Origin: an uncultured Thiohalocapsa sp.
GTDB lineage: Bacteria; Pseudomonadota; Gammaproteobacteria; Chromatiales; Chromatiaceae
NCBI RefSeq assembly: GCF_913063425.1
Contig: NZ_CAJXYK010000044.1
Coordinates: 1 to 52,445, forward strand
Reading direction: 5' to 3'
Length of the DNA: 52,445 nucleotides
The position numbers were made by a program, and so were the translations under genes. Numbering within the stretch: position 1 is the stretch's first letter; every line of letters starts with the position of its first letter. Shown one piece after another: positions 1 through 52,445 of the stretch. Below the pieces are notes generated by a model that was given only the letters and a program-made list of their open reading frames with translations, was not told where the DNA came from and searched no databases.

Positions 1-274
1 CTGCGCGAGCACGCCCTGTGCGCTGCATCGGCCTGCGAAATTCGCCGGCCGAGGGGTTCAACTGCTCTTTTTAGGGTTAGAGGCGCTGCCTCGTCGCCGC
101 CCCGCTCGGCAGGGAGAGCCTGCGGCTTGGGCAGTGGCAGCGGGCAGCCGGGGCGGCTGTTGGCGGCCCTAACTCTGCCACAGCCTCGATCCGATGGGTG
201 GCTGTCGGCGACGCGGTGTGCCCGCCGCTTGCCCCGGTCCGCTCGCCGCGCGCTGGCGCTGGCGCTGGTGCGCT

Positions 275-299
275 GGTTCCCAGGCTCGGCCTGGGAACC
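275..299. repeat. Perfect 25-bp palindrome (REP-like)
   Basis: The arms GGTTCCCAGGC and GCCTGGGAACC flank the three bases TCG. It is related to the TTCCCGGGC...GCCCGGGAA palindromes just downstream and can form a strong hairpin. Such sequences are known as dispersed intergenic elements in many proteobacteria. Confidence 0.75.
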
Positions 300-307
300 C
301 GGTCGGG

Positions 308-376
308 AGGCTCTGCCTCCCGTTTCGCGAGGCAGAGCCTCGCGACCGCATTCCCGGGCGGAGCCCGGGAACGAGG
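308..376. repeat. 69-bp composite palindromic repeat, copy 1
   Basis: It consists of two hairpins. The first has arms GGCTCTGCCTC and GAGGCAGAGCC around a short CCGTTTCGC spacer. The second is the palindrome TTCCCGGGC / GCCCGGGAA followed by CGAGG. The unit recurs at 480-548 with no difference that I can see. Confidence 0.8.
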
Positions 377-479
377 TGCACGAGGTACACGAAGTGCAAT
401 GGTGCGAATCTTCTCCGCGAGGCGCTCGCCGATGTGCGGCAGCGCGCTCAGGTCCTCGTCCTCCGCAGCGTGGTCGGCG

Positions 480-548
480 AGGCTCTGCCTCCCGTTTCGC
501 GAGGCAGAGCCTCGCGACCGCATTCCCGGGCGGAGCCCGGGAACGAGG
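480..548. repeat. 69-bp composite palindromic repeat, copy 2
   Basis: Second copy of the unit at 308-376, with the same two hairpins and the same CGAGG tail, separated from the first by 103 bp of unrelated sequence. Confidence 0.8.
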
Positions 549-560
549 CTCCGATCACGC

Positions 561-585
561 TCCCGGGCGGAGCCCGGGAACGAGG
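561..585. repeat. Partial copy of the 69-bp repeat (second hairpin only)
   Basis: Only the TCCCGGGCGGAGCCCGGGA hairpin and the CGAGG tail are present, 12 bp after copy 2. The hairpin half therefore also occurs on its own. Confidence 0.7.
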
Positions 586-723
586 GGCGCGGCAAGGGAA
601 ACCGCCGATCGATCGCCGTCTTCCCAAGGCGCCCGCGCTGGCATGCCGCTCGCATCGGGCTGGGTACCAGGCGCCGCGCGCCGGCGCGGCCCCGTGCAGG
701 ATTCAGCGCTGGGAGACAGACCC

Positions 724-1521
724 ATGCCCGAGCTGCCGGATGTCGAGATCGAGCGGCGCCACGCCGAGCGCTGGGTGGTGGGCCATGCCATCCGGCACGT
801 CCATGTGCCGGAGCCGGAGATTCTGGAAGACACCTCGCCCGCGGCCCTCGGGCGCCGGCTGCACGGGCGCCGGGTGACCGGCAGCCGCCGGCACGGCAAG
901 TATCTCTTCCTGGAGACCGACGGCGCCCCCTGGCTGCTGCTGCACTTCGGCATGACGGGGCACCTGGAGCGGGTCGGCAAGGCCGCACAAGCCCCCGCGT
1001 ACACCGACTTCACGCTGGTGCTGGACGACGACAGCGCCGTCGCCTATGTGGCACCCCGCAAGCTCGGACGGGTCGGGGTGATCGACGACCCGAACGCCTA
1101 CGTCGCCGCGCAAGGGCTCGGCCCGGACGTGCTGCGCCTGGACCGCGAGGGCTTTGCGGACCTGGCCGAGGGCCGCCGCGGCGGCACCAAATGCTGGCTC
1201 ATGGACCAGGCGGCCATGGCCGGGCTCGGCAACGTCTATACAGACGAGATCCTGTTTCGCGCCCGGCTGCACCCGAAGACGCCGGTGGCGGCGCTGGACG
1301 CCGATGGCCTTCACCGGCTGTTCGAGGCCGTCTCCGAGGTGCTGCGCACCGCCATCGAGGCCGGCGCGGACCCGGCCCGGCTGCCGGAGGACTGCCTACT
1401 GCCGCACCGCGAGCCGGGCGCCGCCTGTCCGCGCTGCGGCGGCGATGTGCAGCAGATCAAGGCCTGCGGGCGCACCGCCTATTTCTGCCCCGCTTGTCAG
1501 CCGCGGCCGGATGGGCAGTGA
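724..1521 (+). CDS. Formamidopyrimidine-DNA glycosylase family protein (Fpg/Nei)
   Basis: A 265-residue base-excision-repair enzyme, expected to remove oxidised bases from DNA and nick the abasic site in the cytoplasm. The protein begins MPELPDVE, so the catalytic Pro2 and Glu3 of the Fpg/Nei family are intact, which fixes the start at 724. A lysine in HGKYLF (about residue 60) fits the conserved catalytic-domain lysine. The C-terminus carries a four-cysteine zinc finger (Cys235, 238, 255, 258) with an extra Cys248. Length matches the family (about 270). Whether it acts as MutM or as an Nei-type enzyme cannot be told by eye. It stands alone between the repeat region and PEP synthase. Confidence 0.88.
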   Translation: MPELPDVEIERRHAERWVVGHAIRHVHVPEPEILEDTSPAALGRRLHGRRVTGSRRHGKYLFLETDGAPWLLLHFGMTGHLERVGKAAQAPAYTDFTLVLDDDSAVAYVAPRKLGRVGVIDDPNAYVAAQGLGPDVLRLDREGFADLAEGRRGGTKCWLMDQAAMAGLGNVYTDEILFRARLHPKTPVAALDADGLHRLFEAVSEVLRTAIEAGADPARLPEDCLLPHREPGAACPRCGGDVQQIKACGRTAYFCPACQPRPDGQ

Positions 1522-1791
1522 GTGCCCCGCCGCGGCGGAGCGCGGTCATGCTCGCGCGGTGCATTACCCCAAGGCGATGGGGCATTTGAGCCGGATCGGT
1601 TGCGGCGGGCCACCGCCTGCCGGCGGCAGCGGACAACGGTCGGCCCCGTCGCTGCCGGGAGCGCATGCAGCCCGAAGCGTCCGGGCCCCAACCGGCGCCC
1701 CTGCACAGCCGCCCATCACGGCTGGCACGTCATCTGCTCTCGGGTTGGCGAGACCACCGCCCCGCGCCCCACAGCCGATGCCGAGCCCGTT

Positions 1792-4197
1792 ATGCCCGAT
1801 GCTGCCTCCAATACCGATCAGGCCGTGCTGGTCGTTCAGCTCGCGGACCTGGACAACAATGATGTCGCCCGTGTCGGCGGTAAGAACGCCTCCCTCGGGG
1901 AGATGATCGGTGCCCTGAGCGCCGAGGGCGTGCGCGTGCCGGACGGCTTCGCGACCACCGCAGACGCCTACCGGCAGTTCCTCGCCGCCAACGAGCTGGC
2001 GCCGCGCATCCGCGAGCGCATCGAGGATTACCGCAGCGGCGAGCGCTCCCTGCGGGAGACCGGCGAGGCCATCCGCGGCCTGATCCTGGACAGCGACCTG
2101 CCCGCGGACCTGAGTGAGGCCATCCGCAGCGCCTACCGCGACCTCGCCGACGCGCGCAGACAGGAGAGGCCGGACGTGGCCGTGCGCTCCAGCGCCACCG
2201 CCGAGGACCTGCCGGAGGCGAGCTTCGCGGGTCAGCTGGAGACCTATCTCAACATCCGCGGCGAGGACGCGCTGCTGGACGCGGTACGCCGCTGCTGTGC
2301 ATCGCTCTTCACAGACCGCGCCATCGCCTACCGTGAGGACCACGGCTTCGACCAACTGAAGGTCGCCCTGTCCGTCGGCGTGCAGACCATGGTGCGCAGC
2401 GACCTCGGCGCCGCCGGCGTCATGTTCAGCCTGGACACGGACACGGGCTTCCCGCGCACCGTGCTCATCAACGGCGCCTGGGGGCTCGGCGAGACCGTGG
2501 TGCAGGGCAGCGTGGACCCGGACGAATTCCTTGTGTTCAAGCCATTGCTGGACGACGCCGAGCGCCGCCCGATCATCGCCCGCAGCATCGGCGGCAAGGA
2601 GGCCAAGCTCGTCTACGCGGACGACCCGGATGCGCCCACGCGCCGCCTGGACACCACCGGCGACGAGCGCCTGCGCCCGGTGCTGAGCGACGAGGAGGTG
2701 CTGACCCTCGCCCGCTGGGCCGTGCTGGTTGAGCGCCACTACGACAAGCCCATGGACATGGAATGGGCCAAGGACGGCGAGACCGGCGAGCTCTTCATTG
2801 TGCAGGCGCGCCCGGAGACCGTGCACTCCCAGCGCACGGGGGGGACGCTCAAGACCTATCGGCTCAACGCGGCGGGCGAGGGACTGGCCAGCGGCTATGC
2901 CATCGGTGACGCCATTGCCGCCGGGCCGGTGCGCCGGCTCGACAGCCCCGACGACAGCGAGCGCTTCGAGCGCGGCGACGTGCTGGTGACGGCCATGACG
3001 GACCCGGACTGGGTGCCCATCATGCGCCGGGCGGCGGCCATCGTCACCGACCACGGCGGACGCACCTCCCATGCGGCCATCGTCAGCCGCGAGCTGGGCC
3101 TGCCGGCGGTGGTGGGCACCGGCGACGGCACCGAGCGGCTCGGCGACGGCACCGAGGTGACCGTCTCCTGCGCCGAGGGCGAGACGGGCCATGTCTACGC
3201 CGGCACCGCCGACTACGACGTCGAGGACATCGACCTCGACGACATCCCGGAGACCCGCACCCAGGTCATGCTGAACCTGGCCAACCCGGCGGCGGCCATG
3301 CGCTGGTGGCGGCTGCCCGCCGACGGCGTGGGCCTGGCGCGCATGGAGTTCATCATCAATCAGCACATCAAGATCCACCCGCTGGCGCTGCTGCACCCGG
3401 AGCGGATCGAGGACGCCGCCGCCCGCGAGCAGATCGACGCCCTCACCGCCGGCTACGACGACAAGGCCGAGTACTTCGTCGAGCGCCTGGCCCGCGGCAT
3501 CGCGCGCATCGCCGCCGGCAGCCATCCGCACCCGGTGATCGTGCGCATGAGCGACTTCAAGACCAACGAGTATGCGGACCTCATCGGCGGTCGCGCCTTC
3601 GAGCCCGCCGAGGCCAACCCGATGCTCGGCTGGCGGGGTGCGAGCCGCTACTACAGCGAGGACTACCGCGACGGCTTTGCGCTGGAATGCCGGGCCATCC
3701 GCAAGGCGCGGGAAGAGATCGGGCTGGAGAACATTGTCGTGATGATCCCCTTCTGCCGCACGCCCAAGGAGGCGGACAGGGTGCTGGCCGTGATGGCGGA
3801 GCACGGCCTGGAGCACGGCGAGCGGGGGCTTGAGATCTATGTGATGTGCGAGATCCCGTCCAACGTCATCCTGGCCGCGGAATTCGCGGCGCGCTTCGAC
3901 GGTTTCTCCATCGGCAGCAACGACCTGACCCAGCTGGTGCTCGGCGTCGACCGCGACTCGGACCGGCTCGCCCACCTGTTCGACGAGCGCAACGAGGCCG
4001 TGCGGCAGATGATCCGCTCGGTGATCCAGACCGCCCACGAGCACGAGCGCAAGGTCGGCCTCTGCGGCCAGGCGCCGAGCGATCATCCGGACTTCGCCGC
4101 CTTCCTGGTGCGCGCCGGCATCGATTCCGTCTCGGTGAATCCGGACAGCTTCCTGTCGGTCAAGCAGTCCATCGCCGGGGTAGAGCGCAGCGGCTGA
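1792..4197 (+). CDS. ppsA: Phosphoenolpyruvate synthase (pyruvate, water dikinase)
   Basis: An 801-residue enzyme that converts pyruvate, ATP and water to PEP, AMP and phosphate, the entry step of gluconeogenesis. An N-terminal ATP-binding domain (about 10-340, with VGGKNASLGEM and AVRSSATAEDLP) is followed by the phosphohistidine domain, where His427 lies in GGRTSHAAI, and a C-terminal PEP/pyruvate barrel (about 480-795) with Cys758 in GLCGQAPS. All landmark motifs are present and length fits the family (about 790). The frame is open back to 1522, but family homology starts only after the ATG at 1792. The 270 bp before it hold no other gene that I recognise. A PfkB-type kinase and a GAPDH remnant nearby give a central-carbon context. 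Confidence 0.95.
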   Translation: MPDAASNTDQAVLVVQLADLDNNDVARVGGKNASLGEMIGALSAEGVRVPDGFATTADAYRQFLAANELAPRIRERIEDYRSGERSLRETGEAIRGLILDSDLPADLSEAIRSAYRDLADARRQERPDVAVRSSATAEDLPEASFAGQLETYLNIRGEDALLDAVRRCCASLFTDRAIAYREDHGFDQLKVALSVGVQTMVRSDLGAAGVMFSLDTDTGFPRTVLINGAWGLGETVVQGSVDPDEFLVFKPLLDDAERRPIIARSIGGKEAKLVYADDPDAPTRRLDTTGDERLRPVLSDEEVLTLARWAVLVERHYDKPMDMEWAKDGETGELFIVQARPETVHSQRTGGTLKTYRLNAAGEGLASGYAIGDAIAAGPVRRLDSPDDSERFERGDVLVTAMTDPDWVPIMRRAAAIVTDHGGRTSHAAIVSRELGLPAVVGTGDGTERLGDGTEVTVSCAEGETGHVYAGTADYDVEDIDLDDIPETRTQVMLNLANPAAAMRWWRLPADGVGLARMEFIINQHIKIHPLALLHPERIEDAAAREQIDALTAGYDDKAEYFVERLARGIARIAAGSHPHPVIVRMSDFKTNEYADLIGGRAFEPAEANPMLGWRGASRYYSEDYRDGFALECRAIRKAREEIGLENIVVMIPFCRTPKEADRVLAVMAEHGLEHGERGLEIYVMCEIPSNVILAAEFAARFDGFSIGSNDLTQLVLGVDRDSDRLAHLFDERNEAVRQMIRSVIQTAHEHERKVGLCGQAPSDHPDFAAFLVRAGIDSVSVNPDSFLSVKQSIAGVERSG

Positions 4198-4289
4198 CGC
4201 CGCTTCGGCGGCCACCAGGCTATGACAGCTGGCGGCTGTGCCGGCCACCACCGCCACGACCATTCACCACTGCTGGAGAGGTGCGCAAC

Positions 4290-4775
4290 ATGACCGCCAA
4301 TTTCCGCATTTGCTGGCCCGCCTTCATGACGCTCATGATCGGTATCACCTGCGCCACCCAGGTCGGCGCTCAAACCGGCTCGCCCGGAGCTGGGGAGCGC
4401 ATGACACCCGGGATGGGAGGCGGCACGATGCCGATGCAGCCGGGTGCCGGTGGTATGGGGCCCGGTATGGGACCCGGTATGGGACCCGGTATGGGACCCG
4501 GCATGGGACCCGGCATGGTGCGGCGCATGGGCATGAACATGCCCGGTTTCTCGGATTTCGACGCCGACAACGACGGTCGCATCAGCCAATCCGAGCTCAA
4601 CGCGGTGCGCTCGGAGCGCCGGAGCCAGCGTGCAGCGCAGGGCTATCCCATGCGCGGTGCCGCCAACGCACCGAGCTTCTCCGATCTCGATGCCGACGGC
4701 AGCGGCGGCATCTCCAGGGATGAATTCAGCCGCTTCCACGGCGCCGGCGGCCGTCCGCAAGCAGGCGGGCGCTGA
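4290..4775 (+). CDS. Exported EF-hand calcium-binding protein with GMGP repeats
   Basis: A 161-residue protein with an N-terminal signal peptide (about residues 1-28), so probably periplasmic or surface exposed. A Gly/Met/Pro-rich linker holds GMGP repeated five times (about residues 55-74). Two EF-hand loops follow: DADNDGRISQSE (about residue 91) and DADGSGGISRDE (about 133), both with the Asp/Asn/Gly/Glu pattern expected for calcium binding. A GGAGAG ribosome site lies 9-14 bases before the ATG at 4290. Such two-EF-hand proteins are common in gammaproteobacteria but their roles are mostly unknown. The methionine-rich linker could in principle bind copper; that is speculation. Confidence 0.85.
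   Translation: MTANFRICWPAFMTLMIGITCATQVGAQTGSPGAGERMTPGMGGGTMPMQPGAGGMGPGMGPGMGPGMGPGMGPGMVRRMGMNMPGFSDFDADNDGRISQSELNAVRSERRSQRAAQGYPMRGAANAPSFSDLDADGSGGISRDEFSRFHGAGGRPQAGGR
4452..4511 (+). repeat. Five 12-bp tandem units encoding GMGP
   Basis: Five consecutive units of GGTATGGGACCC or close variants (first unit GGGCCC, last unit GGC instead of GGT) inside the EF-hand gene. Unit length is a multiple of three, so copy number can change without breaking the frame. Confidence 0.85.
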
Positions 4776-4883
4776 TCGAAGCGCCACCGGCAGCCGGCGG
4801 GTAAGCCGCACCACAAGCCGGACCGTCATCGTCATCGGCGGCGGCTGCGCGGCGCAATGATCGACCCACAAAGGCATTGGCAG

Positions 4884-5864
4884 ATGGCCGCCATCGTCAC
4901 CCTGACCATGAACCCGGCGCTGGACCTGACCAGCGACACCGGCGCGCTGGAGGCCGGCCACAAGACCCGCTGCGAGCCGCCGCGGCGCACGCCGGGCGGC
5001 GGCGGCATCAATGTCGCGCGCGGACTCAGGGATCTGGGCGACGACGTCCTCGCCGTCTATCCCAGCGGCGGACCCACCGGCGAGGCCTTCGACCGGCTGC
5101 TGGCGAAGCTCGGCGTCCCCGCCGAGCGGCTGCCCATCGCCGGCGACCTGCGCCAGAACCTGTCCCTGCGGGTGCATGACACCGGCGAGGTGCTGCACCT
5201 GGTCTTTCCGGGACCGACGCTCCAGCAACAGGAACGGCAGGCCTGCAGCGACGCCGTCGCAAGCCTCGATCCGGCGCCGGAGGTGGTGGTGATGAGCGGG
5301 AGCCTGCCGCAGGACACGCCGCTTGAGTTCTACGCCGGAGTGGCCCGCCGCGCGGCCGAGCGCGGCAGCCGCGTGGTGCTGGACACCAACGGCCCGGCGC
5401 TGCGGGCGACGCTCGACGCCGGCGCCCCGCTCGACCTGATCAAACCGAATCGCAACGAATGCCGGGAGCTTCTGGACCTGCCCGACGGCGACGGCGAGCC
5501 GGGGCCGGACGACTATCTGGCGGCCATGGACCGGCTGATCCGCGACGGCGCCGCCGCGGCCGTGGTGGTGACCCTCGGCGACCAGGGCGCGGTGCTGGCG
5601 AGCGACGGCCTGCACGTGCATCTGCGCCCGCCGGCCATCGAGGGGCGCGCGCCGGTGGGCGCCGGCGACAGCTTCGTCAGCGCGCTGGTGCACCGGCTCG
5701 CCGCCGGCGGCGAGCTGCTGGAGGCGGCCATCGACGGCGTCGCCGCCGCAGCCGCGGCGGTGAAGACCCGCGACACCCGCCTGTTCCGCCCGGATGACCT
5801 CGCCGCACTGCGCGCGGAGGTGACGGTACGCCACGCCGGTATCGACGAACGCAGCAAGCCCTGA
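4884..5864 (+). CDS. pfkB: PfkB-family sugar-phosphate kinase (1-phosphofructokinase / Pfk-2 type)
   Basis: A 326-residue ribokinase-fold kinase, expected to phosphorylate a phosphorylated hexose such as fructose 6-phosphate or fructose 1-phosphate with ATP. It opens with VTLTMNPALDLT, typical of the Pfk-2/FruK group, has the GGGGINVARGL substrate-loop motif (about residue 39) and the C-terminal PfkB signature APVGAGDSF with catalytic Asp262. I prefer the ATG at 4884 over the upstream in-frame ATG at 4857, because homology begins at once and an AAGG lies about nine bases upstream. Five bases after the stop lies a GAPDH remnant, so this was probably part of a glycolytic cluster. Confidence 0.88.
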   Translation: MAAIVTLTMNPALDLTSDTGALEAGHKTRCEPPRRTPGGGGINVARGLRDLGDDVLAVYPSGGPTGEAFDRLLAKLGVPAERLPIAGDLRQNLSLRVHDTGEVLHLVFPGPTLQQQERQACSDAVASLDPAPEVVVMSGSLPQDTPLEFYAGVARRAAERGSRVVLDTNGPALRATLDAGAPLDLIKPNRNECRELLDLPDGDGEPGPDDYLAAMDRLIRDGAAAAVVVTLGDQGAVLASDGLHVHLRPPAIEGRAPVGAGDSFVSALVHRLAAGGELLEAAIDGVAAAAAAVKTRDTRLFRPDDLAALRAEVTVRHAGIDERSKP

Positions 5865-5868
5865 CCGG

Positions 5869-5949
5869 GTGAAGGTGCTGGCCTGGTACGACAACGAAAT
5901 GGGCTATGCGGCGCAGATGGTGCGCGCGGCCGTGCAGGTGCTCGGCTGA
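5869..5949 (+). pseudogene. C-terminal remnant of glyceraldehyde-3-phosphate dehydrogenase
   Basis: A short frame of 26 codons reads VKVLAWYDNEMGYAAQMVRA and ends in a stop. The WYDNE-GY signature is the highly conserved last helix of type I GAPDH. The other roughly 300 residues are absent: the sequence before GTG 5869 is the end of the kinase gene. This is therefore the 3' end of a deleted gap gene. Translation from the GTG would give a peptide without NAD-binding or catalytic parts. Confidence 0.85.
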
Positions 5950-5952
5950 CGC

Positions 5953-6030
5953 GTGGGAGCGGCATCCCTGCCGCGACGGCTGCCAGCGCAGCTGAGTGCC
6001 AGCTCCGTCGCGGCCAGAGGCCGCTCCCAC
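5953..6030. repeat. 78-bp REP-like hairpin element, locus 1 copy 1
   Basis: The element begins GTGGGAGCGGCATCCCTGCC and ends GGCCAGAGGCCGCTCCCAC, so its outer arms GTGGGAGCGGC/GCCGCTCCCAC are inverted repeats. The core contains CAGCTGAGTGCCAGC. It lies right after the GAPDH stop and is followed 13 bp later by a second copy. Confidence 0.85.
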
Positions 6031-6043
6031 GGCGTCCCTCGCT

Positions 6044-6121
6044 GTGGGAGCGGCATTCCTGCCGCGACGACTGGCAGTGCAGCTGAGTGCCAGCTCCGTC
6101 GCGGCCAGAGGCCGCTCCCAC
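6044..6121. repeat. 78-bp REP-like hairpin element, locus 1 copy 2
   Basis: Nearly identical to the copy at 5953-6030, with only a few changes in the first half of the core, and in the same orientation. The pair sits between the GAPDH remnant and the ATPase gene. Confidence 0.85.
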
Positions 6122-6209
6122 GGTTGCCGCGTGCCCTTTTTGGCTCGAAGATCGGGCCCAGGCTCAATCATCGCGCGCGGGCACCGACACCTCCCGCAGC
6201 GCCGGCAGC

Positions 6210-8900
6210 ATGGATCGACCGACAGTGACAGCGCCCTACCAGCAATCCGCCGATACCCTGGTCGATGCCCTCGACAGCAGCGTCGAGCAGGGCCTGGACG
6301 ACGCCGAAGTCAAACGCCGGCGCGAGGAGCACGGGCCGAACCGCCTGCGCGAGGCGCAATCGCGGCCCACCTGGCGCATCCTGGTGGATCAGCTCGCGAG
6401 CCTGATCGTGCTGCTGCTGGTGGCGGCGGCGGTGGCCGCGGCGGTGTTCGGCCGGGTGGTCGAGGCCATTGCCATCGGCGCCGCGGTGGCCGTGAACACC
6501 GTCATCGGCTTCGTCATGGAGCTGCGGGCCACCCGCGCTATGGAGGCGCTGCAACGCATGGGCAAGGCGCAGGCCCGAGTGCGCCGCGGCGGCAAAGAGC
6601 GCACGCTCTCGGCCGACGAGCTGGTGCCAGGCGACATCGTGCTGCTGGAGGCCGGCGACGTGGTGAGCGCGGACCTGCGGCTGCTGGAGGCCAACCGCCT
6701 GCAGTGCGACGAGGCCGCGCTCACGGGCGAGTCCGTGCCCGTCACCAAGCGCACCGGCACCCTGGACCGCGACGACCCGCCACTGGCGGAGCGCGAGAAC
6801 ATGGCCTTCAAGGGCACCGCGGTCACCGACGGCTCGGGCTTAGGGTTAGTCGTCGCCACCGGTATGGACACCGAGCTTGGGCACATCTCCAGCCTGGTGG
6901 AGGAGGCGGAGTCGTCCGAGACGCCGCTGGAGCAGCGCCTGGAGCAGCTGGGCCGGCGGCTCATCTGGCTCACCATCGCCATCGCCGGCGTGGTGGCGGC
7001 GGCGGGACTCATCGCCGGCAAGGCGATGATGGTGATGCTGGAGACGGCCATTGCGCTGGCCATCGCCGCGGTGCCCGAGGGCCTGCCGGTGGTCGCCACG
7101 CTGGCCCTGGCCCGCGGCATGCGCAAGATGGCCAAGCGCAACGCCGTGGTGAAGCGGCTCTCCGCCGTCGAGACCCTGGGCACCGCCAGCCTGATCTTCA
7201 CGGACAAGACCGGCACCCTCACCGAGAACCACATGACCCTGGCCCGGCTCGGCCTTGCCGCAGGCACGCTGACGCTGGAGCGGGAGCAGGACGGCGCCCG
7301 CTTCCTGCGCGACGACGACACGGAGGTGGCGCTGGACGACATGCCCGGCCTTGCGGATGCGCTCACCGTGGGCGCGCTCTGCAACAACGCGAGCCTGCAG
7401 GAGGCGGGCAGCGTCGGCGATCCCACGGAGGTGGCCTTGCTGGAGGGCGCCGCCGCCGCCGGGCTGCATCGGGACGAGCTGCTGGAGCGTCTGCCCGAGG
7501 AGCGGGAGGTGAGCTTCGATCCGGACCTCAAGCTCATGGCGACCATCCACGCCGAGGACGACGGCTGGCGCTACGCCGTCAAGGGCGCACCGGAGGCGGT
7601 GCTGGAGCACTGCCGCAGGGTGCGCACCGGCGACGGCGACGCCGAGCTTGCCGACGCCGACCGCGAGGACTGGCAAACCCGCAGCGAGCAGCTCGCGGCC
7701 GACGGTCTGCGCGTGCTCGCCGTCGCCGAGAAGCATGCCGACAAGGCCGACGCCGAGCCCTATGCGGACCTGACGCTGCTGGGGCTCACCGGACTCTACG
7801 ATCCGCCGCGCCCAGGCATCGACACCACCATCGCCGCCTGCCAGGACGCCGGCATCCGCGTGGTCATGGGCACCGGCGATCATGCGGCCACGGCGCAGGC
7901 CATCGCCGTCGAGATCGGCCTCAGTAAGCCGGATGCGGAGGCCGTCGACGCGTCGACGATCAAGGACTTGCAGGCCCTGGACGAAGACGGGCGCGAGCGG
8001 TTGCTGGCCAGCGACGTCTTCGCCCGCATCAGCCCGGAGCAGAAGCTGCGCCTGATCGACCTGTATCAGGATGCGGATTGGGTGGTCGGCATGACCGGCG
8101 ACGGCGTCAACGACGCCCCCGCGCTCAAGCAGGCGGACATCGGCATCGCCATGGGCCAGCGCGGCACCGAGGTGGCCCGGCAGGCGGCGGACATCGTGCT
8201 CAAGGACGACGCCTTCGAGACCCTGGTCCACGCCATCGAGCACGGCCGGACCATCTTCCGCAACATCCGCCGCTTCATCGTGTATCTGCTCTCCGGCAAC
8301 CTCGCCGAGATCATGGCGGTGTCCGCGGCGGCCGTGGTGGGCGCACCGCTGCCGCTGCTGCCTTTGCAGATCCTCTACATCAACTTCGTCTCGGACGTCA
8401 TGCCCGCGCTGGCGCTGGGCCTGAGCCCGAGCCGCCCCGGCGTCATGGACGAGCCGCCCCGGGCCAAGCACGAGCCCATCCTGCAGCGCAGCCACTGGGT
8501 GGCGATCGCAGGCTATGGCGCGCTCATCGCCGCCACCGTGCTGGTGGCCTTCACGCTGGCCTTCCTCTGGCTGGATCTGGACACCGGTCAGGCCGTCACC
8601 ATCGGCTTCCTGACCTTCGGCCTCGGGCGCCTGCTGCACGTACTGAACATGCGCAGCGCCGACTCACCGGTCTTCATCAACGAGATTACCCGCAACCCCA
8701 TGGTCTGGGTGTCCATCGGCGTCGGTGTGGCCCTGCTGGCGCTGGCCGTCTGGCTGCCGGTGGCGGCGGAGGTGCTGTCCATCCAGCCGCTGCCGCCCGC
8801 AGGCTGGCTGCTGGTGCTGGGGTTCTCGCTGCTGCCGCTGTTGCTGGCACAGCTGACCAAGCTTTGGCTCGCAACGCGCCGGCGAATGGCCAGAGAATGA
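6210..8900 (+). CDS. Cation-translocating P-type ATPase (P2 type)
   Basis: An 896-residue membrane pump that uses ATP to move a cation, probably Ca2+, Mg2+ or Na+, across the inner membrane. It has the N-terminal cation-ATPase domain, two early membrane helices (about 60-105), an actuator domain with LTGES (171-175), the PEGLP helix (289-293), the phosphorylated Asp332 in DKTGT, the hinge MTGDGVNDAP and six C-terminal helices. Length is normal. The ATG at 6210 starts the usual N-terminal domain; upstream open frame crosses the REP pair. Leu211 and Leu213 are both encoded by TTA, unusual in this GC-rich gene. It is a useful internal reference for the damaged ATPase at 42269-44647. Confidence 0.92.
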   Translation: MDRPTVTAPYQQSADTLVDALDSSVEQGLDDAEVKRRREEHGPNRLREAQSRPTWRILVDQLASLIVLLLVAAAVAAAVFGRVVEAIAIGAAVAVNTVIGFVMELRATRAMEALQRMGKAQARVRRGGKERTLSADELVPGDIVLLEAGDVVSADLRLLEANRLQCDEAALTGESVPVTKRTGTLDRDDPPLAERENMAFKGTAVTDGSGLGLVVATGMDTELGHISSLVEEAESSETPLEQRLEQLGRRLIWLTIAIAGVVAAAGLIAGKAMMVMLETAIALAIAAVPEGLPVVATLALARGMRKMAKRNAVVKRLSAVETLGTASLIFTDKTGTLTENHMTLARLGLAAGTLTLEREQDGARFLRDDDTEVALDDMPGLADALTVGALCNNASLQEAGSVGDPTEVALLEGAAAAGLHRDELLERLPEEREVSFDPDLKLMATIHAEDDGWRYAVKGAPEAVLEHCRRVRTGDGDAELADADREDWQTRSEQLAADGLRVLAVAEKHADKADAEPYADLTLLGLTGLYDPPRPGIDTTIAACQDAGIRVVMGTGDHAATAQAIAVEIGLSKPDAEAVDASTIKDLQALDEDGRERLLASDVFARISPEQKLRLIDLYQDADWVVGMTGDGVNDAPALKQADIGIAMGQRGTEVARQAADIVLKDDAFETLVHAIEHGRTIFRNIRRFIVYLLSGNLAEIMAVSAAAVVGAPLPLLPLQILYINFVSDVMPALALGLSPSRPGVMDEPPRAKHEPILQRSHWVAIAGYGALIAATVLVAFTLAFLWLDLDTGQAVTIGFLTFGLGRLLHVLNMRSADSPVFINEITRNPMVWVSIGVGVALLALAVWLPVAAEVLSIQPLPPAGWLLVLGFSLLPLLLAQLTKLWLATRRRMARE

Positions 8901-8982
8901 GGCCGGGCAACGACCCTGTGCACCCCTGCAAAAGCAGGGCGACCCCCCCCAGGTCCGCGGACGTCAGTCGGCCCCCGGGGCG

Positions 8983-9000
8983 GGCGGACTTCAGTCCGCC
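8983..9000. terminator. Hairpin between convergent genes
   Basis: Perfect inverted repeat GGCGGACT-TC-AGTCCGCC between the ATPase stop and the end of the convergent RibD-like gene. It lacks a T-run, so it may be a dispersed palindrome rather than an intrinsic terminator. Related GGCTGAGGTC(C/T)GC words occur near 20855 and 24110. Confidence 0.4.
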
Positions 9001-9041
9001 GATGCCGGAGCCCCGCCCCGCCTCAGGCCTTCTGCAGCGCT

Positions 9042-9920
9042 TCAAGATCCCCCGGCGTCCCTGCGGTCATAGACCTGCATCAGCTGGTCCACACCGTCTG
9101 GCCCCTGGGCATCCAGGTACAGGGCGCTGAGGCTGAAATCATAGGGTGGCCGCAGCCGCGCCCCCTGCACGAGGGTCGCGTAGTCGGCCCCGCCCAGGAT
9201 GCGGGTCACGGTGGTCATGTAGAGCCGCTTCAGTAAGCGGCTCTGCAACAACAGATGCAGGACCTCCAGGCCGGCCGTGGAGTAGACCAACCGCAGCCCC
9301 CGCTCCGTCAACGCCGCGCTCAGCCGGCGGCCCTCGACGGACCACGCACCCAGACGCAACACCTCGGCACCCGCGTTCGCCGCCGCCTCCCGCGCGGCCT
9401 CGGGTGCATCGTCCACGCTGGCGACGATGAGCCGATGCGCCTGTGCAAGCCGCTCCAGCGCTTGGACCGGCAGATGCAACGACCGGGTGACGACCACCAA
9501 AGCCGGCTGCTGGGGCAGGGATTGCCGCTCGCGGAACGCCAGCAGATCCGCCGGCGCATCTTTGCTGAACGGCGGCCAGGCCTGGGCGCTGCCTGCGCCG
9601 AGCTCGCGCACGTGGCGTCCGCTCAGCATGATCGCGTCCGCCGGAGCCGCCAGCTCCAGCAGCAGCCGCCAATCCCGCGGATTGGCGGTCTGGGCCGGCA
9701 CGCCGAGCCGTCCCGTCCCAGGGTCGGCCACCGCAATGCGCCCATCCAGACTGGTGATGAAGTTGCTGTAGACGAAGGTCCCTGACGCAGCGATCTGTGA
9801 TCGCAGGTCTTCGCACAGGTAGAGCCCGCACAAGGGCACTGGCTTTGCCTGCGGATACAGCATCAGCAGGCCACCACCCGCCCCGTGCTCCGACTGCGAT
9901 TGATTCGTTTCCGTTGCCAT
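9042..9920 (-). CDS. RibD C-terminal domain (dihydrofolate reductase-like) protein
   Basis: A 292-residue single-domain protein of the RibD_C/pyrimidine reductase fold, which uses NADPH to reduce pyrimidine or pterin-like substrates. The family motif SNFITSLDGRIA (about residue 50) and the C-terminal stretch around residues 235-260 ending TRILGG are clear. The deaminase half of true RibD is absent, so it is probably not the sole riboflavin enzyme. The ATG at 9920 has GGGGAAG about six bases upstream. It converges with the ATPase gene. The 252 bp upstream (9921-10172) hold no gene, only a dispersed repeat. Substrate unknown. Confidence 0.8.
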   Translation of the reverse strand: MATETNQSQSEHGAGGGLLMLYPQAKPVPLCGLYLCEDLRSQIAASGTFVYSNFITSLDGRIAVADPGTGRLGVPAQTANPRDWRLLLELAAPADAIMLSGRHVRELGAGSAQAWPPFSKDAPADLLAFRERQSLPQQPALVVVTRSLHLPVQALERLAQAHRLIVASVDDAPEAAREAAANAGAEVLRLGAWSVEGRRLSAALTERGLRLVYSTAGLEVLHLLLQSRLLKRLYMTTVTRILGGADYATLVQGARLRPPYDFSLSALYLDAQGPDGVDQLMQVYDRRDAGGS

Positions 9921-10112
9921 CGAGCTTCCCCGTTACGCGCCGGGCGCCTTTGTTTGCCCGCACACGCAACGCAACACGCGATGCGCTCCGGGATGACCTG
10001 AAAGCAGCAAAGACTGCGCCAGGCAGCTCATTCTTCTGGGTGAGCAGCCTGAAAACCTGCGCGCGGCGCCTGCCGTCCGCGGCACCCGGCGGGCGCTCAT
10101 CACTCAGGTGAG

Positions 10113-10145
10113 TGTCGGGTTACGCTGTCGCTGACCCGACCTACC
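10113..10145. repeat. Dispersed GTAGGTCGGGTCAGCG-type element, copy 1
   Basis: On the minus strand it reads GGTAGGTCGGGTCAGCG followed by ACAGCGTAACCCGACA, a partial palindrome. The first 17 bases recur exactly at 35290-35306, and the second half recurs with one mismatch at 48482-48504. It lies downstream of the regulator gene. Confidence 0.65.
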
Positions 10146-10172
10146 GAAGCGCTTATCGCAACCGCAGAAAAG

Positions 10173-11867
10173 CTACTCGGGGAGACCGAGCCGGGCCACC
10201 GCCCGGGCCAGCGTCTCCCGCTGCCCGGGGTCCTTGAGCGGAAAGGCGAACAGAAGCCGGGACAGCGAGAACTCCGGGCTCAGGGTCAACAGCTCGTCAA
10301 CCTGCCACGCAGCTTCCTCCGGGTGCCCGAGCTGGGACAGCGCCGCCGCCAGCCAAAGGCGGGCGCGGGTATGGGCGGGGTTACGCGCCAACGCCGCTTC
10401 GAATGCCTCTGCGGCCTGAGCATAGGCGCCCTTGGTGAAGGCAATCTCGCCCGCGATCTCGCGGTACGACGCCGAGGAGCCGGGGTTGCGCCGGTGTGCT
10501 TCAGTGAGCGCGGCCTCGGCGCGATCCGATCGCCCGGCGTAATTGAATATCCAGGCCAGCAGTGCATAGGCATCCGCGTAATTGGGGTCCAGCTCGATGG
10601 CCCTGGCGGCGGAGGCGGCCGCGCCCGAATACCGAGCGCGGAACAGATCCACTTGGCCGCGCACGAAATGTATCTGCGGCACCGTCGCATCCAGCGACGC
10701 CGCCTTGTCCGCGTACTCGGCCGCTTTCATTAGGGCACGCTCCGCGTCGTCCGTCCAGCCGTCGATGGCGAGGCGTGACCACGTCAGCGCCATGCCGGCA
10801 TAAGCCCGTGCAAAGCCCGGATCCAGCTCGATTGCCCGCTCGAAATGCCGTCGCGCCGCGCGATTGTCCTCTGGGGTGAGACGGCCGTAGCGCTCACGTC
10901 CGCGCAGAAAGGCATCATAGGCGGCGATGCTCGCCGTCGCCGAGCTGCGCTCGAAGTGCGGCTCGGATAATGCCATACGCACCGGCAAGGCCGTTGCAAG
11001 GCCCCTGACGAGCTGATCCTGAATCCGGAACAGGCCGCTGGCCTCACCGGCAAACCGCTCCGCCCACAGCGTTTCGCCGCGCTCCGCTGCCAGCAGCCGG
11101 ACATTGATCCGGATGCGATCACCCAGGCGCTGGACCCCGCCGCGGATGAGGTAGTGGACACCGAGCTCGGCGGCGATCGCGGCATCCGTCGCCGCGGTCT
11201 CCCGATAGCCGAAGGCGCTGCCCGGCGCGATCACGAGCAGCCCCGGAATCCGCGACAGCTCGGTGATGACATCCAGGGTGATGCCTTCGGCGAAGTACCT
11301 GTGGGACGGGTTGCCACCGAGCAGCTCGAAAGGAATCACGGCCACCGAAGCCGCGCTCTCCCTGGATACCGCGGGAATCTGGGGCATGCGCGTGGTGCTC
11401 CAGTAGAGGAAAGCGGCGACGGCGATTGCCGCAGTCAGAAACAGCAGGCCGACGAGTCGGATGCGCTGCTTGCGTGCCCCGGCAAAGACGGTCATGTCCG
11501 GCGGCGGCCTCGCGGCACCAGCAGGCATGGGCGCGACCTTGAGCCGATAACCCCTCTTGGCGATGGTCTCGACGAAACGGGGGCTGCGGGCGTCATCGTC
11601 CAGGGCGCGGCGCAGTTTGCCGATGGCGTTGGTCAGGGCATCGTCCGTGACGATGCGACCCGGCCAGACCTGGTGCGCGAGCTCCTCACGTGTCACCACC
11701 TGATCGGGCCTGTCAGCCAGGGCCAACAGGACCTGCATGGTCTTCGCTTCGATGCGCTCGCAGGCGCCTGAGCGGCCCATGCACAGTGCCCCCGGGTCGA
11801 CCCTGACGTCGCCCAGCAAAAAGGGGTCGCGCGCGTCGCGGCCAAGCTGTTCGTGCGTGTCGCCCAT
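10173..11867 (-). CDS. Membrane-anchored winged-helix regulator with TolB-like and TPR domains
   Basis: A 564-residue protein built like CadC-type regulators. An OmpR/PhoB-type winged-helix DNA-binding domain (about 15-112; landmarks VVTREELAHQVWPG and GYRL) is followed by a Pro-rich linker, one transmembrane helix (about 135-155) and a periplasmic part. That begins with a TolB/adenylate-cyclase-associated region (about 170-300; SVAVIPFELL and YFAEGITLDVI) and ends in tetratricopeptide repeats (about 320-540). It likely senses an envelope signal and controls transcription from the membrane. The ATG at 11867 directly precedes the DNA-binding domain. The gene is divergent from a small exported protein, which is a candidate target. 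Confidence 0.85.
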   Translation of the reverse strand: MGDTHEQLGRDARDPFLLGDVRVDPGALCMGRSGACERIEAKTMQVLLALADRPDQVVTREELAHQVWPGRIVTDDALTNAIGKLRRALDDDARSPRFVETIAKRGYRLKVAPMPAGAARPPPDMTVFAGARKQRIRLVGLLFLTAAIAVAAFLYWSTTRMPQIPAVSRESAASVAVIPFELLGGNPSHRYFAEGITLDVITELSRIPGLLVIAPGSAFGYRETAATDAAIAAELGVHYLIRGGVQRLGDRIRINVRLLAAERGETLWAERFAGEASGLFRIQDQLVRGLATALPVRMALSEPHFERSSATASIAAYDAFLRGRERYGRLTPEDNRAARRHFERAIELDPGFARAYAGMALTWSRLAIDGWTDDAERALMKAAEYADKAASLDATVPQIHFVRGQVDLFRARYSGAAASAARAIELDPNYADAYALLAWIFNYAGRSDRAEAALTEAHRRNPGSSASYREIAGEIAFTKGAYAQAAEAFEAALARNPAHTRARLWLAAALSQLGHPEEAAWQVDELLTLSPEFSLSRLLFAFPLKDPGQRETLARAVARLGLPE

Positions 11868-12074
11868 TCCACAGATGAGTCTTCAACTCATTGATCAATG
11901 GTGGAAATGGAATAGCCCAGCAAATCCGTCGGAAAAAAGTCGGCGTTTCGTTAGGACTTCTTTTCAGTGTAGCGCTACTGCTGAAGGCAAGTGACGGCGC
12001 CGCCGCGGCGGCACCATCACGGCGACAGAGCGTTGCTGACAGCACGCCCAAACGAGACGACGGAGGAAACGAAC
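11868..12074. promoter_or_regulatory. AT-rich divergent intergenic region
   Basis: This is the least GC-rich stretch in this part of the window, between the divergent regulator and the small exported protein. It has a short palindrome ATTGATCAAT (near 11890-11899), a possible operator, and T-rich words (GTTAGGACTTCTTTTCAGTGTA, 11951-11972) that could hold the plus-strand promoter. I cannot fix exact -35/-10 boxes. Confidence 0.35.
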
Positions 12075-12371
12075 ATGAAGATGCGCACCGCCATCACCCT
12101 GCTCGCCGGCCTGTTGGGCGCGAGCGGCAGCGTCCTCGCCGCCGATGCGGCCGACGACGCCGCGCTGGAGGCCAAAAGAGCGGTTCTCGAGCAGCGCCGC
12201 GTGCAGCTCGCCAACCACGTCATGCCGGTACACCTCCTGGAGCCCTGTATGAACGGTGGCGTATCCGCCTCGGGGCTGTATCCAACCCAGGCCGCGGAAG
12301 ATGCCGCGCTGGCGGACGCCATGCGTCGCGACACCGCAGGCGAGCATCGCACCGCAGCGAGCGACCGCTGA
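12075..12371 (+). CDS. Small exported protein of unknown function
   Basis: A 98-residue protein with an obvious signal peptide (residues 1-22, cut after VLAA). The mature part is short, charged and helical, with one cysteine (in LEPCMNGG) and no family that I recognise. The ATG at 12075 has a strong GGAGGAAAC ribosome site, so it is preferred over the upstream start at 11991. It is divergent from the membrane-anchored regulator and followed by a hairpin, so it is probably a single-gene unit that the regulator could control (inference from position). Confidence 0.7.
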   Translation: MKMRTAITLLAGLLGASGSVLAADAADDAALEAKRAVLEQRRVQLANHVMPVHLLEPCMNGGVSASGLYPTQAAEDAALADAMRRDTAGEHRTAASDR

Positions 12372-12406
12372 ATACCAGGCTTGCGCCTTCACCAACCTGA
12401 CCATGC

Positions 12407-12431
12407 GCCCCCGGCCGTGCAGGCCGGGGGC
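12407..12431 (+). terminator. Strong 10-bp-stem hairpin between two small genes
   Basis: Perfect arms GCCCCCGGCC and GGCCGGGGGC around the loop GTGCA, 35 bp after the stop at 12371. No T-run follows, so it may end or attenuate transcription by stem strength alone. Confidence 0.5.
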
Positions 12432-12451
12432 CATGCCACAGAGGTCACGAC

Positions 12452-12772
12452 ATGAACAGAATCCTGATTCTTACCCTGCTGCCGGCGGCGCTCGGCGTCC
12501 GTGCGGCCTGTCTGCCGGATGCACCGGAGCCCGGTGATATCGGACCGGATTCAGCAAGCGTCTGCGCGGCATTGGAGCACCAATTCCCGGGGACGGCTTT
12601 GGCGGTAGACGGCCGCTCAATCCACTCGGGGACCTGGGTCACGGTGACGGCTTCGGTCGACGGCCGCCCCCTGCGACTCGATTACCGGCTCACCGGATTG
12701 ACCTGGACACTCGATGATGTCGGTGTCTCCACCCCGGGCGCAGCGGCCTCCCGGGCAGCATCCGCGCGATGA
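12452..12772 (+). CDS. Small exported hypothetical protein
   Basis: A 106-residue frame with a likely signal peptide (MNRILILTLLPAALGVRA) and two cysteines near the mature N-terminus (Cys20, Cys38). The rest looks beta-rich (VTVTASVDGRPLRLDYRL). I recognise no family. A GAGG lies about ten bases before the ATG at 12452. The following 238 bp (12773-13010) up to the metal transporter contain no gene that I can support. Coding status is likely but not certain. Confidence 0.5.
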   Translation: MNRILILTLLPAALGVRAACLPDAPEPGDIGPDSASVCAALEHQFPGTALAVDGRSIHSGTWVTVTASVDGRPLRLDYRLTGLTWTLDDVGVSTPGAAASRAASAR

Positions 12773-13010
12773 CCGGGCCCCGACCCCGCAACGCGAACGG
12801 CAACTGTGGCGGCGCTTCTCCAGGCGCCGCCGGCGTGGCGCCGATGCCGGCGTGGCACCCCGGTCATTGGCCCAACATTTGCTCGCTCGCAAGAGACCTC
12901 CGCGCTTCCCCGGCTCCGTCGGCGCCGAGCACAGCAGCATCCATGTCCGCAACGACGCTTGAGCTCGTCCGAGCCGCGGCCCGCCCATCACAGCCTCACA
13001 AGCAGTTCCC

Positions 13011-13772
13011 ATGGCCCAGCAACCGACACGCAATCTGGAACACGAGCACGAGCCCGCGCGCATCCGCGAGCGCATCCAGGCCGGCGACGGCGGTCACCTC
13101 GGCGACGCGATGCTCGGCGCCATCGACGGCGCCATCACCAGCTTCGCCGTGGTGGCGGGCGCCGTCGGCGGCGGTTTCGGGAGTCTGGTCATCGTCGTGC
13201 TCGGCTTCGCGAGTCTGCTCGCCGACGGCTTCAGCATGGCCGTCAGCAACTACCTGGGCACCAAGAGCGATGCCGAGAGTGCCGACCGGGCGCACCGCGA
13301 GGAGCGACGCCACATCCATGAGGTCCCCCAGGGAGAGCGCGAGGAGCTGCGCCAGATCTTCGCGGACAAGGGCTTCAGTGGCGACACCCTGGAGTGCATC
13401 GTCGACGCCATCGCCGGCGATCCGGATCTCTGGGCCAAGACCGTCGTCCAAGAAGAGCTGGGCCTGCACCCGGGCGCCAACGCCAGCCCCCTGCGTTCCG
13501 GCGGCGCCACCTTCCTTGCCTTCCTGATCGCCGGGCTGATTCCGCTCCTGCCCTTCGTGGTGCCGATGCTCTCGCCGCAGACGGCGTTCGGCATCAGCAT
13601 CGGCGCGACCTCCATCGCCTTCCTGGCCATCGGCATGATCAAGGGCCGCGTGCTGGAGCAGCCCGTGCTCCGCTCCGGGCTGGAGACGCTGCTCATCGGC
13701 GGCGGGGCCGCGGCCCTCGCCTATGGCGTGGGTACGCTGCTGCGCGCCTGGATCGGCACGGGCTTGGCGTGA
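13011..13772 (+). CDS. VIT1/CCC1 family Fe2+/Mn2+ transporter
   Basis: A 253-residue inner-membrane protein of the VIT1/CCC1 family, which moves iron or manganese out of the cytoplasm. The signature helix region LGDAMLGAIDGAITSFAVV (about 28-46) and ASLLADGFSMAVSNYLGTKS are followed by a soluble charged loop (about 85-155) resembling the metal-binding domain, then three helices (about 165-250). Length and topology look complete. The gene is immediately followed by an MFS remnant. A second, truncated member lies at 47849, so this is the only intact copy here. Confidence 0.88.
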   Translation: MAQQPTRNLEHEHEPARIRERIQAGDGGHLGDAMLGAIDGAITSFAVVAGAVGGGFGSLVIVVLGFASLLADGFSMAVSNYLGTKSDAESADRAHREERRHIHEVPQGEREELRQIFADKGFSGDTLECIVDAIAGDPDLWAKTVVQEELGLHPGANASPLRSGGATFLAFLIAGLIPLLPFVVPMLSPQTAFGISIGATSIAFLAIGMIKGRVLEQPVLRSGLETLLIGGGAAALAYGVGTLLRAWIGTGLA

Positions 13773-13784
13773 GCCGCGGCGCCA

Positions 13785-14108
13785 TTGCCGGACTGCCTGC
13801 TGCTGGTGGAGTCCCGGGTTTGGTTCTGGGCGCTCGGCGCCCTGCTCGGCGTTTTCGTCGGGCCCGCCCAGGCCGCCGGGCGCTCCTGGCTGGCGCGGGC
13901 GGCACCCGCGGAGCTGCGCGCCGAGCTGTTCGGGCTGTTCGCGCTCTCGGGCAAGGCCACCGCCTTCGCCGGTCCGCTGCTGGTGGGCTGGGTGACCTGG
14001 CTCGCCGACAGCCAGCGCATCGGCATGGGCGTCATCGTCGTCTTCTTCGCCCTGGGGCTGCTGCTCCTGCTGACGGTGCCGGAGCAACGCGCACCTGGGC
14101 CCGCTTGA
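13785..14108 (+). pseudogene. C-terminal remnant of a UMF1/Atg22-like MFS transporter
   Basis: About 100 codons resemble the last three to four membrane helices of the UMF1 (Atg22-type) major facilitator family: VESRVWFWALGALLGVFVGP, then AAPAELRAELFGLFALSGKA, then GPLLVGWVTWL. Full members have about 400 residues and 12 helices; the first roughly 300 residues are missing. The frame starts only 13 bp after the transporter stop, with TTG as its first possible start. I call it the surviving 3' end of a deleted gene. The gap 14109-14279 holds nothing recognisable. Confidence 0.75.
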
Positions 14109-14279
14109 CGTCTGCGGCCGGCGGCCGTCGCCGCAGGCCTTGCCCCGGCATGCGGACAGAGGTTAAGGACCTGACGCTGCGAGCCGGGTCCCGCGGCACC
14201 CCCCCACGGCACCCGGTGCAGGAGATGCTCGCGGAGCCGGCCCGCCCGGCATTCCCTCATGACCGGGCCAGGGTCTGCA

Positions 14280-14825
14280 TCATTCGCCGGCGTCCGGACC
14301 GGCCGTTGCCGACACGCTCGCCAGCTCACCCACGTTGCGCGGCCTGGAGAAGACGTAGTCGCGGTCCTCCACCTGGGTGTGGCACTCGAAGCAGTCCTTG
14401 GCCGGGTCGATGTCCATCGCCTTGCCGTCGGCGCCGATCATCGCGAAGCGCCAGCCGCCGGTGTCCCGGGCGTCGGCGACCTTGCGCATCAGTGCGATGG
14501 CCTGCCCCTCGCCCTCGTTCAAGGTGCCGTCGCCCTCATCCAGCGCGTACACCATGCCGACGAATTCGGTCCCCTCCGGATACGGGCCGCCGCGGCGAAA
14601 GGCCTCCAGCCCGGCCGTGTTGATGTAGAACTCATGCATGCCGAAGAGCGGATTTTGCTGGTCCGTGACGACGAAGGCGTTCACGAAGCGATAGCCGGCG
14701 AGGCTCTCCGGTGCCGTCAGATCATCCGCGGCGGTTGCGGTGGACAGCGCTCCGAGGACGCAGCACAAGCATCCCGAGAGGGCCGCGACGACTTGCCGGA
14801 AGCTGATGGATGGGGCTGGGTACAT
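14280..14825 (-). CDS. Cytochrome P460 family protein
   Basis: A 181-residue exported c-type haem protein. A signal peptide covers about residues 1-33 (ends STATA). The mature part has the P460 fold landmarks LAGYRFVNAF and GGPYPEGTEFVGMVY, and one haem-attachment site CFECH near residue 145. Characterised P460 proteins oxidise hydroxylamine, giving N2O or related nitrogen oxides, in the periplasm with a Lys-crosslinked haem; I could not assign that lysine. Length fits the family. It lies about 3 kb from a NapC/octaheme pair of hydroxylamine-oxidoreductase type, which suggests a shared nitrogen-oxide role, although it is on the opposite strand. Confidence 0.85.
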   Translation of the reverse strand: MYPAPSISFRQVVAALSGCLCCVLGALSTATAADDLTAPESLAGYRFVNAFVVTDQQNPLFGMHEFYINTAGLEAFRRGGPYPEGTEFVGMVYALDEGDGTLNEGEGQAIALMRKVADARDTGGWRFAMIGADGKAMDIDPAKDCFECHTQVEDRDYVFSRPRNVGELASVSATAGPDAGE

Positions 14826-14897
14826 GACGGTCTCCAGTGTTGGTCCAGGTCTGTTGGGCGGGTTTGCACCGTCGGCCGGCGCCTGCCCAGCGCGACG

Positions 14898-17336
14898 ATG
14901 TCGCCAGCGGCGGCATCAGGAAGCGTGCCAAAGGCTTGGGCAGGGGCCGGCGACGCCGCGGCGCCGCGGTTTCGCCGGCGGCCCTGGAGCGCCCGCCGCG
15001 TCAGCTCACCCGCTCTCGAGACCAATCTCACCGACGACGCCAGCGTCGAGGCCGCCCTGGAGCAGGTCGCCCGCGAGCATGGGCGGGAGATCGCCGTGGT
15101 CTTCCATCTGGCGGCCTACTACGACCTCTCCGGCGACGACCATCCGCTGTATCAGGCCCTCAACGTCGACGGCACCCGGCGGCTGTTACGCGCACTCAGG
15201 GCCGATTTCGCGGTGGAGCTGTTCGTCTATGCGAGCACCATGCTCGTGCATGCGCCCACGGTGCCGGGGGTACCGCTGACTGAAAACGCACCGCTTAAGG
15301 CCAAGTGGGCCTATCCCCAATCCAAGCTCGCCGCCGAGCAGGCGGTGCGCGAGGAGCACGGCGACCTGCCCACGGTGCTGCTGCGCATCGCCGGGCTCTA
15401 CACCGACGACTGCGGCTCGCCCTTCATCGCCCACCAGATCCAGCGTCTGTACGAGCGCCGCGTCACCGCGAGCCTGTACGCCGGCAATCCGAGCCGGGGA
15501 CAGAGCTTCATTCACATCGACGATCTGCTGTCGCTCTGCGCCCGACTCGTCGAGCACCGCGGGGACGTCACGGATGTGACACCGCTGCTCGCCGGCGAGC
15601 CCGAGGTGATGAGCTATCAGGCAATCCAGAACCGCCTTGCAGAGCTCCTGCACGGCGCCGAGGGCTGGCGCACCCACAGCGTGCCGCAGCCCGTCGCCGC
15701 CGCCGGCGCCTGGCTCCAGGCGCGCGCGGAGCCGCTGGTGCCGGATGCCCTGGACCGCGGCGAGGAGCCCTTCATCAAGCCCTACATGACCGCCCTCGCC
15801 GAGGACCACTACGAGATCGACGTCGCCCGTGCCCGCGCCCTGTTGAGCTGGAGCCCGCAGCACCGGCTGCGGGAGGCCCTGCCGCGGATGGTCGAGGCGC
15901 TGAAGGCGGACCCCGCCGGCTGGTACGGGCGCCACCAGCTGACCCCACCGCCCTGGCTCGTCACGGCCGCGGAGGCCGACTACGACCCGGATGCGATCCG
16001 TGCCACCTTCGAGCGCACGCGCCGCGACGAGCACGACGCCACCCGCTGGGCTCATTTCGTCAACATCGGTCTCGGCGCCTGGCTGCTGGCGAGTCCGCCG
16101 ACGCTCGGCTACACCAGCCAGGCCATGACCGTGAGCGACCTCGCGGCCGGCGCCGCCGTCATGCTTCTCGCGACGCTGTCGCTGTCCTGGCGGTTCGGCT
16201 GGGCGCGGCTCGCCACCGCCGCGGTGGGGCTTTGGCTCATGCTCGCCCCGCTGGTGTTCTGGGCGCCGGAGCCAGCGGCCTATCTGAACGGCACCCTGGT
16301 GGGCGCACTGGTGTTCTGCTTCGCCATCATCGTCGCCCCCACACCGGGCATCGCGCCCATGGCCAAGCTCACGGGGCCGAACGTCCCGCCCGGCTGGGAC
16401 TACAGCCCCTCGGACTGGACCCAGCGCCTGCCCATCATCGCGCTGGCCTGCGTCGGGCTCTTCATCTCGCGCTATCTGGCCGCGTTTCAGCTCGGCCACA
16501 CCCAGGCCGCCTGGGACCCCTTCTTCGGCGACGGCACCGAGCGCGTCATCACCTCCAGCATCTCTGAGGCCTGGCCGGTGCCGGATGCCGGTGCCGGGGC
16601 TTTGACCTACCTGCTGGAGATCGTCACCGGCCTGCTCGGCGGCCGTGCGCGCTGGCGCACCATGCCCTGGGTGGTGGTCCTGTTCGGCATCCTCATCGTG
16701 CCGCTCGGGGCGGTGAGCATCTTCTTCATCATCATCCAGCCCATCCTCATCGGCACCTGGTGCACGCTCTGCCTGGCGGCGGCGCTCGCGATGCTGCTCC
16801 AGATTCCGTATTCCTACGATGAGCTGGTGGCCACCTTTCAGTTTCTGCTGCACCGCAAGCGCCGGGGCAAATCGGTGCTGCGGGTTTTCCTGTTCGGCGA
16901 CACGGCGGACGGCGAGGACGCAGCCGCCGGCGCACGCAGCGAGCTGGACCGCCCCGCGGGCGCCGTGCTGCGCGAGGTCTTCGGCGGCGGCGTGCGCCTG
17001 CCCTGGACGCTGGCGCTGTCTGCGCTCATCGGCGTCGGTCTCATGGGCACCCGGCTCCTGTTCGACACCACCGGCGCCCAGGCGCACAGCGACCACCTGC
17101 TGGGCGCGCTCGTGGTGAGCGTCTCCATCGCCGCCCTCGGTGAGGTGGGCCGACCACTGCGTTGGGCCAACCTGATGCTCGGCGCCGGCCTCATGGGCGC
17201 CCCCTTCCTGTTCGACGGCGGCTCGCCGCTCGCGGACGCCGCCGGCATCGCGGCGGGCGCACTGCTGATGGTGCTGGCGGTGCCGCGGGGGAAGATCGCC
17301 CACCGCTATGGGGGCTGGAGCCGCTACATCGTTTGA
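14898..17336 (+). CDS. NAD-dependent epimerase / SPW-like / vitamin K epoxide reductase fusion, N-terminally truncated
   Basis: From about 15015 the frame encodes an extended-SDR epimerase: VFHLAAYYDLSG, a YxxxK pair in AYPQSK (Tyr138, Lys142 if counted from 14898) and FIHIDDLLSL. The first beta-alpha-beta unit with the GxxGxxG NAD loop is missing; the 40 codons from ATG 14898 show no homology. After the epimerase come paired membrane helices resembling SPW repeats (about 390-480), a VKOR-like membrane domain with the redox pair Cys622-TL-Cys625, and a second SPW-like pair (about 710-800). Without the NAD loop the epimerase is probably inactive; the membrane part could still be made. The VKOR loop cysteines are not evident. 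Confidence 0.7.
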   Translation: MSPAAASGSVPKAWAGAGDAAAPRFRRRPWSARRVSSPALETNLTDDASVEAALEQVAREHGREIAVVFHLAAYYDLSGDDHPLYQALNVDGTRRLLRALRADFAVELFVYASTMLVHAPTVPGVPLTENAPLKAKWAYPQSKLAAEQAVREEHGDLPTVLLRIAGLYTDDCGSPFIAHQIQRLYERRVTASLYAGNPSRGQSFIHIDDLLSLCARLVEHRGDVTDVTPLLAGEPEVMSYQAIQNRLAELLHGAEGWRTHSVPQPVAAAGAWLQARAEPLVPDALDRGEEPFIKPYMTALAEDHYEIDVARARALLSWSPQHRLREALPRMVEALKADPAGWYGRHQLTPPPWLVTAAEADYDPDAIRATFERTRRDEHDATRWAHFVNIGLGAWLLASPPTLGYTSQAMTVSDLAAGAAVMLLATLSLSWRFGWARLATAAVGLWLMLAPLVFWAPEPAAYLNGTLVGALVFCFAIIVAPTPGIAPMAKLTGPNVPPGWDYSPSDWTQRLPIIALACVGLFISRYLAAFQLGHTQAAWDPFFGDGTERVITSSISEAWPVPDAGAGALTYLLEIVTGLLGGRARWRTMPWVVVLFGILIVPLGAVSIFFIIIQPILIGTWCTLCLAAALAMLLQIPYSYDELVATFQFLLHRKRRGKSVLRVFLFGDTADGEDAAAGARSELDRPAGAVLREVFGGGVRLPWTLALSALIGVGLMGTRLLFDTTGAQAHSDHLLGALVVSVSIAALGEVGRPLRWANLMLGAGLMGAPFLFDGGSPLADAAGIAAGALLMVLAVPRGKIAHRYGGWSRYIV

Positions 17337-17553
17337 GCCGGCGCGGCCGCCACTGCCCTGCACAGTCCCCGGGCCCCGCCGCCGGCTGCCGGTCACACCA
17401 AGGCACACCGCGGCATTTGCACCACCCACCCGGGCAATTCCACCAACGGGCACGCGATGGCCGGCGCGCTCCGCGCCGCCGACGCGACCTGCGCCCGGCG
17501 CGCTGTCGGCACGGAGCCTGCTTCGGCTCCAGTGAAACCTCTGGAGCCGAGCC

Positions 17554-17973
17554 ATGCCGCACATCCACAGTCAGACCCGAAGCGCGCCCCGGTCCGCAGG
17601 CGTGGTGCACACCGAGACGGTGGTGCCCGCCAACTGGCCCGAGGCCTGCGCCGACTTCGCCCGCACCTACCATGGCCAGGCCGTGCGGGTGCTGACCCTG
17701 CCCACCGCCGCCGCCGCACGCGGCGACACCGCCGACGCCGCAGTCCTTGGCGCCGACCTGCCGCTGGACGACGTGGCGGCCGTCGCCGCCGTGCCACTGC
17801 CGAACATCGACATCCGCGTCTACGGCGACGGCGAGCCCTTCACCGTGCAGCGGGTGGAGCGGCCCAGGTCCGTGGCCCTGGAGAAGAGCGTGGACGGGCG
17901 ATTGCGCTTGCTGCGCATCGACGACACCGACGGCGTCACCACCCTGGTGAGACCCACCGAGCGTCGGACCTAG
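17554..17973 (+). CDS. DUF5335-like small cytoplasmic protein
   Basis: A 139-residue protein without signal peptide or membrane segment. The pattern of a Trp near the start (VPANWPEACADFARTYHG), a middle LPLDDV and a C-terminal beta stretch ending DGVTTLVRP resembles DUF5335 proteins as I remember them; function of that family is unknown. GGAG lies about eight bases before the ATG at 17554. The gene lies 43 bp upstream of the tetraheme cytochrome gene on the same strand, so it may be cotranscribed. The assignment needs a profile search. Confidence 0.5.
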   Translation: MPHIHSQTRSAPRSAGVVHTETVVPANWPEACADFARTYHGQAVRVLTLPTAAAARGDTADAAVLGADLPLDDVAAVAAVPLPNIDIRVYGDGEPFTVQRVERPRSVALEKSVDGRLRLLRIDDTDGVTTLVRPTERRT

Positions 17974-18015
17974 GACAACGCCGAGGGATTCGGCATTTCC
18001 GGTGCGGAGCGGGTC

Positions 18016-18561
18016 TTGAAGAAAACACTGATCGGGGTGTTGGCCGCCGTGATCCTCGTGCCCGTCGTGGTGACCGCCTCCTGGATGCTCATGGAGGCGG
18101 CGCTGGCGGCGACCTCCGGGCCCGGCTTCTGCACCACCTGCCATACCATGAAGCCCTTCGCGCGCACCTTCCGGGCCGATATCCACGGCGGCAACAATCC
18201 CCGGGGCCTCGCGGCCGAGTGCACGGATTGCCACCTGCGCCACGACAGCCCCGCGGCCCACCTCTGGACCAAGGCCCGCTTCGGCCTGCACGACATTTGC
18301 GCGCAGCTCACCTACGACCTGGACGCCATCGACTGGCAGGCTGGCCTCGCCGAGCGCGAGTCCTACGTCTTCGACTCCGGCTGCCTGATGTGCCACCGCG
18401 ACCTCGAAGACGCCCGCGGGAACAACCCCGCCTTCGTCGCCCACCGCCCGTACTTCCTCGGCGAGATCGACCGGACCTGCGTCAGCTGCCATCCGCACGT
18501 GGGCCACCAAGGGCTCCCCGCGGCACTGCCGCCCTCCCCTGCAACAGGAGCCGACCGATGA
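18016..18561 (+). CDS. NapC/NirT-like tetraheme cytochrome c (quinol dehydrogenase)
   Basis: A 181-residue protein with an N-terminal membrane anchor (about residues 5-30) and four CxxCH haem sites (residues 39-43, 69-73, 123-127, 155-159). NapC/NirT proteins oxidise membrane quinol and pass electrons to a periplasmic reductase; the overlapping octaheme gene is the obvious partner. The only start in place is TTG at 18016, with GGAG six bases upstream; the next in-frame Met lies inside the anchor. Stop and next start overlap as ATGA, indicating translational coupling. The pairing matches the HaoC-HaoA arrangement of epsilonproteobacteria. Confidence 0.85.
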   Translation: MKKTLIGVLAAVILVPVVVTASWMLMEAALAATSGPGFCTTCHTMKPFARTFRADIHGGNNPRGLAAECTDCHLRHDSPAAHLWTKARFGLHDICAQLTYDLDAIDWQAGLAERESYVFDSGCLMCHRDLEDARGNNPAFVAHRPYFLGEIDRTCVSCHPHVGHQGLPAALPPSPATGADR

Positions 18562-19961
18562 ACAAAGATCCCCTCCTCGCCCGCGGCCTGGTCCTGCTCA
18601 CGCTGCTGGTGGCCGTCATGCTCGCCGCGGGCATGGACCAAGCCTCCGGGCAAGCCCAGCCGCCGGCCGATCAGCAAGAGGCCGATCAGTCGCTCGGCGA
18701 CCTGAGCCAGGTGCAGTCCATCGTCATCGACCGCGGACTCACGCCCCTCGGCAAGCGCTGCGTCGAATGCCACAAACAGCACAACCCCGGCATCATCAGC
18801 GCCTGGAAGCGCAGCCGCCACGGGCATGTGGGCGTCACCTGCATCGACTGCCACCAGGTGCCGGCCGACGCGCCCAATGCCACCCAGCACGAGTCGCTGG
18901 TCGGCACCGACACCCACATCTCAGTGCTGGTGTCGCCGGCCACCTGCGGGCGCTGCCACCCGCGCGCGCAGGAGCAGTTCAACCGCAGCGGCCACTTCCG
19001 CGGCTACCGCCAGCAGATTCCGAAGGACGACCTCCACGCCCTGGTGCACATGCACGAGGGTCGCGGCCATCCGGAGCTGAGCGCCGCGCCGGACATGACC
19101 GGCTGCATGCAGTGCCACGGCACCGAGATCAAGCTCGACGACGACGGCCGCCCCACCGCCCGCACCTGGCCCAACTCCGGCATCGGCAGCATCTACCCGG
19201 ACGGCAGCACCGGCAACTGCACCACCTGCCACACCCGCCACCGCTTCTCCATCGAGGAGGCCCGCCACCCCGCCGCCTGCGCGTCCTGTCACCTGGGTCC
19301 GGATCATCCGGACATCGAGGTGTACGAGAACAGCAAGCACGGCCAGATCTACGCCGCCGAAGGCGACGACTGGCGCTGGGACTCGGCGCCCGACGCCTGG
19401 GAGCCGGGCGACTACCGCGCCCCCACCTGCGCCACCTGTCACATGAGCGGCGTCGGCGAGCTCAGCGTCACGCACAATGTGAGCGAGCGGCTGTACTGGA
19501 ACCTCTGGGCCAAGCGCTCCGACGTGCGCGGCTCCGAGGACGTCATGAGTCCGCTCCTCGGCGACGGCCCCGCAGGCCGCAGGAAGATGAAGCAGGTGTG
19601 CAGCGCCTGCCACGGCGAGCTGCATACGGAGAATTTCTTCTATCAGGCGGATGCCGCCGTAAAGCTCTACAACGAGGCGTACTGGGAGCCCGCCAAGCAG
19701 ATGCACGATGAGCTCGCCGCTGCCGGTCTGCTGAAGGAGAACCCCTGGAAGGATGCCTTCCAGGTCACCTTCTACCACCTCTGGCACCACGAGGGGCGCC
19801 GCGCCCGCCACGGCGCCATGATGGCGGGTCCGGACTGGGCGCACTGGCACGGCTTCTTCCAGCTCCAGCAGAGCTTCTATACGCTGGAGCAGATTCATGC
19901 CGCACGCATGGAGCGCGGAGAGATCGAATCCGGGGCGCCGCAAGGGGCCGGCGGACATTAG
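18558..19961 (+). CDS. Octaheme c-type cytochrome, hydroxylamine oxidoreductase (HAO) family
   Basis: A 467-residue periplasmic protein with a signal peptide (about 1-30) and eight CxxCH sites at residues 68, 95, 130, 183, 221, 241, 291 and 348. All eight are CxxCH, unlike octaheme nitrite reductases, which have a CxxCK site. Spacing and the segment RRKMKQVCSACHGELHT followed by a long helical C-terminus match the HAO family. NapC-coupled HAOs are thought to run reductively (nitrite or hydroxylamine to ammonium) and to lack the crosslinking tyrosine of ammonia oxidisers; I could not place that residue reliably (candidates near WAHWHGFF...FY, 428-441). Start overlaps the tetraheme stop by four bases. 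Confidence 0.85.
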   Translation: MNKDPLLARGLVLLTLLVAVMLAAGMDQASGQAQPPADQQEADQSLGDLSQVQSIVIDRGLTPLGKRCVECHKQHNPGIISAWKRSRHGHVGVTCIDCHQVPADAPNATQHESLVGTDTHISVLVSPATCGRCHPRAQEQFNRSGHFRGYRQQIPKDDLHALVHMHEGRGHPELSAAPDMTGCMQCHGTEIKLDDDGRPTARTWPNSGIGSIYPDGSTGNCTTCHTRHRFSIEEARHPAACASCHLGPDHPDIEVYENSKHGQIYAAEGDDWRWDSAPDAWEPGDYRAPTCATCHMSGVGELSVTHNVSERLYWNLWAKRSDVRGSEDVMSPLLGDGPAGRRKMKQVCSACHGELHTENFFYQADAAVKLYNEAYWEPAKQMHDELAAAGLLKENPWKDAFQVTFYHLWHHEGRRARHGAMMAGPDWAHWHGFFQLQQSFYTLEQIHAARMERGEIESGAPQGAGGH

Positions 19962-19997
19962 CCCGGTAACGCGGCAACGCCCCCGGGGCCAAGCGGC

Positions 19998-20138
19998 TCA
20001 GTCCTCTGAGGCGCGGTCTATGAGCGTCTTGAGCGCCGAGACACCGCCGGCAGAGCACCCGACCACGATGACGTCCACCGCCGGTAACGGTGATGACAGC
20101 GTCAGCTCATCCCGCCCCCGGGCATTCTCCGCATCCAT
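19998..20138 (-). pseudogene. N-terminal stub of a CheB-type methylesterase
   Basis: A 46-codon frame on the minus strand reads VDVIVVGCSAGGVSALKTLI near its end and then stops. The G-S-A-G-G nucleophile loop is the start of the CheB catalytic domain; the intact version in the fusion gene at 24224 reads IVGIGASAGGLDPL. All other parts of CheB, including the catalytic His and Asp, are missing. It is probably the 5' remnant of a deleted cheB or cheB/cheR fusion gene. Confidence 0.7.
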
Positions 20139-20220
20139 AGGCTTCGCTGTCACAGGTCCAGGTTTGCTGATTGGAGACCGATTGATTGGCCATCCCGACC
20201 AAAAATTGCCCGGCGTTTCC

Positions 20221-20676
20221 CTAATCCCCGACGGCCCGGCGCTCGATGAGCCCGAGCAGCACCACGATCACCAGCGCCAGCCCGGTGACCATCCCGGCCA
20301 GAATCAGGTTGCCGAAGCCGCAGGCCACGCCGATGGAGCCTGCCGCCCAGATGCCGGCGCCCGTGGTGATGCCCTCGATGCTGCCGCTGCCGCGAATGAT
20401 GCTGCCGGCGCCGAGGAAGCCGATGCCGCCGATGACGCCCTCGATGACGCGGGTCGGATCGATGCGCGCCGAGGGGTCGCCGGCGGCGGTCGCATACATG
20501 ACCTCCAGCCCCGCCAGCATGAAGCTGGCCGAGCCCAGCGCCACCAGCATGTGTGTGCGCAGCCCCGCGGCCTTGCCGCGCACCTCGCGCTCCAGGCCCA
20601 GGATCAGGCCGAGGAGCACGGCTGCGCCAAGGCGAATGGCCATTTGCGCGACGGGTATTTCGGTTTCGATGTCCAT
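20221..20676 (-). CDS. mgtC: MgtC/SapB family membrane protein
   Basis: A 151-residue inner-membrane protein with four to five helices and the family hallmarks LGLILGLEREVRGKAAGLRT (about 22-41) and GGIGFLGAGSIIRG (about 83-96). MgtC proteins modulate the F1Fo ATP synthase or magnesium and acid stress responses; the C-terminal soluble domain of the longer virulence-type members is absent here, as in SapB-like forms. The ATG at 20676 begins a normal N-terminus. A 30-codon frame with its own ribosome-site-like sequence lies 29 bp upstream on the same strand. Confidence 0.88.
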   Translation of the reverse strand: MDIETEIPVAQMAIRLGAAVLLGLILGLEREVRGKAAGLRTHMLVALGSASFMLAGLEVMYATAAGDPSARIDPTRVIEGVIGGIGFLGAGSIIRGSGSIEGITTGAGIWAAGSIGVACGFGNLILAGMVTGLALVIVVLLGLIERRAVGD

Positions 20677-20705
20677 GTCCGCGCCACTGCGCTCCGGCGC
20701 TCACA

Positions 20706-20798
20706 TCAGACGGAGAACCTGGCCACGAATTCCCGCCGCGTCTTCGGCCCGAAGGTCTGGAAGCTCGGATTGGGCCGCCCGGCATAGTTGTCATTCAT
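20706..20798 (-). CDS. Possible leader ORF or gene remnant upstream of mgtC
   Basis: A 30-codon frame beginning MNDNYAGRPNPSFQTFGPKT and ending in a stop 29 bp before the mgtC start, same strand. A GAGG lies about 12 bases upstream of its ATG. The peptide resembles no protein that I know. Salmonella mgtC has short translated leader ORFs that sense conditions, so a leader role is conceivable, but it may equally be the first codons of a deleted gene, as elsewhere in this window. Confidence 0.3.
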   Translation of the reverse strand: MNDNYAGRPNPSFQTFGPKTRREFVARFSV

Positions 20799-21366
20799 CG
20801 TCAAGCTGTCCCTCTGGTGGTTGATCTGCCGGCGCCTGAAACGGCGGGCTGAGGTCTGCGACGGCCGGGGCATTTCACCCATGGCTCGGTGCAATTGCAC
20901 CGGGGTTGCCGCTGCGTCGGCAGCGCCGGGGCTGCCGCCCGGGACCCGACTGCGCCTGATCCCGCCACCCGCAGGCCGTCGAGCCGCCGCAACCCGCGCG
21001 GCGCCGGCTCCGGCTCCCCTGTAGCCAGCGCCGTGCCAACCATTGGCACGCTGGGTGAAAGGCGTAAGGCAGGTCCCTGAGACGCGGGGCCTCGGGATGC
21101 GATCTATCCACCGCCCCAGCGCAGGCAGCGCGCCGGCGCCGGCGGTTCTCTCGCGCATGCGACACAGTCGAGTCGGTGTGCTGAGCGCATGCGCCCCGCG
21201 GCGCAACCCGACTCGCCCATGCCATCCGTCGAGCCGGCGGCACGGCTGATACCCGCGGCGCCGTGGCTGAGCTCATCTGCGGCGATACTCCGATACAGCG
21301 CCGCAGCGGGGCTTCAGGAGACGGATCAAGCTGGTTGCAGACGGCGGCCTCGGAGTCCAACCTCAC
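20799..21366. other. Intergenic region between divergent mgtC and the hybrid kinase
   Basis: No supported gene. Open frames here have high-GC composition and no recognisable domain. It includes a GGCGGGCTGAGGTCTGC word (near 20850) resembling one after the kinase gene at 24107. Promoters for both divergent units must lie here, but I could not define boxes. Confidence 0.45.
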
Positions 21367-24093
21367 ATGGCAGACAGCACACCCGCAGACTCGGCCGCGC
21401 ACAACGACGCCCTGGCCTATGTCCGCAGCATCGTCGACACCGTGCGCGAGCCGTTGGTGGTGCTCGACGGGCGCCTGCGGGTGCAGAGCGCCAACCGCGC
21501 CTTCTATCGCACTTTCCGGGTATCGCCCCAGGACACCGAGGACCGGCTGCTCTACGAGCTCGGCAACGGCCAATGGGACATTGCCGGCCTGCGCGCGCTG
21601 CTCGAAGACATTCTGCCCCGGAAGACGTCCTTCGACGACTTCGAGGTGGCGCACGACTTTCCCGGGCTCGGGCCGAAGATCATGCTGCTGAACGCCCGCC
21701 GGCTCAGGTACCAGGGCGCCGAGCGGATCCTGCTGGCCATGGAGGACGTGAGCGACCAACGGCGGGCCGAAGCCGAGCGCCAGGCCATCGAGACGCGCTT
21801 CACCTCGCTGGTGAAGAACATCAAGGACCACTCCATCTTCACCCTGGACCCGGCGGGGCGTATCACCAGCTGGAACGTCGCCGCAGAGCAGGTCTTGGGC
21901 TTCTCGGAGGCGGAGGCCCTCGGCCGCCACTTCTCCTTCATCTTCACGCCGGAAGACCAGGCGCAGGGGGTGCCGGAGGCCGAGCTGCGGGCCGCGCGGG
22001 AGCATGGCCGGGCCGAAGACGAGCGTTGGCACCTGCGCAAGGGCGGCGACCCTTTCTGGGCGCTCGGCATCGTCAGCGCCCTGCGCGACGCCGACGGCCG
22101 GCTGACGGGCTTCTCCAAGATCCTGCGGGACATGACTGCCTGGAAGGCATCCGAGCGCGCCCTGCGCGAGAGCCACCGTCGCCAGCAGGCCGTGCTGGAG
22201 TCGATTCCCACCGCACTGGTGCTGATCGATGCCAAGCGCCTTCGGCTCTCCTACATGAATCCGCGGGCGGCCGAGCTCTATGGGCGAGACTACGGCGACC
22301 TCCATCTCGACGCCCACATTGCGGCAACGGCGCCTGTGCGGCTGGACGGCACACCCATCCCGCCCGAGGCGCTGCCGGTGATGCGCTCCCTGCACCATCA
22401 GGAGGTCGTGCTCGGCGAGGAGATGCTCATCCGCCGCGGCGATGGCAGTGTCCTGCCCGTCTCGGTGAGCTGCGCGCCGCTCTACGACGAGCAGGGGCAG
22501 GTGGACGCCCTGGTCGCCGTCTTCCACGACATCTCCCCCCGCCTGCTGGCCGAGACGGCGACCGCGGCGGCCGAGGAGGTCTCCCGTCAGCGCCTCGCGG
22601 AGTTGGAGGATCTGTATCACAACACGCCGGTGGGCCTGTGCCTGCTCGACCGGGACCTGCGCTATCTGCGCATCAACCACCGGCTGGCCGAGATCAACGG
22701 CATCCCCGCGGCCGAGCACATCGGCAAGACCATCCGTGACCTCATGCCGGCCCTCGCCGACACGCTGGAGGCACCCCTGCGCGACGTCATCGCCACCGGC
22801 CGGCCCCGGCTCGATGTCGAGGTCATGGCAGAAACACCCTACCGCCCCGGCGTGCAGCGCAGCTTCTCAGAGCACTGGCTGCCGGTGACCGATGCCCGCG
22901 GCCGCGTCACCGGCGTCAGCATCGTCGTGGAGGAGACCACCGCGCGGAAACAGGCCGAGGCGGCTTTGCAGGACGCCAATCGTCGCAAGGACGCCTTCCT
23001 CGCCACCCTCGCCCACGAGCTGCGCAACCCGCTTGCGCCCATCCGCACCGGCCTGGACCTGATGCAGGCGCTGCGCGGCGATGCCGCCGCCTGCGAGCGG
23101 CCGCTGCAGATCATGGACCGCCAGCTCCGCCATCTGGTGCGCCTGGTCGACGACCTGCTGGATGTCTCGCGCATCAGCCGCGGCAAGATTCAGCTGAAGC
23201 AGGAGCGTCTCGATCTGGCGGAGGTGGTCGATGCGGCGCTGGAGATCACCGAGTCCGGCCTGGACCGGGATGACTGCCGTATCTGCCTGAGCGTGCCCAC
23301 GGAGCCGCTGCCGGTGGCGGGCGACCGGGTGCGGCTGGTGCAGGTGATCGCAAACCTCTTGAACAACGCCGCCAAGTTCACGGACCCGAGCGGGCGCATC
23401 GCACTGCGCGTGGTGCCGCAGCGGGATCGGGTCGAGATCCGGATTGAAGACGACGGGCGCGGCATCGCCCGCGAGCAGCTCGAAGACATCTTCGACATGT
23501 TCGCCCAGGCCGAGCCCGGGCGCGGTGGCGGGCTCGGCATCGGCCTCACCCTGGTGCGCGCCCTGGTGGACATGCACGGCGGCAGCGTCCGCGCGGACAG
23601 CGCGGGCCTGGGCCGCGGCGCCACCTTCACCGTCTCGCTGCCGCTGTGCCGCAGCGGCCCTGCGCAGCCCCCGCAGGACGAGGCGACGACACAGGACCTG
23701 CTCCCGGCGCAATGCCGTGTGCTGGTGGTCGACGACAACAGGGACATCGTTGAAGCCCTGCGCATGCTCCTGACCGCGCTGAACGCCGAGGTGCGCGTCG
23801 CCTACGATGGCACCGAGGCCATCGGGGTCTGCGACGACTGGCAGCCGACGCATGTGCTGATGGACCTGGGCATGCCCGGCATGGACGGCTACGAGGCCGC
23901 CCGCCGGCTCTGTGCCAGGCACCCCAAGCGCGCCTTCCAGCTCATCGCCATGACCGGCTGGGGGCAGGACGAAGCCCGGCAGCAGGCGCGAGAGGCGGGC
24001 TTCGACGCGCACCTGGTCAAGCCGGCGGGTGTCGCGGCACTCAAGGCCGTCATTGCCGGCTCCTGCAGTACTGCGGACAATCCGATGCCATGA
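21367..24093 (+). CDS. Multi-PAS hybrid histidine kinase with C-terminal receiver
   Basis: A 908-residue signalling protein without membrane helices, so cytoplasmic sensing is likely. Domains in order: a PAS-like domain (about 15-125), PAS (about 140-255), PAS (about 270-385), PAS (about 405-515), dimerisation/phosphoacceptor helix with His550 in LAHELRNPLAPI, ATPase domain (N box LLNNAAKFTD, G boxes DDGRGIA and GLGIGL) and a receiver with phosphoacceptor Asp833 (LMDLGMPGMDG). The first domain shares LGNGQWDI, VAHDF and MLLN with a domain inside the next gene, so the two are related by duplication or exchange. The 130-bp gap to that gene contains a small hairpin (24137-24152). Confidence 0.9.
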   Translation: MADSTPADSAAHNDALAYVRSIVDTVREPLVVLDGRLRVQSANRAFYRTFRVSPQDTEDRLLYELGNGQWDIAGLRALLEDILPRKTSFDDFEVAHDFPGLGPKIMLLNARRLRYQGAERILLAMEDVSDQRRAEAERQAIETRFTSLVKNIKDHSIFTLDPAGRITSWNVAAEQVLGFSEAEALGRHFSFIFTPEDQAQGVPEAELRAAREHGRAEDERWHLRKGGDPFWALGIVSALRDADGRLTGFSKILRDMTAWKASERALRESHRRQQAVLESIPTALVLIDAKRLRLSYMNPRAAELYGRDYGDLHLDAHIAATAPVRLDGTPIPPEALPVMRSLHHQEVVLGEEMLIRRGDGSVLPVSVSCAPLYDEQGQVDALVAVFHDISPRLLAETATAAAEEVSRQRLAELEDLYHNTPVGLCLLDRDLRYLRINHRLAEINGIPAAEHIGKTIRDLMPALADTLEAPLRDVIATGRPRLDVEVMAETPYRPGVQRSFSEHWLPVTDARGRVTGVSIVVEETTARKQAEAALQDANRRKDAFLATLAHELRNPLAPIRTGLDLMQALRGDAAACERPLQIMDRQLRHLVRLVDDLLDVSRISRGKIQLKQERLDLAEVVDAALEITESGLDRDDCRICLSVPTEPLPVAGDRVRLVQVIANLLNNAAKFTDPSGRIALRVVPQRDRVEIRIEDDGRGIAREQLEDIFDMFAQAEPGRGGGLGIGLTLVRALVDMHGGSVRADSAGLGRGATFTVSLPLCRSGPAQPPQDEATTQDLLPAQCRVLVVDDNRDIVEALRMLLTALNAEVRVAYDGTEAIGVCDDWQPTHVLMDLGMPGMDGYEAARRLCARHPKRAFQLIAMTGWGQDEARQQAREAGFDAHLVKPAGVAALKAVIAGSCSTADNPMP

Positions 24094-24223
24094 CCTCACC
24101 TGCCGGCGGCGGGCTGAGGTCCGCCTGCCCCGGGCTGCCGATTGAAGTCGGCATACCCGCACCGGCTCCGCCACTTCCACATTGGAGCCTCCCCCCAGCC
24201 CACTGAGCCGACGCAACAGCGCC

Positions 24224-27200
24224 ATGTCCTCAGCCCAATCCAGGTCTCCGGAGAAGACCAACCCCATCGTCGGCATCGGCGCCTCCGCCGGGGGTCTGGA
24301 CCCGCTGTGCACCTTCTTCGCCGCGCTGCCGGCCGACACGGGCGCGGCCTTCGTGGTGGTCATGCACCTCTCGCCCGAGCACCACAGCGAGCTGGCCTCG
24401 ATCCTGGGCCGCAAGACCTCGATGCCGGTGACCGAGGTACAGGGGCGCGTGGCGCTTGCGGCCAACCATGTCTATGTCATCCCGCCGGACCGGCGGCTGG
24501 AGCTCACCGATGCCGAGCTCAGCGCGAAGCCCTACGGGCAGAGTGCGGAGCGGCGGACCGCCGTGGACCTGCTGTTTCGCTCGCTGGCCGCGCACCGCGG
24601 CAACGGCTTTGCGGTGATCCTCTCCGGCGGCGGCTCCGACGGCGCCGTCGGCGTCAAGGCGGTGAAGGAAAACGGCGGCGTCATCCTGGTGCAGGACCCC
24701 ACCGAGGCCGAATTCGACAGCATGCCGCGGGCGGCCATCGCCACCGGCATCGCCGACCTGGTGCTGCCGGCGGGCGAGCTGGCCGAGCGGCTCGCGGCGC
24801 TGATCCGAGACCGCGACAGCATCCAGCGCCGACTCCCCGCGCCGGAGGCGCTGGAGGCGGACGACCAGGCCATGCTCAAGCGCATCATCCGCTATCTGAA
24901 CGCCCGCACCGGGCACGACTTCTCGCACTACAAGCGCAGCACCGTGCTGCGACGGGTGACCCGCCGCATGCAGGTGCATGGTCTGCGCACGCTGGCGCAG
25001 TACCTCGCCTTCCTGCGCGACACCGCCGAGGAGGCGCAGGGGCTGTTCCGGGACATGCTGATCTCGGTCACCAGCTTTTTCCGCGATGCGCCCGCCTGGG
25101 AGGCGTTGGCGCGCCAGGTGATCCCGAAGCTCTTCGACGCCGCGCCGGCGCAGGAGCCGCTGCGGGTGTGGGTGCCGGGCTGCGCGACGGGTGAAGAGGC
25201 CTACAGCCTTGCAATACTGCTGCTCGAAGAGGCCGGGCGCAGGGACGAGCCCCGGGAGGTCCAGGTCTTCGCCAGCGACCTCGACGACCGCGCCCTGGCG
25301 GTGGCCCGGGAGGGCCGCTACGGGCAGGCCATCGAGGCCGATGTGAGCGCCGAGCGTCTCGGCCGCTTCTTCGTGCGCGAGGCAGATCACTACCGCGTCG
25401 ACCGCGCGCTGCGCGACTTGGTGCTGTTCGCGCATCACAGCCTGCTGCGCGACCCGCCCTTCGCGCGCCAGGACCTGATCTCCTGCCGCAACCTGCTCAT
25501 CTACCTGGACCGGGAGCTGCAGGAGCAGGTCTTCGGCATCCTGCACTATGCGCTGCGCCCGGGCGGCTATCTGTTCCTCGGCGTCTCCGAGCATGCCGGG
25601 CGGGAGGCGTTCAACGTTGTCGACAAGCACCACCACATCTACGTGGCGCGGGAGATGTCGGGGCACGCGCTGCCGCTGCTGCCCGATATGCTGACGACCC
25701 CGCAGCGGCCCCCTGACATCGGACCCGAGCCCGAAACGCCGCCGCGCGAGCGCAGCTCGCCGCCGACCGCCCACCGGGCGCTGCTGGAGACGCTCGGGCC
25801 ACCGAGCGTCCTGGTGGACGATCGCCGCCGGATCATCCACCTGTCCGAGACCGCCGGGCGCTATCTGGAGATGCCGCAGGGCCCGCCGGACCCCGACATC
25901 ACACGCATGGTGCGCCGCGAGCTTCAGCCGGAGCTGAGCGCAGCGCTGTACGCCGCCTTCGAGAAGCGGGAGCGCACGCTCTCCGCCTTCGTGCCGGTGC
26001 AGTTCAACGGCAAACCGCGCTCCGTGGCCGTGCTGGTGCAGCCGCGGCCTGCGGCCGAGGGCGGCGAGCACCTGGCGCTGGTGGTGTTCCTGGACGCGGG
26101 CGAGGCGCACTCCACCAAGGTCACGCCCGAAGCGACCGACGCATCACCGGATGTCGTCCACCGGCTCCAGCAAGAGCTGAGCGAGACCCGCACCCGCCTG
26201 CACACCGCCCAGGAGGAGTTCGAGGCCACCAACGAGGACCTGCGCGCGGCCAACGAGGAGCTGCAATCCCTCAACGAGGAATACCGTTCCACGGGCGAGG
26301 AGCTGGAGACCAGCAAGGAGGAGCTGCAGAGCATCAACGAGGAGCTGCAGACGGTCAATGCGGAGCTGAAGCGCAAGCTGGAAGAGGTCTCGCGCGCGCA
26401 CAACGACCTCGAGAACCTCATGAAGGCCACCGAGGTCCCCACCCTGTTCCTCGACCGCGAGCTCTGCATCCAGCGCTTCACGCCGCAACTGGCCGAGCTG
26501 TTCAGCATCCGGAGCGGCGACCTGGAGCGCCCCGTCCGCGAGCTGCACCGCGCCATCCAGTACGACACGCTGGAGGCCGATGCGGCGCAGGTGCTGCGCG
26601 ACCTGGCCCCGGTGGAGCGCGAGGTCACCAGTGACGACGGGCGCTGGTACCTGGCGCGGCTGCGGCCCTACCGCACGGCCGATCACCACATCGACGGCGT
26701 CGTGATCACCTTCCTCGACTTCACCGCGCAGAAACGCGCCGAGCAGGTGCTGCGCAATGCCCGACACTATGCCGAGAGCATCGTCGAGACCGTGCGCCAG
26801 CCGCTGCTGGTGCTGACCGAGGACCTGCGGGTCGAAGCCGCCAACGCGAGCTTCTACGAGACCTTCGGCGTCACCCCCGGGGAGACCCGAGGCCAGCACA
26901 TCTACACGCTCGGCAACGGACAGTGGGACATACCCGAGCTGCGCGAGCTGCTGGACGACGTGCTGCCCCGGGACAACGCCTTCGAAGGCTATCGCGTGGC
27001 GCATGACTTCGAGCAGATCGGCCCGCGCCTCATGCTGCTCAATGGCCGTCGCCTGGACCACCTGCAGCGGGTGCTGCTGGCCATCGAGGACATCACCGAG
27101 CGCGAGCAGGCGGTGGCGGCACTGCGTGACAGCGAGGAGCGCTTCCGCGTGCTCGTGGAGGCGACCACCGACGCGGTGTGGGAGACGGATGCCGAGGGCG

Positions 27201-28600
27201 CGGTGGTCCAGGACTCGCCGTCCTGGCGTCGGCACACGGGGCAGGCATGCGAGCAGTTCCTCGGCGATGGCTGGCTCGATGCGGTCCATCCCGACGACCG
27301 CGACCGCGCGCGGCACGAGTGGCAGGGAGCAGTGGCAGCGGGGCGCGTCATCGATGCGGAGCTGCGGCTGCGGACAGCGGATGGGCGCTGGATCTGGAGC
27401 CGGCTGCACGCGGCACCCATCCGCAACGAGCGCGGAGCCGTCGTCAAATGGGTCGCCATGAGCCGGGACGTGACCGAGCGGCGAGAGGCCGCAGAGGCCC
27501 TGCGCGAGGCCGATCGCCAGAAGGACCGCTTTCTGTCCATGCTCGGGCACGAGCTGCGCAACCCCCTCGCCGCCATCACCACCATGGTGGAGGTCCTGCG
27601 CATGGAGCAGCCGTCGGCGGAGCGCGTCGCGCAGTCCGTGGAGATCATCGGGCGGCAGACGCGGCACCTGACGCGGCTGGTGGACGACCTGCTGAGCCTG
27701 AGCCGCATCCGCCGCGGCAAGCTGGCGCTGCGCAAGCTGCCGATGGACCTGACGGAGAGCATCCACGACGCCGCCGCCCAGGCGCAGCCGGCCATCGCGG
27801 CGAAGGGCCAGCACCTGGAGCTGGATCTGCCCGACGCGCCGCTGCCGGTGGCGGGCGACCGGGAGCGCCTGACCCAGATCCTGTCCAACCTGTTGATGAA
27901 CGCCGCGCACTATTCCGACGCGGGGGGCCGCATCGCCCTGTCCGCGCAGACGGCCGGGGACCGCGTGCGGGTGCAGGTGCGGGACAACGGCATCGGCATC
28001 GCGGCGGAGGACCTGCCGCGGCTGTTCGAGCCCTTCACCCGCTTCGGCGGCGCCGCGGAGCACCACCAGGACGGCCTCGGCCTCGGCCTGGCCCTGGCCC
28101 GGCAGCTGGCGGATCTGCACGGCGGCACGCTCACGGCGCAGAGCGACGGGCCGGGACAGGGCAGCGAGCTCACGCTGACCCTGCCGCTCGACGCCGGCGG
28201 CGACGCCGCCGATGCCGCGGCCCAGGCGCCGGCGGGGCCGATCCCGCCGCGACGGGTGCTGGTGGTGGATGACGACCCGGCCGTGGGACCGACCCTGGTG
28301 ATGCTGCTGGAGCACTTGGGCCAGACCGTGCGGCTGCTCACCCGCGGCGGCGAAGTGCCCGAAGCGGTGGCAGCATTCGCGCCGGCGCTGGTGATCCTCG
28401 ACATCGGACTGCCGGACATGGACGGCCACGAGGTCGCCCGCCGGCTGCGGGACGCCCATGGCCCGGATGCCTTCAGCATCGTGGCCCTGAGCGGCTACGG
28501 TCAGGACGCGGCAGCATCCACCGAGCGCGCGGACTTCGACCAGTATCTGCTGAAGCCGGCGACGGCGGAGCGGATCAAGCAGCTCCTGACCCAGCTCTGA
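24224..28600 (+). CDS. CheB-CheR-PAS-histidine kinase-receiver fusion protein
   Basis: A 1458-residue fusion. CheB-type methylesterase (about 12-190; nucleophile Ser21 in GASAGG, HLSPEH, GGGSDGAVG), CheR-type methyltransferase (about 215-480; VWVPGCATGEEAYS is the SAM site), a linker with a Glu-rich coiled coil (about 640-735; repeated EEL), PAS (about 740-850), the PAS-like LGNGQWDI domain (about 860-965), PAS (about 980-1095), kinase with His1109 and ATPase domain, and a receiver with Asp1393. Such hybrids occur outside classical chemotaxis operons and probably modify or sense via methylation chemistry; the target is unknown and no MCP gene is in the window. ATG 24224 chosen because homology starts at residue 15. 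Confidence 0.9.
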   Translation: MSSAQSRSPEKTNPIVGIGASAGGLDPLCTFFAALPADTGAAFVVVMHLSPEHHSELASILGRKTSMPVTEVQGRVALAANHVYVIPPDRRLELTDAELSAKPYGQSAERRTAVDLLFRSLAAHRGNGFAVILSGGGSDGAVGVKAVKENGGVILVQDPTEAEFDSMPRAAIATGIADLVLPAGELAERLAALIRDRDSIQRRLPAPEALEADDQAMLKRIIRYLNARTGHDFSHYKRSTVLRRVTRRMQVHGLRTLAQYLAFLRDTAEEAQGLFRDMLISVTSFFRDAPAWEALARQVIPKLFDAAPAQEPLRVWVPGCATGEEAYSLAILLLEEAGRRDEPREVQVFASDLDDRALAVAREGRYGQAIEADVSAERLGRFFVREADHYRVDRALRDLVLFAHHSLLRDPPFARQDLISCRNLLIYLDRELQEQVFGILHYALRPGGYLFLGVSEHAGREAFNVVDKHHHIYVAREMSGHALPLLPDMLTTPQRPPDIGPEPETPPRERSSPPTAHRALLETLGPPSVLVDDRRRIIHLSETAGRYLEMPQGPPDPDITRMVRRELQPELSAALYAAFEKRERTLSAFVPVQFNGKPRSVAVLVQPRPAAEGGEHLALVVFLDAGEAHSTKVTPEATDASPDVVHRLQQELSETRTRLHTAQEEFEATNEDLRAANEELQSLNEEYRSTGEELETSKEELQSINEELQTVNAELKRKLEEVSRAHNDLENLMKATEVPTLFLDRELCIQRFTPQLAELFSIRSGDLERPVRELHRAIQYDTLEADAAQVLRDLAPVEREVTSDDGRWYLARLRPYRTADHHIDGVVITFLDFTAQKRAEQVLRNARHYAESIVETVRQPLLVLTEDLRVEAANASFYETFGVTPGETRGQHIYTLGNGQWDIPELRELLDDVLPRDNAFEGYRVAHDFEQIGPRLMLLNGRRLDHLQRVLLAIEDITEREQAVAALRDSEERFRVLVEATTDAVWETDAEGAVVQDSPSWRRHTGQACEQFLGDGWLDAVHPDDRDRARHEWQGAVAAGRVIDAELRLRTADGRWIWSRLHAAPIRNERGAVVKWVAMSRDVTERREAAEALREADRQKDRFLSMLGHELRNPLAAITTMVEVLRMEQPSAERVAQSVEIIGRQTRHLTRLVDDLLSLSRIRRGKLALRKLPMDLTESIHDAAAQAQPAIAAKGQHLELDLPDAPLPVAGDRERLTQILSNLLMNAAHYSDAGGRIALSAQTAGDRVRVQVRDNGIGIAAEDLPRLFEPFTRFGGAAEHHQDGLGLGLALARQLADLHGGTLTAQSDGPGQGSELTLTLPLDAGGDAADAAAQAPAGPIPPRRVLVVDDDPAVGPTLVMLLEHLGQTVRLLTRGGEVPEAVAAFAPALVILDIGLPDMDGHEVARRLRDAHGPDAFSIVALSGYGQDAAASTERADFDQYLLKPATAERIKQLLTQL

Positions 28601-28705
28601 GCGACGCGCGCAGGCCCCGCCGACGGCAGATCGGAGCAGCCCAGCGCAGCCCGAACTGCGGCGGATTTCCGCCCGGTATCGGCGGGGATCGGGCAGCCCG
28701 GCAAG

Positions 28706-28966
28706 TCAGGACGGCGTGCCGCCGCGCCCGGCCGGCAGCACCGCCTCCAGCATCATCCTGAGAATGCCCACGAGCACACCGAGCCGGGCCAGGATCGCCC
28801 ACAGACGGCGCCCCGGATAGGCCCCGGCGGCACGCCGGATGGCGCCGCAGATGAACACGAGCCAGACCAGCGACAGCGCATACACCAGCCACAGCCAGGA
28901 GATGGCTTTTGCGGCGAGCACCGCGCCGCGGGCCTCGCGACGACGCTCAGCCCCCCAGCACCGCAT
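28706..28966 (-). CDS. Small inner-membrane protein of unknown function
   Basis: An 86-residue protein with two predicted helices, AISWLWLVYALSLVWLVFIC (about 21-40) and a second around LWAILARLGVLVGILRMML. No family that I recognise. The ATG at 28966 overlaps the end of the upstream COQ10-like gene by 20 bases on the same strand, suggesting coupled translation. Longer in-frame extensions run through the upstream gene in another frame and are unlikely. Confidence 0.55.
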   Translation of the reverse strand: MRCWGAERRREARGAVLAAKAISWLWLVYALSLVWLVFICGAIRRAAGAYPGRRLWAILARLGVLVGILRMMLEAVLPAGRGGTPS

Positions 28967-29381
28967 CGGCACGCCGGCGGAAGGCCGCCACGACCTCCTT
29001 GGTGCGCTGGCGGAAGAAGGGACCGGCGACGGCGGCTGCGGGTCCGCCGCGCAGGGTGTAGTCCGTCCAGAGCTCCACGCGGGTCCGGGCCTCCGCACGC
29101 TCTTCGAAGCGCCACACCTGGTACAGCCGCTTCAACGGGCCGCCGCCGCCCTGAATGTCGATGCGCTCCGGGCGCTGCAGCCGCGCCTCGGTGCGAAAGC
29201 GCAGGACCACGGGGCCGGCGCCCACGGCCTGCTCCACCCGCCGGCGCTCGCCCTGATCGCTGAGCACACGGGCCTCCCGCCAGCCGGGGACGAACTCGGG
29301 ATAGCGCTCGATGTCGGCCACCAGGTCGAACACGGCGGCACGTGGGTGATGGACGGTTTCGGCGACGGTGAAGCTGGGCAT
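28947..29381 (-). CDS. COQ10/RatA-like START-domain protein
   Basis: A 144-residue protein of the polyketide cyclase/START superfamily. The landmarks PRAAVFDLVADIERYPEFVPGW (about 12-33, given as positions) and the C-terminal amphipathic helix after FFRQRTKEVV match the COQ10/RatA group, which binds ubiquinone or related lipids; the toxin activity reported for E. coli RatA need not apply. I start at the ATG at 29381, because homology begins with PSFTVAETV; an in-frame ATG lies 11 codons upstream. The gene sits downstream of the phosphoesterase, separated by a REP pair, on the same strand. Confidence 0.8.
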   Translation of the reverse strand: MPSFTVAETVHHPRAAVFDLVADIERYPEFVPGWREARVLSDQGERRRVEQAVGAGPVVLRFRTEARLQRPERIDIQGGGGPLKRLYQVWRFEERAEARTRVELWTDYTLRGGPAAAVAGPFFRQRTKEVVAAFRRRADAVLGG

Positions 29382-29463
29382 GTGATGGCCTGCTCTGGGA
29401 AAACTGTCGGGCAAGTGAAGCCGCTGTCGACGCGCGCGAGCGGACGCTCAGCAGCAAGCGCCC

Positions 29464-29538
29464 GTGGGAGCGGCATCCCTGCCGCGACGACTTCCAGGGC
29501 AGCAGCGCCCGCGCATCGCGGCCGGAGGCCGCTCCCAC
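29464..29538. repeat. 75-bp REP-like hairpin element, locus 2 copy 1
   Basis: Same outer arms as the elements at 5953 and 6044 (GTGGGAGCGGC ... GCCGCTCCCAC) and the same CATCCCTGCCGCGACG shoulder, but a different core (TTCCAGGGCAGCAGCGCCCG). It lies between the phosphoesterase stop and the COQ10-like gene. Confidence 0.85.
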
Positions 29539-29552
29539 AGAAGCCAGGCCCT

Positions 29553-29627
29553 GTGGGAGCGGCATCCCTGCCGCGACGACTTCCAGGGCAGCGGCGCCCG
29601 CGCATCGCGGCCAGAGGCCGCTCCCAC
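29553..29627. repeat. 75-bp REP-like hairpin element, locus 2 copy 2
   Basis: Nearly identical to 29464-29538 and in the same orientation, 14 bp apart. It ends three bases before the phosphoesterase stop codon, so transcripts of that gene would end in this hairpin. Confidence 0.85.
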
Positions 29628-29629
29628 GG

Positions 29630-30451
29630 TCAAACCGGCTCGGGCTCCCAGCCCGCCGCGGCCCGCCGATAGTCGAGCCGCTCGCAGTCCCGAAAGCCGC
29701 CGTCGTCGGACCAGCAGCGGATGCGGATGCGGATGCGCTCCTGATCCAGCTCGATGACATTGAAGCTGTTGGGAAAGCCCGCTTTCAGGCGGTCCGACAG
29801 GGTAGTACCTGCCTGGGCCGCCACCAGGGTGCGCTCGCCCGTCCTGGCGGCCATGGTCTCGCTGTGATGAATGTGCAGGTGTCCGGACAGCATCAGGTCC
29901 ACCCGGCTTTCGCCGAAGCACGCCAGCGCCATCTCCTTGCGCCCGATGACGCCGCGTCCCATGGCCAGCTCATGGACGATAAAGGGGTGGTGCACCACCA
30001 CCACCCGCACGGCGCCCGGCTCGGCGGCGCCGAAGAAGCGCGCCACCTCGTCCATCTGGTACGCCGAGAGCCGGCCGCGGGACCAGTCGGTGTGCGGAGA
30101 CCAGCGCCGGGCCGAGTTGAGTCCGAGCACCGCCAGTGTCGGGCTGGAATAGGTCGGATACGGGTCCTCGGTGATGTAGCGCCCGTAGCGCTTCCAGGGC
30201 CGCAGCAGACGCCGGATCAGGTCCCAGTCCGGCACGTCGTGGTTGCCCGGCACCACCAGCACCGGCGGCGCCAGCTGCGCGAGGAAGTCCCGGGTGGCGG
30301 CGAACTCGCGCCGCCGGGCCGACTGGGTCAGGTCCCCGCTCACCGCCACCAGCTCCGGGGCGCGGGCGTTGATTTCTTCGAGCACCGCCTGCACCAGCCG
30401 CGGGCGCTCGCGCCCGAAATGCAGGTCGGAGATGTGGTAAAGCGTCGGCAT
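29630..30451 (-). CDS. Metallophosphoesterase
   Basis: A 273-residue calcineurin-like phosphoesterase with all metal-binding motifs in order: DLHFG (residue 9), GDLTQ, GNHD, a mid-protein HHPF and SGHLHIH. Expected to hydrolyse a phosphodiester or phosphomonoester with two metal ions in the cytoplasm; the substrate is unknown (cyclic nucleotides are typical of this CpdA-like layout). The ATG at 30451 lies next to the fold start; a GTG at 30460 would overlap the UPF0182 stop as GTGA. Either way it is tightly coupled to UPF0182 upstream. Confidence 0.87.
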   Translation of the reverse strand: MPTLYHISDLHFGRERPRLVQAVLEEINARAPELVAVSGDLTQSARRREFAATRDFLAQLAPPVLVVPGNHDVPDWDLIRRLLRPWKRYGRYITEDPYPTYSSPTLAVLGLNSARRWSPHTDWSRGRLSAYQMDEVARFFGAAEPGAVRVVVVHHPFIVHELAMGRGVIGRKEMALACFGESRVDLMLSGHLHIHHSETMAARTGERTLVAAQAGTTLSDRLKAGFPNSFNVIELDQERIRIRIRCWSDDGGFRDCERLDYRRAAAGWEPEPV

Positions 30452-30456
30452 GGGCG

Positions 30457-33339
30457 TCACTCGGCGCGCTGCTGATCGGCTTCGGCCGCCGCAGCACCGC
30501 CCTCCTGTGCGGCCACGAGCTCCGAGAGCAGCGACTGGAGCTCTGTCAGGGCATCGGCGGCGTCCTGGAAGCGCCCGTCCCCCTGGGCGCCGAGGTAGCG
30601 CTGGAAGGCGGCATTCGCATCGCCCGCGAGTTGGCGCAGGGAGCGCGTGCCGAGCCCGGCCGCGGCCGGCTGCTCGGGCCCGAACAGCCCGGCTATGGCC
30701 TCATCGAAGGTCTCGGCATAGCTCAGATCGTCGCCGTGCATCACCGCCACCAGCCGCAGCTCCGGGTAGGCGGCGGTCTCGGCCTGGAGGTAGATGGGCT
30801 CGACATAGAGCAGCGTGTGGTCCAGTGGGATGGCCAGCACATTGCCGCGGATGACATTGGAGCCGCGCTGGTCCCAGAGCGTGAGCTGGCCGGAGAGGTG
30901 GCTGTCCTGATCGATCTTGGTCTCCACCTGCTGGGGCCCCAGCACACGGCGCTCCTTCGGGAACTGGTAGGCCAGGAAGCGGCCGTAATTCTCGCCGTCG
31001 GAGAGCCCGGCGATCCAGCCGATGAGCACCTGGCGGTTCTTGGGCGTGAAGGGCAGCATGAGCACGAATTCCGCCGCGTCGGATCCGGGCAGCTCCCACA
31101 TGACGTAGTAGGGCTCCACCGGCTGCACCCGGTCGTAGTGCTTCTCGGTGGCGCGCACCCAGAGGTCCTCCTGGTTGTAGAACACCTCCGGATCGGTCAT
31201 GTGGTACTTGGCATAGACCAGACCCTGGGTCAGCAGCAGCCCTTCCGGGTAGCGCACATGGGCCTTCAGGCTCCCGGGCATGGCGCTGCGGGGCTGGAAC
31301 ATGTCCGGCAGCGCGCGCTGCCAGGCGCTGATGAGCGGGTCCTCCGGGTCGAAGACGTAGAAGTGCACATCGCCCTGATAGGCATCGACCACGACCTTGA
31401 CCGAGTTCCGCAGGTAGTTGATGCCGCTCAGATACTCCACCTGCGGCGTGCCTTCGCCGCCGGCACCGCCCGGTCGCAGCCGGCGCGCGAAGGGCGCGAC
31501 GAAGGGCTCGCTGTACGGAAAGCGCGAGGAGGTGGTGTAGGCGTCGATGATCCAGTACAGGCGCCCGTCCACGAGCACCAGATAGGGGTCGTCGTCCAGC
31601 TGCAGGAAGGGCGCCAGCATGCCCACCCGTTCCTCGATCTGGCGGTGCAGCATGATCCGGCTCTCGGCCCGCGGATAGCCCGACAGCAGCAGCCGGGTGC
31701 TGTCGAGCTTCCAGCCGAACAGGAATTTGCGCCACAGGCTCTTCAGCTCCACACCGCCCTGGCCCGCGTAGTGGGTGTAGGCGTTCTGCTCACCGCGGGG
31801 GTAATCGAACTCCTGCTCGCTGCTGTTCACCACCACCCACTCGTCGGTGAGCTCGCCATAGTAGATCTCCGGGCGCTCCACGGCGAGTGCCGGGTAGGCC
31901 GACACGGGTGGGATGTCCTTCACCAGCAGGTTCGGCAGCCCCTGGGGCGTGAAGTCGCTCACGGTGGCCAGGGTGAGCCCGTAACCGTGGGTGTACTTGA
32001 ACCTGCGGTTGACGAAGGTCCGGCTCTGGGCCAGCAGGTTCTCCTGCGAGAGCTCCCGCGCCGAGACCATCACCTCGCGGTAGCGGTCGCCGACGTGGTA
32101 GCGGTCCATGTCCACGTCCACGAACTCGTAATAGAGCCGGATCTCCTGGAACTGCTTGTAGACGGCATCCAGCGCGCGCCAGTCCCACAACCGCACTTCG
32201 GAGAGCAGATGGCGATTGTTCTGTACTGTCTGCCGGTTGAAATCCCCGGCCAGGTCGTACTGGCGCTGCTCCACCTTGTGGAGTCCGAACGCATGACGCG
32301 TCAGCGCGATGTTGTGGGCGATGTACGGCTTCTCGAACGTAATCTCGTTCGGCTCCACCACCAGCCCCTGCACGGCCGCCGGCAGCACGGCCGCCAGCAC
32401 CAGCCACAGCGCCGCCACCAGACCCCAGGGCACCGCGAGGCTCACCAGCAAGCCCCCGGCGCGCGCCGGCAAGCCCTGTTTGAGCCATTGCGAGACGCCG
32501 CCCGCAAGCCGCTCGCCGAGGCCCGTCAGCCGCGCGCCCAGCCAACGGCGCAGCGGCCCCACCGCCGGCGCCAACGCCAGCAGTGGGCTGAGCACGGCCA
32601 GCAGGAGGAACACCGGCAGGCGGATATTGGCATCCGTCCAGCCGGGACCTGCGGTGACGCCGAGGTCCGAGTACAGCAGCGCAAAGGCGCCGAGCAGCGC
32701 CCCGAGCCCGAGCCAGACGCCCGCCGCTGCGCTCAGTACCGCCGCCGCCGGCACCAGGGCACCGGCGTCGTCACCGGCTGCGCCACCGCCGGCCCTGCCC
32801 CGCAGGCGCAGCAGCACGGCCACCGCGGTGGCCGCGGCGAGCACCACCAGCACCCATTGCAGCAGCCCATGCAGGGTTTCGAGCACTGGCAGCGTGAACA
32901 GGTAGAAACCGGCGTCCAGCCCGAGGATGGGCTCCGTCACACCGGCCTCCGCCCGGTTCAGGAACAGCAGCCAGGCTTCCCAAGTGCCGAATCCCCAGAG
33001 CAGGCCGCCGCCCGCAGCGGCCAGCTCGGCCCAGGGTGACAGCGCGGGCAACAGGTGCCGCGCCGGGCGCAGCAGCAGCCAGGCCGCGAGCCCCGCCGCC
33101 AGCGCCCCGGCGCCGGCGGTTGCCACACGGGCACCGACGAATGCCCAGAACCGGGCAGCGAAGCCCAGCGCATGGAACCACAGGGCATCCGCCCAGAAGC
33201 CGAGCAGCGGAAACAGCACCAGGGTGCCCACCCCCAACGCGATACCGCCCCACAGCCAGGTCCGTCGGCCACGCGCAGAGCCCATCCGCGCGAGCACGAT
33301 GCCGGCGCCCACGAGCAGGAAAAACACCAGTAAGTACAT
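30457..33339 (-). CDS. UPF0182 family membrane protein
   Basis: A 960-residue protein with seven or so membrane helices in the first 320 residues, then a large soluble domain (about 330-900) typical of UPF0182 (conserved landmarks PYIAHNIALTRHAFGL and MLPFTPKNRQ), and a Gln/Glu/Ala-rich tail similar to substrate-free coiled tails. Function of the family is not established. The ATG at 33339 has AGGAG six bases upstream; a TTG one codon earlier is less likely. It lies between a cysteine-free DsrC relative (62 bp upstream) and the phosphoesterase (overlapping or adjacent), so the three probably form an operon. Confidence 0.9.
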   Translation of the reverse strand: MYLLVFFLLVGAGIVLARMGSARGRRTWLWGGIALGVGTLVLFPLLGFWADALWFHALGFAARFWAFVGARVATAGAGALAAGLAAWLLLRPARHLLPALSPWAELAAAGGGLLWGFGTWEAWLLFLNRAEAGVTEPILGLDAGFYLFTLPVLETLHGLLQWVLVVLAAATAVAVLLRLRGRAGGGAAGDDAGALVPAAAVLSAAAGVWLGLGALLGAFALLYSDLGVTAGPGWTDANIRLPVFLLLAVLSPLLALAPAVGPLRRWLGARLTGLGERLAGGVSQWLKQGLPARAGGLLVSLAVPWGLVAALWLVLAAVLPAAVQGLVVEPNEITFEKPYIAHNIALTRHAFGLHKVEQRQYDLAGDFNRQTVQNNRHLLSEVRLWDWRALDAVYKQFQEIRLYYEFVDVDMDRYHVGDRYREVMVSARELSQENLLAQSRTFVNRRFKYTHGYGLTLATVSDFTPQGLPNLLVKDIPPVSAYPALAVERPEIYYGELTDEWVVVNSSEQEFDYPRGEQNAYTHYAGQGGVELKSLWRKFLFGWKLDSTRLLLSGYPRAESRIMLHRQIEERVGMLAPFLQLDDDPYLVLVDGRLYWIIDAYTTSSRFPYSEPFVAPFARRLRPGGAGGEGTPQVEYLSGINYLRNSVKVVVDAYQGDVHFYVFDPEDPLISAWQRALPDMFQPRSAMPGSLKAHVRYPEGLLLTQGLVYAKYHMTDPEVFYNQEDLWVRATEKHYDRVQPVEPYYVMWELPGSDAAEFVLMLPFTPKNRQVLIGWIAGLSDGENYGRFLAYQFPKERRVLGPQQVETKIDQDSHLSGQLTLWDQRGSNVIRGNVLAIPLDHTLLYVEPIYLQAETAAYPELRLVAVMHGDDLSYAETFDEAIAGLFGPEQPAAAGLGTRSLRQLAGDANAAFQRYLGAQGDGRFQDAADALTELQSLLSELVAAQEGGAAAAEADQQRAE

Positions 33340-33400
33340 CAAAGGCTCCTGACCAGGCGCTCAGGCGGCGGCTCGGGGGTATTCGGCATGCGCACCCACC

Positions 33401-33766
33401 TCAGCGGGCAGTGCCGAAGCCTTCGTCTTCGGTGTGCGGCGGCACCGGCAGCCCGGCGATCTGCATGCCCTGGAGCACGGGTCCCTCCGGGAACAGCTTG
33501 CGCAGCCAGCGGCGCCCGCCCGCATCGGCGAAGCGCTCGTCGAGCATGTCGCCGAGCTCGCGGCCGTCGTCGGCCAGCCCGTGCTGGCGGTAGTGCTCGC
33601 GCAGCGCGTCGATGACGGCCCAGTGGTCGTCGGTGAGCGAGATGCCGAGCTCGGCGGCCTGCTCCTTCGCCTGCGCCGGATTCCAGTCCGCGAGATCGCG
33701 CTCGCGGTCCGCCTGCACGGGGCTCGAGGTGTCGGGGTTCTGGATAACTTGCTTGATATCGGTCAT
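33401..33766 (-). CDS. TusE/DsrC/DsvC family protein lacking all cysteines
   Basis: A 121-residue protein whose body matches the DsrC/TusE family: WNPAQAKEQAAELGISLTDD, then HWAVIDALREHYRQHG and LRKLFPEGPVLQGMQIAGLP. DsrC and TusE carry sulfur on a C-terminal cysteine; here the tail after AGLPVP reads PHTEDEGFGTAR and the whole protein has no cysteine. That corresponds to the RspA-type (regulatory sulfur-related) members, which cannot carry persulfide and may act by binding partners. It heads the run UPF0182, phosphoesterase, COQ10-like protein. Confidence 0.85.
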   Translation of the reverse strand: MTDIKQVIQNPDTSSPVQADRERDLADWNPAQAKEQAAELGISLTDDHWAVIDALREHYRQHGLADDGRELGDMLDERFADAGGRRWLRKLFPEGPVLQGMQIAGLPVPPHTEDEGFGTAR

Positions 33767-34138
33767 GGTCCAGCTCCTGTCTGAAGGACACCGCCCGAGG
33801 ATCCGCGGCCGGCGGTGCCTGCGTGCATTTGCCCCGGGCCCTGGTGCATATGAGCCACTGCCCGCGACGGCGCGGGCGCGGCAGCCTGCGGGGCACCGCC
33901 TCTTACTGAACCGAAGCATCTGCGATGCCAGCCCCGCCCAGTCCCGCCGGATGCGCTGCGGGGCCAGCTCGGGCGCGCAGGTGGTGCTCAGCGCCATCGC
34001 CACGACGGCAGAGAACGGAACAACGGGCGCTGTCCGGCGGCGCTTGTGGCTACGCGAGCAGGCCCGCCCGCCGCGTGATGTTGGCGATGATGTCGCGCGG
34101 TGACTTGCGCGCCGTGGATGCGCTGCAGCGATCAGCAC
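33767..34138. other. Intergenic stretch without a supported gene
   Basis: Between the DsrC-like start and the MBL remnant. Several open frames cross it but none shows a start with a ribosome site or a domain that I know. It probably contains the promoter of the DsrC-UPF0182 run. Confidence 0.4.
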
Positions 34139-34560
34139 CTACCATGCAGGCTGTCCCCGGGGGACCGGACCGTACGGGGGGAGCCGATGGCGATTGTGCT
34201 CGGCCCGAAAGGCGACGAACGCGTCTTCGTCGTCGAAATGCAGGAAGGGGTTGCCGCGGCGCTGCTCAGCCATCGTCGTGCTGGCCGCAGCCGCATATCG
34301 ATGGCCGGGATGCACGATCACCGGGTCGGCGATGCGCTCGGCGAGCTTCCTCAAGGATCGGAACATGCTGCCGGGGTCCGATCCCGCGAGGTCGCAGCGC
34401 CCGCAGCCGTAGACAAACAGCGTATCTCCGGTGAAGAGATCGTTGCCCAGCCGGTAGCAGCATCCGCCCGGCGAGTGGCCGGGCGTCATCAGTATCTCGA
34501 TGCTCAGATCGCCGACCGCGATGACCGTCTCGGCAGGGTCATGCCGGACAGCGCGAGGCC
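34139..34560 (-). pseudogene. C-terminal half of an MBL-fold hydrolase (persulfide dioxygenase/glyoxalase II-like)
   Basis: Reading on the minus strand, homology begins near 34560 (DPAETVIAVGDLSIEILMTP) and runs to a stop at 34139. Metal ligands of the second half are present: TPGHSPGG, FTGDTLF and HPGHRY. The N-terminal half with the THxHxDH site is missing, so the protein cannot bind both metals. The frame has no start before the internal ATG at 34489. It is joined directly to the first codons of a second YeeE gene, showing a deletion that removed the 3' end of one and the 5' half of the other. Confidence 0.8.
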
Positions 34561-34608
34561 GGCGGCGAACAGCACGCCCGACGAGAATACGAACAGGTAT
34601 CCAGGCAT
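34504..34608 (-). pseudogene. 5' stub of a second YeeE/YedE (DUF6691-type) gene
   Basis: The ATG at 34608 overlaps the preceding YeeE stop as TGATG. It encodes MPGYLFVFSSGVLFAAGLAL then SGMT, the characteristic first helix of the second YeeE half-transporter, and then shifts into MBL sequence in another frame and stops at 34504 after 34 codons. Intact genes of this type encode about 140 residues, so about 110 are missing. Confidence 0.8.
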
Positions 34609-35036
34609 CAGAATACCTCCCACAGGTGTCTTACCGCGTAGGTGGTGAGAACCGCAAATCCGAAGAACACGGCGCTCGCCACAATCGAGCGCGGAGCGAG
34701 CCGACCGACGCCGCAGACACCGTGGCCGCTGGTGCAGCCGTTACCGATACGGGTTCCGATACCGACCAGGAATCCGCCCAGAATCACGGCGGAGTCGGAA
34801 ACGTCGATGCGCAGATCGAATGACGCCGGATGCAGCCACAGCATGATCAGGGCACCGGCGAACAGGCCAAGCAAGAACACCGCACGCCACAGGGTGTCGT
34901 CCTTCTGCGGGCGCAGGACGCCGCCCATAATGCCGCTGATACCGGCGATTCGGCCGTTGAAGTAGAGCAGGCCGACGGCGGCGAGGCCGATCATGATGCC
35001 GCCGATGGTCGAAAGTACGGGCGTAAATCCTTCCAT
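34608..35036 (-). CDS. YeeE/YedE family sulfur-compound transporter subunit
   Basis: A 142-residue inner-membrane protein with four helices and the family motif GIGTRIGNGCTSGHGVCG (about 92-109), whose cysteine is needed for thiosulfate or sulfide-derived sulfur uptake in characterised YeeE. Half-size YeeE proteins usually act with a second half-size partner encoded next door; that partner is reduced to a stub here, so transport may be lost. The ATG at 35036 begins the first hydrophobic segment; longer in-frame starts add unrelated residues. Confidence 0.87.
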   Translation of the reverse strand: MEGFTPVLSTIGGIMIGLAAVGLLYFNGRIAGISGIMGGVLRPQKDDTLWRAVFLLGLFAGALIMLWLHPASFDLRIDVSDSAVILGGFLVGIGTRIGNGCTSGHGVCGVGRLAPRSIVASAVFFGFAVLTTYAVRHLWEVF

Positions 35037-35351
35037 CCTGTCCTCCGGGTCAGGGTTCTCGACTCTACCCACAAGCAATCGCCGTGCCTCCGACTTGCGA
35101 CAGTGCATTCGGCGCGGGGGCGGGCAAGACGCAGACCAGCAGTGACAGGCCGAGCACGCGCAAGGCACGGCGAAGAAACGGCAGTGAACAGACACATGGG
35201 TACCGGCTGCGCAAGCACCCCGCGTAGGTCGCCATCAGCGCTACGTCGCCCGAGCGGGCAGGTAACGCCTTGATCGTCGGACACGCGAGCGCTGACCCGA
35301 CCTACCAGTGACGAGGTTTGCCGGCGCGCTGGCCGGACGTTCCCGGTCTGA
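35037..35351. other. Intergenic region with dispersed repeat copy 2
   Basis: No gene supported. It contains CGCTGACCCGACCTACC (35290-35306), identical over 17 bases to 10129-10145, and a partial opposite-facing version near 35222 (CGTAGGTCG), so an imperfect palindrome of about 85 bp. On the minus strand a signal-peptide-like stretch (LRVLGLSLLVCVLPAPAPNA) lacks a start codon and may be another remnant. Confidence 0.45.
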
Positions 35352-36575
35352 TCAGCTCCGGTGCCGCACTTCCTGCGGCTCGCCCTCGCGCTCGAGCTCA
35401 CGGCGGGCGGCCTCGCCCGCGGCGCCGGCGACGTCCTCCACCCGCTCACGCGTGTCCCGGGCGCGCTCGCGCACTCCTGTGCCCGTGGCGCCGTGCCGCT
35501 CGGCCTCGTCGCCGGCCTTGCGGGAGACGGCTGCGCCGGTCTCCCTGGCACGCTCCTTCAGCTCGTGCGGGTGCAGGCCCTGGCGGTGGGCCTCATCGGA
35601 GGCGGCCTGCGCCGCCGCCTCGGCGCTGCGCTTGGCGGTGTCGGCCGCAGCCTGGGCCTGTTCCCTTGCGCCCTGCATGCGCTCATCGCTGGCCCGGCCC
35701 ATCCAGCGGTCCTCGGCGCGGGTGGTGGGTGCACCGGCGCCCAGGGCCGCGCCCGCGGCGACGCCCAGCGCCACCAGCGACAGCGGATAGCGGTCCACGA
35801 AATCACTGGTCTGCCGGACCGCCTCGCGGGCGCCGCGCTCGGCGGCCCGCTTCGCCTGCGCAGCGCGGCGACGGGCGTTGTCGCGGGCGCGGGCGACGCG
35901 CAGCTTGGCCTCATCGGTGGCCTCGCTCATGCGCTCGCGGGTACGATCAATGCGCGACTTGGCCTCACCGCCTGCGGCCCGGGCCTGCTCGCGGAAGCGC
36001 TCGCCGGCGTCGCCCTGGACGTCCCGGGTGCCGCTGCTGCCCGGCTCGATATCCCGACCGCCGGTGCCGGTCCAGGCGGCCGCCGCCGCGGGCCCCAGGT
36101 CGTCGTAGAGCAGGCACTCCACCTCGTCGTCGTAGAAGGGATACTCCCGGCGCAGGCAGAAGGCGTACAGGTCGCCGATGGCGGTGTCATCCGGTACCGG
36201 GGTCACATCCGGGCTCTCGCCCGCCGCGCCCGTGTCCGACCGCTCGCCGGCGCCGGTCGCCCCGGCGCGGCCGCTGTCCTGCCCCCCGAACATGAGCCAG
36301 CCGAGACCGACGCCCACGAGTGCCAGCGGCATGGGATTGTGCTTCGCGGCACTGAACAGCTCGCTGAAATAGCTGCCGGGGCCGCCGCGGAGCTGACGCA
36401 TCAGCTGCTCGGCGATGTCCTGCGCGGAGAACTTGCTCTCCAGCGCCGAGAGGGTGCGGTCGAGCTCGCGGCGGTGCCGCTCGATGTCCTCCTGCAGGAC
36501 ATCGGGGTCGCGCGGCCAGTCGGTCGGGCCATTGCCGCGCGCATGGGCTTCGGTATCTGTTGCGGTGGCATTCAT
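35352..36575 (-). CDS. DUF3618-containing, Ala/Arg-rich membrane-associated protein
   Basis: A 407-residue protein. The N-terminus has the DUF3618 motif (DVLQEDIERHRRELDRTLSA, about 25-44), followed by a short hydrophobic segment (MPLALVGVGLGWLMFGG, about 82-98). A middle charged region with one cysteine pair leads to long Ala/Arg/Glu helices (about 190-260), a second hydrophobic segment near SLVALGVAAGAALGAG, and a helical C-terminus. Such proteins accompany holin-like and YtxH-like genes and are thought to act in envelope stress; the function is unproven. The ATG at 36575 overlaps the previous stop as ATGA and has GGAGAG upstream. Confidence 0.82.
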   Translation of the reverse strand: MNATATDTEAHARGNGPTDWPRDPDVLQEDIERHRRELDRTLSALESKFSAQDIAEQLMRQLRGGPGSYFSELFSAAKHNPMPLALVGVGLGWLMFGGQDSGRAGATGAGERSDTGAAGESPDVTPVPDDTAIGDLYAFCLRREYPFYDDEVECLLYDDLGPAAAAAWTGTGGRDIEPGSSGTRDVQGDAGERFREQARAAGGEAKSRIDRTRERMSEATDEAKLRVARARDNARRRAAQAKRAAERGAREAVRQTSDFVDRYPLSLVALGVAAGAALGAGAPTTRAEDRWMGRASDERMQGAREQAQAAADTAKRSAEAAAQAASDEAHRQGLHPHELKERARETGAAVSRKAGDEAERHGATGTGVRERARDTRERVEDVAGAAGEAARRELEREGEPQEVRHRS

Positions 36576-37003
36576 GTGAGTCTCTCCTTCAGCATGCGGC
36601 GGTCGCGGCCGCTCTCGTCGATGGTGCGCTCGGGCGTCAGGGTGCGGGGACTGAGCTTGCTGCGCCCGGCCGCCAGCATGACGCCGCCGATGGCGAGCAC
36701 CACCAGGGCGACGGTCAGCGGCGACAGCCACAGCGGGGCCGGCAGCACCTGGTAGAGCGCCAGGACGATGGCGTCGAGCAGGACCGCCAGGCCGGCGATG
36801 AGCACGATGGCGCCGCCGACGATGGACAGGAGCCCGCTCTTGAGGCCGGTGATACTCTCGCCGACCTCGCCTTTCGCGAGGCTCACCTCGTCACGCAGCA
36901 GCGCGGCGAGCTCGTCGATGAAATGGCGCATCAGCCCGGCGATGGAGCGGTTTTCGGAATGCACCCACTCGGGGCGCTCGCTGGCTTGGGTTTGGTCGTT
37001 CAT
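36572..37003 (-). CDS. Phage holin superfamily 3-6 (DUF1469-like) membrane protein
   Basis: A 143-residue protein with an N-terminal amphipathic region (SIAGLMRHFIDELAALLRDE, about 20-39), two membrane helices (about 55-80 and 90-112) and a basic tail. Despite the name, chromosomal members are not lysis proteins and usually sit with DUF3618 and YtxH-like genes, as here. GGAG lies seven bases before the ATG at 37003, and the stop overlaps the DUF3618 start. Middle gene of a three-gene operon. Confidence 0.82.
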   Translation of the reverse strand: MNDQTQASERPEWVHSENRSIAGLMRHFIDELAALLRDEVSLAKGEVGESITGLKSGLLSIVGGAIVLIAGLAVLLDAIVLALYQVLPAPLWLSPLTVALVVLAIGGVMLAAGRSKLSPRTLTPERTIDESGRDRRMLKERLT

Positions 37004-37015
37004 GGTCAGTCTCCG

Positions 37016-37636
37016 TCAGACCTGGGGGCGGTGGGTGGTGACGCCGGCGGGGGTGCGCGGCGTCTCGCGCGGCCAGGCGCCGGGGCTCGTGGGTGCGGTG
37101 CCGCGGCGGGCACCGGCGGACGGGCTGTCAGCCGACGCCTCCGGGGTCGAGCTCTTCAGGAAGCGGGCGAGCATGAAACCGGCGATCATGGCGCCACCGA
37201 AGCCGAGCGCCGGCTCCTCGCGCACGGTCTCCTCGGTGTCGTGCCAGGCCTCCGCGAGGGGCTTGTTGCGGATGCGCTCCGCGAAGCGACCGGCACTGTC
37301 CGCGGCGTTGCCCCAATAGTCCGCCATGGCTTCATGGCCGTCGGCGCGCAGGGATTCCACACCGGCGCGCAGGGCGTCGGCGAACGCGTCCACCTGCTCC
37401 GCGGCGTCGAAGCGCCGCTCCTGCATCTCGGCGCCCGCCTGCTCTTGCAGCGACTCGGCACCGGTCTCGGCCGCCGCGCGCACATCTTCGCCGAGCTTGG
37501 CGGTCTCGTCCCGGACCGCGGCGGCGGCCTCGTCTGCTTCCCGGCGCAGCTTGGTGCTGGTGTCCTCCTGCGCGCCGGACCCGGTGCCGCTGGGCTGCAT
37601 GGGCGAGCCCGCTCTGGTTTCGGTCGGATTGGGCAT
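37016..37636 (-). CDS. YtxH-like envelope-stress protein
   Basis: A 206-residue protein. A disordered start is followed by Ala/Glu/Asp-rich helices (about 25-115), then one hydrophobic helix with LGFGGAMIAGFMLARFL (about 147-163) and a Pro/Arg-rich tail. The layout resembles ElaB/YtxH-type proteins attached to the inner membrane, but identity to a named family is uncertain. GGAGAC lies about eight bases before the ATG at 37636. Twelve bases separate it from the holin-like gene, so it leads the operon. Confidence 0.7.
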   Translation of the reverse strand: MPNPTETRAGSPMQPSGTGSGAQEDTSTKLRREADEAAAAVRDETAKLGEDVRAAAETGAESLQEQAGAEMQERRFDAAEQVDAFADALRAGVESLRADGHEAMADYWGNAADSAGRFAERIRNKPLAEAWHDTEETVREEPALGFGGAMIAGFMLARFLKSSTPEASADSPSAGARRGTAPTSPGAWPRETPRTPAGVTTHRPQV

Positions 37637-37989
37637 CTGCTGTCTCCGCTCGTTGTGGATGGACCAATGAGGCACGCTGACGGCCATCAAGAACTGTGCC
37701 CGTCCAGCCGCGCCCCCTGCAGACTGCGATGTGGGCAGCGGCGTGGGCCGGCGCCGGCGCACTGGGCCGGAAACCCGGCGGTGGGCCGGGGCTTTACCAC
37801 CGTGAGCAGTTGCATTGACCCGAATGGCGGGCGCGGGGGCAGGCCGTCCGGCGCGTCTGGGGATAGCGCTGGGGGATGGCGCGCGGGGCTGGCACGGCGC
37901 TGGCAGTGTCGCCACGGCGTATGGCGTCGGTGTGCTGACAGCGGCCGGCCGGCGCCTGACCAGGAACCACCTGCCGAGGAGACTCACCG
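37637..37989. other. Divergent intergenic region
   Basis: Between the stress operon and the broken SDR gene. No gene is supported. It should hold promoters for both directions; I could not define boxes. Confidence 0.4.
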
Positions 37990-38225
37990 ATGGCCGACCA
38001 ACAGCAACCCCCCCAGCATCAAGCGCGTCAGCCGGGACGCGAGGGCGAGATGCGCCCGCAGCCCGAGTACATCCGCGAGAGCTACCGCGGCAGCGACAAG
38101 CTGCGCGGCCGCGCCGCCATCGTCACCGGCGGCGACAGCGGCATCGGCCGCGCGCCAGCGAGGACGGCTCTTACATGTCGGGGCAGGTGCTGCACCCCAA
38201 TGGCGGCGTCGTGGTGAACGGCTGA
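37990..38225 (+). pseudogene. SDR oxidoreductase gene with a large internal deletion
   Basis: The first 55 codons encode the start of a YghA-like short-chain dehydrogenase: EMRPQPEYIRESYRGSDKL, then AAIVTGGDSGIGRA with the NAD-binding TGxxxGIG. At about 38154 the sequence jumps, two bases out of frame, to the last 22 codons of the same kind of protein (ASEDGSYMSGQVLHPNGG..., stop at 38225). About 200 residues, including the catalytic Ser-Tyr-Lys, are missing. Both ends of one gene are kept in order, so this is a deletion rather than an insertion. Confidence 0.85.
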
Positions 38226-38341
38226 GGCAAGCGATTCCACCCTGTTGTGCGTCAGGGCCAGGATGGCCCGCCATCGTCAGCGGCTGACGCCGCTGGCCAT
38301 GGGGGCTCAGGGGCGCCGCGCTTTCCGGCTGCGTGCGCGGG

Positions 38342-38515
38342 TCAATGCTTCAGAATGACGTACAGGGCGTGAATGATGCCGGGAATGAAGCCGAGGATGG
38401 TGAGCAGGATGTTGAGCCAGAAATGGCCCTTGAGCCCGACTTCCAGAAAGACGCCGAGGGGCGGCAGTAGAATGGCGAAAAGAATCTTGATGGGGTCGGT
38501 GGCAGTGATGGCCAT
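38342..38515 (-). CDS. Pmp3/YqaE family small membrane protein
   Basis: A 57-residue proteolipid with two membrane helices (IKILFAILLPPLGVFLEVGL and ILGFIPGIIHALYVIL). The LPPLGVF and GxxPGIIHA motifs are characteristic of Pmp3/YqaE, linked to membrane potential and salt stress. The ATG at 38515 begins the family's usual short N-terminus; the longer frame upstream is not conserved. Confidence 0.9.
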   Translation of the reverse strand: MAITATDPIKILFAILLPPLGVFLEVGLKGHFWLNILLTILGFIPGIIHALYVILKH

Positions 38516-38623
38516 GCGTGGGTCCTTAATCGACAATGGGTGTCGAGATTGACGCAAAGCCCATGCCGAATGGCGCAGACCCGACGGCACCACGGCCGGA
38601 CCGGGCAACCATTGCGCTTGCCG

Positions 38624-40150
38624 CTATTGCCGGCCCTTTCGCGCCGCCGGGCGCGCGGCAGCCGAAGCCCGCTTAAGATCATGGCCGTCAAGGCCCAGGC
38701 CGCCTTTGCCGGGCACCCAGCCGCGGCCCTGCGCATGGGCATCCGCCATCGCCAGAAGCCCCACCAGGGTGTTGCGCACGGCGTCCAACGCCGGCAGACC
38801 GCCGTGCGGACCGCAACCGAGCACCGTGTTGTCGATGGCAAAGACCCCGCGCCCGGCACCCTGGCCGCGCCCGTCGGCACCGCGGCCGAGGGCGGAGCTG
38901 CGCGTGATCCAGCCGTCCCCGGAGCGATACATGCGCGCCGCATAATCCACCCCGGGCCGCGGATGGATGATGGCTTCCGGGGCGAAGCGAAGCTCGGGCA
39001 CGCCGCCGATGCGCTCCTCGACGAAGCGGGCCAGCGTCGGTGTGCAGTCGCCGGCGAAGACGTCATACGCAAAAGGCTGCGCCACCGGCCGATTCAGGGC
39101 GAGCTGCAGCCGTCGGCCGCGCTCCAGCGACGCCTCCAGTATGGCCTCGATGGCGGCCAGACGGCGCTCGCCGCCCGGGCTCGCCCGCAGGCGCCGGCGC
39201 ACAGCCGGGTCGAAGATGGACTGGCGCAGCGCACGCCAGGTCTCGGGGTCATAGAGATCGCGGTCCACTGGACGCCCCGACGTGTCCAAGAGCCAATCAT
39301 GGTCCGGATGCGGCAGCGCCTGGTAGGCACTCGGCATCACCGCCATCAGCTCCGGGCGCAGGCTCACCAGACCCAGCTGGTGGCCCCGCATCATGAGCTT
39401 GAGCCAAAAGGCCGCGCCTGTATTCGGCACCCCAATGAGTGCCGCGCGCCGCACCTTGGGCGCACCGGCAAAGTCCACCCGGACCTCCTCCGGCGAGCGC
39501 CCGAGCACGTCCCGCCCACCAAAGCGCACGAAATAGCGCACCACCAGCCCGCCGGCGCTGTGGCCCAGCAGATCCACCCGCAGCGTCGGCTCGCCGCGGG
39601 TGCGGCGCAGCCGCTCGATGAGCTGGTCGAGCCCGGCGGCGGCCCGCACCAGGTCCCGGCGCCAGTCCCAGGGGTAGAGCACGCAGCGGGTCTGCGGCCC
39701 CACCGCATCCGGGAGCACGCAGGGTGCGCCCGCCCGTGCCTCCAGGCGCTCGATGAGACCGCCGTAGTAGTCCTGCCCAGGGACGCCGCGGATGACGTCC
39801 GCAGCGACGACGCGGGCAGAGGCACTCGCATCCGGCATCATCGGCTCCGCGAGGCGCGCAAAGGCGTTGGGGTCGAGCAGATGGGCCGCGCTGCCGGTCC
39901 AGAGCATTCGGCCGTCGGCGGTTTCCAGCGAGGACGCCTCCGCTCCCGGGATCAAGATCACGGGGGTCGCGTCCGCCAGGGCGCTTGGCATGGGCAGCCT
40001 GGCATCGTTGTGGATCCGCTCGCAGCCGCCGGACGCCAGGAGCACCAGCACCACCCAGCCGAGGACCAGGCCGGTGCGCCCGAGGCCGCGCCGCCGGCAG
40101 ACGACAGCCGCCACGGGCGCGTCATCACAATGGGAGGTCGGGTCCGCCAT
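38624..40150 (-). CDS. LCAT/PGAP1-like alpha/beta-hydrolase lipoprotein (lipase/acyltransferase)
   Basis: A 508-residue protein with an N-terminal hydrophobic segment ending in a lipobox-like LASGGC (Cys43), so it is likely anchored in the outer or inner membrane. The hydrolase part has the oxyanion region PVILIPGAEASSLE (about 63), a nucleophile elbow GHSAGG (Ser near residue 200) and WRRDL before it, matching lecithin:cholesterol acyltransferase-like lipases. The late GVFAIDNTVLGCGPHGGLPA may carry the catalytic His. Substrate unknown. Divergent from the DUF389 gene. Confidence 0.8.
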   Translation of the reverse strand: MADPTSHCDDAPVAAVVCRRRGLGRTGLVLGWVVLVLLASGGCERIHNDARLPMPSALADATPVILIPGAEASSLETADGRMLWTGSAAHLLDPNAFARLAEPMMPDASASARVVAADVIRGVPGQDYYGGLIERLEARAGAPCVLPDAVGPQTRCVLYPWDWRRDLVRAAAGLDQLIERLRRTRGEPTLRVDLLGHSAGGLVVRYFVRFGGRDVLGRSPEEVRVDFAGAPKVRRAALIGVPNTGAAFWLKLMMRGHQLGLVSLRPELMAVMPSAYQALPHPDHDWLLDTSGRPVDRDLYDPETWRALRQSIFDPAVRRRLRASPGGERRLAAIEAILEASLERGRRLQLALNRPVAQPFAYDVFAGDCTPTLARFVEERIGGVPELRFAPEAIIHPRPGVDYAARMYRSGDGWITRSSALGRGADGRGQGAGRGVFAIDNTVLGCGPHGGLPALDAVRNTLVGLLAMADAHAQGRGWVPGKGGLGLDGHDLKRASAAARPAARKGRQ

Positions 40151-40253
40151 GCCCAGGGCGGTTGCAGCGGGCGTGCCAAGGGGCCGGGGATCGCCTCCCG
40201 GGTCGGACCTTGCTTGGACTCAGGCTCCCTTCCCTGTTCCGGAGCATGCCGCC

Positions 40254-40919
40254 ATGCCAGAAGCGAATACAGCCCCGGCGTCCAGGCGCCGCGACCCCGC
40301 GCCCGACGCCGTCATGGATCAGCTCATGGCCCGGGCAGAGCCGGGCACCGACTACCTGGTGCTGATGGGCACCGCGGGCGTACTCGCGGCCGTGGCCTTT
40401 CTGACCAATTCCGTGCCCATGCTGGTGGGCTCTATGATCGTCGCGCCGATCTTCTCCCCGCTCGCGCTGATCGGCTTCGCCCATGTCGGCAACAGGCCGG
40501 AGCAGGTGCAGATGGCGCTGCGGGCCGTGGGCCTCGGCCTCGGCGTGGCGGTCCTGGCCGCCATGGCGACCACCTTCATCCTCAACGTCACCAACGTCTT
40601 CCCGCCGGACGAGAATCTGTTCGACAAGCCGCTGCTGAAAGAGCGGCTCAGTGTGGGCTGGTTCAGCGCCGTCTCCGCGGCGGCCGCCGGCATTGCCGGC
40701 AATATCGCCCTGTCCCGCGATCGCTTCGACAGCCTCATCGGCGTCCTCGCGGCACTGGCCCTGGTGCCCGCAGGCGCTGCCGCGGGCATTGCCCTGATGT
40801 CCGGGAACCTCGGCATGGCCTTCGGTGGCCTCATGCTGCTGGCGGTGAACACCGGCGTCGCGGTGGTCAGCGGCGTCGCGACACTGCGGTGGCTGGAAGG
40901 CACGGCCGACAAGACCTGA
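40254..40919 (+). CDS. DUF389 family membrane protein
   Basis: A 221-residue protein with five or six membrane helices. LTNSVPMLVGSMIVAPIFSP (about 50-69) and the helix with GAAAGIALMSGNLG are typical DUF389 landmarks. Members are about 200-500 residues; function unknown. GGAG lies nine bases before the ATG at 40254. A second DUF389 protein lies at 46450-47454. Confidence 0.82.
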   Translation: MPEANTAPASRRRDPAPDAVMDQLMARAEPGTDYLVLMGTAGVLAAVAFLTNSVPMLVGSMIVAPIFSPLALIGFAHVGNRPEQVQMALRAVGLGLGVAVLAAMATTFILNVTNVFPPDENLFDKPLLKERLSVGWFSAVSAAAAGIAGNIALSRDRFDSLIGVLAALALVPAGAAAGIALMSGNLGMAFGGLMLLAVNTGVAVVSGVATLRWLEGTADKT

Positions 40920-41025
40920 AACGGCGCCGGTACCGCGCCCTCTACGGACCAGGCCCGGCGGCGCAGCCGGCACGCACCCGCCCGGTTGCGACCCGGCGGC
41001 GCAGACACCGACACCCGGAGAGCCC

Positions 41026-41928
41026 ATGACCCCCGATGCAAGCAGCCCGAGCCCGCCGGCGCCGGCTTCAACGCGGCAACAGGAAACCGCCGGCCCGGAG
41101 ACCGCCCCAGAGGCCCCCGACTACGCGCCCATGCTGTTCGCATATCACCGCGCCCACGCGGCCGAGCTCAAGGCGATGATCGCGACCCTGCCGCTCGGCC
41201 CCGCCGACCGGGTGCTGGATGTGGCCTGCGGCGACTGCGCCCACGCCCAATGGCTGGCGCAGCGGGTCACGGACGGTGTGGTGCTCGGCATCGACATCTC
41301 GGCCCCCTATCTGCACCTCGCCGAGCGGCAGCTCGAGACCGCCGCCGCAGGCAGCGGAGCCAAAGCCGCGCCCGTGCTCCTGTGCGCCGCCGCGGCAGAG
41401 GCGCTGCCCCTGCCCGCCGCCAGCATCGACCTCGGCTGGTGCGCGCACAGCCTGTACAGCTTGCCGGAGCCCATGACGGCGCTGCGCGAGCTGCGGCGGG
41501 TGGTGCGCCCAGGCGGCCATGTGGCGGTGCTGGAGCAGGATTCGCTGCATCGGGTGGTGCTGCCCTGGCCGGCGGACCTGGAGCTGGCCCTGCAGCAGGC
41601 GCAGCTGCGCGCACTCCAGCGGCGGCCCAACGGCCCGGGCAAGTATTTCGCTGCACGCCGGCTGGCGACGCTGCTGGAGGACGCCGCGCTGGACACGGTG
41701 TCGGTGCAGCCCTTCTCCACCATGCGCCGGGCCCCGCTCGACGGGGACGAGCGCTGCTACCTCGACGGCCTGCTGGACGACCTGCGCGCCAAGGCGGCAC
41801 CCTACCTGGCCCCCGCCATGCGCGATCGCTTCGAGCGCCTGTGCGATCCCGGCGCCGACACCTACCTGCTGGACCGGCCGGATTTCCACGCCACCTACCT
41901 CGACGTCCTCGCCGTCGGGCGTCGCTGA
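41026..41928 (+). CDS. Class I SAM-dependent methyltransferase
   Basis: A 300-residue methyltransferase. The SAM-binding loop VLDVACGDCAHAQWLAQ (about 64-80), the acidic LGIDIS after strand two and the motif ASIDLGWCAHSLYSLPEP are clear. A Pro/Ala-rich N-terminal tail (about 1-30) precedes the domain. Substrate unknown; the fold resembles UbiE-like enzymes. GGAGAG lies about eight bases before the ATG at 41026. No functional partner is evident nearby. Confidence 0.88.
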   Translation: MTPDASSPSPPAPASTRQQETAGPETAPEAPDYAPMLFAYHRAHAAELKAMIATLPLGPADRVLDVACGDCAHAQWLAQRVTDGVVLGIDISAPYLHLAERQLETAAAGSGAKAAPVLLCAAAAEALPLPAASIDLGWCAHSLYSLPEPMTALRELRRVVRPGGHVAVLEQDSLHRVVLPWPADLELALQQAQLRALQRRPNGPGKYFAARRLATLLEDAALDTVSVQPFSTMRRAPLDGDERCYLDGLLDDLRAKAAPYLAPAMRDRFERLCDPGADTYLLDRPDFHATYLDVLAVGRR

Positions 41929-42011
41929 GCCCGCCCCGCGGCCCGCCTCCATGCGGGCTTTGACGTGCTGACGCAGTATCCGCGGGGTCTGCCGGCGCCG
42001 ACGGCGCGCGC

Positions 42012-42146
42012 TCAGGCGCCGCCGGGGCTCTGCTGCCGCGCCGACGGCGCCGGCTTGTCCGCAGGCGGCTCCAAGCGCTTCGGCGGCTCCGTCGGCGGCA
42101 GCTGGGTACCCCCCACGGGCCCGATGAAGGGCGCCATCCGCTCCAT
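42012..42146 (-). CDS. Short proline-rich ORF, possible C-terminal remnant
   Basis: Within the 340-bp gap after the methyltransferase, a minus-strand frame of 44 codons reads MERMAPFIGPVGGTQLPPTE then a Pro/Lys-rich tail. It looks like the end of a real protein more than a random frame, but has no clear ribosome site and no recognised family. The rest of 41929-42268 holds nothing else. Confidence 0.25.
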   Translation of the reverse strand: MERMAPFIGPVGGTQLPPTEPPKRLEPPADKPAPSARQQSPGGA

Positions 42147-42268
42147 GACGCCGTCGCGCCTGCGGTGTGCCGACGGCGCTCGGGGGACCTCCTGTTCGGT
42201 GGTTTTCAGTCGGGGGGGATATGCAGCGCCGCCGGCGGCGGCGCCCGGACAGGGCCCGCGGCAGCGGG

Positions 42269-44647
<2,379 letters not shown>

Positions 44648-44767
44648 GACGGTTTCTCTGGATTTCGGGACTGCGGGAAGAGGTTTCGCGACAGGCGCGT
44701 GGCGGCGCCGGCGTGCGGTTGCATCAGCTCGCGCAGCTGCAGCCCTGGGTCGGTGGGCAGCCGGCGC

Positions 44768-45458
44768 TCACCACCACCAGATCACCATCGCCAGGGCGAG
44801 CAGGGTCAGGCCCAGGGCCATGAGCCTGTAGTTGGCATACCAGGGCGTGCCGGCCAGCGCGCGAGTCTCCTCGCGCCACAGGGTGCGCCCCCAGGTGCAG
44901 CGCTGCTCCTGCTCGGGGTCCGGCGGACGCGTCGCCATGCTCACCGCCACCAGGATCGCCGTGCTCAGCGCGAACATGATCCCGGCAGCGTAGAGGTACT
45001 GGAGCGACAGCCGGCCGAACAGCTCGTTGGTCATCCAGCCGAGGATGCCCAGCGGCACGCCGACGGCGAGGGTGGCCATGGCGCCGGCGCTGTTGGCCCG
45101 CCGCCAGAAGATCCCGATGATGAATACGGCCGTCACCGGCGGCGTGATATAGGACATGAAGGACTGGAGGTACTGCCAGAGGGTCGGGAACCTCAGCACG
45201 ACGGGCGTCCACAGGATGGCCGCGACCATGAAGCCCACCGTGGACCAGCGGCCCCAGCGGGTCAGCCCGGCATCGCTGGTGGCGGGCCGGAAGGTGCGCA
45301 CGAAATCCATGGTGAACAGGGTCGCCGCGGAGTTGAAGATGGCCTCCAGGCTGGACAGGATCGCGGCGCGCCGCCCACCAGCCGAACAGCAGGCGGGTGC
45401 CGATCACGTACACGGCGACCACCGCGATGTCCCAGGGGCTGATCCGCAGCTCAGGCAT
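44768..45458 (-). pseudogene. Sodium:solute symporter (SSS family) with an internal deletion
   Basis: The ATG at 45458 encodes the first helix of an SSS symporter (ISPWDIAVVAVYVIGTRLLF). After about 31 codons (near 45365) the sequence continues in another frame with the middle-to-end part: AILSSLEAIFNSAATLFTMD, then the last five helices to a stop at 44768. Intact relatives have about 530 residues, so about 300 including most sodium and substrate sites are missing. An internal ATG at 45310 could give a 180-residue membrane fragment without function. Confidence 0.82.
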
Positions 45459-45501
45459 GTCGCGATGTGCAGTAGGTCCGCCGCCCGCGGGACGGCGGCG
45501 G

Positions 45502-46332
45502 TCAGCCGGCGCCCGTGAGCTGCCGGATGAGGTCCATCAGCCGCCGCCGCGCCTGCGGGTCGCGGGCCTGGACAGCGGGCTCGGCGCGCTCGAAGCGGTC
45601 GAAGTAATGACCGGTCACGCCCGCCAGCGCCGAGGCCGTGGCCAGGTGGACCTCGGCCTCGGCACCGTCCGCCGCCGGCCCGTGCGCGCGGCCGAAGCCC
45701 TCGCGGACCATCTTGGTATCCAGCAGTGTGCCTGGATGCAGAGCGTTGACAATGACGCCGCGGGATTGCAGCCGCTCGGCCAGCTCGATGGTCGCCATCA
45801 CCAGCGCGAGCTTGCTCTGCGCATACGCGAGCATGCCGTCATAGCCGTGCCTGAGCTGCGGGTCATCGAAGTCGATGGGACTCTGGGCGGCGGAGGCGAC
45901 CATGACCACCCGGGCCTCGCCCCGGGACCTGGCAGTGTCCGCGAGCAGATCCGACAGCAATCGGGTGAGCAGCACCGGCGCCAGCGCGTTCACGGCGAAA
46001 TGCAGCTCATGGCCGTCGTCGCTCTCGCGCCGCGGGCCGCGCGGGTCGCCGACGCCGGCGTTGTTGATCAGGATATCGAGGCGGGGTGTGCGCTCCAGCA
46101 CCGTGTCGGCGAGCCGCCGCACCCGCGCCACTGCGGCCAGGTCCGCCACCACGCCCTGCGCGTCGCCGCCGTCGCCGCGGATCATCTCGACGACCCGCTC
46201 CACCTTGCCCGGGTTGCGCCCGTGCACGAGCACGGTGGCGCCGTCCGCGGCGAGGCGCCGCGCCGTCAGCTCGCCGATGCCGTCGGTGGCGCCGGTGACC
46301 AGGGCCACGCGGCCGGTGACATCCTCGCTCAT
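45502..46332 (-). CDS. SDR family NAD(P)-dependent oxidoreductase
   Basis: A 276-residue short-chain dehydrogenase. ALVTGATDGIGELTARRLA (about 11-29) is the cofactor loop, DILINNAGVG (about 85) the NNAG motif, and the catalytic residues are Ser in VMVASAAQ and Tyr/Lys in AYAQSKLA. Relatives include retinol-dehydrogenase-like SDRs; substrate unknown. The ATG at 46332 begins the fold. Complete by comparison with the deleted SDR at 37990. Confidence 0.88.
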   Translation of the reverse strand: MSEDVTGRVALVTGATDGIGELTARRLAADGATVLVHGRNPGKVERVVEMIRGDGGDAQGVVADLAAVARVRRLADTVLERTPRLDILINNAGVGDPRGPRRESDDGHELHFAVNALAPVLLTRLLSDLLADTARSRGEARVVMVASAAQSPIDFDDPQLRHGYDGMLAYAQSKLALVMATIELAERLQSRGVIVNALHPGTLLDTKMVREGFGRAHGPAADGAEAEVHLATASALAGVTGHYFDRFERAEPAVQARDPQARRRLMDLIRQLTGAG

Positions 46333-46449
46333 GCGGTCTCCTCCCGGGCAACGCAGGTGTGTGCCCCAACTGGCTTAGCAGTATCCATGCCGGCGGCCGG
46401 CGCGCGCGCCTGCATTGCTTGCGGGAGATGACCGAGAACGCAGTCCGGC

Positions 46450-47454
46450 TCAATCCATCACACTCACGCTGACCTGCGGCTCCACGCCCCGCCAGCGGTC
46501 CACCAGCGCCGCCTCCACTTCGGCACGCAGCCGGGCTGCGAGGTCCTGCGCGGCCGCCGACCCACCCGCGGCATCGCCCGTGGGCTGCGCATAGATCTGC
46601 CCGAGCAGGGTTGCCTGCCCGGCCTGGCGCTGGCCGGTAAAGCGGAAGCTCGCCTCCAGCACTCGCGCCGCCCCCTGCTGCTGCACGGCATCCTCCGCCA
46701 GCTCCTGCGCCTTGCGGACGATACTGAGGCGCTCGAGCCCGGCGTCGCCGCCGAACTGCCAGAGCACGAGTCCGATGAGGCAAGCCGCCGTCGCCGCCAG
46801 CGCCGCCATGCCGCCGCGGTGGCGCTTGCGGCCGAAGCGGGGTCCGCTCGCCGCAACCCCGTAGCGCCAGAACACCAGCGCCCCGGCGAGCAGGATGCCG
46901 AGGAACTGCAGGACGAGCAGGAACAGACCGCTGCGCGCCATCTCCCAGCGCCCGAGCACCAGGGCCGCGCCGAGCAGGCCCGCCGGCGGCGCCAGGGACA
47001 CCGCCACCAGCATGCCCACGGCGGCGGTGGACACCAGGCTGTCGCGCTCCGACTGCACCAGGCCCACGGCACCGGCCGCACCGGAAACCAGCGCCAGCAC
47101 CAGCGCCGATTCCATGATCAGCGAGACATCGACCATCAGTGCCGTCGGCCCCAGCAGACCTGTGCCCCAGGTGGCGAGGGCCGAGGTTGCCACCGCCACC
47201 GCGAGTCCCGCCCAGTAGCGCAGGACGCTGGAGCCGAGCAGCTTCAGATCCCCGCTGACGGCACCGATGGCCGCGTTCATGGCGGGACCGGCGTAGGGCG
47301 CGATGAGCATCGCCGCCACCAGCAGGTGGACGATATTCGTGGCGAATGCGACCCAGACAACGACACCGGAGGTGAGGGAGAAGACCAGCTCGCGGGCCGC
47401 CGCCGCGACCTCGCCGCCCCGGCCCCGCGGCACTTGGATATGCAGCTCGCGCAT
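46450..47454 (-). CDS. DUF389 (TIGR00341-like) membrane protein with shortened N-terminus
   Basis: A 334-residue protein with five helices, then a soluble C-terminal domain (about 225-334). FATNIVHLLVAAMLIAPYAG (about 38-57) is the DUF389 hallmark. The first 22 residues, MRELHIQVPRGRGGEVAAAA, look like the first strand and helix of the small N-terminal domain of this group, but then the sequence enters the first membrane helix at once; the remaining roughly 80-90 residues of that domain seem to be missing in frame. I cannot exclude a naturally short variant. Start at ATG 47454. Confidence 0.75.
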   Translation of the reverse strand: MRELHIQVPRGRGGEVAAAARELVFSLTSGVVVWVAFATNIVHLLVAAMLIAPYAGPAMNAAIGAVSGDLKLLGSSVLRYWAGLAVAVATSALATWGTGLLGPTALMVDVSLIMESALVLALVSGAAGAVGLVQSERDSLVSTAAVGMLVAVSLAPPAGLLGAALVLGRWEMARSGLFLLVLQFLGILLAGALVFWRYGVAASGPRFGRKRHRGGMAALAATAACLIGLVLWQFGGDAGLERLSIVRKAQELAEDAVQQQGAARVLEASFRFTGQRQAGQATLLGQIYAQPTGDAAGGSAAAQDLAARLRAEVEAALVDRWRGVEPQVSVSVMD

Positions 47455-47848
47455 CTGTGTCCTCCGTCCTCTCCCACAGGGGTAGACGCCATGGTCGCCG
47501 GCGCCGTGCATGGCCGGGACAGAACGCAGCAACGCTTATGCCATTGCGCGGGGGACGGCGGCCGGCCGTCGTGCGCGCCCCCAGCCACGCAGGAGCATGC
47601 GGCGCAGGCCCCGGCGCGGCGGCGCGAAGTGGGCATTGCCACCGCTGGCAAGGGCAAATCCCCCGGCGGCGCCACGGCTCCCCGGCCTGGCGGCGGCTCG
47701 CCTCCCCCGGGGTCCGGCGAATGCCGACGGGGCAGCCTTGCCGCTGCGCGTTGGCAGGAAGCCTGCATACGGGCGCCTGACGCCGGCGGCCGTGCACGCA
47801 GCGCTCACCGCCGTATCCCCACCTGCAGAGTCAGTCCCGCATTCAGCC
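47455..47848. other. Divergent intergenic region
   Basis: Between the DUF389 gene and the VIT1 remnant. Open frames here have no starts or domains that I can support. No clear promoter boxes. Confidence 0.4.
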
Positions 47849-48218
47849 ATGCCCGGACCCGTCGCCCGCCTGGGCAGCTCCCTCAAGACCTCCGCCGGCG
47901 ACGTCGTCTTCGGCATGGAAGACAGCGCGGTGTCCGTCTTCGGGCTCGTCTTCGGTGTCGCTGCAGCCACTGACCAGACCGACCAGGTGCTGGTGGCCGG
48001 CATCACCGGCGCCTTTGCCGCCGCCGTCTCCATGATGGCGGGTGCCTTTCTGGAGCGACAATCCGGTGGCGGCCATTGTGCGACGGCGCCCGGCACTGGC
48101 TATGGTCACGGGAGACTTCGTCTACGGCCCGACGGACGAGGACATGGACGATGTCCGCGAGGAATGGCGGGAGTCCGAGCTGATACCGAGCTGGGACCCG
48201 ACGGCGGCGACGGATTGA
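47849..48218 (+). pseudogene. VIT1/CCC1 family gene fragment joined to an out-of-frame unknown tail
   Basis: Codons 1-69 encode the first two helices of a VIT1/CCC1-type transporter (DVVFGMEDSAVSVFGLVFGV, then AVSMMAGAFLE). At about 48056 this homology ends. A second frame (48057-48218) continues as DNPVAAIVRRRPALAMVTGD, then FVYGPTDEDMDDVREEWRES and a stop. I do not recognise that tail; its composition looks like real protein. Most likely a deletion joined the start of a transporter gene to the end of a neighbouring gene. Confidence 0.7.
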
Positions 48219-48687
48219 CGGCCGCAGAGCCGCTCGCGCGGGGCCGCGGGCCATTCAGGCAAGCTCTGGCTCGCGGGCATTGGTCCCGTCTATCCGCAGC
48301 TGGCGGACGCCGTGGCGACCCTCACCTGGATCAGGCTCACCCGCGGGCAGCCGGACAGCGGCCAGGCACCAGAGCCCGCCACGGGCGCCAGCGCCCGCTG
48401 CGCCGTTCGCTGCCGCGCCGCCAGGCAGCCAGGCCGCCCGCAGCCACCCCCATGCCCGCCATCCATCGCGCCCTAGGCCGCGTCAGCGACAGCGTAAGCC
48501 GACAGTCGACGGGTGATGAGAGCGCAGGGTCGGCGGCGTACGCGAGCGCAGGGTCGGGTAATGGGTGGGAAATCGCAGGCAACCCGAGAACGCCGTTTTC
48601 GGGCCGCTGAATTGCCAGCGGCTCGAGCCGCTGACAACGCCGGGGCATCCTGCCCCGCACGGGACGTGCCGATCAATCGGCCTTGTC
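48219..48687. other. Intergenic region with dispersed repeat copy 3
   Basis: No supported gene. It carries GTCAGCGACAGCGTAAGCCGACA (48482-48504), one mismatch from the minus strand of 10113-10135, followed by further GAGCGCAGGGTCGG words (48530, 48550), so a degenerate repeat cluster. A frame at 48245-48350 (LWLAGIGPVYPQLADAVATL) looks protein-like but has no start. Confidence 0.45.
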
Positions 48688-49137
48688 CTAGTTGCTGCTG
48701 GCCACACCCTGGCCCATCGGAAACATCTCGGCAGCCCACTGCGCGATGATGACGGGCTTGCCGTTGATGCGTCCGGCACGGCCGCTCACGAACAGGATGT
48801 CGCCTTGCTGAAGATCCAGCTTCTCCTGCTGGCCCTGTGCGCCGAGGTCCACCACCAGGCGCTTGTCCCGTTGCTCGATGCGCACGAGCTTGTGCGCCTG
48901 GTCGATGCCCTTGATCTGGATGTCCTGATCGTCCACGACGCGGCCGATGACCATGCGCTGGCGGCCCTGGCCCTCATCGCCACCGGCGCGGGCCTGGCGG
49001 TCGCTTGCGTCGCTCTGCTGCATCCCCTGCTGCTGCGCACCCATTTGCCCGCCCTGCGCCGAGCTCTGCTCGGCGAAGGCGATGGTACTCACGGCGGCGA
49101 AGGCGATGGCGGATGCCGTTGTCTTGAGATGTTTCAT
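48688..49137 (-). CDS. Exported small protein with beta-rich C-terminal domain
   Basis: A 149-residue protein with a signal peptide (residues 1-22, ends IAFA), a Gln-rich linker (about 25-60) and a compact, probably OB-like beta domain (about 62-138; VIGRVVDDQDIQIKGID, LVVDLGAQ, DILFVSGRAG, GKPVIIAQ). I know similar hypothetical proteins but no function. The next minus-strand gene upstream encodes another exported protein, 52 bp away, so the two may be cotranscribed and secreted together. Confidence 0.7.
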   Translation of the reverse strand: MKHLKTTASAIAFAAVSTIAFAEQSSAQGGQMGAQQQGMQQSDASDRQARAGGDEGQGRQRMVIGRVVDDQDIQIKGIDQAHKLVRIEQRDKRLVVDLGAQGQQEKLDLQQGDILFVSGRAGRINGKPVIIAQWAAEMFPMGQGVASSN

Positions 49138-49189
49138 GGCCTGTGTCTCCAAATCGGATTGCGGTGGGTATTGGATTGCGCTTCGCGTG

Positions 49190-49519
49190 TCACTGGGATT
49201 CGGGGATGTCGCCGGGGGACGTCTGCCAACCGAGGAAGGGCCTGTTCCACCATTCCTGGTCCGCACGCTCATAGGCGGACCAATCATCGGCGTAGCGCTC
49301 ATCGTCCCACCACTCGTCGTTCTCAGCCACGTCCGCCTCATAGTCGAAGTCGCGGTCGTAGTAGCCGTAATCGTCCCTGTCCCAGTTCCCGGACTGGAAG
49401 GTGCCGTAGTCGTCATCGTTCCAGTAGGCGCGCTCGTCCCAGGGCTCCAGCGCGTGCGCGCCGAGCGAGCCCAGCGCGAAGGTGACGAGAAGCAGTGAAA
49501 AGCCGGTCAGTCGTTTCAT
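49190..49519 (-). CDS. Exported very acidic, Trp/Tyr/Asp-rich protein
   Basis: A 109-residue protein with a signal peptide (1-23, ends AHA). The mature part is dominated by Asp, Glu, Tyr and Trp (for example WDRDDYGYYDRDFDYEAD), with very few basic residues, so it is strongly anionic and probably disordered. No family recognised. The composition suggests metal binding or interaction with polycations (speculation). It precedes the OB-like exported protein on the same strand. Confidence 0.65.
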   Translation of the reverse strand: MKRLTGFSLLLVTFALGSLGAHALEPWDERAYWNDDDYGTFQSGNWDRDDYGYYDRDFDYEADVAENDEWWDDERYADDWSAYERADQEWWNRPFLGWQTSPGDIPESQ

Positions 49520-50161
49520 CAAGGGATCCTCCGTCGTGGCAATAGGGGTCGGCGTCATCGCCGGCCTGCCCGCTTCGGTTTGCGGGTCTCGGACATGCAG
49601 CAACCGCGATGCCAGCCCGCGCAGACGCCCGGGGTGGCAGGTCGATGCAGGGTGCCTGGCCGACGGCGCTGCGTTGGCCGGAGCCCAAACTTCCCAGCGC
49701 GGCACGCAGGTCGGCGGGAGCCGTCTGTGCGGGCGTTGCGGGTGATGCCGTCGGCTCTGAACCGCGCCGGCGGTGGGGCGTCGACAGAGGCGCGCTCAGT
49801 GGGCGCACTGGGCGACGCTGCCGCAACCCCGCGGCGCGACCGAGGCCGCGCCCACTACCCTGCCCTCGGCCCTGATAGGTGGTGAACACCACCGCCGGCG
49901 TGGGATTCCAACCTGTCCGTATCGCCATGCCCCGGCAGGCGGGATGCGGCGCGTCCCGCGGCCCCGCACGTCTTCGGCCGGGGCCTGAAATCCCCCGGTG
50001 TGGCATCGGCTGTGCACTGCTGTTGTGGGGTCTGTTCGGCCTGGTCGGGGTGAGCGCTGTTCGGCACTGCGCTTGAGCGCAAAGGCCCGCCACCCCACCG
50101 CGCCGAGCACGCCGGGAATGGCCCGGTCGGCCGGGCAACAGCGCATGCAGTGAGGCCAGAC
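49520..50161. other. 642-bp divergent region without a supported gene
   Basis: It has several overlapping open frames on both strands, none with a domain or ribosome site. An inverted repeat with arms GTGGGCGC/GCGCCCAC spans 49799-49855 and resembles the REP-like elements in size. The promoters of both flanking genes should be here. Confidence 0.45.
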
Positions 50162-51088
50162 ATGTCCTATATCCGCTTCGGCCTGATGATTCTCACATCG
50201 GCGGTGGTGATGCTCATCCTGATGTATCTGAACACCTACGCCTGGGAGCACCTGTTCTTTTCCGAGACACGCGCTTACATGGCCATTCTGATGGGCGCTG
50301 CCATGGCCATCGTGATGCTCGCCTACATGCTGGGCATGTACGCCAATGGGCCGCTCAACCTGGCCATCTTCGTCGGTGCCGCCATCGTCTTCGCGCTGTC
50401 GCTCTGGCTCGTGCGCAGCCAGGTGACGGTCTCCGGGCCAAGCTACATGCGGGCGATGATCCCGCACCATTCCATCGCCATCCTGACGTCGGAGCGGGCA
50501 CAGATCCGCGATCCGCGCGTGCGCAAGCTCGCGGACGAGATCATCTCGGCCCAGCGCCGGGAGATCGCCGAGATGCGCTGGCTTATCGCCGAGGTCGCGG
50601 CCGGCAGAACCGTGGACAGCATCTACCAGGACCCGCCCGCGGCGCCCGGCACGGTGGCGCAGGCCCTCGACAACACCCTCGTCAGCCACCTGGATCCCGC
50701 CCCCGTGCCAAAGGCCGACGCTGCGCCGATGCTCGGCACCGCGGACCGCTGTGCCTTCCGCCGCAGCCCCGCGTCGCACCCCATTCTGTGGGCGGCCCAG
50801 GACGGCAGCACGGCGGTCATGCAGCTGAACGGCGTGCTGCTCCAGCTCGACGGCGCAGGGCGCACCGGCGGCCTTAGCGCCGAGTACCGCACGGAAGGCG
50901 CCCGGGTTGTGGTGCGCCCCTTGGGCGAGGCGGCCGACTGGCGCGCCGACGCCGAGCTCGTATTCACACTGGGCACGGGCCTGAGCGCCGGCTACCGCGG
51001 CTTCTACCGCTGTGGCGACCCCGAGCCGAGCAACCAACAGGCGGTGGGGGTCGCCGTCGGCGGCCGTCTGCCCCACCTCCTCAACTGA
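50162..51088 (+). CDS. DUF305-containing membrane protein with extra C-terminal domain
   Basis: A 308-residue protein. Three membrane helices (about 5-28, 38-60, 65-83) precede a DUF305 segment (about 95-145) with MRAMIPHHSIAIL and REIAEM, which is four-helix metal/ligand-binding in related proteins. The last 110 residues form a beta-rich domain with two cysteines (DRCAFRRS and GFYRCGDP) resembling MliC/C-type-lysozyme-inhibitor-like folds, probably periplasmic. The combination is one that I do not know from characterised proteins. Start at ATG 50162. Confidence 0.75.
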   Translation: MSYIRFGLMILTSAVVMLILMYLNTYAWEHLFFSETRAYMAILMGAAMAIVMLAYMLGMYANGPLNLAIFVGAAIVFALSLWLVRSQVTVSGPSYMRAMIPHHSIAILTSERAQIRDPRVRKLADEIISAQRREIAEMRWLIAEVAAGRTVDSIYQDPPAAPGTVAQALDNTLVSHLDPAPVPKADAAPMLGTADRCAFRRSPASHPILWAAQDGSTAVMQLNGVLLQLDGAGRTGGLSAEYRTEGARVVVRPLGEAADWRADAELVFTLGTGLSAGYRGFYRCGDPEPSNQQAVGVAVGGRLPHLLN

Positions 51089-51111
51089 CGGATTCGACCC
51101 ATGCAACCCCT

Positions 51112-51579
51112 TTGCAATTCGGCGTATGGCCGGCACGACCACCCCGCCTTGCCCCCAGTCAAGCCCCTGCACCCACGCTGATGCTGCTCATGGATCTGCT
51201 GCTGTTCGGCATTTACGGCATCACGGTCTGGGCCGTGCAGATGCTCTGGATTCCGGTTTTCGCCGCCGGCGTCATCACCGGCGTCGGCCACTACTGGGGC
51301 TATCGCAATTTCGAGACCCCGGACGCCTCCACCAACATCCTCCCCAGGGGTGCGCTGATCGGCAGCGAAGAGCTCCACAACAATCACCACGCTGTGCCGC
51401 CGCTGTGCTGGCGCGCACCCGCCGCCAGCTGGATGCAGCCGGTCGGCCGAGCCTTCAGGCCCAGCGCTGGACGAGCGTGCGCTTGGCGACCGTGCTTACG
51501 GACATGCGCCTGCCAAGCGCCCGGGCGGTGTTCACCAGGGCGCCCCGCAGGCGGGCGGGTCACACGCGCCGGCGTATGA
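51112..51579 (+). pseudogene. Fragment of an acyl-CoA/fatty acid desaturase
   Basis: About 75 codons (from near 51181) match the later part of bacterial acyl-CoA desaturases: VWAVQMLWIPVFAAGVITGV, GHYWGYRNFE and the third histidine box EELHNNHHAVP. The first two histidine boxes and the N-terminal helices are missing, and after HAVPP the sequence loses similarity and continues as Arg/Pro-rich open frame. The active site cannot form. Both ends of the gene are lost. Confidence 0.78.
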
Positions 51580-51596
51580 CCCGCGCGTGCCGGGCG

Positions 51597-52415
51597 TTAC
51601 TGCTTCTCGCCGTCCTTGCTCCCCGACCTCTCGGACGCCTTCTGCGCGGCCGCGTCCATCTTGTCCTGCTTGTCGGTGTCGCTGTTGGCCTCTTCCAGCG
51701 CGCTGAACTCCGAGCGCATGTCGCTGTCCTGCATCGGGTCGCTGATCTCGCCGACGATGATGGCCACGGGCTCCACCACACTGCCGTAGTAGGCGGCATT
51801 GGCTTCGTCGTCGGCGAAGATGTCCGTAACGCTGATGGACAGGTCGCCATAGAGGCCCTCCGTATCCGACCAGATGACGACATCGGCCCCCTTGCCGGCG
51901 GTGGCCTGGGCACGCTCCGACCAATTCAGGATCGTCAGCCCCGCATCCGCATTCAGCGAGAAGTTGTGCTCGTCACGGAAGCCCCGCAGCGCCTTATCGC
52001 TCAGGATCATGAAGGCGATGGAGCCGCCCTCGATACCAGCCGTGGCGCCAACATTGACGGCGCCGATGTTGTAGAACGCGGGACCGGACCAGCCGTCGTC
52101 GGTGCGGCTCATCAAGACACCCTGGCCACCGGCGGCACCGGCAATGAAGGAGGCGCGCGCATAGTCGGGCACCACGAACACGGCCTGCGCGCGATCCAGC
52201 ACCTTGCGCGCATCCGCGTCATCATTCATCTGCTCAACCACATCCGCGGCCTCTTTCAGCGTCTCCTTGGCATTGCGCAGCTCGCCACTGCGCTCGCTCA
52301 TCTCATCGTCGTCGGCATAGTCCTTCTCTTCGGCGCAGAGCAGGCCGGGCCCTGCGAGGACGAGGCTCAGTAACAGTTCATTAACAAACAAGGCATCTTT
52401 CTTCAGGTGACGCAT
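51597..52415 (-). CDS. SYLF/Ysc84 lipid-binding domain protein
   Basis: A 272-residue exported protein with a signal peptide (about 1-28). The SYLF domain (about 65-240) is recognisable by DRAQAVFVVPDYARASFI, GGQGVLMSR, GLTILNWSERAQATAGKGAD and the C-terminal GDLSISVTDIFADDEANAAYYG. The family binds phosphoinositides or lipids in eukaryotes; bacterial exported forms are of unknown role, probably envelope. A highly charged tail (about 245-272) follows. AAGGAAG precedes the ATG at 52415, and the sequence there is unusually AT-rich. Confidence 0.87.
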   Translation of the reverse strand: MRHLKKDALFVNELLLSLVLAGPGLLCAEEKDYADDDEMSERSGELRNAKETLKEAADVVEQMNDDADARKVLDRAQAVFVVPDYARASFIAGAAGGQGVLMSRTDDGWSGPAFYNIGAVNVGATAGIEGGSIAFMILSDKALRGFRDEHNFSLNADAGLTILNWSERAQATAGKGADVVIWSDTEGLYGDLSISVTDIFADDEANAAYYGSVVEPVAIIVGEISDPMQDSDMRSEFSALEEANSDTDKQDKMDAAAQKASERSGSKDGEKQ

Positions 52416-52445
52416 GCAAAAACTTCCTTAAGATTTTGAAAATAG

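What the first reader, a model, noticed from the sequence alone, without database searches (positions are those of the whole stretch)
5869..51579. At least eleven genes carry deletion scars in 46 kb
GAPDH (5869), UMF1 MFS (13785), epimerase-VKOR (14898), CheB (19998), YeeE-2/MBL (34504-34560), SDR (38154), P-type ATPase (44370), SSS symporter (45365), DUF389 (about 47390), VIT1 (48056) and desaturase (51112-51400) each keep one or both ends of a gene while the rest is absent. No transposase or phage gene lies at any junction. Seen directly: the partial homologies and frame breaks. Inferred: either ongoing short-deletion decay or assembly loss. Such density next to many intact genes is unusual.
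Basis: partly seen in the sequence, partly recalled or inferred. Interest (0 to 1): 0.75.

Follow-up and report, generated by a model that had tools for sequence, protein, structure and literature searches.

The report
Accessory region eroding by short deletions
A stretch of a purple sulfur bacterium's genome holds many genes with pieces cleanly cut out beside whole genes, most likely real and recent deletions in dispensable genes, because separately sequenced relatives carry cuts of the same kind.

Summary
The observation largely holds. Of the 11 loci, 7 are confirmed against intact copies in relatives (GAPDH, UMF1, epimerase-VKOR, YeeE/MBL, P-type ATPase, SSS, desaturase). Three rest on partial family matches (VIT1-2 good; SDR and CheB weak). 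DUF389 is inconclusive. The window is one contig of a Thiohalocapsa-related genome (Chromatiaceae); the closest held genome is the isolate T. halophila DSM 6210. Resolved cuts remove 351-1014 bp with 1-3 bp of overlap (one 10-15 bp, imperfect); no transposase family appeared in 48 proteins scanned. The density is unusual: 3 clean gene-cutting gaps in 15.1 kb aligned to T. halophila, against 0 in 162.8 kb of seven other colinear stretches. Similar cuts occur in other assemblies: RibD in T. halophila, and VIT1 plus a serially cut SSS gene in the one-contig genome G127 (a CheB-CheR case in G001 is weaker). This favours biology over assembly loss, but no reads exist here for the window's own junctions. 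Remnants show no further decay where it could be measured, so the cuts are recent. Best reading: recent, fast deletion decay of redundant accessory genes by illegitimate recombination. The process is known; the crowding and recurrence are the interesting part.

The parts
5868..5945 (+). GAPDH remnant: last 27 codons or so; about 1013 bp with the rest of the gene gone at 5868
   Evidence: Whole GAPDH at this place in G008 (329 aa), G001 and G009
9042..9863 (-). RibD_C-domain gene, whole here; T. halophila lacks 480-481 bp of it (9146-9625), a cut in the relative
13785..14108 (+). UMF1-type MFS remnant, residues 333-431 of 436
   Evidence: Pfam ATG22 385-477 of 482; whole gene G008:C80 7250-8560
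14280..14825 (-). Cytochrome P460 gene lying between the cut UMF1 and the cut epimerase
   Evidence: 926 bp here against 384 bp in G008
14925..17336 (+). Epimerase-SPW-VKOR fusion gene lacking its N-terminal nucleotide-binding part; homology starts at 15016
20007..20069 (-). Possible CheB remnant, first 21 profile positions (weak)
   Evidence: Pfam E 0.06; no plasmid match
34155..34521 (-). Metallo-beta-lactamase-fold (MBL) gene remnant, 3' part
   Evidence: Pfam Lactamase_B 129-187 of 196; G009:C56 whole arrangement, 772 bp missing here
34519..35090 (-). YeeE pair: YeeE-1 and the 5' end of YeeE-2, fused to the MBL remnant at 34519-34521
   Evidence: Sulf_transp
37990..38222 (+). SDR remnant keeping the N-terminus (to about 38160) and, in another frame, a C-terminus-like end
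   Evidence: C-terminus by eye
42269..44647 (-). P-type ATPase, open frame of 792 aa, with a 351-bp in-frame deletion at 44362-44376
   Evidence: E1-E2_ATPase starts at profile position 74; G008:C6 and G001:C68
44766..45463 (-). SSS symporter with both ends and 899 bp missing in the middle at 45366-45368
   Evidence: G157, G089, G127 whole at this point; SSF C-terminus only
46450..47532 (-). DUF389 gene, domain complete; a cut near 47390 is not shown
47900..48064 (+). Second VIT1 gene, N-terminal remnant (profile 3-58 of 214)
51178..51392 (+). Desaturase internal fragment, 215 bp
   Evidence: 88% to G008:C1 gene 44654-45844; same bounds against many family genomes

Best explanation
The scars are real and recent. 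In a region of non-core genes, some of which have other copies in the genome, pieces of about 0.35-1.1 kb were lost by illegitimate recombination (strand slippage or end joining with almost no homology), without insertion sequences and without Ku. Selection does not hold these genes, so cuts survive, and remnants are presumably erased by later deletions. Shown: the junctions, whole copies in relatives, a local excess in the stretches compared, and cuts of the same kind in other assemblies. Inferred: relaxed selection, the repair route and the recency.
For: Whole relatives at 7 loci. Excess: 3 clean gene-cutting gaps in 15,115 aligned bases of the window chain against 0 in 162,799 of seven other chains; 8 abrupt intragenic alignment ends in 17,821 against 6 in 135,983 bases (binomial P 5e-5, or 0.0012 with the window's ends collapsed to 6 loci). 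Other assemblies: RibD 481 bp in T. halophila, VIT1 384 bp in G127, CheB-CheR about 790 bp in G001 (the last against 62-77% identical paralogues, so weaker); in G127 a second SSS gene lost 533 and 346 bp on both sides of a 32-bp island, and 240 and 89 bp nearby. Remnants of GAPDH, UMF1, SSS and MBL (1446 bp) have no stop in the coding frame. No Ku in G000, G008, G127.
Against: None of the window's own junctions is seen in a second assembly and no reads were available. Two of the three clean events counted are in the window's genome (one in a short called frame near 28897), the third in T. halophila. Absence of decay would also be expected of an assembly fault.
Confidence: 0.75

Rival explanations
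1. Assembly loss: the assembler dropped 0.3-1.1 kb pieces and joined the ends in this contig.
For: Remnants look fresh; no junction of the window is seen in another assembly; sizes are within a usual read-pair span (recalled, no call).
Against: Overlaps of 1-3 bp at three of the four resolved joins; five missing pieces of 65-72% G+C, like their surroundings; no N; GAPDH and UMF1 pieces not found elsewhere in G000; no gene-cutting clean gap in 162.8 kb of the other chains, all from the same assembly; similar cuts in a one-contig genome.
Confidence: 0.13
2. Replacement by taken-up DNA: uptake with one-sided homology puts foreign pieces in and removes resident ones, so that breaks fall inside genes.
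For: A P460 gene sits between two cut genes where G008 has 384 other bases; ComEC in 5 of 5 genomes searched; window 588-19954 is about 90% identical to T. halophila while most other chains are 80-88%.
Against: The other resolved cuts (GAPDH, YeeE/MBL, ATPase, SSS) bring in no new bases.
Confidence: 0.08
3. Some short forms are stable working genes, for example the in-frame ATPase or the shortened epimerase-VKOR.
For: The ATPase keeps a 792-aa open frame with gaps in multiples of three against G001; against G008 the aligner also placed smaller gaps, both frames staying open; the epimerase keeps an open frame of about 800 aa with 133 of 206 differences at one codon position.
Against: The ATPase lacks the stretch between its N domain and position 74 of E1-E2_ATPase; the epimerase lacks its nucleotide-binding N-terminus. 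GAPDH, SSS, SDR and desaturase remnants are too short to work (inference).
Confidence: 0.04

Closest known systems
Gene decay by deletional bias in bacteria (recalled general knowledge; no paper on it was read here)
   Same: Loss of unneeded genes by deletions that leave remnants beside whole genes.
   Different: Crowded in one region of a large free-living genome; clean cuts rather than frameshifts and stops; little further decay.
IS-driven plasticity of Thiohalocapsa sp. PB-PSB1 (PMC9296519; passages and section 7 read)
   Same: Same genus; structural variation.
   Different: PB-PSB1 has 606 IS elements (9.42%), T. halophila 45 (0.84%); no transposase family was seen in the window proteins scanned.
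Homology-facilitated illegitimate recombination during natural transformation (recalled)
   Same: Breaks inside genes with little homology; could explain the P460 replacement.
   Different: Four resolved cuts carry no inserted DNA.

Membership tests
Deletional gene decay | Whole orthologue at the same place or in close relatives | tested here: met
   7 of 11 loci; 3 supported by partial matches only, 1 inconclusive
Deletional gene decay | Little or no homology and no mobile element at the joins | tested here: met
   Overlap 1, 3, 3 and 10-15 bp (imperfect) at four resolved joins, read against diverged relatives; no transposase family in 48 proteins
Deletional gene decay | Genes are dispensable | tested here: inconclusive
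   Two other GAPDH genes and many other SDR genes in G000; no test of need
Deletional gene decay | Junctions present in the living cell | not testable with these tools
   No reads
Assembly artefact | Missing pieces elsewhere in the assembly, N runs, or extreme composition | tested here: not met
   GAPDH and UMF1 pieces not found (40 of 861 candidates scored); no N; G+C 65-72%
Assembly artefact | Occurs throughout the same assembly | tested here: not met
   0 gene-cutting clean gaps in 162.8 kb of other chains; only part of the 5.9 Mb was compared
IS-mediated deletion | Transposase gene or IS end at the joins | tested here: not met
   48 proteins, Pfam; IS ends without genes were not sought
Ku-dependent end joining | Ku gene in the genome | tested here: not met
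   Absent in 6 of 7 genomes searched, G000, G008 and G127 among them; two copies in G001

The most novel reading that the evidence does not exclude
An active, IS- and Ku-independent process repeatedly cuts 0.1-1.1 kb pieces out of the same accessory gene sets in several purple sulfur bacteria, fast enough that remnants vanish before point mutations gather: a regional deletion hotspot, not just relaxed selection.
Probability: 0.18. Interest if true: 0.6.

Novelty: new member of a known kind. Interest (0 to 1): 0.38.

Why it matters
How free-living bacteria with large genomes clear unwanted genes is mostly seen in its end state. A region with many fresh cuts, whole relatives for most of them and similar cuts in another genus would let deletion size, end homology and rate be measured directly. 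It also warns that gene tables of such genomes count fragments as genes.

Tried and rejected
Plasmid origin: megablast of window 1-25000 and 28000-52445 against plasmid records matched 54 and 45 records, the best places covering 9% and 3% of the query, so no plasmid like this stretch was found (10 rows of each seen). Structured RNA: no Rfam match at gathering scores. Pieces moved elsewhere in the assembly: not found for GAPDH and UMF1. Coverage loss through G+C: not supported. Truncation throughout these genomes: of 88 SDR matches in five genomes (17 in G000) only one, in G008:C19, sits in a clearly short frame; the window's own SDR remnant is not detected at that cutoff. Of 24 SSF matches in five genomes, the lone fragments are the window's and a remnant in G127. 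A palindromic repeat of about 90 bp lies next to the GAPDH remnant but also next to the whole GAPDH of T. halophila, so it was dropped as the cause. Rows dropped: matches of G1C13, G1C30 (13781) and G1C9a with 1.2-3.2 kb gaps, all against loci of the same genome G001 and on short matches, were not counted as cuts, nor was an intergenic 142-bp gap in G008; one similar row (G1C9a against G1C13); intergenic gaps of the window at 4774-4782 were listed but not counted as gene cuts; the YeeE stretch was left out of the decay count because two genes in different frames lie in it. Papers: Thiohalocapsa with pseudogene gave 3 papers and two wider searches gave 33 and 580, listings only; none of the titles listed is on this question.

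Full report
What the window is. The window is a whole contig (G000:C44) of a 5.90-Mb, 117-contig genome, 99% complete. The closest held genome, G008, is Thiohalocapsa halophila DSM 6210: the PfkB gene beside the GAPDH cut finds record NZ_NRRV01000080, which has the length of G008:C80. The genus lies in Chromatiaceae. The window's own species is named by no call, and I do not know whether its genome is from an isolate or a metagenome.

Checking the eleven loci. Seven have a whole counterpart in a relative. GAPDH: window 5868 joins the end of PfkB to the last codons of GAPDH; T. halophila has a 329-aa GAPDH there, and G001 and G009 have one too. UMF1: 99 of 436 codons remain. Epimerase-VKOR: homology starts at 15016, and the N-terminal nucleotide-binding stretch that G008 and G001 share is replaced by other sequence beside a P460 gene. 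YeeE/MBL: 772 bp lost relative to G009. P-type ATPase: 351 bp lost in frame relative to G008 and G001. SSS: 899 bp lost from the middle relative to three genomes (all). Desaturase: a 215-bp internal piece. VIT1-2 rests on a strong partial Pfam match; SDR and CheB on weak ones, the SDR helped by tblastn to whole SDR genes. DUF389 keeps its whole domain and is not shown to be cut.

Is it more than expected? T. halophila was the yardstick. From 1.23 Mb of G000 (window included) and 1.20 Mb of G008, eight colinear chains were found. Gaps closed on one side (15 bp of overlap to 4 bp of space) and missing 60-4000 bp on the other were counted. Those cutting a called gene were 3 of 4 in 15,115 aligned bases of the window chain and 0 of 3 in 162,799 aligned bases of the other seven chains. 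Of the three, two are losses in the window (GAPDH; a short called frame near 28897) and one is a loss in T. halophila (RibD). The UMF1 and epimerase breaks did not meet the strict rule. A looser count of abrupt intragenic alignment ends gave 8 in 17,821 and 6 in 135,983 bases (binomial P 5e-5; 0.0012 with the window's ends collapsed to 6 loci). The other chains are at 80-88% mean identity against 89% in the window chain, so they mostly had more time to collect cuts. Coding fraction and share of short genes of the window (0.793; 0.28) lie within the range of the other contigs, so it does not stand out on those measures.

Real or assembly? For real: the resolved joins have 1, 3, 3 and 10-15 bp (imperfect) of overlap; five lost pieces are of 65-72% G+C; for GAPDH and UMF1 they were not found in the rest of the assembly (40 of 861 candidates scored); the compared rest of the same assembly shows no such gene cuts. 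Other assemblies show cuts of the same kind: 481 bp in RibD of T. halophila and 384 bp in VIT1 of G127, the latter seen against three genomes; about 790 bp in a CheB-CheR gene of G001 is weaker, being measured against 62-77% identical genes. G127 is one contig of 5.48 Mb. Its second SSS gene lost 533 and 346 bp on the two sides of a 32-bp island, and 240 and 89 bp are missing nearby relative to G157; it also carries a stop and a frame change, so there decay has gone further. SSS is also the gene that lost 899 bp in the window, with different ends. Against: none of the window's own junctions is seen twice, and no reads were available.

Recency. GAPDH, UMF1, SSS and MBL remnants (1446 bp) have no stop in the coding frame, and in UMF1 99 codons align without a gap. 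Differences gather at one codon position (GAPDH 7 of 9, UMF1 24 of 36, SSS 62 of 106 and 11 of 17, MBL 50 of 73), as in the intact neighbours PfkB (36 of 60), ATPase-1 (151 of 222) and VIT1-1 (52 of 65); GAPDH against G001 is less clear (6 of 12). So the cuts are young compared with the split from the relatives, or remnants vanish quickly. Assembly loss would look the same on this test.

Mechanism. No transposase family was seen in 48 proteins, and Ku is absent from G000, G008 and G127, though G001 has two copies. This leaves slippage or Ku-independent joining at near-zero homology; the route is inferred. Some cut genes have other copies in the genome (GAPDH on C10 and C21; SDR on other contigs), which fits relaxed selection. 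ComEC in all five genomes searched and the P460 gene between two cut genes leave room for uptake-driven replacement at that one place.

Verdict. Short-deletion decay of accessory genes is a known process (recalled). The regional crowding, the freshness and the recurrence of such cuts in other genomes of the family make this a good case for measuring it. Novelty is modest and interest moderate.

Noticed in passing
window 273-379, 5946-6123, 29449-29630: Palindromic repeats of about 90-180 bp, belonging to families with many copies in T. halophila, often in tandem about 91 bp apart, and with copies on other G000 contigs.
   Followed up: no
window 588-19954: About 90% identical to T. halophila, while most other colinear stretches sampled are 80-88% and window 28705-33350 is 82-85%; perhaps exchanged between lineages.
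   Followed up: no
G127:C1 3741000-3752000 (L194): A second SSS gene with two deletions around a 32-bp island and a stop; further short gaps in the neighbouring stretch.
   Followed up: partly
window 4775-4857: G001 and G009 have an SDR gene between the EF-hand and PfkB genes; window and T. halophila have none there.
   Followed up: no
window 24224-28600: Whole 1458-aa CheB-CheR-PAS-histidine kinase-receiver hybrid, absent at this place from T. halophila.
   Followed up: no
G001:C59 11627-14309: Two Ku genes in G001, none in the other six genomes searched.
   Followed up: no
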